Made by a program: the position numbers and the translations under genes. From contig CP136063.1 of assembly GCA_032622095.1 (NCBI GenBank), forward strand, positions 70,161,980-70,225,979: DNA of 64,000 nt, given 5' to 3'. Positions within the stretch are counted from its first letter, which is position 1, and every line of letters starts with the position of its first letter. Origin of the DNA: Siphonodentalium dalli (taxonomy: Eukaryota; Mollusca; Scaphopoda; Gadilida; Siphonodentaliidae). The notes under the pieces were generated by a model, which was not told the origin of the DNA, did no database searches, and was given only the letters and a program-made list of their open reading frames with translations. Below, in pieces: positions 1 to 64,000 of the stretch.

Positions 1-2110
1 GGGGTGGGGTGGGCACCAAATTTGATAAGAATTTGTTTAGTCGCCGATTAGCACCAAACGTAAAAATAATAATCTCCATGATACCAGGAGTGTAATTGTG
101 TGGTTTAAGGATGTCACAAGTGGTGCCAATCGAGTCATTGGTACCCGGTGTATAGAGGTGAGTGGGACACAAACAAATTATAACAATATGTTTAGCGCCG
201 ATTTCCACTAGATTGATACATATTCTTCTTCGTGATACCAGGACTCTTATCTTGTGGTTTAGATTGGTGCACTCTGGGTGAGATATATGGGGATTAAATT
301 TGATACGAATTTGTATACTCGCCAATTTTCACCAATTTTATATATATGCATCTCTAATGAGTCTAAGTGTGTGGTTTAACGGTGACAAACGTGCCGCCGC
401 TTGAGTCCGAAATAGGGACGTAAGGGTCACCAAAACTGATAAAACATATTTTTAGAACCAATTACCATCAAATTCAGACACGTTCTTCTCAAATGATACG
501 AGAAACCAAATCGTGCTGTCTGTCTTTCTGTCTCTGTATGCGTTCTATTGATTTAATAAACTATTTTGGCGCCTATTTCCACCAAATTGATATATTATTC
601 ATCTCTATGATACGAGGAATATAATCGTGTGATTTAAAGACGCCAAATTGCTGCCGTTTGGGTGAGAGATGGGGGGGGGGGGGTCATAACTATTCAAAGA
701 ATTTGTTTAGTTGCTGATTACCACCAAACCTATATATAATCATCTCCAGTACCGTATATCATGCATCCATGAGTCTAATGGACGTGGTTTAAATATGTCA
801 ACAGTGGCGCCGTTAAAGTCATGCACGAGGATGGCAGTTGCACCAAAGCTGATACAAATATATTTAGCACTTATTTCCACCAAATCCATATACGTTCTTC
901 TCTAATGATACGATGAATTAAATCACATTTGGTGTCGTTTGGGTCACGGATGGCGAGAGGATATGCACTATCATTGATAAGATTGCTATTCGCCGATATG
1001 AAACTATAAGTTATATATAGTCACCCATGCCATCTCCGTATCATTTAAAGGAGTTTTTGGCGTTCAAATTTCACAATCTCGACAAATGGTGAACCATTTA
1101 AGTCACTTGAACAATTATATCTTCTCAACTGTCATATTTATACGGGGTGGCAATCAGGGCATTCACATAATGAGCTAGCAAAAAGAGATACATAGAAGAA
1201 GCATTAAAATTATATTTATCATTCTATTTAAGAGATACATATATTCTTGCAAACCGAGAGACCTCGAACTGTCAAAGGATTGCATATATATTATAACAAA
1301 ATTGAGTCTGTTCCATTCAATACAGTTTCCACAAAAAAGTTACAATTTGTCAAGAGATATGGAAATGTATCGAAGGCCTGTTCCAAAATAGTGGTCAGTG
1401 TGCAGTCAAATTTTCTTCTGATATAAAAGAAAAAGCAGTCCAGTAGCAGATGACTTTTCAGGATACTCCAATACTGACATCTGACAAGGGTATATCTCCC
1501 CGATGCAGCAGATTTTTAGAACAGATTCATTGACTGACATAAACAATTCAAAATCTCGCTCTGTGTCTGTCACATGTAGCTGATATACGTGCGCAGCAAC
1601 ATTTCTTTTAAACTGAGAATATGTAGCGCATATATAGCACCATGAACAGAGGAGCACCTGGAAATTTCTTTAAAACATCTGTATCTTCATGGAGATATGA
1701 TAGCCAGGTGTCCTCAAGATCTTAGTCCAAACCACTAGATGTATTGATACATCTCTATATGTAAAACCCAATTGTCGTCTTTTATTTTTGCGAACTAATA
1801 TGTTTATGATGTTCATGTATCATAGTATAACGTCTGAAGTATACGCAGTTGTAAATAAATAAATACTTCATTATTGGTGGAACGGATTAATCGCGATAAA
1901 CAAAATGACAATCGACAAGGTGATCGAGCCACCATACTTATATTCCATGACTGTGTAAGAATCATGTTATGTGATGCTATGTGAATATATAATTTATGAG
2001 AATACGTGTAACACTTTGAGCAAGAGTATTCTCTATTCCCAACAAATATCCACAGCATGCAGATGGTTTCACATCACTTTAACCTGGGAAACGCAGGGTA
2101 ACCCTGTTAG
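1..2110 (+). mobile_element. Helitron-like non-autonomous element, 5' end outside window
   Basis: The right end reads CCTG...CAGG (a short stem) followed by CCCTGTTAG and a T, a decayed version of the stem-loop plus CTAG end seen at 24490 and 33118. The body is a degenerate tandem array whose units carry phrases such as ACCAAATTTGATA, a pyrimidine- or purine-rich tract, and TGATACCAGGAG. It is the reverse complement of the 24.5-26.9 kb element: the ends match, and a stretch near 1860-1950 matches 24680-24740. Short reading frames here are chance. Assignment to Helitrons is inferred from the termini. Confidence 0.5.
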
Positions 2111-2189
2111 TATATTATATACCTATATGTAATATATACATCCTCACATACACATGCACATATATGTAACACAATCGACCGCAGACGCA

Positions 2190-2605
2190 TCACCGACAGA
2201 TTTAATATAATTAGATTCGAGTCGACAAACATCCGTCGTTTGGAACGGGCCAAACAAGACTAACAATAATATTAAAACGTAGGTTAGTGGGCTCAGGCTG
2301 GGGCGCTGATGAATGTAATCGGGCGGCATAGATACGCCTGTCGTGGTCGTAGTATAAGTCATCGAGTAATTATCTCCTTCAAACAACCAACTACTAACCT
2401 GCTAACATTGTTAAATCATTACCTGAACAACAAGTCCTCAAACCTAAATACAAACCACGACTAACCCCAATATCAATACTTAGGTTAGCGGGCTCACGCC
2501 CTAGATAGCTCCTTGGGCACTGATGAATGTCCTCGGGCGGCATAGATACGCCTGTCGTGGCCGTAGTAAAAGCTATCGAACAATTATCTCCTTCAAAATG
2601 ACTAA
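2190..2605. repeat. Two-copy diverged tandem duplication, ~220 bp unit
   Basis: Two adjacent segments share TAGGTTAGNGGGCTCA, GGGCGGCATAGATACGCCTG and ATTATCTCCTTCAAA in the same order, at about 2281-2380 and 2481-2600. The similar short minus-strand frames in both copies follow from the duplication. They show no recognisable domain. Confidence 0.6.
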
Positions 2606-3479
2606 CAGCCATATACAAACTTCAAATATATGTTTTGACCCACACCGTGCCTATAGAAAGACATAACTCCAGCACATTCAGGCCTCAGCTGCTTCGTCGT
2701 CAGCGCATCACAACACAACCAGGTCAACGGGTTCTGAGACTCACACAGGAGTGTATGGTGGGCATTGCACCATCGAGAGTTGGGGAGCCCCGACCGACCT
2801 TAAGTCAGCCGGTCGGCATCGCACCCCTTCCTAGAGTTGAGCCCGTAGTATAAGCCCTGAATACAACAGACTAAGGCAACGGAGTTCATGCATGCACTAA
2901 CCAGGACACTAGTTCACAACAAACCACTAAATAAAAAGATATCAACTAAGTTAAATACACACAACTCGTATTATAAACAAGGTAAGTCTTCTCGCCGGTC
3001 CGCTTTTGGAATCGGGGTGGGGTGGGGCTGTGCTTCCTGCTAGGGTGGCATGTAACCCATATTTTACAGGCAAACATCTAATGACTATTAAATACTCACA
3101 ACCAAACTCAATAAACGCTCTTCAGCGGCACTATGGCATTCAAACGTGGGTTGTAGGAGAGGGCTTATAGCCCTTTCAAATATTCCCGGGGGGATAATCC
3201 CAAATCCCAAACCCAAACTCCAAACCTTTTTTAATCCACTATGAGTCGTGTCAGTTTAGGCCAGACAAAAAATTAATCAACTATCAGCAGACCAATGCGA
3301 TTTTATCTGTGTCGCGTCAGACTGAAGTATGTCAACATGTTCTCGCGCCTCGCGAATCTTGGTGTTGGGGTGTGTGGAATGGGTATCCACCCTAAAACAC
3401 CCTTTATTTTAGCGAAATATAAACTTGTTCCAATAAGAACTAAGGAAAGGAAGTCAAATGTGCGAAATAAGTGTGGTCT
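2606..3479. other. No gene recognised
   Basis: I see no splice-consistent exon, RNA gene or clear repeat boundary here. There are a few G- or C-rich runs only. Confidence 0.5.
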
Positions 3480-3878
3480 TTAACCCTTTACCCAACAAAC
3501 CGGCCAAAAACGCCCAAATAAATCTTCAACAGCCTAAAATATCTTCGGTCTGTCTCAATAGAACCATACACATATGGATATCATTGGAACCGGCTCCTTG
3601 ACCACATTGTGATAGTTACAGTTATGCCCTGTGCCAATGCATTCTCTTATATATGCGAGTCGACCATAGGTCGCCTCGCATATATAAGAGAATGCATTGG
3701 CCTAAAAAAAATCTGTTTTTAACACTTTTTACCATTTTTCTTACATTCTTTAACAATTTTATAATTTTTAATGTGTTAAGCCAATGCATTCTCTTATATA
3801 TGCGAGGCGACCTATGGTCGACTCGCATATATAAGAGAATGCATTGGCACAGGGCCGTTCTGTTGGGTAAAGGGTTAA
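3480..3878. mobile_element. piggyBac-like MITE, copy 1, with paired hairpins
   Basis: The element is bounded by TTAA on both sides (3480-3483 and 3875-3878). Its terminal inverted repeats begin CCCTTTACCCAACA, which matches the piggyBac signature of a TTAA target and CCYT tips. Inside are two 67 bp hairpins (3634-3700 and 3781-3847), each built on CCAATGCATTCTCTTATATA. The second hairpin is the reverse complement of the first, and an AT-rich spacer separates them. No transposase is encoded, so it would depend on an enzyme elsewhere. A second full copy in opposite orientation lies at 12571-13034. Confidence 0.75.
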
Positions 3879-4639
3879 CTATGACTAAATGTGGTACGTA
3901 AACATAGACCGATTTTCAATTCTTTTATATTTTATTATCTGCAGACTGTCTTTACATTACATGACGACTTGAAACGCAAACACTAATTAATCGTACAACA
4001 TCATCGAGACGTTTCCCCGCACCTTTGGCAACAGGTTCCTCTTGCGGAATTTCCCATCTGATCACAACTTTGTGAGCATATAATAAACACATGACCTAGA
4101 TTATATGCGGCGCATTTCAACGTGAGATATGCTGTATATAGTAAACACTTGACTTTAAATATCCCATGCTCAATACTCGCACCACTCATTTACTTTGTCA
4201 CCACGAGCATCAACACACAGGTCTCGCTTACACAGTATGAAATACATGGGTTGAAATGACGAAGAAAGATTAAGCACATTCGCCAAGCCCGAGTAACAAT
4301 TAATCAAATCATATTTGCCTGCCGCAATGGCTCGGATTTGACCATGACTTATAACGGAAACGATTTTTGCTCACACGAACGAATACCGTTTTCTTTCTGT
4401 GTGCATTTCTATATCAACCCGTTTACACTGGTATGCGTATAGAACTGTATACATATATACAGCAATGTAAACACACCCTTATGGCGCGTCCACGTGACGA
4501 GCAAGAAAATATCAGGTATGCCCATGTACATGGCAATGCCAATGTAGCTCAAATTAGAAAGGGAATAATGTCATGTGTTACAGTCAATGGAGCGATTAGG
4601 AATGCGGAAAGTTGAAAAGTCTAAATAATACTAGATTAT
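3879..4639. other. No gene recognised
   Basis: Short open frames only. None has splice sites, a domain or a duplicate elsewhere in the window. Confidence 0.5.
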
Positions 4640-5290
4640 CAACATGAAGAGATATACAAAGTAAAATCCAAGAAGGTTGCTGATGGCTATGTTTTCCAAT
4701 GAAATTCGAAAACATTTGATAGCTTCCAGCTAGTAGATCAATATCAAGATTAATATGAAGTTTGGTGATGATCGGATGAGGGAAGTGGACTGTAGGGTGT
4801 TCCAAAGGATTTATTCGTGCAAAGAGTAACATCCAAGATGCCTGCCTGTGGACATGTTTTATGGCCGAATGACCCACAAAATGACTCTACATTTCAATGT
4901 TAACATTCATGACAAATTTTATGATGATCAGACTAAAGGTATGACCTGTAGCACGTGCCAAAGGATTTAGTCATGCAAAGAGTAAAATCCAAGATGGCTG
5001 CTGGCGGCCATGCTTTTTGGCCGAACGAACCTAAAATTACTCGTTCCCATCTACATGCCAATATTTACTTCCACGACAAATTTCATGATGATCAGATGAA
5101 AACTCCGGCCTGTAGCCCGTGCTAGTGGATTGAATTTTGAAATACAAGATGACCGCTGGCCATGTTGTTATGCCGATTGACCCCAAAATTAATAGTTCTC
5201 ATCTACATGTCAATGTCAACGCCCATGACAAATTTCATAATGATCAGACCAAAGGTACGACCTGTAGCCTGTGCTAATGAAATTATTGAC
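4640..5290. repeat. Degenerate ~170 bp tandem repeat, about four units
   Basis: Recurring phrases in order are AATCCAAGATGGCTGCTGG, TGGCCGAA, CATGACAAATTTCATGATGA and GACCTGTAGC. They are spaced about 170 bp apart (for example near 4660, 4830, 4990 and 5145). The units are heavily mutated and noncoding. Confidence 0.7.
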
Positions 5291-5440
5291 GAATCACACA
5301 TGCACACACGCACACGAACGCAGCCTCCCTTACACACCCCCCCCCCCACACATACACACACCCTGTCAAACACTCACAGACACACCCCCCTCACACACAC
5401 CCACACACACACCCCCACACACACACACACACACGGACGA
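5291..5440. repeat. CA/C-rich microsatellite
   Basis: Interrupted ACAC/CACC tracts with several poly-C runs. Two overlapping long frames here (from 5162 and 5271) are products of the low complexity. Confidence 0.9.
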
Positions 5441-8400
5441 CGGATACCAAGCCATGGCAATAGCTCAAACTTTGCAATGTAAAGTTCATATATGGTAGAT
5501 TTTGGTGCAGAAAAAAAATACGACGCAATTGTAACCAGTTACTGGGTTACAAATACGTCGTGCATTTTTTTCCACAGTCGGGAGCGAGTGCACACTGGAA
5601 TGCTAAAGGTGAAGGTAACTGGAGAATGACCTTCACCTGATGCATGCGACACGTTTTTAAAGGATGACATCGTGTTTATTTGATTTGTACATCATATCTA
5701 AATAATTTAAACTGGTGAATTAATGGGGGAATGGAGTTTTGTGAGTGGGAAATTTATTTAACTAGCTGCTATAGTTCTTGGTTGTTCCAGATAAAATTTG
5801 GCTGTGGGATAGCCCTGTCATACACTTGGGGATTTATTTAAAAAGTAAACACATGACCTATGATTTTTCTTGCATTTTGGTGATAAACTGGTGTCAATCT
5901 AGCTGGGTAAACATCACTGGTATGGCCTGCAGTCTTCAATTCAGTGAATTTGGCCAAAATGTTAACACTGTCGCCTATGGGACACCATTTAGTTCAGTGA
6001 TTCCTATAAGAAAAATTTGAATTTAAAAAAAATTCACGTCTCGCCATGATAATTTGTTAATTTAATATTTTCTTATTTTCAAATGTTAATGGCCGCAAAA
6101 TTTTGGATATATTTAAATAAGAAACACATGGATTCGCATGTAGATAGTAAAGAAAGTGATAAATGTGGGAGTTTTGCATGGACATCATGTACCATTAGGG
6201 AGTCAGGGGATCTAAAGCCCCCCCCGCACAATTTTGAGGAGTGTTAGCCCCCCCCCCCCCTCATTGAAAAAGATGGCAGTGGTTGACCTGATAGCTTCCG
6301 GCACCCAGTAGCCATATCGGGAATCGTAGCCGTCAATTTACTACACAAGACCATAAAATATAGATTTTAGCTCATACTGAGAAATGAGGCTCCGAAATGA
6401 GATAAACTCCTACATTTTGAGGCACATAACTCGAGAAATACTGAACATATCTGGGAAAGGTTTTCTGTTCTGTAATCAGGATTGTGTACTCTACTAAATG
6501 AATGTCAAATGGGAAGTCTTGTGAAATGAAGCTTTTATAGACGTCATTGGGAAGCCATAAATTGAGTATTTTACTAAATTTTGACAAATTTATTTCACAA
6601 AATTCTATGCGTCAATTTAGCTTCAAAACATGGAGATACTAGTACATTTTGAAATTATGATATGCATGCACATACTTGATATAATTAGGTATATCATAAT
6701 ATTGTTATTGGACCTTCATTAACGGTACATACATGTACATGTATAATGTGGTCACGGTCATGTCAATTAATAATTAATACCGGTAATATCTTTTCTCCAA
6801 AAATTCATGTTATGTACAATCCTGAAATGTTTTACTTGTACAGGTTGTTATAGTTTACATATACGGTACATGTATCGCACATATGCATTCATTATTGGTG
6901 TTCTCCAATAATGAAATAATGCATGTTGTTATATAAACAAAACTGTTACAGTAACTTGCGAACAAACCCCACCGAATAGAAATTGTGTTCAATGTAGTAA
7001 GTTCAATTATTTTAATCTGAATATCATTTTCAAAATATTGTTCATTGCTTTGATCTCCCCCAATGGTTACGGTCAATATGCATTGGTGTTCTGTTGGACT
7101 AATTGGACATTTATTGACAATTCCACTGTAATTGTAATGTTTACATGCACCGCTAACAATAGTTTTGACTTGTAAAATTTAGTTATTGGAGAGTTATTAA
7201 TAATGAAAATAACAACAAAGTCAATCTATTTTCTCACGAATTTGTTGATGACTGATAATGATTCCATTATGGAGTCACTGACCTAATATAATATGGGTTC
7301 ATATACCGTCACTATTTATCGACGCTGATTGGCTAATCGCAGGAGCTGACATAATAAGACCATATTTGTAGTTAGTAGTTACCTTATTGTACAGACATAA
7401 TGGTTTTGGATGAACCTACTTCAAAGAACTTTAAAGCGGCTCATACACTTTAGGTATCACTTTAAACCTTGGAAGTACATGTGCATGTAATTTTGCACAT
7501 TTAAGCCTTTCTATACTGAATGGATTCTCCCACTCAGTTATAAAAGTATACATTGGAAAGAATGGGGCAGTGGCTATTCTCCACGGGTGGCGAATAGTCA
7601 TATATATTACATATGACTCGCTATTTGCCACCCGGTGGCGAATAGTGATTGTATATTTTTCTTTATGTGCTCCACATCACATGAAAACAAGATGGTGGAT
7701 ATGATATGAATATACATATGATGATCTCGAGCATCGGGAATAATGATTTCCAGTCCTTATCCAAAATGCTGTTGTTTGGTTTGTAATATGGAGGTACTAC
7801 ATAAACAATTTTGTCTTAACACTTAGACTCCAAATAAGTTTTGTCATGATTTTGTGGTTATGCTTCGATTTTTGTTATTTCCGGTGTCATGGTTGAGGCG
7901 AACGTAATGAACGTCATTTGACGTCAACGAGATTCGTACGGTACGTAACTATGGAACGTACGTTCCATGTCTATTTAAATATTGAACATAATTACGTGTG
8001 TACTTATGGGAACAAGCGTGTAATAAACTATATTGCATCATAGAGCAATAAGAAGTCCTCTTTATTTTCAGTAACTTCAAATAGTGTTCCATGTTAGTAT
8101 CATTCTGATATACTATTTATTCCTTGCCTTTGGCAACCTTCATGTATTTTGGTCACTAGATTGAAGCGTTCAAGTGATAACGAGTCATTTTATGTCAGCA
8201 TGGTGATAGAGTATGGTATTCATATTAAAATTTTGTTTATATAATTAATTGGATTGTTGCATTAAATTTACATCTTGGCAGTTTGAATATTGATGAGGAT
8301 AGGATAATTTATTTATTTATTTATTTGTTTATTGATCCACATATGGGTAGCCGGTTATATTTGTTTGCATTTGGTTTTAAGGACACCAATTTATTTCCTG

Positions 8401-8501
8401 TAGTGTTAGAATGTTGTGATACTGTTGCGCACAAATTGGCTACTTATTTGTAATTTTGAGTAAGAGTTTAGAGCATATATATATTTATTTTTTAAACAAG
8501 A
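5441..8501. other. AT-rich region without a recognised gene
   Basis: Only small structures are visible. There is a hairpin at about 5501-5578 (arms around TACGACGCA and TACGTCGTG) and another at about 7583-7635 (GGTGGCGAATAG paired with CTATTTGCCACC). There are C-runs near 6215 and 6250 and an ATTT repeat at about 8304-8330. I could not support an exon. Confidence 0.5.
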
Positions 8502-8695
8502 AAACAGTTTTCTTACCAGGTCAAAGTTGTGCTCATAATTAGAATATTATTCTCACATGTGTTTCCTTGAATGGTGAATTCTTGAAATGAGAAAAATACT
8601 ACCATGTTTTCATTTCAAGAATTTACCATTCAAGAAACAATTGAGAATAATATTCTAATTATGAGAGCTAATTTTACGTTGTAAGAAACTGTTTG
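8502..8695. repeat. Imperfect inverted repeat, ~55 bp arms
   Basis: Segment 8532-8590 pairs with 8610-8665, both containing ATAATTAGAATATTATTCTC or its complement. The outer flanks AACAGTTTTCTTAC and GTAAGAAACTGTTT also pair. It would fold into one hairpin. Confidence 0.75.
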
Positions 8696-8699
8696 GAGA

Positions 8700-9030
8700 A
8701 CGTTTATTTTCTAAGTTGCCCACAAATTTTTCATGATTTTAGAAATTGCTAGTAATAAATTTTGTTAAATTTCTATAAATTTGTCTAGAAAATAAGAAAG
8801 TGCCTTTCTAACATATTATAAATAAATTCCAGATTCAAGAAATTTATTTTCTAGATATAAGATCAAGAAAATGTTCTGAGTATACTCCCAAATGTTCAAG
8901 TTTAGAAAACTTTTTCTTAACGTTTGAGAAAATATTTCATACTTTCTATGATGTAAGAGAATATTTCTGACTTTTTCTAGATATTGAGAAAAAAGAATTT
9001 CTAGGATTTAAGAAATTAATTCTTCCAGTG
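8700..9030. repeat. AT-rich degenerate TTTCTAGA/AAGAAAT repeat
   Basis: Many diverged copies of TTTCTAG, AAGAAAT and TGAGAAAAT occur back to back. It is low complexity with no gene. Confidence 0.5.
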
Positions 9031-9139
9031 TATGGAACATATACACAAAACCGCATGCGCGTGTTACTGTTGTCAGTATATCTGTCGACGACAACGAGTA
9101 AAGATAGCACGATCAGTCAAGTACTATAATTGTTATCCT

Positions 9140-9432
9140 TCCGCGATCGCAGGAGTGTCACAAACTATTGGCCAGTAACCACATAATATGGGGATATTGG
9201 TTCAATTCCCATTGGAGTCATCGCTGACTTTGTATCCCATATAACTATCTGGGAGAGCTCGTTGCCAGCTACTCGCCGATGATCGGCGGTTTCGCCGGGC
9301 ACAATGGGTCATTCTTCCAGCCAATGAAATCACTGCCAGCTTTACATTAGTTATTGCCCTCCAACAATACAACTGGAAACATAGTGCCCTGGCTGCTGAA
9401 AGCGACGTTAAACCCCAATAAATAAATAAATA
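9140..9432 (+). mobile_element. tRNA-derived SINE
   Basis: A pol III B-box-like GGTTCAATTCCC sits near 9210, about where it would lie in a tRNA head. A core follows, then the ending GCGACGTTAAACCCC and a simple AATA repeat tail, a typical SINE layout in molluscs and other invertebrates. The A box is poorly preserved and I could not define target-site duplications. It lies about 370 bp upstream of the TATA box of the main gene. Confidence 0.75.
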
Positions 9433-9805
9433 GTTGGAAATGTTAACGTATGGCTATACCCGTTGAATAATTCCTAGCCAATGGGGTGCAAATTAAATTT
9501 CCATGACTTGGGAATTCATGTCTTATTCAGTGTGAGGTGCAGTTGTAAATTCTATATCGAAACCTTCCCAACGTAGGCCAACGCATGGGTGCCAATGATC
9601 TGTTTGATTACGGGATGTGACATTTGTCGTCAGGTATGAGATATTTTGCCTCTGGCATACAAATATGGCTATCGCCATACCGCACGACGCTTGTCCGTTA
9701 TTGACCCACGCAGATTGCCATCTATGAAGTCTCGGTTGGTCACGCCTCACTTATCTGCTCCTATCTGATCTTTGCCGCTGGGAATTCCACGTTTTGTAAA
9801 AAGAG

Positions 9806-9841
9806 TATAAAACCGGAAAATGTTCTTATGGGGATCATACT
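9806..9841 (+). promoter_or_regulatory. TATA box and initiator of the TSP1 gene
   Basis: TATAAAA occupies 9806-9812. An initiator-like TCATACT at 9835-9841 places an A at 9837, 31 bp downstream of the TATA box, the canonical spacing. The first ATG after this point (9883) opens the reading frame of the spliced gene. Transcription start is inferred, not measured. Confidence 0.65.
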
Positions 9842-9882
9842 TGTGTGTTTGCATACCGTTTGTCTTGCGAAAACTTTGGACG

Positions 9883-9925
9883 ATGTTACGGGATTCAGTA
9901 GTCAGCATGCAGGTTCTCTTATTAT
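9883..9925 (+). CDS. TSP1 gene exon 1: start and signal peptide
   Basis: ATG 9883 is the first ATG after the inferred transcription start. A second in-frame ATG lies at 9907, and both have A at -3. From 9883 the leader is MLRDSVVSMQVLLL, joined by splicing to CLATLVRLCDG, which gives a hydrophobic core of about 12 residues suited to secretion. The exon ends at a strong donor, GTAAGTAT, one base into a codon (phase 1). I chose 9883 because it comes first. Starting at 9907 would give a leader eight residues shorter that still works. Confidence 0.7.
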
Positions 9926-10030
9926 GTAAGTATTTTCATCTAAATCGATTTATAGATACGGCAGGCGTTCGCGGTCGGTACAACTGGACAATTATATAAA
10001 GTTTGTTAACCATTCCAAATTTTGCGAAAA

Positions 10031-10490
10031 CCCTGTGCGAATGCATTCTCTTATATATGCTAGTCACCAATATGGGGCCTCGCATATATACGAGAATACA
10101 CTGGCTAACAATACTTACTTTTGACTTGTAAGCCAGTGCATTCTCGTATGTATGCGAGGCTCACGATTGGATACTCGCATAGAGGAGAACGTCTTTGATT
10201 GGCAAAAATTTAATAACTTCGTATCCACATTTTAGACGCATTGTGTGCCTTTAATTATACCCTACCTACGAACACACAGAAACCCTGTGCCAATGCATTC
10301 TCTTATATATGTCAGTCTCCCATAGGGAGCCTCTTATATATAAGAGAATACATTGGTCTAACAATATTTACTGTGAACCTGTAAGTCATAGCATTCTCGT
10401 ATATATGCGAAGCTCCATATGGGAGATTCGTATATATGCGAGGCTCCCTATGGGAGACTCGCATTTATAAGAGAATGTCCTGGCACATAA
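10031..10490. repeat. Palindrome cluster related to the piggyBac-like MITE
   Basis: Two tandem, diverged blocks (about 10031-10203 and 10280-10490) each begin AACCCTGTG and contain hairpins built on AATGCATTCTCTTATATATG, as in the MITEs at 3480 and 12571. The TTAA ends are not evident. These may be decayed relatives, or copies of the core alone. They lie in intron 1, about 100 bp after exon 1. Confidence 0.65.
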
Positions 10491-10496
10491 TTTTTA

Positions 10497-11406
10497 ATGT
10501 TACACCAGAGCAGCTCTCGTCTGTCAGACCCGTCTGTCCGTCTGGCTATTATATCAGATATCGGGTCTGAATTAAATTTGTTATTTAGGTTCAACATCAC
10601 GACTTATTTTACAAGAGGGGCAAATAACGTTGTACGCGTTTGTCATTCTCGAATTATCCTTCTTTTTATTTTGTCTGGAAATAACTGTTTGGTCCGTCCG
10701 CGCTGATATCTCAAACATTGGTTGTCCGATATGAATGAAATTTTGCATGGTGTTCGCCATCATGACTGCTTTCTATTAATGCTTTCAGCAACTTGTCATT
10801 GCCAGCGGTTTCTATTCGTTCTTGAGTTATCCGTCGTTGTGTATTTTAATTTCGGTTCCGCCCTGCACCGCTGGGGTATGGCGAGACACGTGGTGCAACC
10901 TCTTGTTTAATGACGGAGCGCATTCGAACCTCCAAAGTAATTATCGCAATTAAAGAAGGGGAAAGGGTATATCGATAAATACTCGACAATTCCGGTCTAG
11001 TATAGACTTCATGTAGACTGTGAAAAACGTGCCGAGTCGAAGCAATTTTCGAGCTGTTTTCGTCTTCCTTTTGCACATAGGTGCACGAATGAACTTCATT
11101 TTATTTTTACAAAAACAGGAACACACTAACAAGGTACTCTCTGTATTGTTCCTTGCTGAATAATAATCTGAGTCTAAGCTTGTTAGTACATGTCAAGTGC
11201 ATATACATATGTATATGTAAACATATTCATTCTATTAATCGTCTAATATCGACCTATATTGTTTATTGCCGGTACCGGACCGGTCACTTTGTCGAGCAAG
11301 CTGCATACCTCCGATCATACTCGTATATTTGCGGGACGTTTCGCAATCTTCTGAATCATTGCCAGTGTATACCATCATATATAATAATATATCTTCTTCG
11401 CTGTAG
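10497..11406. other. Rest of intron 1
   Basis: A CTGTC/CCGTCTGTCC stretch at 10515-10545 and the ending GACACGTGGTGCAACCTCTT (near 10900) look like a dispersed repeat, but I could not set its limits. No gene is supported. Confidence 0.4.
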
Positions 11407-11454
11407 GTCTCGCAACTCTTGTGAGGTTATGTGATGGACATCATCGGGCGAATG
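11407..11454 (+). CDS. TSP1 gene exon 2: end of signal peptide
   Basis: The acceptor GCTGTAG precedes 11407 and the donor GTAAGCAT follows 11454. Joined to the T left by exon 1, it reads CLATLVRLCDGHHRAN and ends in G (phase 1). It completes the hydrophobic leader, and cleavage is likely near the CDG or just after. The exon is only 48 bp. Its support is that it keeps frame and phase between exons 1 and 3 and extends the leader sensibly. Confidence 0.65.
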
Positions 11455-12570
11455 GTAAGCATATATACATATAAGAAAATTATACTCATCAACTGTTATA
11501 TCGACACGAATTGGTGTATCTCTTTACTAACACTAACACAACGATTATGAATTAACTATGCGGTCGCGTTCACAAACTCACATATTTGCCTGGCAATTGA
11601 CACCTTTGGCACAATGAATTGCTAATGATAACAATTACGAATATAGTACTAAGTCACTAGAGATCGCGCTCCTTCTACCAGTTGTGGCTTTGTACTTGCG
11701 ATTACGAGAAGCCAAGCATGGGAACTCGAGCTTTGCATTCAATAATCGAGACTACCACTAGCTGACTATGACCTGATGATAACACAATTAAGTATAGAAT
11801 AATCACGACAGACAGATCCATAACACCTTATTGCGAATGGAAAGAAGTTTCAACAACAACATTTTTTCACTAACGGACTCATGCATGGTCGTCAAATCTG
11901 CGAAACGGTTTTCTGGACCGTCAACAAAATTTACGAGTACGATTAGCTATTAATAATTCTTAATTACTAATTATAATTCGAAGCTTCAAACCGCAAAATT
12001 TCAGGATGCTCCAGTCAAGGGATGGTTAACAAATTTGAATGTGAAAACAGTACAAGACCCTTGCTCAAATAAGTCCGACTGATCTCATAGTAATTGATCT
12101 CACCATTACTTAAAATCAGAAATATAATTTATTACAGAACAAATAACAAAATACCAAATCAAAAAAGGGTAACAATGGTGATAACTCAACTAAAATAGGT
12201 CCAACCAATCTCGTAATCACAAGGGAACAGGTTGCCATTGTGATTATATATATGTGCCATGTTTCGTAGAAAATAACCAGAAACCGAATGAGTACAAGCG
12301 TGCACAAACTCACACTATTACATACAGTAATCTCATGTTATATATGAACATCTCTGTTTTACAAGAAATTAGTCTTCTTGCCAATTTGTCCGATCTTATA
12401 TTCCTTCATTGTTCGTTCATTTTTAAACATGGTACACATATTTAGTTCCACGGTGCCCCTGGCATTATGAGGTCCATCCGCATTTTTAAGTGGAATTATT
12501 CACCTTTTTCAACTTAGAGATTGTTTGGAACCCTGTAATGCTGTCTGAGATTATATTACACGTACTTCAT

Positions 12571-13034
12571 TTAACCCTTTACCCAACAGAATGGCCCTGT
12601 GCCAATGCATTCTCTTATATATGCGAGTCGACCATAGGTCGCCTCGCATATATAAGAGAATGCATTGGCTTAACACATAATAAAAATGATTAAATTGTCA
12701 AAGAATGTAGAAAAATATTATAAAAAATGTTAAAAAATGTAAGAAAAAATTATAAAATTGTTAAAGAATGTAAGAAAAAATGGTAAAAAGTGTTAAAAAA
12801 GAGTTTTTTTAGGCCAATGCATTCTCTTATATATGCGAGGCGACATATGTTCGACTCGCATATATAAGAGAATGCATTGGCACAGGGCATAACTGTAACC
12901 ATCACAATGTGGTCAATGAACCGGTTCCAATGATATCCATATTTGTATGGTGTTATTGAGACAGACCGAAGATATTTTAGGCTGTTGAAGCTTTATTTGG
13001 GCGTTTTTGGCCGCTTTGTTGGGTAAAGGGTTAA
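12571..13034. mobile_element. piggyBac-like MITE, copy 2 (inverted relative to copy 1)
   Basis: TTAA lies at 12571-12574 and 13031-13034, with the same CCCTTTACCCAACA tips as at 3480. The hairpins are at 12602-12668 and 12814-12880. The unique arm (with CGCCCAAATA reversed) is on the right here and on the left in copy 1. The central AT-rich spacer is longer, with repeated GTTAAAGAATGTAAGAAAAA phrases, which accounts for most of the 65 bp size difference. The element is noncoding and lies in intron 2. Confidence 0.75.
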
Positions 13035-13227
13035 TGGTCAATGAGTGTCCAAACTTACTGACCATCGTCGGAACCTATGCACCCGTAATTATGAAATCCA
13101 TCCCAAGCTTTTTGCTATTTTATATATCCCATTTTTAGAGAAATGTTAGCAACGTATGTGTGTATGTTCCATCTTGCAACAGTCAATATGTGTTAATTGT
13201 TAAATGGTCTCTGATTGTTTTCGTCAG

Positions 13228-13365
13228 ACAAACGTATTGGACCAACAGAATGGAGTGAATGTCTGGCCGCGGACAGCTGTAATTCTGGAGTGCAGTGGAG
13301 GCAGATACATGATATGAGCGGCGTCATCACGATGGATTTCCAGTTGTGCTCAGATCCATGTCCAG
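13228..13365 (+). CDS. TSP1 gene exon 3: first, divergent TSP1-like module
   Basis: The acceptor TTCGTCAG precedes 13228 and the donor GTTTGT follows 13365. The 138 bp exon is phase 1 at both ends. It begins DKRIGPTEWSEC and ends LCSDPCP. TEWSEC matches the opening tryptophan/cysteine motif of TSP1, and five cysteines are present, but the usual CS.TCG.G segment and basic R-layer are only weakly kept. I call it TSP1-like because of its start, size and neighbours. Confidence 0.75.
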
Positions 13366-14176
13366 GTTTGTCACTTATTACAGTCAAGTGATTGGTGTCC
13401 GGGTCAGATACTTCCGATTTCGATATAGACAAATAACTGTGATATCACTATATATCTGTATTTTAAAAAAGACAATATGAAATTACTGATATTTAAGACC
13501 ACAACATCGTTCAATCGAAAGATAGTACGCCGAACTTCTCAGAATCATTCCAGGCATTTTTGTATCAGACAGTGTTTAATTAGATAAAAACAATACGATG
13601 TTGAAACGGTAAATAATAATATTTACACACATGACAATTGATACAATATTTGGGCGACTATTCACGGACCAGAAATTGCTTACCCAAGATGGTCTAGTTT
13701 ATTGTCATGATTTTATAACGGCGGTGGTGAGTTGTTATGTACGTTTGACATGGCAAGACGTCCAGTTAAAACGCATATGTCTATGAAACCCTGTTTGAAT
13801 ACATGCTTGCAATAATAGTTCCACGAAACACAAGAGAAACATCGGGGTATTACACAGATTTAACTTCCAACGTATTCTAAAAGATATATTTCAATTAAAA
13901 ATGCTGGAATGTTCTGAAATATTTCATGTTACATTTCGTTAACAATTATTTCTAAGTGGCATATTCTTCAACGTCTTCAACGTTTTATTCAGGCTTTTAT
14001 TCAGGCATATAGACTGTATATATTCATAACATATATACATTGATAAATGAATTACGTGATACAGGACAAATCTGTACTTATTTTGAAGGACCGACCAGGA
14101 AAGCCACCGAGTGCACAAACCCGGTCTCACTGATTCTACCAATTGTACATTTTTATAAGGACCGAGCATTTTGCAT

Positions 14177-14286
14177 CAATGCCGACACTCTGGGGTAAAT
14201 GCGCCGACTCTGTTGAGTCGCTGCGCCGACTCTCTGGAGTCGATGCGCCGACTCTCTGGGGTCAATGCGCCGACTCTCTGGAGCAG
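14177..14286. repeat. 22 bp minisatellite, about five units
   Basis: The unit is close to ATGCGCCGACTCTCTGGAGT plus two bases, repeated in tandem with small changes. Each unit contains GACTC and GAGTC and can pair with itself. It lies in intron 3. Confidence 0.8.
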
Positions 14287-15745
14287 TCTTCTGGATGAAA
14301 TGGGAATGACCAATACGGTATTTTAAATGGACACACTCGGCTCAAATCTTTCCTAAGCCAATTTTGCAGGAGAAAAACTGGAAAAATAAATCCAATAACC
14401 TTCATTCGTATCTCACGTGCATCGCGAACATCCGCACAATCGTCCGTAACATATACATCGAAAACTACCACCATAACTCATAATTCAAATCGCTATTTAT
14501 TATACGAATGGTGGTCTTTATAGCAAGCGATTATTGCAATGTTTGCTGGGCTGACAAAAAAAACGTGCTATCCATTTTTACAAGTCTATATCTGGCCTGC
14601 AAATCCTCATAATAATGGGTTCATGGTTCCGATCTAATTATTTACTTCTTTATAAAACGTACGTATTCTGTTATTGACCATGCGGAACATATGTACAATT
14701 CTATGATCTGAGTGCATCCAACTAGATCATGCCATGAATCTCTATTCTTAGTTATACGCCCGTAGCTATGCGAGCGTATCCAGAGTAGATGTTAATGATA
14801 TGATATACCGCGGGTGCGTTTTCTATTACAGAACATAATTATATCTTATCCTCGATCACCTATCATCCTTTCAAGAGGTAATTTAAACATATTTTGAATT
14901 GTCGTCACGTTGTCTCCGATAAAGAGTCCATGGCTTAGTTTTACAAAACGGTCGATAACAAAGAGCGTTCCCATTTATGATGTTTTGTATCGGTTTTCAA
15001 CTTTTTCCTGCTGGATAGCTTTGCAATGTCTGTGCGTCAAGATTGATGGTTAGTGAAAATACTCTTCAATTTCCTTAATAATTGGCTTAGGACAGTTTGA
15101 TTAATCTTACTAAAATACCTGTTGAATACGGCATACGTCGGCCTGCCAGAATATCACGGTGGGCAATCAGGTGTTTTCGAGGTTGATGACTACCACGCAA
15201 TCGAAATGGCCGAAGCGAGCGCAAAGGCACAGAAACATAAGCTATGAGGAACTGACACAAAACGTAGCATTTTGACTACTACGAGCCTATGCTAGTTTAC
15301 TTTTTTTTAACAAGTTGATAGCCCATTTGTTCCAAAATATTCAGTAGTTTTATACAACATTCTGACCAAAGTTCCCAGTCGGAGGTTCGTGGAATACACC
15401 AGTGCATGTATGCATCTAGGAGAATCCTACGACTGATAACTTTGTACATAATGTTAGAGCAAACAGTGTTGCTATTGGACACAAATTAGGTATCAGCTCG
15501 TTATATAGCCGAGGGCTCCGTCCGTCCGTTCGGGAGTCCGGACATCCGTCCGTTTATACATTTGAGCCGTAGGTGGTTAGGGGAGAAGACCAAGGCAAAA
15601 GAAAGTTTGACATGATCGACCACCTAATGTCGAACAACCACATAATGTCAGTTATAATTTTGTACAGTTAAGTGGTAGTTTTTAAGTGGTCAAAACTGTC
15701 AAAAATAACAAAAGAAAGACCAACGCCCGCCCGTCGTGCCATACG

Positions 15746-16180
15746 AACATATCACCTTGTAATTGGGGGTTAATTATCGATTGTGTTGTCCATTGTCATG
15801 GTGATAGCACATGTTGTCATGGTGATTGCACGGGTTGGGGGAAAGGATACAAACATACTATATATGGGTTTCGTCCATTATTTTTTTTTACCAGAGTTTG
15901 GGCCCTTGTTTGACTGGGAAATTTGTAAATTTTGTGTCAGTTTGAACATATCACCTTGTAATTCAGGTGTTTATTATCGGTATTATGTTATCCGTTGGCA
16001 TGGTGATATTACAGCTTATATAGGGAAAAGATACAGACTTACTAAAGGTTTCGGCTATTAATTTATACCAATTTAGGGCCTTTGTTTGAATTTGATATTT
16101 TAAGACCTTGTTTTACTTGGCAATTACTGAATTTTGTATCTGTATGAACATTTCAGCTTGTAACATGGGCATGGATCATT
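15746..16180. repeat. ~200 bp tandem repeat, two units plus a partial third
   Basis: GAACATATCACCTTGTAATT starts units near 15746 and 15945, and a diverged third begins near 16145. Within units, CATGGTGATA, GGATACA and GGGCCTTTGTTTGA recur in order. Just upstream (15505-15560) is a CCGTCCGTCCG-type stretch like that at 18420. It is noncoding and lies in intron 3. Confidence 0.7.
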
Positions 16181-16228
16181 GGATTTGGTTGCGCTTTTGG
16201 TGTATTGATAGCCCAGTTCAAGTATAGG

Positions 16229-16331
16229 ATAATGGCTGAAAACTGTACATTATTTCAGGGAATGGACCGATCGAGGCCGTAGGCCGAGATTGTTCCATTC
16301 GCTGAAATAATGTACAGTTTTCAGCTATTAT
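16229..16331. repeat. Inverted repeat, ~38 bp arms
   Basis: 16229-16265 pairs with 16294-16331, both carrying CTGTACATTATTTCAG or its complement. The loop contains GAGGCCGTAGGCCGAG. It may be the core of a small foldback element. Confidence 0.75.
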
Positions 16332-17461
16332 CTGACTTAACATGGCCGATTCCATTTGTTTGATGCGTCACCTCTTATCAGAATGGATTAACCCGAAATT
16401 AGGTCAAGACACCTGAGTTACACCAGTCCACGTGTTAGGCCCAATCCACTCGCTCATTGGCTCACGTATAGCGTGACATATTGACCCATTGTCAACTTAA
16501 TGGACAGGCAGTACCCCATTGCGTTGCCGACCAACGAATGAACACGACCTACTGACAATGAGCTCCTTCTGCAATAGATTTACGAATATCATCGGGAGTT
16601 TTGCTCTTACATTTCGGTATTTGTGTTGAATTATTTATGCGGCATATTTCGGATTTTACGGAGAATTATACCTTGACTGGCAGGTTGGTGCATGCGAGCG
16701 ATATGCATAATCGGAGATTTGGTGATCTTTAAGTTTGAGATAATACTGAAGATCGAAGGACTAAATTTACATGTAAATTACTATATTAGTTTAGGCTTTA
16801 TCGTGCTAAATGCTACAACATGCCACCCGGAAACGGAATTAAATTCGAGAAATTTTAACAGTTGAAAAATCAATGCCTATTCGTTGAACGTCTGGAATTT
16901 GAATTTATACATCCCATCCCTCCCCAACCCAAGTTACGATGCTCTATATACAGGTAAATCCGTTCTATCGTGTTCTAGCTATCAATAAGAGCAATAATAT
17001 ACTTGAAAACCGTTGTCTATAGATATCTACGTACATACATCATACGCTATCATACATGCAAGTCATATAAAATGAAATCGTCCACAGTAAAATAACCGTT
17101 CACTATATTGGGTATTGAGCATCCGTTATTAAAATAATGGATCGTTGTTTGTAAAATAATGTACGATCTCGACAATAACCATCCAGTATCCTATGAACTG
17201 GACTCGATGAACAAAGGAGTGACGTCACAGCTATGTTTTAAGGGTAAAGTATACCAACTTCTTGGGTTTAGAAAATAACAAAAAATGCTCCATCCATACA
17301 ACTATTTAGTATTGTTAACTCTCTAAACTGAGCGCCGGGGCATATGCCACTTGCGCTTGTTGTTTTACTGTGCATTGCTTCTTTGTCAAACCTTTCTGAC
17401 ACTCCCCAAAGTGAAAGGGTAAAAACTAAACATTCCGTGCATATGTCATATCTCTTTTCAG

Positions 17462-17638
17462 TCGATGGAGAATACGGACAATGGACCGAATGGTCGAGAT
17501 GTGTATCTGGGGTGCCTATGCGAAAACGTCTGCGTTTCTGCGTCCACCCACCACCAGCACATGGTGGGCGTCCTTGTCCAGAGGGACTTATTGAGGAGGA
17601 CGAGGAAAGCTGTGACAATCCGCCACCAATTTCTATAG
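17462..17638 (+). CDS. TSP1 gene exon 4: second TSP1 module
   Basis: The acceptor CTTTTCAG precedes 17462 and the donor GTGAGATA follows 17638. The 177 bp exon is phase 1 at both ends. This is a clear TSP1: YGQWTEWSRC opens it, RKRLRFC forms the basic layer, and GGRPCPEG followed by EESC closes it. The segment between WSRC and the arginine layer reads VSGVP rather than the usual cysteine-glycine pair, so one cysteine of the standard six is missing. The W..W motif is a typical C-mannosylation and glycan-binding site in this family. Confidence 0.9.
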   Translation, partial: SMENTDNGPNGRDVYLGCLCENVCVSASTHHQHMVGVLVQRDLLRRTRKAVTIRHQFL

Positions 17639-18419
17639 GTGAGATAACTCAAGTGTATATACATGTACTACATATACAGACTTTGGGGTTTTTATAGATC
17701 ATTCCATTATTATCTATCCCGGCTACGACCGTACAGGTCATGTTCCACCAGTGCAAAACCTGGGAACATGCTAATGTTCTTATCTGTTATTGTGGAAACT
17801 TTATAGCTTTGAACAACCAACGAAGGGAATTATTTCTTTGTTAATACTTAATCCTTAATAATACAATTCACAGTAGGGTGGTCACAACTTGAGATTGCAT
17901 GATAGTGGGGCTTATGTGAGTCGATATTCGCAATAGACATTGGATTGATTACCCAGGATAAATCGCATGATAGTAACCGATGCAATTCAAAATAGGTTCA
18001 AAACGTTTTTTTTTTCAATGTTAGAAACTTCCCTGTCAGAAAAATAAAAAAAGTTAATTGACATATTTTTTACTGGTGGTATATATATGATATGTACAGG
18101 TGTAGCCAGAGTAGAGATTCGTGTCATGATCGATGGTTTAGAACTCCCAATTTGGCTTGAATGCCTGAATCTGGAACCTGGAAATTACATACCACAACTA
18201 GGTTGAGATTATTATTATCATGAAGCCTTGATATTATACTTTTGCTCAAAAACATCGTATGACCAGTGTACAAAGGGTGCTGCCATATTAAAACACCAAC
18301 TTCCGGTGTAAATTATGCAGATCGGCGACTGGTCAGCACATTGTTATTACGATAAGAGATCGATAATTGCGAATTTGTATCTCCCGTTTTAAACAAGCGG
18401 AACGTATTATATTATTGGT

Positions 18420-18680
18420 TCTTCGGCGATCCGTCCGTTCGCTTTCCGTTTCCGGTGATAACTTTACATACTCACCACTGAATGGAATGCAATTTCGTAT
18501 GTGGGGTTACCAACCCAAAACACAGGTCAATGTATATCTTGGGTTCCATCTGCCAATTGTCACAAGAGTTATGGTCGTTTGTTGGAATTACTGGGGCGTA
18601 TTGTTTTTTGTGTTTAGATATTTTTACGGGGTCGATACAGTTATTAATCGCGGAGGTCTGGACTTGGGGCAGGATATTTG
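18420..18680. repeat. Dispersed repeat (CCGTCCGT / GATAACTTTA family)
   Basis: GATCCGTCCGTTCG leads into TCCGGTGATAACTTTACATA, then GGAATGCAATTTCGTATGTG, then CAGGTCAATG. The same order of phrases appears twice in tandem at 53826-54112. The 106-residue open frame here follows the repeat and has no domain I recognise. It lies in intron 4. Confidence 0.6.
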
Positions 18681-19996
18681 CCGGTAAATAATTTAGTAAT
18701 CAACATCGAATTCAAAATAAATTACAATGATCAGAGAAAAAAAATTGGCCACCGACAGCGCGAACACTGATGTTCACACAAAATAATATGTAACGATATC
18801 AATGAATATCGCCTTATACGTGCATGGTACTTACTCATTATGTGCATGCCCACATACAAGTACACACCTAGATAAAAGACAAACACCGATTGAAAGCCGA
18901 CAAACAGCCTGGCTGTGTTGGCCTTTCTAAACTGCAACAAGTAGCACTGGCTGTTACACATTTCCATATAAATGGTGCACGTAACATGCAGTGTTCGACC
19001 TAACTTATCCCCTCCTTCCAAGTTACGTGGACTTAATTTGGAGATTCAAATGAGATATGTCCGTTTAAATTCCAATAAAATCACGTGCTTTCGTGGCTTA
19101 TTGAAGACTATATATAGTACCAGTTCTGTGTCTGTCTTGTAACAGACAACAGTTACTGTTATTGACAGTGTTCAATCAGAGCCGAAAAATCGTTGGCCAA
19201 CTTTTTGGCCACTTCTGTTTGTTTTGGCCAAATTAAAGAAACTTTTGACAAATTAAATTCTCATGTTCTTGTCTCACAATTATTGAATACCTCTGTTTTG
19301 TTTAACGTCTAACATTGTATATAATTAGATCCATACGTTCAAATACCGTGTCTAGGCTTATTTAACCCCACCATTGTTACTTGGAAAATATACCACTGCC
19401 CACCACCTACCATTTAGCCTTATGACAGAAACAGAATTCATTAGTCTCAATCCTCATTACGGTCTTATAGAATCTGGTGGCCATTGTTTGATAGTGCACT
19501 GACATGAGTGCCCTTTGTTACCCATTCAGCTGTGTTACCTAAACAATTAGTAGATTATCATACTATACATTTGATTCTCATGTCGCTCCCGTTTTAAAAG
19601 CAATTTGGGTTTTTGAATTAGATATCCGATTTTGGGGTTAACAAAAATTTGGCCAAATTAATGTCTTTTTGTCATTTTCGAAAAACAAAATTGGACATTG
19701 GCCAATTGGGCATATGACAGCGTGTACCATGGTTATTGATACACTGACAAATGGGATATGATATGATTATTTTATAACCTGAATCAGTTTATTGGCTGTC
19801 AATTGGGGTGCATGGTGTAAGTTGTTTCTACGTGGAATTAAGTGGTTCAATGCTGAATTGTCGCTTATATTCGGGTTTTTAAACTGAAAGCCTGCCCGAT
19901 ATGGTACATGTATGACGACTGAAATTGGTGATGAACCACATTAAAGCGATCAAAGTAAACTATCTTCTATGGCGTTGATACATGTTTCTATTTCAG

Positions 19997-20161
19997 ACGG
20001 TGGATACTCGAACTGGACGCTGGCCTACCCGTGTTCTGTGAAGTGTGGTAGCGGAACCGAGGTGTGGGAGAGGCTATGTGATAACCCTCCTGCCTCCGGA
20101 AGCGGTCGGTCATGTCCCGGTGGAGTTGTTGAGAGGAAATTAGAAGCGTGTCTGCGGTGTG
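19997..20161 (+). CDS. TSP1 gene exon 5: third TSP1 module
   Basis: The acceptor ATTTCAG precedes 19997 and the donor GTAAGTAG follows 20161. The 165 bp exon is phase 1 at both ends. It starts DGGYSNWTLAYPCSVKCGSG and includes the CSVKCG signature that exon 4 lacks, then RLCDNPP, GRSCPGG and EACLRC. It has six cysteines, the full TSP1 complement. The second tryptophan of the usual W..W..C motif is replaced (YSNWTLAYPC). NWT is a potential N-glycosylation site. Confidence 0.9.
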
Positions 20162-21148
20162 GTAAGTAGTGTGTATGTTCATTTGCAATAGGACCTTATC
20201 TAGAATGCCAGAAATGCTCGTCTTGGTTGGCCAATTGTCTGTGTTCCCATGGAAATTTTGATGTAATTTTGAGGTTCAACTCCAGAAAAAAAGAACACAA
20301 TAAATAACAATAAATAACAACGAGTGTGTCACAAAAAATTGCAGCATCGTCTCAATTTACCAGAACGCCCACAGTTCTAAATGCATGCGAATTGGCTAAA
20401 ATCATGCTATACAGACGCAAGGGGCATGTCATGGCTACTCACTGATGCTAGTTATCACCTCCAGTTAGGTAGTTCTGATAATTTGCTGTGATTGTGCCGT
20501 TGTTGAAATAAATGTATACTTTTTCATTAGTTCATTATGATCGTATCATCTCGGATGATATAGTAACAGATGTTTGGTGAAAATCTTTGCAATTCTTTGG
20601 TTAGTTTACCAATATGTACTCGACTATCTAGATAGGAACATGTTGCTCGTATTGACAGCTTGTGTCGGAAATTCCTCGCTTAATTATCCAATGTATACAT
20701 TGCAATAAGTGCCGCCAGTAAATTATTACGCCCTCTTATGGTGTATATTGGCAAGCATATCTGGCCCTGTCGTAGAATGTGATATACTAAATGTGATAAA
20801 AACGTACTCGGCATTTGCGCTCTTGAACCATGTAACAAAGATCGACAACTTTGTTCTGATTATTCATGCGCTATTCAGACCTCTATTTCAATTGAAATTG
20901 TAATGAAATAAGTCTACTACTTATTTGTTGTGATATGAACTGAGAGAAAACCCGATTGATGGAAGTATAGGAGTTTGTTTTTAATAGAGAATTAGCTCAT
21001 CTGCTTCAGAAATACTTTCTCAAAGATTTAGCAAGGCACGGCAAAAAAGTAATTGGGCGATAGTTTTTTTCGAATCAGCAGGATCATCTTTCTTATATAT
21101 ATGAATGACGTTTGCAAACTTCCATGCTGCAGTGAACTTAGTACTATA
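20162..21148. other. Intron 5, proximal part
   Basis: I see no repeat boundary or exon signal that I can support here. Confidence 0.4.
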
Positions 21149-23840
21149 TAGGAGGGACCAATACCGTGATGTTACTAAATGGTAGTGATTGTCAAACTAA
21201 CTAGTTCTAGGTTAGTAACTATTTCTAAGGTGATAAAGTATAGTTACATAATATATAGAGCTACAAACCCCCCCCTTGATTAACTTATTATACATGTTAG
21301 AGAGTAAGCTGTTCAGTTCAATGTGTAAGACAAATGATGTGTTAAATGATATGCGATATTCACAGCAAATAAACCCACAGGTCTAAACACTGGAACTTTT
21401 TTAGCAACTTTCTTCTTCTGTAGATTAGTAGGCAACACGATTCAATCTCAAAAACTCGATATTACAAAGTCTTTAGAAATCGAAATGTGGAACCAAAACA
21501 TAGTTCCTCTCATGAACAAAATAGATATACAAACAAATAATTTTACAGTCTTTTTTAAGATATGCACAATCTGGTCTTAAATGATCCCCGTCACACACGT
21601 TTCTGTCAAAAATGATCATGGTTTAAAGCCAGACTAACTATTTCTAGGCTAGTCTTAAAATACTACTTCAGGCAATACTATAGTCAGATAAACTATTTCT
21701 AGGTTATTCTATTTCCAGACTTGTAAAGTATACTCACTATATTTACAAATATTAATTGGAATGTGCGTATATGTATAAAGAACAGAGTTATGTCCCTGTG
21801 AATGTTACAGATTAATCTATTTTATTAAGTTCAATTTTGATCTTAAACGATTGATATATATATGTTCGAGATTGATGTCAATGATAAAATGAAATATTCA
21901 CAGTGAATAAACCCATGCATGTAAAAACCACAGGTCTAAACACTGGAACTTTTTTTTAGGAACGTTCTTCTGTGGATTAGTAGGCAACACAGTTCAAAAA
22001 CACCATTTCATAGTGGTAGAAATCGAAATGTTTAACCATTATTGGTTCCGTTAATGAACACGAATGGCGGGCATATATTCAAATCAATCTACTCATGTTG
22101 AAATATTAAAAATATGTGTATGTTATATTTAATGTAGCTATCATATAGATAAACAAGCATATTAAATGATGATTAATATGTAATTAATAATATATCACAT
22201 AGACGTATAGATCTAGATATAAATTGGCAATATATATTATTTTAGGAAAGAATACTGGAACAATTAGCAACTAGTTTCTGTTGATTTGAAGGCCACACAT
22301 TTCAATTCCAACACAAATTCAATATTTTACAAGGGTCAATAACAACCGAAATGTAAAAACTATATCTTCCTTTAATTAAATATTAAATGTAAAAGAATGA
22401 TAAAGTAATTAAAACATAAAAAAAATATCTACATAAAAAAACCACATCAAGCTCATAGTTTAAGTTAAACATTGGTTGCGCGGGTTATGCTGCTAATAAA
22501 GAGAATTTATTTTATAAGTTAGTCCGCGCCACCAAGGTTTAACATTTAATATTTCATTAAAGGAAGTTATAGTTTTTACATTTCGATTGTTATTGACCCT
22601 TCTAAAATATTGAGTTTGTGTTGGAATTGAAATGTGTTGCCTTCAAATCAACACAATATAGTTGCTAATTGTTCCAGTGTTCTTTCCTAAAATAATATAG
22701 ATTGCCAATTTATAGCTAGATCGATACGTTCATGTGATATATTATTAATTACATATTAATCATTATTTAACATGATTGATTATCTATGGGATAGCTACAT
22801 TAAATATAACATACACATATTTTTAATAATTGTTATACATTTCGATTTTTATCACTATGAAATGGTGTTTTTGAAATGTGTTGCTTACTAATCTACAGAA
22901 GAACGTTCCTAAAAAGTTCCAGTGTTTAGACCTGTGGTTTTTACATGTATGGTTTTATTCACTGTGTATATTTCATGTTATCATTGTCATCAATTTCTAA
23001 CATATATTAATCGTTTAAAATCTATATTGAACTTAATACAATAGATTATTATGTACCATTCACAGGGGACGTAACTCTGTTCTTTATACATATACGCACA
23101 TTCCAATTAATATTTGTAGATATAATCAGTATACTTTACAACTCTGGAAATAGTGAATAACCTAGAAATAGTTTGTCTGACTATAACCATAGCCTAGAAG
23201 TAATATTTTAAGACAGCCTAGAAACAGTTAGTCTGACTTTAAACCAAGATAAATTTTTGACAGAAACGAGTTAGATGTTATGGATGTGACGGGGCTCATT
23301 TAAAACCAGATTGTGCATATGTTAAAAAAGACTGTACAAGTATTTGTTTGTATATCTATTTTGTTCATTAGAGAAACTGTTTTGGTTCCACATTTCGATT
23401 TCTAAAGACTATCTAATATCGAGTTTTTGAGATTGAATCGTGTTGACTACTAATCTACAGAAGAAGAACGTTCCTAAAAAAGTTCCAGTGTTTAGACCTG
23501 TGGGTTTATTAGCTGTGAATATATCATACCATTTAACACATCATTCTCTAACAGATTGCACCTAACAGCTTACTCTCTAACGTGTATATGAAGTTAATCA
23601 AGGGGGTTGTACCTATGTATATTATGTAACTATACTGTATTACCTTAGAAATACTGACTAACCTAAAAACAGTTAGCCTGACTATAAACCTATGCCTTAA
23701 AATAGTGACTAACATAGAACTAGTTAGCCTGACTATAAACACATGCTTAGGAATAGTGACTAACATAGAAATAGTTAGTCTGTTAATAACTACCTTTTAG
23801 TAACATCACGGTATTGGTCCCTCATATATACTACTAATTC
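21149..23840. mobile_element. 2.7 kb foldback element with ~1.25 kb arms
   Basis: The left arm (about 21149-22390) reads as the reverse complement of the right arm (about 22542-23840). The tips share GAGGGACCAATACCGTGATG or its complement, and long stretches match almost base for base. Each arm holds three diverged copies of a phrase around CACTGGAAC...ACGTTCTTCTG, with the outer copies reading AGGTCTAAACACTGGAACTT. The ~150 bp centre has a smaller hairpin (22467-22486 with about 22520-22541, GC-rich). No protein is encoded. I could not find a clean target-site duplication, so class is unknown. It lies in intron 5. Confidence 0.8.
23628..23795. repeat. ~57 bp tandem repeat in the right foldback arm
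   Basis: Three units share ATAGTGACTAACATAGAA and AGTTAGCCTGACTATAAAC. The matching part of the left arm (about 21180-21250) has only about one unit, so the arms have diverged in copy number here. Confidence 0.7.
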
Positions 23841-24489
23841 CAGTCGACTGATTCGAGTAATCTATATGCATGTGAAAAGTTAGCCAATTTGTAGTTTCAC
23901 ACCTTTCTTTCGAATGATGGTGCCCGGGTATTATCAAAAGAGATTGTAGCATAGACACCTATATGGTCTGAAACTCCGAGGTCTAAAGTATCAGCGTCTA
24001 TGACTTAATTGTGTGGGTAATAATGCGGTCGAGGAGAGTACTTGATGTGCTTGTCACTCTGGTGGGAACCGAAATGACATTTTTCATACATCTCTTATTT
24101 GTTTAATCCTCAAGGAGCTGTCCAAAAAATGAAATTATAATCGCCAGTGATGACTACATTTTCAGAAATATCAACTGCGTCAGTAAATGTGGATGCAAGT
24201 AGTTCCCATTAATGTGTAGCACAAAAGTGGTCAGATCTATAGCATACGCCGAGTATAATGCGGGGTTTCCTAGAGTGGACTTCAAACCATAAACACAATA
24301 AATCGAATTCTAGTTCAGGTTTCCGATTGAAAATGAGATGTCAGCAGACATTACGTATATGCCACATCCATTAGAGTCACGACCTTTACGAATGGGAGAA
24401 ATATATCCACGCATTTATAGCTAGTGTTATGGGTATGATGGATTAAGTTGGGTTTCCGAAAACAAAACATACTTGTTTATAAGGTATGA

Positions 24490-26857
24490 CTAGCAGGCTT
24501 ACCCGGCTTTGCCCAGGATAAATTGATATGAAACCCTCTGCTGTGGACATTTAGTGGGAATAGAAAATACGCATACTCAAAGTGTCACACGTATTCTCAT
24601 AAATTGTATATCCAAATGGGATAACAAAACGTCATTCCTATGTACATGGATTAGCAATAGTGGCTCACATTGTCGGATTGATTGTCATTTTGTTCATCGC
24701 GATTAAATCGTCCCACCAATAAAGAAGTATTTATTTAATTACAAATGCGCGTACTTCAAACGTTGTCATTTTAATAGTCGATGTGATTGGAATTAAAGTT
24801 TGTTTGTTTGTTTTTTTTATATTTTGTATTTGGGATCAAAACATGGACATCATAAGCTCATTAGTTCGCAGAAATATAAAAGACGACAATTGGATTTTAT
24901 ATAGAGATGTATAAATCCATCTAGTGGGTTACATTAAGAAGTTGAGGTTATGATAGATCCATGAAGATGCAGATGTTTTTTTAAATGCCCACGTGCTCCT
25001 CTGTTCGTGGTGATATACTGGTTTATTATTGTATAAGCGTTGGTATATATCAGCTACATTTGCCCGACGCAGAGCGAGATTTTAAGTTGTTTATTTTAAG
25101 CTATGTGTCTGTTTCCTCGTATCAATGTGGCGTCTTTAACCCACGTGATCTGTTTCCTCGTATCAATGGAGAAGAAAGTGTATGAATTTTGTGGAAATTA
25201 GTGCTAAACATATTTGTATTAAATTTGGTGCCCCTCTCTTCCCCATTCATAACTCGATTTGTGCCACTTTTTACACATTTAAACCACGGCCATCACTCCT
25301 GTTATCATGGAGATTATGTATAAGTTTTGTGGTAATCGGCAATTAACTAAACTAAAGTAGGTTTTTTAGATATGGTGCCCCCATCTCTAACCCAAACGGC
25401 ACCAATTCGGCGACTTTAAGTCTGTCTCACGATCAGATTCCTCGTATCATAGATAAGAATATGCATCAATATGGTGGAAATCGTCACTAAATTAACTTCC
25501 TTTTGTATAATTGGTTGTGCCCCTCTCCCCGCGAGACACTCTCACTCAAACGGCGTCATATCATGGGAATTATTGCGTATATGTTTCGTGAAAATAGGCG
25601 ACAAAAGTATTTTATCATGTTTTCTACCCTTCCCCTTTTCTATCCCTGACGCCAATAGCTTCAATTCAGAAAATGTTAACATTATTATCTTCCTCGTAAA
25701 ATGTTACCCCTGTTAAACCCCTATGGTGCCATATAGATGATCCCCGTGAAGTTATATAGAACAGACACACACACATTCGCAAATATATGAATCAAATATG
25801 GCGTCTTTATTCCACGCTATTAGATTTCTCGTATCATAGGAAAATAACGTGCATGAATTTTGTGGGAATTGGCGTTAAACACGTTTTTGTCAATTGTGTT
25901 GAAATTCCCCTTCTATCCCTGACTCAAGCGGCGCCACTTTTGACATCTTTAGTTAGACTGCTCATGTCATGGAGACGATTATGTATAAGCTTGGTGGTAA
26001 TCGGTGACACACTAAATTCTTATCAAATTTAGTGCCCCCCCCCCAATATTTCAACCAAACGACATGCACCAACGTTGCGTCTTGAAATCACACTATTAAA
26101 TTTCTATTATCATGGGGAAGAATGTGTATCCGATTGGTGGAAATCGGTGCTAAAAATAGTTTTATCAATTTCTATGCCCCTTCCCCTTCAATTCACGTGT
26201 GGGGGCGGCAAAATATACTTATAAATTATATATAGGGTTCCTTAATTGTGAACTAAATTTACACTGAATAGCTATAGGTCTACCGGTACGGTATCAAACT
26301 GACTCAAATGACGCCACTTTTGACAATTTTATGACACACCATTGGACTACTGATATCATTGAAATGATTATATATAAGTTTGGTGATAATCGGCGAATAA
26401 TTAAATGTTTATCAAATTTAGTACCCCTCACATGTCTCATCCAAAACAGCACCAATTTGGCATCTTTAAATCACAATATTAGAATTCTTGTATCACAGAG
26501 AAGAATGTGTTTCAATTTGGTGGAAATCGGCGCAAAAATATTTCGTTTTATCAAATTGGTGCCCCTCCCCCTTGAGTGTACCCTTGCCAATCTAGACATA
26601 CATTCCTCAAACCCTGGAGATTATTATGTATTATTTTAGTGGAAATACGCGACAAAAAAAAAATGCTGACCCTCCTCATTTTCTTCCCCTGAAAACAGCG
26701 TCACTTTAGAAAATTCTAACCACCATCATTATCTTCCTCGTAACACGTTACCCTTGATAGCCCCATTTGCGCTATCTAGGTGGTCTCCCGTGCATTTCTA
26801 TAGAACACAGACAGACAGACAGACAGACAGTCAGACATTCGCCAATATAGATATAGA
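24490..26857 (-). mobile_element. Helitron-like non-autonomous element, full length
   Basis: Read on the minus strand, it starts TCTATATCTATATTGGCGAA after an A (26858) and ends with the stem-loop CCTGGGCAAAGCCGGG, a short spacer and CTAG (24490-24493) before a T. This A|TC...CTAG|T arrangement is the Helitron signature. The interior is a tandem array of about 275 bp units, each with two related ~135 bp halves (ATCATGG...AATGTGTAT, GTGGAAATCGG, then a C-rich tract). A short ACAG repeat lies at 26811-26831. No Rep/helicase frame is present. It lies in intron 5, and the 1-2110 element is an inverted relative. Confidence 0.65.
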
Positions 26858-27963
26858 TACTGCGCACGTTGTAATGGAAAATGGCGATACTGTTCTTGAC
26901 TGGTCAATGGCGGATGTCCAGGGTTAATTCCAAAATCTACGGATGATATTAAAGTGATGTGAAACACTCCGGTAGGGTGGTCAAATACAAACGGAGAATA
27001 ATCTTACTAAAAGCAGTTACATTTAACAAATAGTATATCCAAATCGACATGACATATCATGTACATGTATATATTAATTAAATATAGCGACTCTCGGTGG
27101 TGAAATCGTTTTCGTTAGTTCATTGCCGGTAGTTGCGTCCCGAATCGAGATGTAAATATTTACATTTGAGCGTAGTTCAGGCGATGTTTTCTATGGAGTG
27201 TTACGGTCTATTTGCTTGAAAATTTCGGTGATGTTAGTAGAATGCTGCATTCCTCCAGTTGGCATTGCGCCTGAATACTAAATTTTCAGTTTTATGCACC
27301 CGAAAAAGTCCATAAAATGTCTTTAATATTAAAAGAGTGCACATAAATATAACTATCGGACTCAATAGACTGAGGGCGCCGTTTGTTTTGTTTTTGCTTG
27401 TTTGTTTGTTTTTTTTTGTGTTTTGTAGTTTTAATATGTGACATTATTTTTGCTAATTCAAAGATGCCATATGATATAATAAGCGAACGGTGTTATGCAT
27501 TCCCCGTAATCAGCCCACACAGTTTGTACCATTTAATCCACTACTCTAGAAAGATTACAGATTCAAAAAAGAGTATCATCCGTTCGCTCTGACTGTCAGC
27601 AGAGCATATACCTGATTGTGTTTGTTTGTGGGTACAATATGTAAGAGTGTGTAATAAGCAAAACACCCAACGTCAAGGTGACCCACTGTTGATTACACTG
27701 GATAGCGCCTCTCTAAAAACCTCACTCAATCCTTCGGCGTTGAGTGGTTCACTCTGAAACACTCTCTCATAAAAATCGCACGCTCTTTAGTCTTTTCATA
27801 CCATCGTATGACATGTCATTTACGGCTTAGATTCGGTTGATCATAAGCTCAAAGTCATTGACCCATCACGTTACCGTCCACACACCACAACAACATATAC
27901 TAGTTATGACCCGAACATTATGTCAGTCTGAATTTCACACCAATTTTTCTCATTTATTTTTAG
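26858..27963. other. Distal part of intron 5
   Basis: A T-rich GTTTG/TTTT stretch lies at 27377-27430. No gene is recognised. Confidence 0.4.
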
Positions 27964-28128
27964 ATGCAGTTTATACGGATTGGAGCCCCGCTGTATGTAA
28001 CAAAGACGTTCAAATTCATGGGCTTTCCATCCCATATAAATATAAATATTGCTTGTCTGGAAGCTGTGACGTAGCCATCATCGAAGAACCATTCGATCCG
28101 GTCGATGGCGACATTATTGTGTGCGGCG
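27964..28128 (+). CDS. TSP1 gene exon 6: fourth, degenerate TSP1-like module
   Basis: The acceptor ATTTTTAG precedes 27964 and the donor GTGAGTTA follows 28128. The 165 bp exon is phase 1 at both ends, the same length as exon 5. It begins DAVYTDWSPAVC, matching the Y..W..C opening of TSP1, and later has KYKYCLSGSC and a final C. The GRxCPGG segment is gone and is replaced by an acidic stretch (EEPFDPVDGD). It looks like a TSP1 module that has drifted but kept its exon frame. Confidence 0.8.
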
Positions 28129-28803
28129 GTGAGTTACCCTATCAATGTATTTCGGGCATTATGTATTTTCTGCGAGCTGGGGTATGGAACATAATTCTAG
28201 TACATGTATATGCCAGGAGACAATATTTATTTTAACCATTGGGACCGTTTATCCACATTTAGTTTGTTTATATTGGTCGTAGTCCATTTCACGACATCTT
28301 AAGTTTTATGTTGACGTACGACAGACTAGTAGCTATAAACCAACTATATTTTATGGGTCCAAGATCACAATGTGTACACCTGTAAGCGAGGATTCCCTTA
28401 ATTCCGAATAATTCCGCCGCACACCTTAGCACTATTGTTAAGCGCTATGCCTTGCGAGACAGGAAAATTGCTGGCGAGGCCTGTTCTCTATAGACTTAAG
28501 CAATAGTGCTAAACACCCAGGGACGGAGCTTTCTCATGTTGCGACCACGATCATACGAATGACCGATCACATCAGCTGATTAGACACATGGTCGGCATTT
28601 AACAAACTATTCTTGAAGATAGCGCCTTATAATACTCTGGCGATGCGACGTGTCTTTGAAAATATTCTACATATAAGACCTGATCCCTCCTGCACACACG
28701 TGTCTATACACATCGGTCACACACTTTAGCACACATGGCTACATTACACTTATCGCTTGTACATGTATGTTACTTAACATTTTATCGCAATCAGGTATAC
28801 AAA

Positions 28804-31800
28804 TTACAATGTATGGCCAATTTTCCGTATACTGTATTTATGATATTCTGTGTCCAAAATTTCAACTGATGAACCGAATCTATCGATAAACATATAACTG
28901 AATTCCATCACGGTGCCTTGGCTGTATCTATAGAAATAAAATCTGGTCATCCATTGCACAAATTTGCAAATTACATGTTTCATCGACACAAATTGAACAA
29001 CTTGTGCTAATTTCCGCACACGACAAGCACCGTTAAATGATAATACATCTGATATACATTCTTTTAGTTTTTCAATTTTCCGATGAGGAATAGACAACTC
29101 CATTCTCACAAAATTAAAATGAAAAGCAAGATACCCAATACTTGAGATGGCGCCCATTGAGATTTTTCGTTTTTTTGTTTTTTGTTTTTGGAACAAATCC
29201 ACTGCTTATTTATTCATAACAATCAAACCGTCGTCAAAAACATTATGATCCTGAAACCACTTAGAAATTAAAGTTCTTTTTACTTTAGTGTATACATATG
29301 AAGCCGAAGAACATCCAGACGGTAAAACCGTAGACGTAAAATAATGTTTCACACCTCCGAGATCATCCCACGAAAAACCACAATATCCAACATGACTTTC
29401 CCTCAGATGTATATGATGTAGGCAGAATGTACATCATAAACAACAAGAAAATCGTCTTTTGCAAAATATTCCAACGCAGTCTTCCAATCGTCATATCTGA
29501 CTGAATACCTGTCCACAAATTGATTCACAAAGCTTCACAGTGGATAAACCGTACAAACATATAATCGGAAATCACTTTCGCCAAGACGAAAACATCTATT
29601 TTTAGAACAAACATACTACAGAAGGATCAAAACAACACCATATAAAACAGTTTTCAGACCTGATAGACGGTTTCCATACAGCTGTAAACGTAAGTATAAA
29701 TTGTACAGACACATTTGCCGATCGCAAGAGAGCTCCGTTTGAGTGAAGGACTTTTTGTTGTAGATAAAAATGGCCTTTGGTCACTTCAAACAATTATTTT
29801 TTCGCAAAAATTCCCTATTCCAGTGTAATTTTAACACATATACAGCATCTGTCGGAAATCTCACTATATCGCAACGGAAAGGCCGTTATGTGGGCAATTA
29901 CCTTGGCTCGGGTTTATTCACAATCTGAAATTAGAGACTGTTTGTTTGGACACCCACTAGGTTGCTGATCACTAGTTGTCAAAAATATGTACGTCAATTG
30001 TTGATAATGGAATTTGTGTGCAAAGACGAAATCATGAGTTATTAGAAGTGTTCCGCTTCCCGATGGTCATTATTATCCTCCAATCTCACGGCGAAGGCAC
30101 TGCTCCGTTCCACATCCGTTTTCCGATTTCTCGACAAAATGTTGTCTTATTAAACAGATACCATGCTGAAATCTTTAAGTATGTTTGAGATCTATGTTAA
30201 TATGTATGACATTACTATTAAATTACATGATGCAGTTCATCGCAAAGAACGCTACGCAATTGAAGACTGCTGCTCTACATGTATACATATCATGCATATT
30301 ACTTCTCAAGTTTTCCGGCGACTCAAGAGATGAAACTTTTCAATATAAGTACTAACGCATTTAAAATAAAATTAAGTAAGCATAACATAATAATGTAGAA
30401 TTAAACTTATTGAAAAAACAAAACCTCAAGGCTTGAATGTTCGTTATCAGTGAAGTGATTTAAGCGATAGGAAGCTGAAATATGCATGTACAACCAAAAT
30501 CGACATCTCTCTTAACGGAGAACGTCCGTACATAACACTCTTTTTCAGATCGATATTATGATCAGAAGACAAATTTAGGCGCAGTGTACCATACAATACG
30601 GTCTATCGTTGTTTCTTCGGTTAACGAACATTGACAATTGCAATATTGTCGTACCAATTGTGACACAGTGTGACTTATCCACACATATCTTAGTCAAGTT
30701 TACTTATGCGGTCATATGTGATTTTATTGGAGTCTCTGTGTCTAAAATGTTGGCATATATAAATAGTCCTGTATATAGGGACATTGTGATGTGCGAGCGC
30801 TATCTACCCACCGTTGTTTTGGGTTTTCAATATGAATCTAAATCGAACTACCAATGGGCAGGGTGGGTTGGGGAATAATTCTCTCCAATCGTGTATCTAA
30901 GTCTCTGCCGGAAAATTCCAACCCATGCGGTGAAACTCGAAACTAGCACTTGTTGGAGTTTTCTGGACTGGCCAGTCGATATCCATGTAGTGTTACCCAA
31001 CGAGGCACTCAAAGTCACGACCCCTTCGTCACATCACCTCAAATATAAGGCTATGATGCACATACGACCTGTTGTTTTATAATTAAATTTCCACGTAAAC
31101 ACAATATCCCAATATAGTTTTGTTACTTGCGGAGTCGAACAAAAGTCGCTAAAATGTTTGGTGCAGGCAGACTCTATAAGTTCAATGGCGTGACATTACG
31201 AAAACATAGTTATGTTTAAAGCTTTCGAAAGGACCATATCATTACTGTACGATTCCCGTACAAAGTCGCAACTGGTGATTGTCGTCGTACACAACTAGGC
31301 GTACAGAGACTAACGAGTGGAGCGTCCAAATAAACAGTCTCTACTTTCAGATTGTGAGTACTCCCTAGCCACGGTGATGTCAATATATGCTGCACACACC
31401 ATCGTAATATAGTGAGATTTCCGACAGATGCTGTATATGTGTTAAAATGACATTTGAATAGGGAATTTTTGCGAGAAAACTATTTATTGACGTGATCAAA
31501 GGCCGTTTTTATCTACAACAAAGAGTTCTTCACTCAAACGGAGCCCGCTTGCGATCGGCAAATGTGTCTGTACAATTTATACTTACGTTTACAGCTGTAT
31601 GGAAACCGTCTATCCGGTCTGAAAACTTGTTTTTATGGTGTTGATCATTCTGTAGAATTTATGTTCTAAAAATAGAATGTTTCGTCTTGGCGAAAGCGAC
31701 TTCCGATTATGTTTGTACAGTTTACCCATTGTGAGCTCATGTCCGAATAAGATGTTTCTTGTCGCCTGCCGGAGTGGCGATCGAAAGCGTATTAACTACA

Positions 31801-31990
31801 AACGGTTGCTCGTGACATTCAACAACTAGTCGTTTTCGCAAGAGATCAGTAATCTCCCACTCAACAAATTCTTTCTCATCAAAAGCTGAACGGCTGTTGC
31901 GAAAATACACATGCGGTGGCTTTTGATTGAACGGAATGTGGAAGCCATTGCTTAAAACATCAGCAACAAAATCAGGTGCCCCGATTTATT
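28804..31990 (-). pseudogene. Decayed DIRS-type retroelement RT/RNase H, split by insertion
   Basis: Read from 31990 downward, the first part (to 31738) contains IGAPDFVADVLSNGFHIPF, FRNSRSAFDEKEFVEW and FVVNTLSIATPAGDKK, the N-terminal RT region typical of DIRS/tyrosine-recombinase retroelements. The next part (about 29530-29225) has RYDDWKTALEYFAKDDF, then after a frameshift VGYCGFSWDDL and FTSTVLPSGCSSASYVYTKV. A DDG in the VFDDG stretch may be the remnant of the catalytic motif. Segment 29202-28804 carries ELSIPHRKIEKL and a following helical part, as in the DIRS RNase H-proximal region. Stops, frameshifts and a large insertion at 29535-31734 show it is dead. No recombinase frame was found. 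Confidence 0.75.
29535..31734. mobile_element. 2.2 kb inverted-repeat element inserted in the DIRS RT
   Basis: The tips are TCACARTGGRTAAACYGTAC, with arms of about 445 bp (29535-29979 and 31292-31734) at roughly 85 percent identity by eye. GCT lies directly outside both ends (29532-29534 and 31735-31737), consistent with a 3 bp target-site duplication. The RT homology continues from one side of the element to the other. The ~1.3 kb interior has only short frames with no domain I recognise. Superfamily is uncertain. Confidence 0.75.
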
Positions 31991-32449
31991 TCCAAAATGG
32001 TTTGCGAGATTCTGGATTTTACCTACCCCTCCCCATACACGTTTTTTGTCGAAAAAAATACATATTTTTGATAACGACTTTACAAACATTTTTCTAATTG
32101 ATCTTAATGGGACCCAATTTGATTCTTGTACTGAAAGTTTTGCCCAGAGATATCGTTTAATTTATTACAGATGTCTTTAGGTTTAAAAAGGCAATTCCGC
32201 ATGCATTAACATCGATTTTATAGTTATAAAATATTTTTATAAACAACATTTGACCAACTATATAATTCACATGGCTCAGTAGTTACCTGGACATCACATT
32301 TAGAAATAATTTGACAGAAATTGTGAACGGTTTGCCAGATATTAGATTTAACTACCGCTCCCCGAATGCGTGTTAGTTGAAAAAAAAAACATTTAGTTGA
32401 AAACATACACATTTATGATAATGATCCTCATTCTTCCAAGCCCCCAGTT

Positions 32450-32450
<1 letters not shown>

Positions 32451-32482
<32 letters not shown>
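32451..32482. repeat. CAA/AAC trinucleotide microsatellite
   Basis: About ten uninterrupted units of ACA/AAC. It ends about 30 bp before the Helitron-like element. Confidence 0.95.
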
Positions 32483-32514
32483 CATGTTGCTTATAAAACA
32501 TGCATGCAATTTTA

Positions 32515-33118
32515 TCTATTATATATTTTGGGAGATATGTGTGTGTGTCTGTCTGTCTGTCTGTTCGCGATGGACTCGAAAACGGCCGAGCCGATTTCGA
32601 TGAAACTTGGTATGTGGGGGTATTTTCGGCCGTGGACTGGCACGGGCCTGTTAATTTGCCCGTGCGACGTGACCTTGACCTTGAAATCGGGTCATATCGA
32701 GGTCGAACGCCCGAGTATCACGGGATTTCGATGAACATTAGTTTATGGGGATACTTTCGTATGGGAAGTGTCGTAAGCCTATTCGTTTGCCCGTGCGACG
32801 TGACCTTGACCTTGAAATCGGGTCAATTCAAGGTCAAATCACGAATTTTGATGGGATTTCGACGAAATTTGATACGTAGGATCACTTTTGTCCACTGTGT
32901 GTTTTGGACGGGTCGAGTCGTGACCCCGACCTGACCTTGACCTTCAAAATGATCAATTCGAGGTCAAATCGGGTAAAACCGGATGGATTTCGACGGGTAC
33001 TGTTGTCCGGGAAGTGTTTTGACCTTGACCTTCAAAATGGACAATTCAAGGTTAAATCGCGCAATTCGCCGAAAAGCAGAGGGGAAACAGACCGGACGAA
33101 GTCGGGTCCACCTGCTAG
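32515..33118 (+). mobile_element. Helitron-like non-autonomous element, 604 bp
   Basis: It begins TCTATTATATATTTTGG after A32514, followed by a CTGT microsatellite. It ends GACCGGACGAAGTCGGGTC (stem-loop), CACCTG and CTAG (33115-33118) before T33119. The body repeats GTGACCTTGACCTTGAAATC and GGTCAAATCG with TTCGATG phrases, about three to four times. The 144-residue frame at 32500-32934 is repeat-derived. The termini match those at 24490-26857 and 2110. Confidence 0.65.
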
Positions 33119-33192
33119 TATTAATATATGGAGACTTTGTAGAACTAAAGTATATGTTCTAAACGACACATAATATAGACTAACATATACAG

Positions 33193-33800
33193 AATAAAAT
33201 ATGTTTTGCTGCCATAGTGATTGTTAAAGATGGATAATCTCTTTAAATAACAAATTTGAAATAGTTGCTAGGGTATAAAATAATAAATATGAAATGAAGA
33301 CCCCTGTCCGGAAAGGCTTCTATCAATTAATATTGATTTTATTTCGAATATTTTATTGGGACCCTTTATTTATCTATTTTTAGAACAGACCATTCGGGTG
33401 ATATCATATAGCGATATAGAGCATTAGGCTGTTACTATGGCTACGTACCGAATGTCAAATGTCCCATATTGATTGGCTGTATTGTTTTATTCCATAGTTA
33501 TAAGCGATAATTAGTATAATTAAAGTTTATTTGTGACAAATTTACACAATAAAATTTCTGGTCTCTGTTAACATCAACCAATATTGTTCGTTAGCTAAAC
33601 AATCACACTTTTTTAGACCAGAAATAATCGAAATAAAATCAATATTAATCGAAAGAAGCATTTCCGGACAGGAGTCTTCGATTCATATCTAATATTTTAT
33701 ACCCCGGTAGCTATATAAAACATGTTTACAAAGAGATAATCCACCTTTAAAGTCGCTCTAAATCTACCAAAATATAGAAACAATGGCTATTGTATTTTAT
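33193..33800. mobile_element. Inverted-repeat element, ~160 bp arms
   Basis: 33193-33350 pairs with about 33623-33800. Paired phrases include GATAATCTCTTT, TGTCCGGAAA and TCAATTAATATTGATTTTAT with its near complement. The ~270 bp centre has no coding potential. Exact tips and target duplication are unclear. Confidence 0.7.
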
Positions 33801-33939
33801 ATCTCATAAACTAGTCTGGCAATGGTGGCAAGCGTTAATTCAAATATGTTCTATGTTTTAGGTCCCCCTACACTCTTAGAAGTCTTGAACACTCCACGAA
33901 CTTATAGTTATATAGGGCAATACACAATGTTTATAGTGT

Positions 33940-35290
33940 GGCACTTTACAAAACACGACTGAGTGGCAAATATGAAAGGCGATTTTTTTATTTTTCGTGA
34001 ACACACTACCCGATTTACTGTCTTGAACACAACACGAATTGAAGATATATGCTCTCTATAGAGTGTAACATAGAGTGTAACTGAAAGGTAGCGCTATCAG
34101 ATACTAAATCATTTGTATGGGTGACTTGTGTCTGTGTCGCTTTACACAAAGCGGCTGATAAATAAGAAAGACGATTTTGCTATGTTTTGATGACCCCCCC
34201 CCCTACACATTTGAAGACTTGAAGTGTAATTTACAGTGTGAACGAAAGGTAGTGTTGTACGGAACATACAATTTATATGGGTAGTTTGGTTCCCAAAATC
34301 CTATGGAACTTTGCACAAGGCGGCTGGCAGATACGAAAGTTTAATTCTCTTTGAGCAACCTACCCCATTTAAGGTTTAAACACACCACGATATGAACGGA
34401 CATGCTCTCAATATTAACTGGGGATGTCGACAATTGGTAGGTAATTCAGTAAATACACAGCTTTGATGGGTGGGTTAGTTTCGAATGTCTGGGACACTTT
34501 ACAAAAAGTGGTTAGCAATCCAGAAAGGCGAATTCTCACTGTTGTGTGTGCCAAAAATCCCATTTGAACTTTTGACCACACACTGAACAGAAGCTATAAA
34601 TACTCTCAATATTAACTTAGTGTGTGAATGATAGGTGGTGCTATCATGGATCATATACAATATGTATGGGTGGTTTGGTTCCCGAAATCCTAGGGCACTT
34701 TACAAAAGACGGTTGGGAAATACGAAATTTGAATTTTCTTTGCTTTGAGGCCACACTACTCCATTTGAAGTCTTGAACACACCATGGACTGACAGGATAT
34801 GCTCCCAATATTAACTGAGTGTGTAGCGAAATGGTCGCGCTATCAAGAAATTTACATATTTTATGGATGGGTTGGTTGTTGAATCTTTGGGTCACTTTAC
34901 AAAAAGCGGTTGGCAAATGAGACAGGCGAATACTCACTGTTTGGGGGCCCCTAAAATTCATTTAATAAACACAGCATGAACTGAAGTTATATGTTCTCAT
35001 ATTTAGCTTCAGAGTGTGTGAACAGAAGGTAGTGCTATCACGGAATTATCAATTGATATGGGTCGTTTGGTTCTCCCGAAATCCTGGGGCACTTTACAAA
35101 AAGCGGCTGGCAAACACAGAAGGCGAATTTTCTATGTTTTGAGGACCCCGCTATCCCACTTGAAGTCTTAAATAAATAATATGCTCTCAATGTTAACTGA
35201 TGGTGTCGTTAAATGGTAGTATTATCCGGAAATACGAATCTCTTGTGGATGAGATGGTTTCAGAAAGCATATGGCAATTTACAACAAGCA
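33940..35290. repeat. Tandem array, ~175-200 bp unit, about seven copies
   Basis: CACTTTACAAAA-like phrases occur near 33944, 34137, 34313, 34497, 34696, 34896, 35093 and 35277. Between them CGGCTGGCAAATA, GAAGTCTTGAACACACCA, TATGCTCTCAATATTAACT and GTAGTGCTATCA recur in order. The array is cut at about 35290 by the LINE fragment. It is noncoding and lies in intron 6. Confidence 0.8.
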
Positions 35291-35940
35291 GTAACATTAG
35301 TCCAGGGATGTTCTGTTTTTCGCATTCTAGGATTAAGTCATATGTAAGACGAGTGCATTCGCCTATAAATCGACCTTTAAGGAAACATTTGTCTGTGTCG
35401 CCAATGATGGTACTAACTGGAGTTGTCAATGTATTAGCTATCACACTAGCCGCTAATTTGTAATCAGTGTTGAGTAGTGTAATTGGGCGTATATTTTTTA
35501 TAAATGCTTTATGTTTTCCTGGTTTGTGAAGACGTTTTATTAGACCTTGGCATTGTGTAATTGTCACCTTTCCTTTCTTGAAGGAGTAGTTGATGGCGTT
35601 TAGCAAATAGTGTGCTTTATCATGCCAAAAGAATATATAAAACTCAGCTATATAACCATCAAGGCCTGGTGATTTTTCATTTTTTATTCCTTTTATGGCT
35701 CTTAAAAGTTCCTGTACTGTAATTTGTCCTTCACAATTGTCAGTTTCTTCCAAAGATTTGTGTGTACTAAATACATTTTGAGGATCTAAACATTCTGAAG
35801 ATTCCTCATTCAGGTTACTGTCCTTTGCATATAGATTTTCGTAGAATTGTTTTTGCTCTTTTAATATTTCATTTAGCTCTGATGATTCATTTCCATCTTC
35901 TCTAGTAATTTTTGGTATTATCTTTTTCGTATAATTTATT
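35290..35940 (-). pseudogene. L1-like LINE ORF2 fragment (linker to start of RT)
   Basis: Read on the minus strand, one frame gives IPKITREDGNESSELNEIL, EQKQFYENLYAKDSNLNEES, KSPGLDGYIAEFY, HKPGKHKAFIKNIRPITLLN, DYKLAASVIANTL and KGRFIGECTRLTYDLIL. This is the order of the endonuclease-RT linker and first RT blocks of L1/Tx1-type non-LTR elements. Homology stops at GLMLLL, just before the first catalytic aspartate block, where the frame runs into the tandem repeat (to a stop at 35193). Endonuclease and most of the RT are missing, so it is a dead fragment. Confidence 0.85.
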
Positions 35941-36313
35941 TTTTCAAGATAGGCAAAGTTTGTTATTAATGTCAGCTTGGCTCATATTGGGAATAAAACC
36001 AGATTCACAAGATCTCTCCGTCAAGCCAAATTATCACGAATATACAAAGAAAATTGAGGCAAGCTTCCACCGCGTCAAGATGTCATACCCAAAGGACGAT
36101 ATCCCATCATGCAATGACATATGACATATGCACCTCGAGATAGTTACCGTTCCTACTTCGTATATCTGAATTACCTTCCCTGACAGTGCAATGCATTAGC
36201 TCTCTCCGTGCAGAAATAATTCCCAATTTATTCAATATCTTCAATCATTGAAAATTATATTTCCGTTTTCTCCCGCTTGTATAAACTCGCGTCAGTTATT
36301 CACACTAATTTTA

Positions 36314-37676
36314 GGGTCTATTCTCATTGCACACGCGCGTGCGATTAATCGCAGCGTTTTTTAAGGTCGAGCGGCTCTATATGTGTGTTCGATGGCATTC
36401 CTTCCTCCCACTGCTAAGAGTTCCCCCAATATATACACAGGTCTAGGGTAGGTTGGGGGATGATAACGTACTTTCGGTTGTTGGGTGACCACATACAGGC
36501 CTATATATGCTGACACATTAACTTTAATTTTCCTCAGTTAGATTTACTCAGGTATAAGTTGAGTATAACGAGCCATGCCATCAAAATGACATAAGTTTTG
36601 AGGACACAATTATATCTAGCTAATTATAATTAGAAATAGAGGGTTCAATTCCATGTAGTTGGGCATAAATATGCATATTTTATTCCAGCTTGAAACGTAT
36701 ATAACACTAAAAAGTACGATCGCAACCCAGATTACAGGAGTTTTATGTATATATTTGTTATTATCACTCAAGATTATCAAAAGTGTACGATTCAAGTGGT
36801 TGAATTAGATCTTTCAACATTTTACCTTATAGTTAGCTAGGTCTGACAAAAATCGTCTTTCTGAATAAAGCTCATTTAAAACATTTGTACTCAAACATAT
36901 GATATCCAGTAAAAATTATGGAGAAAGAGGGGATGAGACCCGAATTTGTGGAGAAAAACAAATAGATTTGCATGTAGGGAGGATGGTAGACCCATGGTTG
37001 GGAGGGATTTTTATGTTCAACCCTGTGTATGAACGTTTTTTTTTCCAGACCCCCTCCCCCATCATCGAGTGCTCATATGTATAGCCGCTGGCAACAGCGA
37101 CAACGCGGTACTATAATTGACGAACCACCATTCAAATAGAATAAGTGATGGGACTCAGAATTCGACCTTAAGAGTCACACACGCAACGTTTCAGGTCGAA
37201 TTCTGTCGCCAGGACGCTGTTCGCATGCATGAGCGATTGATTTCAATTTGATCGCCATTGGCGGCTTATCATCAGTGATCGCACATGCTAAACGGCACAT
37301 TACTATCAATCTATATATTCACAATCTTGGGTACAGTGTTACGCGAGACTGAATTCAACAAAAATCACCACTGATGCTAGCGATACGTTGGAAACTTCTT
37401 TCCAAGCCATTTCCTTTCCGTACTTCATTTATTATTTTATCGCCCATCAGTTATGAGAATGACTGTACCCGGATAGTATATGTGACCGAGTGAACCATGC
37501 CATTCTCTGTAACGGCTATCTCGATGACGAGGTTGATTGCATAAGATGATTGGTCACGAATAGGACGTGGTTGTTTGAGGAAGGTAATTGATCACGAATC
37601 GCTCTGTGTTATGTTAACACGCACCTTAAAAAACGCTGCGATTAATCGCACGCGCGTGTGCAATGAGAATAGACCC
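36314..37676. mobile_element. TA-flanked element with perfect ~54 bp TIRs
   Basis: 36314-36367 and 37623-37676 are exact reverse complements, starting GGGTCTATTCTCATTGCACA and including the self-complementary stretches GCACACGCGCGTGC and CGATTAATCG. TA lies outside both ends (36312-36313 and 37677-37678). The 1.36 kb element encodes nothing recognisable. The perfect arms suggest recent activity. The TA target fits Tc1/mariner-like transposition, but the tips are unusual. Confidence 0.75.
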
Positions 37677-38438
37677 TAACGACGACTGAGAGTTCATTCA
37701 TAGCTTGGACAACTGACGTCGGTATCATATCGTATACGGCCATCGCCAGCTAGGTCAGGCAAATGTGCAACTTTGTCCAATTGTTTAATGGTTTGGGGTT
37801 TATGTCTGTTGACCATGTGGTATCCATCAGTAAGCACTTATTGCCTCCTCATGTTTCTAATTATGGAATATCGATCGATTCGCACATATCGCGCGATGCC
37901 GTTCGCAAATTCGCATCGCACGCTGCGCGAAAGGACCTTTATAAACTCGAACCTTGATCCTAGGGGATCTTCAGTGTCAGTTGAGGAGCATTGTTGCATG
38001 ACCGCGTCAACAATACTGGCACCAATCGCATTTGGAAATTGCTGAGAAATTGGTTTGATTCAATTGATTGACCTCAAAGTTTAGAAATCGGGTGTTGAAA
38101 ATAGTCATGAAATTAAATTGCACTGTTGATTTCAATCAGTCTAACTATAATGACATCATAACTACAGATTCGTTGCATTTTCTACTAGTATTGTTATAGT
38201 ACATTTGTTAACTAAAGAATTAAACGCATATGGCATCAGAGTTTGCAAGAAATAACCATCAGTTGGGAAGTTTCAGTTACCAAACCAAGGGGATGCACAT
38301 GGATTTAGGTTTTCTAGAGTGTTTGATTCGGATCAAGGGATGTGTAGTTGGAAATATCAGGGTGGATACATGTACCAACGGATACCCTTGTTGGTATCTA
38401 TTATAATAACTTGAAGACTACAAATTAAGTATATTATA

Positions 38439-38561
38439 CAGTTGTCGCCCGCGATTGAGTGAGACACGCGGACTTGTCGCCCGCTCGAGACATGGGATGT
38501 CACCCCAGATCGAGAGCGACAACAAATCCCTGTGTCTCACGAAAACAAGGGTGACAACTGT
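38439..38561. repeat. Short inverted repeat, 123 bp
   Basis: ACAGTTGTCGCCC at the left pairs with GGGTGACAACTGT at the right, and TGAGTGAGACAC pairs with GTGTCTCACG inside. It is probably a small palindromic element. Confidence 0.6.
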
Positions 38562-38819
38562 TTTGTTATCTGACGAAGGGTACACACGAACCTCCTCAAT
38601 GACAAACCTAAATGCTCGCGTATGTTCTTTAATCCAGTTCGAAGAGTTAATTTTATGTTGAAATCTCCGCTATTTAGAAAACAAAACATTCACAATCTGG
38701 ATCAATTAATACACCCATCATTTGCGCAGCTATTGCCCGGTCAGTTTGCTGGTCGTTTAGTGTGAATCGGTTGACGGAAAGAGGAGCAAAGAAATTTTGA
38801 AGTAGAGTACAGCCACACT

Positions 38820-39440
38820 ACTGCATGCATAATTCATTAAAACATCATCAAAATGTCATCAAAATGTCATTAAATCATTAAAATATGTCCTTAAACTTTG
38901 TTTTCTATATTTTAAGTAACTCCAACAAAAACAAGAATTTAAGGAGAAAAGCATTAAAAATTGAGGTGATTTCATTAAAATGCTTCCAAATAGTTCCCAT
39001 ATCATATTGATGTGCTTAAAAAATCATTATTTCTTGTAAAGTGTGTATATAATGCCATCAAAAGCTTCAAGTTTAATGAACTGAAAGCAGCATTAAAAAA
39101 AGTTTGACCATATTTAAAAAAACTATTAATGCCTTCATTTTAATTAAGTGCATTAAATTCCATCCAAGATCAAAATGGACAATGCCGTCAATAATTGTAA
39201 TGATATATTAATGATCTTGAATATACCTTAAAATGAAATACAACATCTTGTTCATTAAACTCTCCTTAATTTTTCTTTCATTTTGCCAAATTAATTTTTG
39301 ATGACATTTTAATGAACTGAAAGAATCATTAAATAATATTATTGATGAAAAAGTAAACCCTTAATTTAAAAATGAAGGTGTCAATAACATTTAATGAACT
39401 GAAATAACCATTAAATAATCTTATTGATTAAAAGATAAAA
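38820..39440. repeat. AT-rich CATTAAA-type degenerate repeat
   Basis: Frequent CATTAAA, TCATTAAAATG and TAATGAACTGAAA phrases without strict period. Nothing coding. Confidence 0.5.
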
Positions 39441-39448
39441 TAACAAGT

Positions 39449-39755
39449 GCAAAAATTATCGGATTAAACCGAAATTCGACCCTGACTTGTATTTTGATAT
39501 AGCTAGGTAATCCACAAAAAAACGGGTTATGCAAATAAATAATCCAAAATCAAGTTGTCATCCGAATACCAGAAAAATAGAAGAAAAACTGATTTTTCTA
39601 AGTGGAAAAAGGGCCATAACTTTTGCAAAAATTATCGGATTAAAGCGAAATTCGACCTTGACCTGTATTTTGATATAGGTAATCCACAAACAAACGGGTT
39701 TTGCAAAAAAATAATCCAAAATCAAGTAATCATCCGGAAACAAAAAAATAGAATG
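39449..39755. repeat. Two-copy tandem duplication, ~170 bp
   Basis: GCAAAAATTATCGGATTAAA starts copies near 39451 and 39623. Both go on with GAAATTCGACC, TGTATTTTGATATAG and AATCCAAAATCAAG. The overlapping short frames on both strands come from this repeat. Confidence 0.8.
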
Positions 39756-39989
39756 TATTTACGTCAGTCGTTGACGTCGTGCAGCAGATTTTATTCCAAC
39801 ACATTCTAGAATGAAAGTTTTCGACCTGAATCCAACGTCTATGCGACGTCAGAATCAAAACGTTGTATTTACGACCTGAAGCCATTTAACGTCGGCTCCC
39901 GATCCGACGGTGCGCTGGTCAACACAGTGCCATCCTTGGCGATCGACGACACTGAGAGAGGAACGGATGTAAATATTTTTGTGATTCAA

Positions 39990-40930
39990 AGTTATGACGT
40001 AAAATTCAATAGTATATATTTTCGGCGGCCATATCATGAACGACAATTACTCCAAACAGTAGGGCTGAATCTTACTCTGCTGATATTTAAAAGATACTAT
40101 TTATCTAGCATTCATTATGTGTTATGCGTATAGTACGAATTATCTTGGATACAGAACTCAATGAAAGAACAGAAACTACAACACAGTTCCCAGTCATATA
40201 CACAGCAAAGAAATGTTACCTAGTATTTTCAGATAGTCCACTGTATATAGTAGACTCACTAAATTGGATGTTGATAATTATAGTACTCATATTGAGGTTG
40301 CTCGAACACGGGCGTAAAGAAGAAGAAGAAGTGTAAGTGTAATCCGGGGTTAAGTACCTGTTTTATCGTTTATCACCCAGACCACGCGGCACGCCATTTT
40401 GTATTTCGTGTTGCATGTTTAATTGCAAACTATTGTTTTTTGGGAAAATGTTACCTTTTCCATCGTGGACAGTTGTTGAGATAGTCTGATTTCGGTTCCG
40501 TTGATAACCGGGCACGTTTCAATTCTGCGAACACCGGCTTAATCATTGACAATTTCCACTAAAGTTGAGTTAGAAGTTAGAGCGCACAGATTCATGGCAC
40601 GTTCCGGGGTCTTGACTTCATTCGACGCAGCGCTGTTGTTGGAAATTGCAGTATCGTGACTTAATATCAAAACACTCGCATATTTACTGACACATGAAGA
40701 CACAGGTACATGTACAATTAACACGAGCTTCGATGTCAACCAATAGTGACAACTTTAATAATAACAAAAACAACTCAACAAGTTTTAGAATGTTGAAAAT
40801 GTAGTTGACACTGAGTGACTGACACTGACAATGTTCGGAATCTGATTGTTTCAATGCACATGCATGTAGATTTACAAGAGAGAATATATATGTACATGTA
40901 CTGTTTGCACCAATGTAATTCACAAGAACT
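39990..40930. repeat. Segment with a diverged copy at 52005-52790
   Basis: Shared phrases in the same order include AAAATTCAATAGTATAT, GACCGAATCTTGACT-like sequence, GCTGATATTTAA, CCGGCTTAATCATTGA, TTTCCACTAAA, ACAGGTACA...TTAAC and CCGTAAACAATGAACT. The two copies are 12 kb apart, both in direct orientation. Neither has a supported gene. Confidence 0.65.
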
Positions 40931-41672
40931 TCATGTCAACCGTAAACAATGAACTTACGCCTTGCAGTGGCGGATCAGTTCAATTACACGGACAAATTCA
41001 TCCCGTCACCCCGTGTTCATCAATTTTAATTGAAACGTGTGGATATGAGACATTGTCATCATTCGCCATGTTATCGTCAAGTGATCGTCGAGTTATTACA
41101 ACAATTTACCGGGGGTACAGTAATGTTCTTATCAAACTACATGGCTGATTCACTGATTTCGATACTAAGTCTGTCGTGATACCAGGATACAGTTCAAAAT
41201 GATGCATCAAGCAGCATCATGCTTCAAAATTTCATGGAAAATGTTCGACTACAGTAGAACGTTGTCACCAAGTCATCGCGCACAGATATACATGTACTGT
41301 GTGCACCAATGTAATTCACAAGAACTTCATGTAAACAACACCATAAACAATGAACTTACGCCTCGCAGTGACGGATCAGTTCAATTACACGGACAAATTC
41401 ATCCGTGTTGGCGTGTTCATCAATTTTCATTGAAACGTGTGGATATGGGACATTGTCATCATTCGCCATGTTATCGTTAAGTTATTACGACAATTTACCG
41501 GGGGTACAGTGATGCTCTTATCAAACTACATGGCTGACTCACTGATATCGATACTAAGTCTATGTCGTGATACCAGGATACAGTTCAAAATGATGCATCA
41601 AGCAGCATCATGCTTAAAAAATTCATGGAAAATGTTCGACTACAGTACAACGTTGTCACCAAGTCATCGCGC
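40889..41672. repeat. 396 bp direct tandem duplication
   Basis: TGCACCAATGTAATTCACAA recurs at an offset of 396 bp, and most of the intervening sequence (GTGACGGATCAGTTCAATTA, GGGGTACAGT, AATGATGCATCAAGCAGC) recurs with few changes. Copy 2 lacks about 12 bp near 41480. Confidence 0.85.
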
Positions 41673-41742
41673 ACAGTTATTATGAGATCTGCTGTTGTCT
41701 TTGAGGTTCCAATCCCAACTAGCTGTTATTGATATACAGTAC

Positions 41743-42389
41743 CAGTCAAAAGAAGTGGTATATTAAGCGCACTATTTTTGCGCCCAATATCGCAATAATA
41801 TTGCAAATGGAGACGCTTATAAGAATGTCGTTTGTGATATTAATCATATTATTGCAATATTTTGCGCTTAATATAATAATATCTCAATAAATATTGCGCT
41901 CAAAATTGTGGCATTCAATCAAATTATTACTTCTTCTACCTACTGTAACACCCAAAGTAATTGACCACTTAACCACAGCAGAATTATGGGTAATTTTTTC
42001 AGGATTTAGTCGGAAATATGGATCGTTGCCATTCATTGGAAAGCTCTCGACAAGAGAGTGGTCAATTACTTTGGGCATTACTGTATATTGTATAAATAGA
42101 GACAATGTTTTAGATATGTATATAATTATAGTTGTAAATGCTATATGTACACTATATGAACACTACATGTACATGCACAGCATTTATCTCATATAAATAT
42201 AACACTATCGGGTCTGTGTGAAATTTAGCGCGCTTAGTATCGCAATATTTTGCGTTCAATATTGCAATAATAAGCGGGACAGATTTTTGGTATTGTGTTG
42301 TAACTTGTAATCACACGTTTTTTTTCTAAATTAAGCACGCTCAATATCACAATATAGGTGCACATAAAAATACCACTTCTTCTGACTTG
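41743..42389. mobile_element. TA-flanked MITE carrying a nested MITE
   Basis: CCAGTCAAAAGAAGTGGTAT at the left and the complement of CAAGTCAGAAGAAGTGGTAT at the right form the terminal repeats, with TA on both outer sides (41741-41742 and 42390-42391). The sub-terminal regions contain AT-rich GCGCAATATTGCAATA-type palindromic phrases. It has no coding capacity. The second element at 41943-42083 lies inside it. Confidence 0.7.
41943..42083. mobile_element. Small TA-flanked palindromic MITE, older copy
   Basis: It is the same family as 43106-43249: CAAAGTAATTGACCACTTAA near the left end, its complement (interrupted) near the right, and TA on both sides (41941-41942 and 42084-42085). The arms are more diverged than in the second copy. 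Its position inside the 41743 element shows it inserted later. Confidence 0.75.
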
Positions 42390-43105
42390 TACAGTATGGT
42401 CATGATGTACGGATTCACCTGTTAAAACAAAAACTGTGTTTACAAGTGACTGGACAATTTCACGCCTTATTATTTGTTACCATAAATTATGCCATTACTA
42501 TATTTTACTTTTACATGCACATAAATTTGAGTTTTAACTGTGAAACATGTAGCTTCATTATTTTTATGGTTGAAAGGGGCATGCGATTGATGTTTTAAAA
42601 TGGTCGAAATTAGTATTACTCATAACTGAATAGTGATGGGTTGGCTTAATATCAGCTATTACTAGTATCTTGTTTTATTTACAGCCATATTTATACATTA
42701 GGTAGTGAAAGGCGAACACATTACGCGTGCACAGCCTTTTCCAGATTAATTTCTATGAGGCAGATAACAAGCAAAGTTTCATAAGTATTGTATATCACTT
42801 TATGCATTGATTATTTACATTTCATCTAAACTATGATCATAAGATAAGAACTAAGATGTATTTTTCAGTTACAAATAATACTAGTTTCGACCATCCAAAA
42901 ACATGAATCGTAATGCCAATCGGGAAATCATATTGTCACCATGGGAACGTGGCTAATTCTATGGTACCGGTAAATTAGCAAATATAGAGCAAAACATTGG
43001 TGTTGACCCATGAAAAATACCATTGGTCTGACTTTATTAGTTACCGACTTGATATTAATTAAAGGGTGCTGAACCGTAAAAAACACAATGGTCTGACAGT
43101 TACTA

Positions 43106-43249
43106 CAGTAATGCTCAAAGTAATTGACCACTTAACCACAGCAGAATTATGGGTAATTTTTTAGGATTTAGTCAGAAATATGGCTTCAATCCTGAAAATT
43201 ACCCATAATTCTGCTGTGGTTAAGTGGTCAATTACTTTGAGCATTACTG
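43106..43249. mobile_element. Small TA-flanked palindromic MITE, young copy
   Basis: CAGTAATGCTCAAAGTAATT opens the element and its exact complement closes it, with TA outside both ends. The arms of about 60 bp are almost perfect, separated by a short centre around GGCTTCA. The TA target and CAGT tips fit a Tc1/mariner-type non-autonomous element. Confidence 0.8.
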
Positions 43250-43304
43250 TACATGTAGTTACGGCCTGCCAGTTACTTTAACGGTTTTATACGGCATAAC
43301 ATGC

Positions 43305-43480
43305 TACGGCCTGACCGTATGATGTTTAGCGGTCAAATGTTGGCAGCGATGCTGCGCAGTCTGACTCTCAGACCTTTAAAGCTACGGTATTATACCGTGG
43401 AAACCTGCTACAGTCTGACCGTATGTTTAACGGTCAAAAGTTGGCAGCGATCCTGCGCGGTCTCAGACCGTTTTTAACAG
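43305..43480. repeat. Two-copy ~108 bp tandem repeat
   Basis: CTGACCGTATG, GTCAAANGTTGGCAGCGAT and CTGCGCNGTCT occur twice in order, near 43312 and 43417. Short ACGGT/ACCGT palindromes are scattered through it. Confidence 0.65.
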
Positions 43481-43530
43481 TGTACGACAAATTGCCGCCA
43501 TTGTAATAATGGTGTGACTAAACACCGCCC

Positions 43531-43562
43531 GGACCAGCCCGGACCAGCCCGGACCAGCCCGA
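43531..43562. repeat. 10 bp GC-rich tandem repeat
   Basis: GGACCAGCCC is repeated three times with a partial fourth. Confidence 0.9.
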
Positions 43563-43639
43563 ACCCCCCCATATGGACTATATGAGTGATTTTAAGGCCA
43601 ATATAAGTGCAGGGGTGTCATGGAAACACACTCAGGGTC

Positions 43640-44080
43640 GCTATTAACCCTCAAAATGCCGGCATCGGCGAAAATGTTCGCCGCGAAATGAAGCTAACAG
43701 CCCGGACCGCCCCTGCTGCGTCCAGGAATGATTTTAGTATCCATATCTGTGCGAGGGTGTTAATGAAACCCAAATACGCACGGAGAGTGGTCAAGGTCAA
43801 ACGGAAGTGCCGCTTATTAACCCCTAAACTTCCCAGATTCATCCAGAATTACAAAATTGCGCCCCCAATAAACAAACTCACAGCCCGGACCCCCTTAATG
43901 TCCTCGTACTTCTAACAACTCCTTACATATGTATTAACCCTCAAAATGCCGGCATCGGCGAAAATGTTCGGCGCGAAATGAAGCTAACAGCCCTGACCGC
44001 CCCTGCTGCGTCCAGGTGTGATTTTAGTATTCATATCTGTGCGAGGGTGTTAATGAAACCCAAATACGCTCGGATAAATT
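43640..44080. repeat. Two-copy direct repeat, ~140 bp, offset 296 bp
   Basis: ATTAACCCTCAAAATGCCGG starts copies near 43644 and 43932. Both run through GAAATGAAGCTAACAGCC, CCCCTGCTGCGTCCAGG and GTGCGAGGGTGTTAATGAAA with a few changes. The 102-residue frame beginning at 43607 spans copy 1 and its flank and has no domain I recognise. Confidence 0.85.
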
Positions 44081-44160
44081 TAGAGCTCTGTACTTATAAA
44101 AAATAAAATAAAATAAAAATAAAAAACCTCTGTTTATTCATACTGGTGTATAGTGTGTGT

Positions 44161-44683
44161 CTATTTATGGGCGGTAACTCCGCAGAGAAAGCGCGGACAC
44201 AAGTTTTGATGCCCGTGGGCAGTAGGGCATATCGAGGTGTGCATACGGTCCAATTTTCGATGCTCTGCTCCTTATAATTTCCGAGATAGTAAAGTGACAT
44301 TTTTTTATATAAAGGGAGATAACTCAGCTGGGTAAACGCCGACAATATTCGCTATACGACAATTAGTTAGATCTCATTACCCCCAACATACATACCAAAT
44401 ATTACTTCTGTAGTCCTCATACTTTCGGAGAATAAGGCGCCGAAAAATGGTTAAGTATAATAATAATAATAATGAAAAATAATCGAAAAAGGGCCATAAC
44501 TCCGTCAAAAAACATTGCGCCGAATTCCGGATACCATTATATTTAGTAGACATCCGATACCTACATTCGCTAGAGATTTCGCGTTCCTACTGCAATTAGT
44601 TTCTGAGTATTTCCAAATAAACGGAAAACGACCCCAGTAGAAAAACAATATACTTCCTTGGTTACACCATGGAAGTATAATAA
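44161..44683. repeat. Near-identical 0.52 kb duplication, copy 1
   Basis: This matches 45888-46412 with only about ten differences seen by eye (roughly 98 percent). Both begin CTATTTATGGGCGGTAACTC and end ACACCATGGAAGTATAATAA. The minus-strand frames common to both copies (for example MSAFTQLSYLPLY...) persist because the DNA is duplicated. They lack any domain. Confidence 0.95.
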
Positions 44684-45090
44684 AAGGGAAAATCATGATC
44701 TGAAAGAATCGCATTTTTGGGACGGAAATACGAAGTATGTTGATTATATGTTGTTCTTATCATGTGAGTGTTTATCTTATGTGTTTGTAAGTGACCCCAG
44801 CCCTACCTCGAAATTGGGTAACGTCATTGGGAAATTATCAAATCCGGCCCAAAATGCGAAGTTTGAGGGCCCGTAATTCAGTTATTTTTCAATGGATTTA
44901 AAAATTGTTTTCAGTAATGTGATCAGCTCCTCACATAGATTGTTTGTTATAAATGTTGTCTGATTCGGAGACGGATAACATTTTTGTTATTGGAAAGAAT
45001 ATGGGTCCAGATTCAAATTTTGAGGCCCCAAATCTCGGCCATTTTTTAACGGATTTACGATCTGTCTTCAGTTTTGTGATCATCGTGTAT

Positions 45091-45610
45091 GGTAGATGTT
45101 ATATTCCAAGTTTCATCTGATTCGGAAAAGAATAAAAAAAATGGTACCCCGGACCGGCCCTCCCCTGATCCACAACACTGAACCGACACTGGCAAAATTT
45201 GGCACACCGCGTGCTCTCTTCAGACCGCATGCACTGGGATATCAAATGACATCCTAAGTTCGACATCTTCGGAGGAGATATGTTCACAAGCACATGGGCC
45301 CAAATTTGCATAATTTGAAGGCCCGCAACTCCGCCATTTTTCAATGGATTTTCGAAATTCTTTCAGTTTCTAGATTGATTGGCGGTGTAGATGTTATATT
45401 CCAAGTTTCATCTGATTCGGACAAGAATATAAAATTGGTACCCCGGATCGCCCCTCCCCTGATCCACAACATTGAACCGACACAGGCAAAATTTGGCACA
45501 CCGCGTGCTCTCTTCAGACCGTCCGCACTGGGATATCAGATTACATCCTAAGTTCGACATCGTCGGAGAAGATGTGTTCACAAGCACATGGGCCCAAATT
45601 GCAAACTTTG
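45091..45610. repeat. Tandem duplication, ~297 bp unit, two copies
   Basis: GATGTTATATTCCAAGTTTC starts copies near 45094 and 45391. Shared phrases are TGATCCACAACA, AAATTTGGCACACCGCGTGC and ACAAGCACATGGGCCCAAAT. Confidence 0.9.
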
Positions 45611-45887
45611 AGGGACCGTAACTCTTGCATTTCTTCTCGAATTTCAAAAATCCTTTCCGGTACCGGTTCGTGTTCGTTCAGGGAATACACATACTTAAAT
45701 AGATGAATGTCAATCCAAAAACAAATTTCCACAATTTTGCCCCCACCCCAGCGTCAAAATATATGACCGACCCTGTCCAATTTTCTTTCTCAAACTAAAC
45801 TGACAACGGTCAAACGACTGTGAAATCCAAATGCAGTTATCTGGAATGATACGAGAGTACAGCCTAGTAAATCAAATAGAGGTTTGC

Positions 45888-46412
45888 CTATTTATGGGCG
45901 GTAACTCCGCAGGGAAAGCGCGGACACAAGTTTTGATGCCCGTGGGCAGTAGGGCATATCGAGGTGTGCATACGGTCCAATTTTCGATGCTCTGCTCCTT
46001 ATAATTTCCGAGATAGTAAAGTGACATTTTTTCATATAAAGGGAGATAACTCAGCTGGGTAAACGCCGACAATATTCGCTATACGACAATTAGTTAGATC
46101 TCATTACCCCCAACATACACATACCAAATATTACTTCTGTACTCCTCATACTTTCGGAGAATAAGGCGCCGAAAAATGGTTAAATATAATAATAATAATA
46201 ATGAAAAATAATCGAAAAAGGGCCATAACTCCGTCAAAAAACATTGCGCCGAATTGCGGATACCATTATATTTAGTAGACCTCCGATGCCTACATTCGCT
46301 ATAGATTTCGCGTTCCTACTGCAATTAGTTTCTGAGTATTTCCAAATAAACGGAAAACGACCCCAGTAGAAAAACAATATACTTCCTTGGTTACACCATG
46401 GAAGTATAATAA
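45888..46412. repeat. Near-identical 0.52 kb duplication, copy 2
   Basis: Direct repeat of 44161-44683. The flanks differ on both sides, so the duplicated unit is well bounded. No terminal inverted repeats or target duplications were seen at its ends. Confidence 0.95.
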
Positions 46413-46600
46413 TGATCAGTTTTATATAGCGATTAACCAAATACTTGCTCTAACACGCTTGGTACAATATTACCTCAGTCATTTCTACAATCCAACCATT
46501 GGACCGACTGCAGCCATTGCAGGCGCTGCTCTAGTTTGATCAGAACATGCTCTGATACTCATCAGTATGACAAGCTGACTGGTACTCGTTTAACGCATGA

Positions 46601-46784
46601 GTGATGCGAAGCCGACACAGTACGAGCGACCTTGCTCAAGGGTCACAACTTGGCGCGGGTTTTGAAACAGCGAGCAATCCGACAATTGCACGTAGCTCAA
46701 GCGGCCAAGACCACTGTGTACATTCGATAACCGGAAGTGGAATCGGAAAAAGTGGAATCGACGACAAAAAATATGCACCAGGGT
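46601..46784 (+). other. Possible 5' exon of a short transcript
   Basis: A strong donor-like GGTAAGTGT lies at about 46783, and the sequence before it is less AT-rich than its surroundings and open in one frame for 61 codons. It would splice to 47291. The start is unknown and the exon may be untranslated. Support is only the donor and the following acceptor. Confidence 0.25.
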
Positions 46785-47290
46785 AAGTGTTTTGGCTTCT
46801 AATTATTCTCACAGTACTATAAAAATGTTATGAGATGGTATTTTCAATGGCATATATATTTCCAATCACATACAGCAGACTCGTTTTATCAGACGGTTTG
46901 ATGTTGTCGAGAAAAAGAAAGCGAATGTATGAAAACTCACATGTAAATAACGCGCTCTTCCAGTTCACTGTGTATGTTCACATATAATAACTAATATTCA
47001 CGCATGATTTGCACGTGGCATGTTTTCCCACTGCTCTAACGGTTCTATGCGTATATAACATGTTGCCACTTTGGCGATACTTGTCACAAACAATCGAGTT
47101 TTTTCTAGCATGTTGGTGTACGGCAGTATGCTGGGAAGTGTAATGCAGTATGCGAGTTTGGTCAATTACCAAGTGTACTGCAGTATGTCCTAACAGTTGT
47201 GATACACACAATATGGGCGCGTATTGACACAATCATTGTCTCTTATGGGGTATTCACAACGAGTAAACGCCTCAATGTTTCTCATTTCAG

Positions 47291-47497
47291 CCCTAAAGAT
47301 ATCCAACGATGTTTAAATGCTGTAACTGCGATATCGAGGCAAATACATTTGGCGAAGCTGTCGGACACGCAACACAGAAACATAAAAATAAAAACATCGA
47401 AGTAAAAAAAAAGTCCCAACAAACAACCACCATGCTGTCGTTTCCCATCATTCCTGATCTTTGTCGTGAGCAGGGTCGACGTATTACCGATTTTTGA
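47291..47497 (+). CDS. Possible exon with one C2H2-like motif
   Basis: The acceptor TTCTCATTTCAG ends at 47290. The ATG at 47309 opens a 62-residue frame: FKCCNCDIEANTFGEAVGHA followed by TQKH gives C-x2-C-x12-H-x4-H, a single C2H2-like finger. After it come a lysine-rich linker (KHKNKNIEVKKK) and PIIPDLCREQGRRITDF, then a stop. An in-frame stop just upstream of the ATG (47294) means the protein would have to start here. It could be the first exon of a larger zinc-finger or transposon-derived gene that is now broken. I do not recognise the family. Confidence 0.4.
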
Positions 47498-47971
47498 AGT
47501 TTGTTAATTATTGGCGATCTGTCCCACAAGTTAGCAGAACCACGTGATAAAAACGGACAGATTGTGGGTGTAAGATGGATAACTCTAAAATCAATGTTAT
47601 TATTGTTAATCTGATCGGACTGAGTACCTTTAAGACAACAAACTGAAAATGACTACTGATTTTGTTTTCCAACAACAGTGTAAGTTGGTTTAGTTGGAAT
47701 ATTTCGAAAACTGGAGGCACAGGTACCTATATTTGTCGAAATATTCAGACTAACCCACATTTAGACTATGGTTGGAAAAGAATCAATATCGAGCGTTTCT
47801 CTTGGTTTGAAATATTGGTGTTCAAGGGAGTGGGGTAAAAAATATCAAGATTGAACACCAAAAATGAAATAAACAACTCAACTTTCCTGGATATGTGTTG
47901 ATATAAGAGACAGTCTTTCTGTCAGTCAATCCCAATACGGTCAACCCCGTACATGAGTATACTCGTGACTA

Positions 47972-48682
47972 TCAATTGAGGGATAAAACGAATATAAATA
48001 CTATCAAATGGATCAACTGTATTTGTGCATCAGTTTTACATAGCGATTCGTGCTTATTCAAACTTGATCGCCACCTGTAACATTTCTGACACCTCCTGCA
48101 CTGGTATCGTGGGAGTTTGTACATCCCCTTCTTGTGATCTTCCATATCGAATTTTGTTGAAAATGTCCTCGAACAAACATCACAAGAGTATTCTGGCGCA
48201 TCTGCATCTGCATGGCATGTTTTATTGTGCCTATTCAAAGACCCAGGTGCCTTGAAGTTTTTCTTACATCGTTTACACTGGTCGATGGCGATTCCAGCAT
48301 GCGATGCTTTGTGGTAACGTAACTTGGACGGTTGGCAGAACCCCTTACCACATACGTTACATGTGTGTTCAAACTGCTTTGTATGTTGCGAATTTTCATG
48401 CAGCTTTAGCGCACAAAGCCTGCTGAAATATTTGCCACAATAATCACACAAGTGGGAGCTTTCTTGTTCTTGATCCGGATTATCTGCTGCAACTGGTGGT
48501 CTACGTTTTTTGACATGTCTTCTCAGATTATATAGTTTGGTTGTGCTATACGTACATTCCGAACATGTGTACTCTGTTGTCCGCTTGTGAGCAACATCCA
48601 CCGATTCGTCCGACGATGACATGACTACTGTATGACGACGATTGCGTACATATATACAGCGATAAACGTGTGACGCACACAA
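47972..48682 (-). CDS. Intronless C2H2 zinc-finger protein, nested in intron 6
   Basis: The single 236-codon frame carries six finger-like units. Finger 1 (C40, C43, H56) lacks its second histidine. Fingers 2 (C79, C82, H95, H100), 3 (C108, C111, H124, H128) and 4 (C136, C139, H152, H157) are complete. Finger 5 (C167, C170, H183) lacks the last ligand. Finger 6 (C195, C198, H211, C215) is C2HC. Start may be the second methionine, residue 21 (48622), which opens MSSSDESVD, because the first 20 residues look like leader DNA. The C-terminus LIHLIVFIFVLSLN is hydrophobic and may be a read-through tail. It is a likely nuclear DNA-binding protein, and the lack of introns suggests a retrocopy. I saw no clear poly(A) signal. 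Confidence 0.75.
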   Translation of the reverse strand: MCASHVYRCIYVRNRRHTVVMSSSDESVDVAHKRTTEYTCSECTYSTTKLYNLRRHVKKRRPPVAADNPDQEQESSHLCDYCGKYFSRLCALKLHENSQHTKQFEHTCNVCGKGFCQPSKLRYHKASHAGIAIDQCKRCKKNFKAPGSLNRHNKTCHADADAPEYSCDVCSRTFSTKFDMEDHKKGMYKLPRYQCRRCQKCYRWRSSLNKHESLCKTDAQIQLIHLIVFIFVLSLN

Positions 48683-50477
48683 AGCAAGCTGACCGTCACT
48701 TAACTCGCATGCTTTTTATTTGCTATAACATGAATAGAAAATTTATGTCGGAGTCACGGGGCCTCTCAAATGTATGATATCTCAGTCGCACTTGGAAAGC
48801 ATGAACACGAACTACGGTACGGTCAGTTACGCGTGTGCGTATTGCGTAGGCAACACAAGATATAAACATTAAAGGTACTAAATCCGATCATACGATTCTG
48901 AATTTCTATTTAATACTGACCACTTGATTTAGAGTTATCCTTCTGCAAGACCGTCCGTTTCACCGGCAAGTTCCGTTCCACAAACAATAGAAATCGTAAA
49001 CTTCAAATATTGATATCTGATCACTCGGAACGTTTGTGGGTGGATTCCTGGACTCGAATCAAATAGTATTTTTACCCCGAAGCCAATGTAATAGTAAATT
49101 AGGAGCGTCTGATCGGATTGAGTACCTTTAATATAACTGAAATATGGAGAGCACACAAATTTACATAAACCACACTTAGCATGAATGTGTGTACTGGTAT
49201 ACATATCTATTCAAACAATAAACCGTGTAGCATGTTATACACGCATGCAGCCGTGCATTGCAATCCCACAACCCCACCAAACACGCACAGTATATATTAA
49301 TTATATAATTTCTTTCACATTCTGGAGTCAGACACGTCTTTCTGTGAGACTCGACAGTGGTAAAATCATCTAATAACCAGTCGCATGCCAATGCATTCAC
49401 ACCATGTCTGCCACAAAGTATTATTAATCATGGGAAAATTAATGATTTATGTGTCGTGCAAATAGAGCAATCTTTTGCTCAAATATGTTCAATATCCACA
49501 TCACTCGCTTAAGTGAGAAGTTCAATACGCATGTACATACCCAAATCAGTGCGAAAGGTCTAGATTTGTGTCTTTCAAGCATGATGCCGTACACCGAACT
49601 CGCATACTGCAGTACACTTGTCCACTGGCTACATTGGCATACTGCCGTACACCTGGCTTTTTTTAATCGGATTTTTTTGCCAAGAAACCTGCCTTATTGG
49701 TACCAGATACATTATATATAACGCAGATCAAATCATTATATGTATATTATACCCATTTGTTTGTTAGATTTATGCACTATTCTATTTTTTCTCATTTTTA
49801 AACAAAATTAGGTGATGACTTTTCGTGCGAGCATTCGCCTAAATTGTCAATTGATGAGTAAATCTTTCATTTAATGTCAAAGTGACTATAACTACCATTA
49901 ACTACAACATATATGCCATGCACATGCGGAGGTTCGTATTTGGAAAGTGTCAAAGTCTACGAGAAAAAGCCTGATATCTGCACCCAGTGTAGCAAAAAAA
50001 CACTCGGGATGCTAACTGCCGGTGTCGTATGTACACAGTGAAGACACTGCTGTGTGTGGAGACTCAATGACCGGCGGCGCGCCGCGAACCCATATCGATG
50101 TGTTTACAGCGAATACAAGTCCGACACGCTAAAGTCTAGACCACGGAGCTCCACAAACTGCATAATAAGGTTTATCTACATGTATTTGTTCCACGGTATT
50201 TAGTATTGATATAAAAATGTCCAATAGGAAATTACACCTTATAACGGGTTTATGTCCGTGATACCTCCATTTATACATAGCGTGCTTTAATTGCGAATTA
50301 TGCAAATTAGCAAACACCACAGTTCGCGGTTGTTACGAAACTGTGGGAGTTATAAAAAGAGTGTTTTCGGAAATTATTAGAGAGCTGTGAGGGAATCTGC
50401 ACCTTGAGTTCTTCGTAGTTCTATGTTTACTGGTAATCGCTGAGCGGTCAGCAATGTTGCTGCCGAAATGTTTCCCT
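48683..50477. other. Intron 6, no gene recognised
   Basis: GTACGGCAGTATGC-type phrases near 49590-49655 are inverted relative to similar ones near 47110-47170, a weak inverted repeat flanking the zinc-finger gene. Nothing else is supported. Confidence 0.35.
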
Positions 50478-50501
50478 GGGGGGGGGGGGGGGGGGGGGGG
50501 G
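50478..50501 (+). repeat. Uninterrupted 24-base G tract
   Basis: Twenty-four consecutive Gs lie 114 bp upstream of the exon 7 acceptor. On the nascent transcript this would be a G-rich stretch able to form a quadruplex. The length may be unreliable, because such runs are often misassembled. Confidence 0.85.
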
Positions 50502-50615
50502 TGATAACAAGTGATTTCCGGCCCGCCATGTGACCTACCGTCAGCAAATCAGAAGAGACGACAATTGGATGAAGGATAACAATGGTTTTTAATAATTGCG
50601 TTTTATCTCTTTCAG

Positions 50616-50789
50616 ATTACGTGTTCGGAACGTATGATCCCTCTAAAAAACACAAATTCATATACAATGGCGGCAACAACATTTCGAGAATCATGGAAGA
50701 TATGCATAGTTTACATATGGTTAACACGTTTAACAACAAAGTGGAATTCGACCTCTATAATTCGGTATTCAAATCGATGATACCCAGCG
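50616..50789 (+). CDS. TSP1 gene exon 7: unrecognised cysteine-free exon
   Basis: The acceptor CTCTTTCAG precedes 50616 and the donor GTAAGTCT follows 50789. The 174 bp exon is phase 1 at both ends. It begins DYVFGTYDPSKKHKFIYNGG and contains NNIS, a potential N-glycosylation site, and no cysteine. It does not resemble TSP1. The strong splice sites and shared phase link it to the upstream exons across a 22 kb intron. It may begin a C-terminal fold completed by the last exon. Confidence 0.75.
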
Positions 50790-51239
50790 GTAAGTCTGTT
50801 TAGTTTGTTTCTGTAGCCTGTATGTGACAATTGTTTGTGTGAAGCGCATACGGCTGGTTTGAATATAATACAAGAACACGCCAGGTAAAGTGGGCCTGCT
50901 AATTTTCTATGATACTGGTGGGCCCGGTGATTGGATACGATGTTGGTGGTGTAATATGATGTTGGTTATTGATTCTAATGTTTTGATTGTCGTGACGTTT
51001 GGCTATTATAAACTATCTGAGAAAAAAGTAGTGTTTTCCAAACATATATATTTTAAAATATGTTAAACGACAAGAATAGCCATTTTGATTGACCATGTTG
51101 ATTAAAACTGTTTTAGAAGCACATTTGACTCGAGTCATAAACTCATTTTCATTATAATTACCATGTATTTTGAATGGCTCATAGAGCATACCAGTGTATT
51201 TTGCACTAATCGATGGTTCGAATTCATTCATTTGTTACA

Positions 51240-53321
51240 TATATTCTGTTGAGTATAAAAGGAGATTGACCCCCTTTAAGCAAGTCTTTCTGTGGCATAT
51301 GAAGTCCGGGTAAAAGTACAAATAATACATATATAGTTATATACGGTGTATCGTGCATTTTGACCCTGTACTAATACTAAATGTATTCTCCCAGTCAGTT
51401 AAGTGTACATTGGAATGGTATATTATTTATTAGGAGGGATGTTAAGATGGTAACACAGACGACAGTTAAATAGAAGTGAAGACGGAGCCATATTTATTGA
51501 GGGAAATGTTAGATAATAAATTCAACAAATGATAAGCTGTAAAGGCCACACCACTTGGATAGTAGGTTTCAGTGACCTTTCAGTAAAGCGGCATGTTGGC
51601 AGTTCGCGTTCTCATAAATAAATTTTCAAAAGCACGCTCTGTTCGCCAAACATCAACCAGCCACTCCTATATATACGATGAATGCGTTTATGTCCTTTTT
51701 AAGCAAGATAGTAACCTCGCGGCCGTATGATATTACATGTATTTGGCTTCAGACAGTTACGTACATGTAATCGGCGCTGAACAACCCTTCGTCTCGGAAT
51801 TCGACGATTTTATACAGACGACGTGTTTTTGGATAAACATATTCTCCCATGTGGTAATAAATGGAGCGGGTACACTGTTAGAAAATACTGTCGGATTAAC
51901 AGTGTCGGACCGTCGAAATCCGACGGTCCCATACCGTTTTATCAGCTGTACGGTGAACTACCGGTGTTTTATGTGCCTTGAAAATGGTCTAAGTTAAAAC
52001 TTTTCATGCCATCAAAATTCAATAGTATATTTATCGGTGACCAAATTATACAAGGCAGTGACTCCAAACATTATGACCGAATCTTGACTCGGCTGATATT
52101 TAATATGTATTATTGATTGTTTAATTGTATTAAGTACAGTGATCCAGTATTCATTCTGTGCTATGCGGATCCGCCTTATCTTGCGTCCGTAATTAAATTA
52201 TGTCCCGGTATCATTATCACTCACGAATATTCTTTTGTCGTTTTGCCTATTTCATCGCGGGCTCTCTATAAACTTTTTTTTGGGGGGGGGGGATGCGACA
52301 TCTACAGTCGTGAAATAATGTCAAGACGGTCGGACTTCGGTTCCTTTGTGAACCGGACAAGTTCTAAATGTCAGAAAACCGGCTTAATCATTGATATTTT
52401 CCACTAAATTGTGACAACTGGGTTGTCTTCGAGCTGTCGGCTATGACTCGTCATCATTGTCTCAGTGCTCATGTTGAAATTGAAAGTTCTGTGACTATCA
52501 AAACACTGACACATTTACTGACACAAGAGGATACAGGTACAATTAACAAGAGCTTCGACGTCAACCACTCGTGACAATAACAGCAGCTATTGGAATGTTG
52601 ACAGTATTGTATTTAACTTGAACAATCCAGCTGATAGTGTTCTGGTTGTTTCAAAGCACATACATGTACTTTTGCACGAGATGATATACCGTACGCACCA
52701 GCGTAACTCACAAGAGCTTCAATGTCAACAACAACAAAACCGTAAACAATGAACTGACGCCGCGCAGTGACGGATGATCTAGTCATAAGTTGAACCCAGA
52801 GAAATACAGATGCATACACGAAATATTTGTCATGGGTTGGAGCAATTTCATTGGTCGAGGGTTGTGAATCTGTTTATAAATTTGGTTACTAATTCGTACA
52901 TACGTACATGTAGTTGACATGGGTTTCGTGAATTCATCCATCATCATTGTAATGTTCGGTCTGTTCAGGTATTTTTTCCGATATGAAAAATGTTTATCTT
53001 GTGATTAAAGAGTTAACGCAATTCGTCTCCTTTTCGATTATCGACTATATATATTTATTTCCTCCAATTGCTGATGATTTATAAATAATTGTAAAAATAA
53101 TATTTCATATAATTATTAACAGAGAATGAAAGAAGCATAAAGCATATCTACAATACGTGAACATGATGCATTATACGCTTGTTAGCCTACATGTAGTACA
53201 TCATGCATCTTACCAACTGAGCGACGGATGGCCTTTTGGTGTCGTGTACGAATCACTGAAAAGATACTCAAATTGGAATTGTGTTTCATTTAACATTTGT
53301 TGACTTTCGTTATATTTACAG
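51240..53321. other. Intron 7: diverged repeats, no separate gene
   Basis: The 52005-52790 part is a diverged copy of 39990-40930. A 9-10 base G run lies near 52282. Segment 51870-51950 has CGGACCGTC/GACGGTCC palindromic phrases like those at 43.3 kb. No exon other than the flanking ones is supported. Confidence 0.5.
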
Positions 53322-53560
53322 ATGTAGATGAGAAGTATTTGTTAACTGGCGCTCGTTATATTTCGGATCAAGGATTATGGTCCCAGATAGATATCGATTT
53401 CGCCATCTCTCCATACTGGACCGGGAGCGCTCCGGTATCTGACGGCTGTCTGGTTTTGTACTTCAACAGAACGGCGGATCCTCAAACCGAAATTATTACA
53501 ATCCCATGTAATTCGACGTCCTTAGATTTCGCGATGTTCGTGTACAATTCTATATTATAG
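53322..53560 (+). CDS. TSP1 gene exon 8a: terminal exon
   Basis: The acceptor TATTTACAG precedes 53322. The phase-1 frame begins DVDEKYLLTGARYISDQGLW and runs 79 codons to TAG at 53558-53560. It has two cysteines (SDGCLVLYFNRT and IIPC-like ITIPCNSTS), which could pair, and two N-glycosylation motifs (NRT and NST). No membrane segment or GPI-like tail is visible, so the product should be soluble. The fold is not recognised. Codon use and motif spacing look coding throughout. Confidence 0.8.
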
Positions 53561-53578
53561 TGACTACAGTCAGTGTCA

Positions 53579-53584
53579 AATAAA
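53579..53584 (+). terminator. Poly(A) signal AATAAA for exon 8a
   Basis: AATAAA lies 18 bases after the stop codon, giving an unusually short 3' untranslated region. A GT-rich stretch (GCTGTTGACTTT) follows. Confidence 0.7.
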
Positions 53585-53825
53585 GCTGTTGACTTTATGC
53601 TAATTTTGATTCACAACGCATACCTCCACTGTGGACAATTCACCCCCGTAAAACCTGGTATCCCCAACTGGCGGGTATCACCAACACTGGATCAATGGTT
53701 TTAAAATGATCACGGACTTCACTAATTAAAATATGCCTTCGTGAAGTGCGATGTTCGCTCACTATGACAGCTCTCACCTCGGTAAATCTAATGGAAATTG
53801 CGACTAATTTCTGGAATTATCATAA

Positions 53826-54112
53826 ATAATAGACACGCTTTATACGGCCGTTCAAAATGGAATGAAATTTGGTATGTGGATTTACAATCCCAAAATACTG
53901 TTCAAGTTCGAATTCGGGTTCCGCTAATTTTCACCAGAGTCATGGCTCCTTTTATTGGAATTTTCTTTCAATTTTCGGTTCCAAATGATAACTTTAGTAA
54001 GTCTGAACTGAATGGAATAAATGTAGTATGTGGGTTTATTGGCCAAAATACAGGTCAAGTTCGAATTTGGGTTCCGCGCGCCAATTTCAACATATTTATC
54101 GCCCTTTGTTGA
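53826..54112. repeat. Dispersed repeat, two tandem units
   Basis: It is the same family as 18420-18680. GGAATGAAATTTGGTATGTG, AAATACNGTTCAAGTTCGAA and GGGTTCCGC occur twice, about 150 bp apart. The frames on both strands are repeat-derived. Confidence 0.7.
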
Positions 54113-54962
54113 CGTGTATCTACTGAGAGGGAAAAAAACAAATGTTCGACGAATTGTATACCGCAGAATGTGGCTGACAAAACCACAATGATGCTGCAAT
54201 GAGATGTTACCAAATCGGAGTTGGGATATCAAAGATGCGGATTGCATAATTCGCACGTTGAGGGTTTTTGTCGGCGAATTAGCATTGATAAGCACTCGAT
54301 ATTATTACTTAAATAACCATCACGGCGTTGCATCAGATGTCCACTTTCAAACAAAATTATAATACAACTGAATAAATTTGTCAACCCATATAAATTAACC
54401 CACATTATGTTGTAACTAGAACAGTGCAGTGGTATTAAAATAATATATATAACCCCGGTATATTAATAACGGCACATGTACCTTATATTTAACCCTTTCT
54501 ATACTAATTACTCATTGGCAAGTGGTTATGCCTTAGGAAATGTTCAGATAATAAGTGCAATAAGCAACACACTCACTGACAACGTGTGGGTAAACACTCA
54601 TACTTCGTGATGACTCACTTGTTTTATCCGGTAACCTTTTACGGTGAGAAACATAATTTTTCTCATATTATCTACGTGATTATTTTTCCCCATTAACTCC
54701 GATGTAGGTGACACCTTCCGGATTGGGGATATGACGTTTGTAGGGGTAAAACGGAATAAGTTTTGGTACAATAACATGTGTATTGTTGCATCAAAACATT
54801 TCGTATGAAGTTCTCCTCAATGAAGATATACATTAATTTATTGAAATTATTTAACATATGCCAAGTTAAAATTTGGTTGGTAAGAAAGTACCATATATTT
54901 TGAAACCTGCTAACAGTGTAGTGTTATTTACAACATATGATATATTGCTCATTGTTTTCTAG

Positions 54963-55288
54963 GATATTATAACTTTTTGAAACTCTTCCGCCAATTAAAT
55001 TTTTTAGCGAAGATGTCCCTGGGGGTCATATTGGACTGCTTTGGTGAAAAAGAAGTGAATCATGAAATAGCTTATTATCGTGACTGTGCGTGGGATCCTC
55101 ATTTGTGTTGTAATGTTGGCGAAGGCACTAATGATGATTTATTCTCGATTTCATATGAATATATAGAGAATTACAAAGAGTTATTTACAGAAGATAATAT
55201 AAATATCATGATAGGGTATATACTAGAACTCAGCTCTACAAAATATCAACTCAGTGACATGGATCGGTTTGGGTGTATATATCGGTAA
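54963..55288 (+). CDS. Candidate alternative last exon 8b of the TSP1 gene
   Basis: The acceptor ATTGTTTTCTAG ends at 54962. Taking the G left by a phase-1 donor, the exon reads GYYNFLKLFRQLNFLAKMSL and stays open for 108 codons to TAA at 55286-55288. It therefore fits in frame after exon 7 in place of exon 8a, giving a 411-residue protein. It has five cysteines (DCFG, RDCAWDPHLCC, FGCIYR) and is rich in acidic and tyrosine residues. It shares no clear sequence with 8a. No promoter was seen before it, and the frame has no ATG until after the acceptor. It could instead be the last exon of an undetected gene. Confidence 0.5.
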
Positions 55289-55419
55289 AACTGCTACAAT
55301 ATTTTAAAAACAGGTAGCTGTCGTTTGGACTAAATTTGATTGAAATTATTCTGATAGCATGATGTTCCAATCAATGTTTGTGCAACTGTTTTGACCTTGT
55401 TATTTGAGCTTATTGTACA

Positions 55420-55425
55420 AATAAA
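55420..55425 (+). terminator. Poly(A) signal AATAAA for exon 8b
   Basis: AATAAA lies 131 bases after the stop of the candidate exon 8b. Confidence 0.55.
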
Positions 55426-56342
55426 ATATATTTCAAGTTTCCCCCATAGTTTTCTGAGAATCAGCGTTATTTATACGCTGCCCACTGTAGTCCGTTCGTG
55501 ACAGGGAAATATCGAATTGCGACATACCCGACAAATTTACAATTATTGTATAACATACATGTAGATTGTACATATGATAGTAGTTATAGTTTGATGTAAA
55601 TGTATAGTGGTAAGCACAGTATGTATAATACGATGTTTACGAGCGTACACACAGTTAACAAGATCATACCTTAATTGTTGATGACTGGATTACTCAGTAA
55701 CTGTATAATCGCGGGGTGAGAAGAAGAGTATAATAATCAAGTAACAATAGTGTGGTATATGCTATAGTGAAAGTATAGGGAACATGTGTGTCATCATGAT
55801 ATCTCAGACATTATTTGGACACATGATACACCAACTCTTGAAATAACTACCCGTGATCGAGGGAGACGACTTTAATACAAAATTGACATCACCCTAAACG
55901 TTGACACCACCAACATATCTGCAAAACTACATATTTTGCTTACCAGCACAATTACTTATTGAGATATCCAGTTACCAAAAATCTCTAGATTCATCTTGTT
56001 TGCGTACGGCCAAATCCATTAATTTGTGTTTCTGCATATAACAATGTTGAGAACGTGCGTGTCGATCAGAAGACATAGCATGGCATTGACAATTACCACC
56101 ATACTCGTGTGTTTGATTTGTAGCAACGTTCTTGATCAAAATTATTTTATAGAACGTGACCAAGCTGTTTTAGAAAACGCTAAGTCAATAAGTTTAAGAA
56201 CGGAAGAATGTAGCATGTCCTTTTTATTGAATAATATCATTTTAATACATTTTTGGGGCATGTACACTCATGGATGCGTATTGATTTACCTGACACACCC
56301 GTTACTAATCCCACCTTATAACAATTACTAAAATAAAGTAAC
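55426..56342. other. Intergenic, no gene recognised
   Basis: AT-rich. The 101-codon frame at 56026 has no domain I recognise, and it directly precedes the LINE ORF1 remnant. Confidence 0.4.
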
Positions 56343-57198
56343 ATGAAACAACCTGAAAAACGGAAAACAACAGTTGACATTTCTCCTTATGAATTGAGAC
56401 AGATACGATTTAGAAATGAAAGCCCAAAAGAAACTATAAATCCAAATCTTGGGTCGGAGATTAAATCAATGGTAGAGGCAGGCGTCAAAGAAGACATACG
56501 CATTGTGACCGCAGACTTAGCAGACATAGTAGTCAACCAGGTGACAAATACCATGCACACCCTTGAAGTAGAAATTAAAGGGTTAAAAGAAAAACTTAAA
56601 GTGCAAGAGGAAAAACAAACAAATCACTGGATTCACATGTTAAAAAGTTGGAAGCTAAGATAGAAAACATGAGCAGCATGGCAGATGAAGCAGCTTGAGA
56701 TTTATAAATATGCCTGTTCAGGATAGTGCCACTAATTCGTGGAATTTAAATGCCAAGCAAATGGTAAAATAATTCTGCAAAGATAAACTAAACATCACCC
56801 TTCAAAACATTGATATGAAAGAGGGTCACCCTTTGTCTGCAATTAGACATCCAAGGAAATCCAACACTGGTCAAATTCCTCGACAGAATGTAAAACTGTT
56901 AACATAATAATGCGATTCAATGAATGGGACATCAGACAATCCATATATAGTGCCAGGAAACAGTTAAAAGGGAAGTAGAAAGTCCTTATATGCGAGGATC
57001 TAACCAGGGGGAGACAGGCAGTGGCAAAACAGCTGGTTGACCTGAGGAAACAACATGCTCTCCAATCATTTTGGACTCAAGATGGGAACATCTTCAAACT
57101 AGCAGAAACATGTCCAAAGGTCATGATCAGGATGGAAGAAGATTTAAGCGAGAAACTACCAATCCCACCTCTTGATGGAGATGAATCAATGTCATAAA
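56343..57198 (+). pseudogene. Decayed L1-type LINE ORF1
   Basis: The frame opens MKQPEKRKTTVDISPYELRQ and goes on with a heptad-rich stretch (TMHTLEVEIKGLKEKLKVQE), a likely coiled coil. After stops and frameshifts the same strand gives VNIIMRFNEWDIRQSIYSAR, EDLTRGRQAVAKQLVDLRKQ, ALQSFWTQDGNIFKLAE and EEDLSEKLPIPPLDGDESMS. This order of coiled coil, RNA-binding part and basic C-terminal domain matches L1-type ORF1 (Transposase_22-like) proteins. At least three in-frame stops show it is inactive. No ORF2 follows, so the copy is truncated. It may belong to the same family as the RT fragment at 35.3 kb. Confidence 0.7.
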
Positions 57199-58282
57199 GA
57201 CAATAAATCAATAATGTTCAATAATGGCCATACATGTATGTACATATGTTGCCATCTTTTTCAGATAGGTGCTGAACAACTGTTTATCTTAAGGTTTCAG
57301 AATGAAGGTTTATCTTAAGATTTCATAACTAATTTGTGTTTCTTCTCCTACACAATAAAAATAAAATAACACAATCAACTCAGATCCATTTAGCAGTTAA
57401 TGACCACATTGTGAATATATTCCTTCGCTAATCATAAAGCAGATACTTCAGACCAAAGAATAAAAAGTTAAAAACTTACTATGTAAATTACAGAACATTA
57501 AGAAAATTAAGTAGAAAGTTAAATTCAGGCATCCTTTCAAATACAAAAAAAAAGCATGACACGAGTCTGAAAACAGTCAATAATTGCTCGATAAAGTGGC
57601 CAGTAAATACCATGATATGCCTTTAAATACACACAACATCGGTGAATATTGATATTCACTAATATTGTGAACCCCTTTAATGACTCAACTAAAGTTTGTT
57701 GATATATTCAAAATTTAGTCATATGCATGACACTATCAGTATGTGGTTATGATGCATTAAAGCATTGATATAGAGTAAATAAATATTAATTCTGATTATA
57801 ACATGTTGACGTTACCAACCAACTTCCGAAAACCCATCATATAATTAATGCTGAAATCTGCCATATACATGTTGTCGAAATATCCATACCCCTTCAATGA
57901 CACCATACACGATTAGGACATTTTCAATATTCAGACAATATATAACATAAAAAAACAAATGACATTTACAAAATCCCTGTGTAGAATTGATAACCAGTAC
58001 ATCCACTTTATAACTTTATGCATACATGTACTTGTTGTCCTATTCAAAAAAGTATTCATATGAGTGACACTACCATATCTCGAATGGTCCATGTTATGAC
58101 TGTGACGCAACAATTGTTCACTATAGAACTTTCCAAACATTGAGATCAGGAAGACATAAATCATCGATACTGCTGAAATTCCCAGACTAATTAGTCGGCG
58201 AATACCTTATATACCTTTAATTATCCAAAACAGTTTTTATATTTGGTTGGCACTCATATTGTGCATCCTTTCAATGTCTCAA
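57199..58282. other. AT-rich, no gene recognised
   Basis: The phrases ATATGCATGAC, TTTATAACT and AACACCCCTTTAATG-type recur loosely, suggesting an old repeat. No ORF2 continuation of the LINE is visible. Confidence 0.4.
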
Positions 58283-58465
58283 CCAGAGTTTGTAAATATA
58301 TACAAACAAAAAAAGTCACTATGCATTCATTCAATTTTGAAGGAAATTTCGTATAGGTTAATAATATATACATAGATATGTGGTGGATGCATCTCAATCA
58401 CAGAATCAGCCGATTGAATGAATGCATAGTGACTTTTTTTGTTTGTATATATTTACAAACTCTGG
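58283..58465. repeat. Perfect 53 bp inverted repeat with 77 bp loop
   Basis: 58283-58335 is the exact reverse complement of 58413-58465 (CCAGAGTTTGTAAATATATA at the outer left). The loop begins with 58332-58356, which carries CAATTTTGAAGGAAATTTCG plus TATAG, identical to 25 bases of the satellite unit that starts 1.4 kb downstream. Confidence 0.9.
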
Positions 58466-59121
58466 TTTATTTGGCCGGTCGGTGTACATTCAATGACTTA
58501 ATTGTCAAGTTGAAATCACACTATTTAATTATTTATGGAATCTTATATACCATTTGTATTGTGCTGGTGCTCACGCGCTGTTCGTGATAACTCAGTAGCT
58601 GACTTTACCCCCTCTCCAATATACATATTGACATTATTCGGTCATTCGGAAACACGACCAAGACTAAATAACCAACATTAATATGGCTTTTCGCACCAGG
58701 TATCCAAGGAAATCCATTGTTGAAATGTTTGCGTGGCAACACGTTTCATTAAATTAATGTCAATTTTATGTAATTACACAAAACCGCACCACTCGAAACG
58801 AATCGTACAGAGTAACTGATGCATATATAATCACATAACCCCCCCCCCCCAAATGTGAACCGGAATGTTTTTTTTTATCGATAGCAGACATACGTTGAAT
58901 TTGTTTTTTGCCCTGTCGGTGTGATCATTCAGTGACTTGTCAAGCTGGAATCCATACTATCAAAGTTTACAGCCTCTGATACAAATACTCTACAAGCAAA
59001 TGCACCTAATTCCGAGAACAGTCATAAATAGAAACTGTCAATAGTAACCCAGACACGAAGATAGGAAAGATAAAATGTTTCAGTAGATTTTCACTAATTT
59101 ATCCAATTTGATATGTCTCTT
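58466..59121. other. Intergenic, no gene recognised
   Basis: Contains a run of ten Cs near 58840 and little else. Confidence 0.5.
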
Positions 59122-59123
59122 TA

Positions 59124-59762
59124 AGGTAGCAATACACGATTTCCAGCAATTTTGCCTGGGATGGGGTACTGTACTAATGCTAAGCCATTATCGTTGGCAT
59201 ATATTCCATCGAGCATGTTTTAATTTCGACAGAAATTTTAGGTGTAATCATATAAATGTACTTTTGGTTCTTCGTACAGTTTGTCATTGAGTTATGTCCC
59301 TTGGTTAGCACACACGAACCGCTCAATTTTACCCATTTATTTACTCAAATTGGCCATTTTCAACCCAAAAACAGACCATGATAGAGCGAATGTCAGTAAA
59401 TAAGATTCTTCCACCTGATAGAGCTATGCTAGAGCTGAGAAATATTTGAAATAGAAAAAAAGTTATCGTATCAATTTGAAAAAAAAGTCTTGCGAGCCCA
59501 GATGACAGAATTCAGGGGAGAGAAATCGGGCTATTTACCTGTAATCAATAACACAGAGTTGGCCTTCACTGAATACGAAAACCCTGTTGCGTATCCAAAT
59601 TTTTTACTTTTTTGAGAACTTTCCCAGTTTTGTAAAATAAATAAACCTTCAAACCAGTAATGACACAGTTAACACAGGCTACACTGGCCATTATGCCCCC
59701 CAGATACTTATATTTCTATTTTTCAGACCCCCTACAACCCGTGAAATCGTGTACTGCTACCT
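59124..59762. mobile_element. TA-flanked MITE next to the satellite
   Basis: AGGTAGCAATACACGATTTC at 59124 pairs with GAAATCGTGTACTGCTACCT ending at 59762, with one mismatch. TA lies outside both ends (59122-59123 and 59763-59764). It has no coding capacity. The satellite array begins at the base after its target duplication. Confidence 0.75.
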
Positions 59763-59764
59763 TA

Positions 59765-62700
59765 CCGCAAACCCGGATCAGTTGACCCTCGGTTGCCCAC
59801 CTACAGATATCCTTGGGGGATGGCAAATAAGAAATCGACCAATTTTGAAGGAAATTTCGTATAGTTTGAGTATTTAGTGGCACAAGTTGTCGCTATATGC
59901 CCACATAATCACCATTCCTACTCGCGTTACCGAAAACCAGGACCAGTTGACCCTCGGTTGACCACCTACAGATATCCTGGGGGGGTGGCAAATAAGAAAT
60001 CGACCAATTTTGAAGGAAATTTCGTTTAGTTTGAGTATTTAGTGGCACAAGTTGTCGCTATATGCCCACATAATCACCATTCCTACCCGCCTTACCGAAA
60101 ACCCGAACCAGTTGACCCTCGGTTGACCACCTACAGATATCCTGGGGAGATGGCAAATAAGAAATCGACCAATTTTGAAGGAAATTTCGTATAGTTTGAG
60201 TATTTAGTGGCACAAGTTGCCGCTATAAGCCCACATAATCACCATTCCTACCCACCTTGCCGAAAACCAGGACCAGTTGACCCTCAGTCGACCACCAACA
60301 GATATCCTGGGGGGGGGGGGTGGCAAATAAGAAATCGACCAATTTTGAAGGAAATTTCGTATAGTTTGAGTGTTTAGTGGCACAAGTTGCCGCTATAACC
60401 CCACGTAATCACCATTCCTACCGCCTTACCGAAAACCCGGACCAGTTGACCCTCGGTTGACCACCTACAGATATCCTGGGGGGATGGCAAATAAGAAATC
60501 GACCAATTTTGAAGGAAATTTCGTATAGTTTGAGTATTTAGTGGCACAAGTTGCCGCTATAAGCCCACATAATCACCATTCCTACCCGCCTTGCCAAAAA
60601 TCCGGACCAGTTGACCCTCGGTCGACCACCAACAGATATCCTGGGGGGGGGGATGGCAAATGAGAAATCGACCAATTTTGAAGGAAATTTCGTATAGTTT
60701 GAGTATTTAGTGGCACAAGTTGCCGCTATAAGCCCACATAATCACCATTCCTACCCACCTTGCCGAAAACCCGAACCAGTTGACCTTCGGTCGACCACCA
60801 ACAGATATCCTGGGGGGGGGGGGATGGCAAATAAGAAATCGACCAATTTTGAAGGAAATTTCGTATAGTTTGAGTATTTAGTGGCACAAGTTGCCGCTAT
60901 AACCCCACATAATCACCATTCCTACCGCCTTACCGAAAACCCTGTCCAGTTGACCCTCGGTTGACCACCTACAGATATCCTGGGGGGATGGCAAATAAGA
61001 AATCGACCAATTTTGAAGGAAATTGCGTATAGTTTGAGTATTTAGTGGCACAAGTTGCCGCTATAAGCCCACATAATCACCATTCCTACCCACCTTGCCG
61101 AAAACCCGAACCAGTTGACCCTCGGTCGACCACCAACAGATATCCTGGGGGGGATGGCAAATAAGAAATCGACCAATTTTGAAGGAAATTTCGTATAGTT
61201 TGAGTATTTAGTGGCACAAGTTGCCGCTATAACCCCACATAATCACCATTCCTACCGCCTTACCGAAAACCCTGTTCAGTTGACCCTCGGTTGACCACCT
61301 ACAGATATCCTGGGGGGATGGCAAATAAGAAATCGACCAATTTTTGAAGGAAATTTCGTATAGTTTGAGTATTTAGTGGCACAAGTTGCCGCTATAAGCC
61401 CACATAATCACCATTCCTACCCGCCTTGCCGAAAACCCGGACCAGTTGACCCCTTGGTCGACCACCAACATATATCCTGGGGGGGGGGGGTGGCAAATAA
61501 GAAATCGACCAATTTTGAAGGAAATTTCGTATAGTTTGAGTATTTAGTGGCACAAGTTGTCGCTATATGCCCACATAATGACCATTCATACCCGCCTTAC
61601 CGAAAACCCGGACCAATTGGACCCTCGGTTGACCACCTACAGATATCCTGGGGGATGGCAAATAAGAAATCGACCAATTTTGAAGGAAATTTCGTATAGT
61701 TTGATTATTTAGTGGCACCAAGTTGCCGCTATAAGCCCACATAATCACCATTCCTAACCGCCTTGCTGAAAACCCGGACCAGTTGATCCTCGTTTGTCCA
61801 CCTACAGATATCCTGGGGGGATGGCAAATAAGAAATCGACCAATTTTGAAGGAAATTTCGTATAGTTTGAGTATTTAGTGGCACAAGTTTACGCTATATG
61901 CCTACATAACCGCCATTCCTACCCGCCTTACCGAAAACTCGGATCAGTTGACCCTCGGTTGCCCACCTACAGATATCCTTGGGGGATGGCAAATAAGAAA
62001 TCGACCAATTTGAAGGAAATTTCGTATAGTTTGATTAATTAGTGGCACAAGTTGCCGCTATAAGCCCACATAATCACCATTCCTAACCGCCTTGCTGAAA
62101 ACCCGGACCAGTTGACCCTCGTTTGTCCACCTACAGATATCCTGGGGGGATGGCAAATAAGAAATCGACCAATTTTGAAGGAAATTTCGTATAGTTTGAG
62201 TATTTAGTGGCACAAGTTGCCGCTATAAGCCCACATAATCACCATTCCTACCCACCTTGCCGAAAACCAGGACCAGTTGACCCCTCGGTTCCGACCACCA
62301 ACAGATATCCTGGGGGGGGTGGCAAATAAGAAATCGACCAAATTTGAAGGAAATTTCGTATAGTTTTGAGTGTTTAGTGGCACAAGTTGCCGCTATAACC
62401 CCCACGTAATCACCATTCCTACCGCCCTTACCGAAAACCCAGACCAGTTGACCCTCGGTTGACCACCTACAGATATCCTGGGGGGATGGCAAATAAGAAA
62501 TCGACCAATTTTGAAGGAAATTTCGTATAGTTTGAGTATTTAGTGGCACAAGTTGCCGCTATAAGCCCACATAATCACCATTCCTACCCGCCTTGCCGAA
62601 AATCCGGACCAGTTGACCCTCGGTCGACCACCAACAGATATCCTGGGGGGGGATGGCAAATGAGAAATCGACCAATTTTGAAGGAAATTTCGTATAGTTT

Positions 62701-64000
62701 GAGTATTTAGTGGCACAAGTTGCCGCTATAAGCCCACATAATCACCATTCCTACCCACCTTGCCGAAAACCCGAACCAGTTGACCCTCGGTCGACCACCA
62801 ACAGATATCCTGGGGGGGATGGCAAAATAAGAAATCGACCAATTTTGAAGGAAATTTCGTATAGTTTGAGTATTTATGGCACAAGTTGCCGCTATAACCC
62901 CACATAATCACCATTCCTACCGCCTTACCGAAAACCCTGTTCAGTTGACCCTCGGTTGACCATCTACAGATATCCTGGGGGGATGGCAAATAAGAAATCG
63001 ACCAATTTTGAAGGAAATTTTCGTATAGTTTGAGTATTTAGTGGCACAAGTTGCCGCTATAAGCCCACATAATCACCATTCCTACCCGCCTTGCCGAAAA
63101 CCCGGACCAGTTGACCCTTGGTCGACCACCAACATATATCCTGGGGGGGGGGTTTCAAATAAGAAATCGACCAATTTTGAAGAAAATTTCGTTATAGTTT
63201 GAGTATTTAGTGGCACAAGTTGTCGCTATATGCCCACATAATGACCATTCATACCCGCCTTACCGAAAACCCGGACCAATTGACCCTCGGTTGACCACCT
63301 ACAGATATCTGGGGGGATGGCAAATAAGAAATCGACCAATTTTGAAGGAAATTTCGTATAGTTTGATTATTTAGTGGCACAAGTTGCCGCTATAAGCCCA
63401 CATAATCACCATTCCTAACCGCCTTGCTGAAAACCCGGACCAGTTGACCCTCGTTTGTCCACCTACAGATATCCTGGGGGGATGGCAAATAAGAAATCGA
63501 CCAATTTTGAAGGAAATTTCGTATAGTTTGAGTATTTAGTGGCACAAGTTTACGCTATATGCCTACATAACCGCCATTCCTACCCGCCTTACCGAAAACC
63601 CGGATCAGTTGACCCTCGGTTGCCCACCTACAGATATCCTTGGGGGATGGCAAATAAGAAATCGACCAATTTTGAAGGAAATTTCGTATAGTTTGAGTAT
63701 TTAGTGGCACAAGTTGTCGCTATATGCCACATAATCACCATTCCTACCCGCGTTACCGAAAAACCAGTACCAGTTGACCCTCGGTTGACCACCAACAGAT
63801 ATCCTGGGGGGGATGGCAAATGAGAAATCGACCAATTTTGAAGGAAATTTCGTATAGTTTGAGTATTTAGTGGCACAAGTTGCCGCTATAAAGCCCACAT
63901 AATCACCATTCCTACCCACCTTGCCGAAAACCCGAACCAGTTGACCCTCGGTCGACCACCAACAGATTATCCTGGGGGGGATGGCAAATAAGAAATCGAC
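59765..64000. repeat. Satellite array, ~165 bp unit, ~25 copies, open at window end
   Basis: Each unit contains CAGTTGACCCTCGG, ACAGATATCCTGG, a run of about 4-12 Gs, TGGCAAATAAGAAATCGACC, TTTGAAGGAAATTTCGTATA and CCACATAATCACCATTCCTA. The CAGTTGACC landmark falls at 59781, 59946, 60111, 60276, 60445 and 60610, giving a 165 bp period that varies with the G-run. Variant units recur at multi-unit spacing, so it has a higher-order pattern. The short frames called on both strands are repeat-derived. The true end lies outside the window. Confidence 0.97.

Follow-up and report, generated by a model that had tools for sequence, protein, structure and literature searches.

Eight copies of a TSP1-repeat gene in the scaphopod Siphonodentalium dalli differ mainly in short segments of their 3' exons

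A gene of eight exons lies on the forward strand of the window, by which we mean the whole 64,000-nt stretch of Siphonodentalium dalli DNA that was analysed (contig CP136063.1, positions 70,161,980 to 70,225,979). In a splicing model built from the sequence, the exons join into a single frame of 1,149 nt, or 383 codons with the stop, and all seven introns are phase 1 with GT-AG junctions, which reproduces the model proposed in the first-pass annotation. The features of the locus are as follows:

9806..9812, + strand: promoter-like box TATAAAA, read from the sequence
9883..9925, + strand: exon 1, start codon and beginning of a signal-peptide-like sequence
11407..11454, + strand: exon 2, remainder of the signal-peptide-like sequence
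13228..13365, + strand: exon 3, divergent TSP1-like module (Pfam matches below threshold)
17462..17638, + strand: exon 4, TSP1 module (PF00090)
19997..20161, + strand: exon 5, six-cysteine TSP1 module (PF00090)
27964..28128, + strand: exon 6, four cysteines, TSP1-like by eye (no Pfam match)
50616..50789, + strand: exon 7, first part of the C-terminal domain
53322..53560, + strand: exon 8, remaining C-terminal domain and stop
53579..53584, + strand: polyadenylation-like signal AATAAA, read from the sequence

The gene had been placed at 9837 to 53600; the first position is consistent with a transcription start set by the TATAAAA box at 9806-9812, upstream of an ATG at 9883, and the last with the AATAAA at 53579-53584. 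Exon 1 has a second in-frame ATG at 9907, an alternative start, and the signal-peptide-like beginning suggests that the product is secreted. Searched against Pfam at E<=10, the 382-residue product matched three TSP1-type families and nothing else. Exons 4 and 5, annotated as two good TSP1s, scored 24.1 and 31.1 bits against PF00090, both above its curated cut-off of 21.6 bits, and their description as phase-1 module exons holds in the joined frame. The one variant of exon 3 that was tried reached 12.4 bits (best Pfam E 0.04), under the cut-off; this module had been called divergent. Exon 6 gave a Pfam match in none of the three variants tried, yet the claim that it keeps "only the W..C opening" was too strong, as four cysteines and an aromatic run ahead of the second of them can be read in its sequence. 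An Rfam gathering search of the 64,000-nt window returned no match. The molluscan haemocyanin family PF14830 gave a signal neither in this genome nor in the controls, so its absence carries no information on lineage.

The same genome carries seven whole sister copies, spread over three chromosomes, so the family has eight copies. Exons 2-8 and their splice sites recur in 7/7 other copies, as does exon 1, which excludes a chance origin of the gene model. Exon 1 reads as the same 14 residues in all eight copies, and the 166 bp around the TATAAAA box and exon 1 are nearly identical across the others. The exon order is also the same in 8/8 copies, indicating that exons 1-8 form one gene as annotated; given this joint conservation, the possibility raised earlier that exons 7-8 belong to a different gene appears unlikely. 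The frame is open in seven of the eight, copy G carrying one in-frame TAG in exon 5. The copies fall into three types (AB, CDE and FGH), across which exons 1-5 are nearly identical. Length differences in exons 5-8 all preserve the frame, and exon 7 measures 174, 180 or 189 nt depending on the type. The first-pass annotation, made from the window alone, could show neither the eight-copy family nor the stronger divergence of exons 6-8 relative to exons 1-5 and, for exons 6 and 8, relative to their flanks.

Exons 7-8 encode a C-terminal domain of about 140 residues. As had been noted, they match no known family: neither Pfam nor PDB sequence searches gave a significant match (best PDB E 0.34, 0.98 and 0.15 for three variants), and a search of the genome found no relatives beyond the eight copies, apart from matches at E 2.4 and 6.79 that contain stops. 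The domain could, though this is doubtful, be a C-type lectin-like domain (CTLD) that has diverged strongly. By eye, the landmarks W.G.P, C and PC occur in order; low-confidence single-sequence models of each exon folded alone predict exon 7 to be helical (mean pLDDT 72.9) and exon 8 to be all-beta (mean pLDDT 65.8), as this reading would have it; and the start of exon 8 lies close to that of two split CTLD exons inspected in the genome (L048 and L054). The intron before L048 is, however, apparently phase 2 (judged from the nearest CAG) and not phase 1 as here, and the outer cysteine pair expected in a CTLD is absent. PF00059 matched 0/3 exon 7-8 variants (A, C and H types), and Foldseek with the exon 8 half-model gave 282 matches at E<=10 and 0 at E<=0.001, the best 50 of the 282 being uninterpretable. 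The identity proposed by eye was likewise unsupported by profile comparison. HHalign probabilities were 1.5% with 18 CTLD sequences (among them L057, only one residue long) and 0.2% with a set of 55 (without L057 and, through a length filter, without the partial exons L048 and L054, and with L049 and L058 representing the same place), at low power given a query Neff of 1.2. Against the same 55-sequence set, and with the same low power (Neff 1.2), the hmmsearch scores of the eight copies lay within the shuffle distribution, 367-1,999 shuffles scoring equally well (3,000 shuffles, 2,477 scored).

Differences among the copies in exons 6-8 cluster in stretches of neighbouring codons and include in-frame indels, and the variable segments are:

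28011..28031, + strand: exon 6, first variable run, seven adjacent codons
28092..28127, + strand: exon 6, second variable region
50639..50650, + strand: exon 7, first variable run
50705..50728, + strand: exon 7, second variable run, with in-frame length differences between types
53348..53410, + strand: exon 8, main variable region
53522..53557, + strand: exon 8, variable tail

The 55 variable codons among 191 ungapped ones fall into 24 runs, while the minimum over 20,000 shuffles was 28. Through the exon 8 tail the copies have three distinct C-termini, and the two cysteines of the C-terminal domain are invariant. Between types, exon 6 has 8-21 differences in 165 positions versus 4-12 in about 500 in its 250-bp flanks, and exon 8 has 29-34 in about 235 versus 13-21 in about 335, flank counts that omit non-aligning stretches (beyond about 28390 in FGH and beyond 53650 in CDE). 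In tests that assume independent sites, and with 21 between-type pairs that stem from just three types, the excess over flanks reached p<0.05 in 21/21 pairs for exon 6 (largest p 0.044, in a pair involving the mosaic copy G) and for exon 8 (largest p 0.0036), and in only 3/21 for substitutions in exon 7. Exons 4 and 5 showed no excess over flanks (0/3 representative pairs each).

Short 3' blocks far more divergent than their neighbouring introns therefore suggest a secreted binding protein with a diversifying binding surface. We favor, at a probability of roughly 55%, a secreted recognition protein built on several TSP1 modules, in which the front is conserved and the C-terminal part is diversified by selection for different binding partners. 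Its signal-peptide-like start would lead into four TSP1 or TSP1-like modules and then the C-terminal domain; exons 1-5 would have been kept alike, probably by recent duplication, gene conversion and purifying selection, and selection for differing partners would have separated exons 6-8 segment by segment. The variable runs would lie on the surface of a protein whose role is binding, and its partner may be a variable biological target, such as immune non-self or a gamete surface.

Codon models offer qualified evidence for such selection. For exons 6-8, M0 omega was 2.13 and M2a was preferred over M1a with a 2dlnL of 80.84 and 20 sites with posterior over 0.95, versus a 2dlnL of 6.52 (p 0.038, 5 sites) in the control exons 2-5. 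Once 35 of the 200 columns were taken out (26 in which at least one pair differs at more than one base, and 9 gapped), the preference was lost (2dlnL 4.19, p 0.12) and M0 omega was 2.42; the models thus appear to favor positive selection in exons 6-8, but in dependence on multiply changed codons. Pairwise dN/dS between types was only 1.25-1.81, and in the five between-type pairs computed dS was 0.07-0.10 in exons 6-8 versus 0-0.025 in exons 2-5, a rise which implies a contribution from earlier separation or from some process of mutation or conversion.

This raised dS would fit a somewhat unlikely alternative in which the three types are old, their introns and 5' exons were later homogenised by gene conversion, and selection preserves long-standing differences instead of producing new ones; exons 6 and 8 would then look fast because conversion was selected against there. 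Divergence does climb toward the 3' end: stretches of intron next to exons 4-5 have 0-9 differences in 322-357 positions, with scant grouping by type, while intron 7 has 72-101 differences in about 2,400 positions between types versus 9-15 within them, following AB/CDE/FGH. Exon 6 of copy G is also a mosaic, A-like at 8/10 informative sites in 51-68 and F-like at 6/6 in 131-163, within F-like flanks, although this could equally be retained ancestral sequence. Old types would nevertheless still require selection to separate them over tracts of tens of bases, and exon 6 is more divergent than the sequence up to 250 bp on either side of it.

Our preferred reading of a diversified recognition protein recalls, in part, several known systems. 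In snake venom three-finger toxin genes, ASSET denotes exon segments that switch while introns stay similar, and its description shares with our genes the conserved gene structure, similar introns, short replaced exon segments and kept cysteines (PMC2474615; PMC2711939). Its hallmark, short exon segments that diverge more than the introns beside them, is seen here in 21/21 pairs for exons 6 and 8 and 3/21 for exon 7. In contrast to the venom genes, the protein architecture is a different one, changes concentrate in the last three exons, and the mechanism may be conversion plus selection. We consider it distinctly unlikely that the dispersed copies swap or rewrite codon-scale segments inside individual exons and leave introns and 5' exons uniform; a recognition domain would then be diversified in the germline and within exons only, in an ASSET-like way outside snake venom. 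By the same analogy the genes might encode a venom-like or gland-secreted effector family, and the ASSET description does include similar introns, switched exon segments and conserved cysteines; this is very improbable, as no known toxin fold and just eight copies were found.

Like animal TSP1-repeat secreted proteins (PF00090), the product has two modules over the cut-off and phase-1 module exons; it differs in having two further modules below the Pfam threshold or without a match, a C-terminal domain without known relatives, and eight copies whose 3' exons have diversified. Snail FREP/CREP lectin-like immune families are also secreted, multi-domain, multi-copy and diversified, as is this family with secretion predicted. 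FREPs and CREPs combine an immunoglobulin domain with a fibrinogen or C-type lectin domain, whereas Pfam at E<=10 found no immunoglobulin, fibrinogen or recognisable C-type lectin domain here. Gamete proteins typically show fast exon evolution, which fits an alternative that we regard as unlikely, namely that the protein acts in gamete recognition, its variable C-terminal end binding a partner that co-evolves on the opposite gamete. Sperm surface proteins of ascidians do carry TSP1 repeats (PMC6353882), but our literature search found no paper joining TSP1, gamete recognition and positive selection. Among the matches listed there was also no TSP1 family of this kind.

If confirmed as a recognition protein with a diversified C-terminal part, the family would be a compact natural experiment, in which eight copies share nearly the same scaffold and similar introns and carry three alternative predicted binding surfaces. 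It would define a predicted-secreted domain without a significant Pfam or PDB sequence match. Comparison of the copies would then reveal the binding residues and the partner, and whether selection acting on point mutations is enough to explain exons that change segment by segment.

The eight exons of the TSP1 gene were found on the plus strand as the first-pass annotation had described them, with all introns in phase 1 and bounded by GT-AG, and they join into 1,149 nt, or 383 codons including the stop. The outer coordinates assigned to the gene (9837-53600) are explained by a TATAAAA box on its 5' side (9806-9812) and an AATAAA on its 3' side (53579-53584). Our Pfam search matched the whole 382-residue product to PF00090 (E 5.2e-10), and the modules of exon 4 (24.1 bits) and exon 5 (31.1 bits), which had been read as good TSP1s, both exceed the cut-off of 21.6. 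Exon 3, previously judged divergent, gave sub-threshold TSP1-type matches and nothing stronger, and exon 6 had no Pfam match in any of three variants. The C-terminal exons 7-8 had been said to match no known family, and nothing above threshold was returned for their three variants, the one sub-threshold match being Sgo0707_N2 (E 0.23). Antisense to the gene, intron 6 contains a C2H2 zinc-finger open frame (47975-48688, minus strand; PF00096, E 1.1e-17), which may be either a functioning gene or a retrocopy. A 262-aa open frame at 35193-35981 (minus strand) resembles, by eye, a fragment of a LINE-type reverse transcriptase, and Pfam gave a weak, sub-threshold DUF2764 match and nothing else. A 165-bp tandem repeat array of ~25 copies (91% matches) runs from 59760 to the window end at 64000.

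Two protein queries, first exons 7-8 and then the rest of the product, were run against the assembly (2.23 Gb, 9 contigs). The former gave 16 matches, at eight places for exon 7 and eight for exon 8 with the window's own counted, and the latter recovered exons 3-6 in the same eight gene copies, here lettered A-H:

Copies A (the window) and B: contig C3 near 70.2-70.3 Mb, B inverted and adjoining A
Copies C, D and E: contig C3 near 167.1-167.4 Mb, all in one orientation
Copies F and G: contig C1 near 24.9-25.0 Mb
Copy H: contig C4 near 27.3 Mb

Exons 2-8 aligned with identical splice sites in all seven other copies, each of which also has exon 1 and the promoter region. Seven of the eight have an open frame; only copy G is broken, by one in-frame TAG in exon 5 (locus L031), its remaining exons being open. 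Relative to the window, intron 2 carries ~1.5 kb extra near 11650 in C-E and ~2.4 kb extra near 11475 in F-H, inserts that could be used for ordering the duplications. Many further TSP1 exons, at 32-52% identity, were among the matches listed, and repeated TSP1 exons also cluster at two other places, C8:6.27-6.43 Mb and C3:35.3-36.2 Mb, with 49-50% identity to exon 5.

The copies form three types, AB, CDE and FGH. Exons 2-5 are almost invariant: Nei-Gojobori dN is 0-0.005 for five between-type pairs and 0.010 for A-B, a within-type pair. Exons 6-8 differ at 35 of 191 residues for A-C, 33 of 191 for A-H and 42 of 195 for C-H. Exon 6 has 8-21 differences in 165 bases, against 4-12 in ~500 for flanks of up to 250 bp, and exon 8 has 29-34 in ~235 against 13-21 in ~335, each with p<0.05 in all 21 between-type pairs. 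The flanks were counted only where the types can be aligned, which excludes FGH sequence past ~28390 and CDE sequence past 53650; flank differences become much larger once such sequence is included. The lowest exon 6 count, 8, comes from A and B each paired with the mosaic copy G. Exon 7, which shows in-frame length changes among copies, exceeds its flanks in rate of difference in 21 of 21 between-type pairs, with p<0.05 in just three, and exons 4 and 5 show no excess over flanks in any of three pairs each. Variable codon columns of exons 6-8 (64 of 200, gapped ones counted) fall into 24 runs, against a mean of 43.8 and a minimum of 31 in 20,000 shuffles; with the 9 gapped columns removed, 55 of 191 again fall into 24 runs (shuffle mean 39.5, minimum 28). 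Some of these runs are set apart by invariant stretches of 11-24 codons.

Codon models were run with a purpose-written script on a fixed three-type tree. For exons 6-8, M0 omega was 2.13 and M2a improved on M1a by a 2dlnL of 80.84, placing 18% of sites in a class with omega ~26; for the control block, exons 2-5, the gain was 6.52 (p 0.038, 5 sites). Dropping 35 of the 200 columns of exons 6-8 (26 with multi-base differences and 9 gapped) left a non-significant gain (2dlnL 4.19; M0 omega 2.42), so the selection signal resides in multi-base codon changes. Such changes are expected either under very strong selection or under segment exchange. dS is likewise raised in exons 6-8, and intron divergence increases from 5' to 3', with clear type structure only toward the 3' part. 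In copy G, exon 6 resembles A at 8 of the 10 informative sites in 51-68 and F at all 6 in 131-163, and its flanks are F-like; this mosaic might alternatively be retained ancestral sequence. The divergence data fit gene conversion combined with selection against homogenising exons 6-8, and they also fit fast point change.

Similar introns with switched exon segments are what this family shares with snake venom genes undergoing accelerated segment switch in exons (ASSET), as far as the accounts of ASSET describe them (PMC2474615; PMC2711939); its authors there regard the mechanism as not yet understood (PMC2711939). Among the matches listed from the open-access literature, outside which most subscription journals fall, no TSP1 family of this kind was described.

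A C-type lectin-like domain (CTLD) in exons 7-8, suspected from ordered landmarks, was not supported by HHalign (probabilities of 1.5% and 0.2%) or by hmmsearch, whose scores lay inside the shuffle distribution, both weak tests because the query family comprises three types only (Neff 1.2). Single-sequence models predict one helix for exon 7 (pLDDT 72.9) and an all-beta fold for exon 8 (pLDDT 65.8), which would be compatible with a CTLD, though not specific to it. Each copy has NxS/T at 4-5 places, and exon 4 holds a WxxW motif, a sequence associated with C-mannosylation. We envisage that the TSP1 modules would form an elongated scaffold, probably glycosylated at such sites, that presents the C-terminal domain, and that the variable segments of this domain and of the last TSP1-like module would touch a partner that varies too. 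Immune non-self recognition and gamete recognition are the leading candidate roles, neither favoured over the other.
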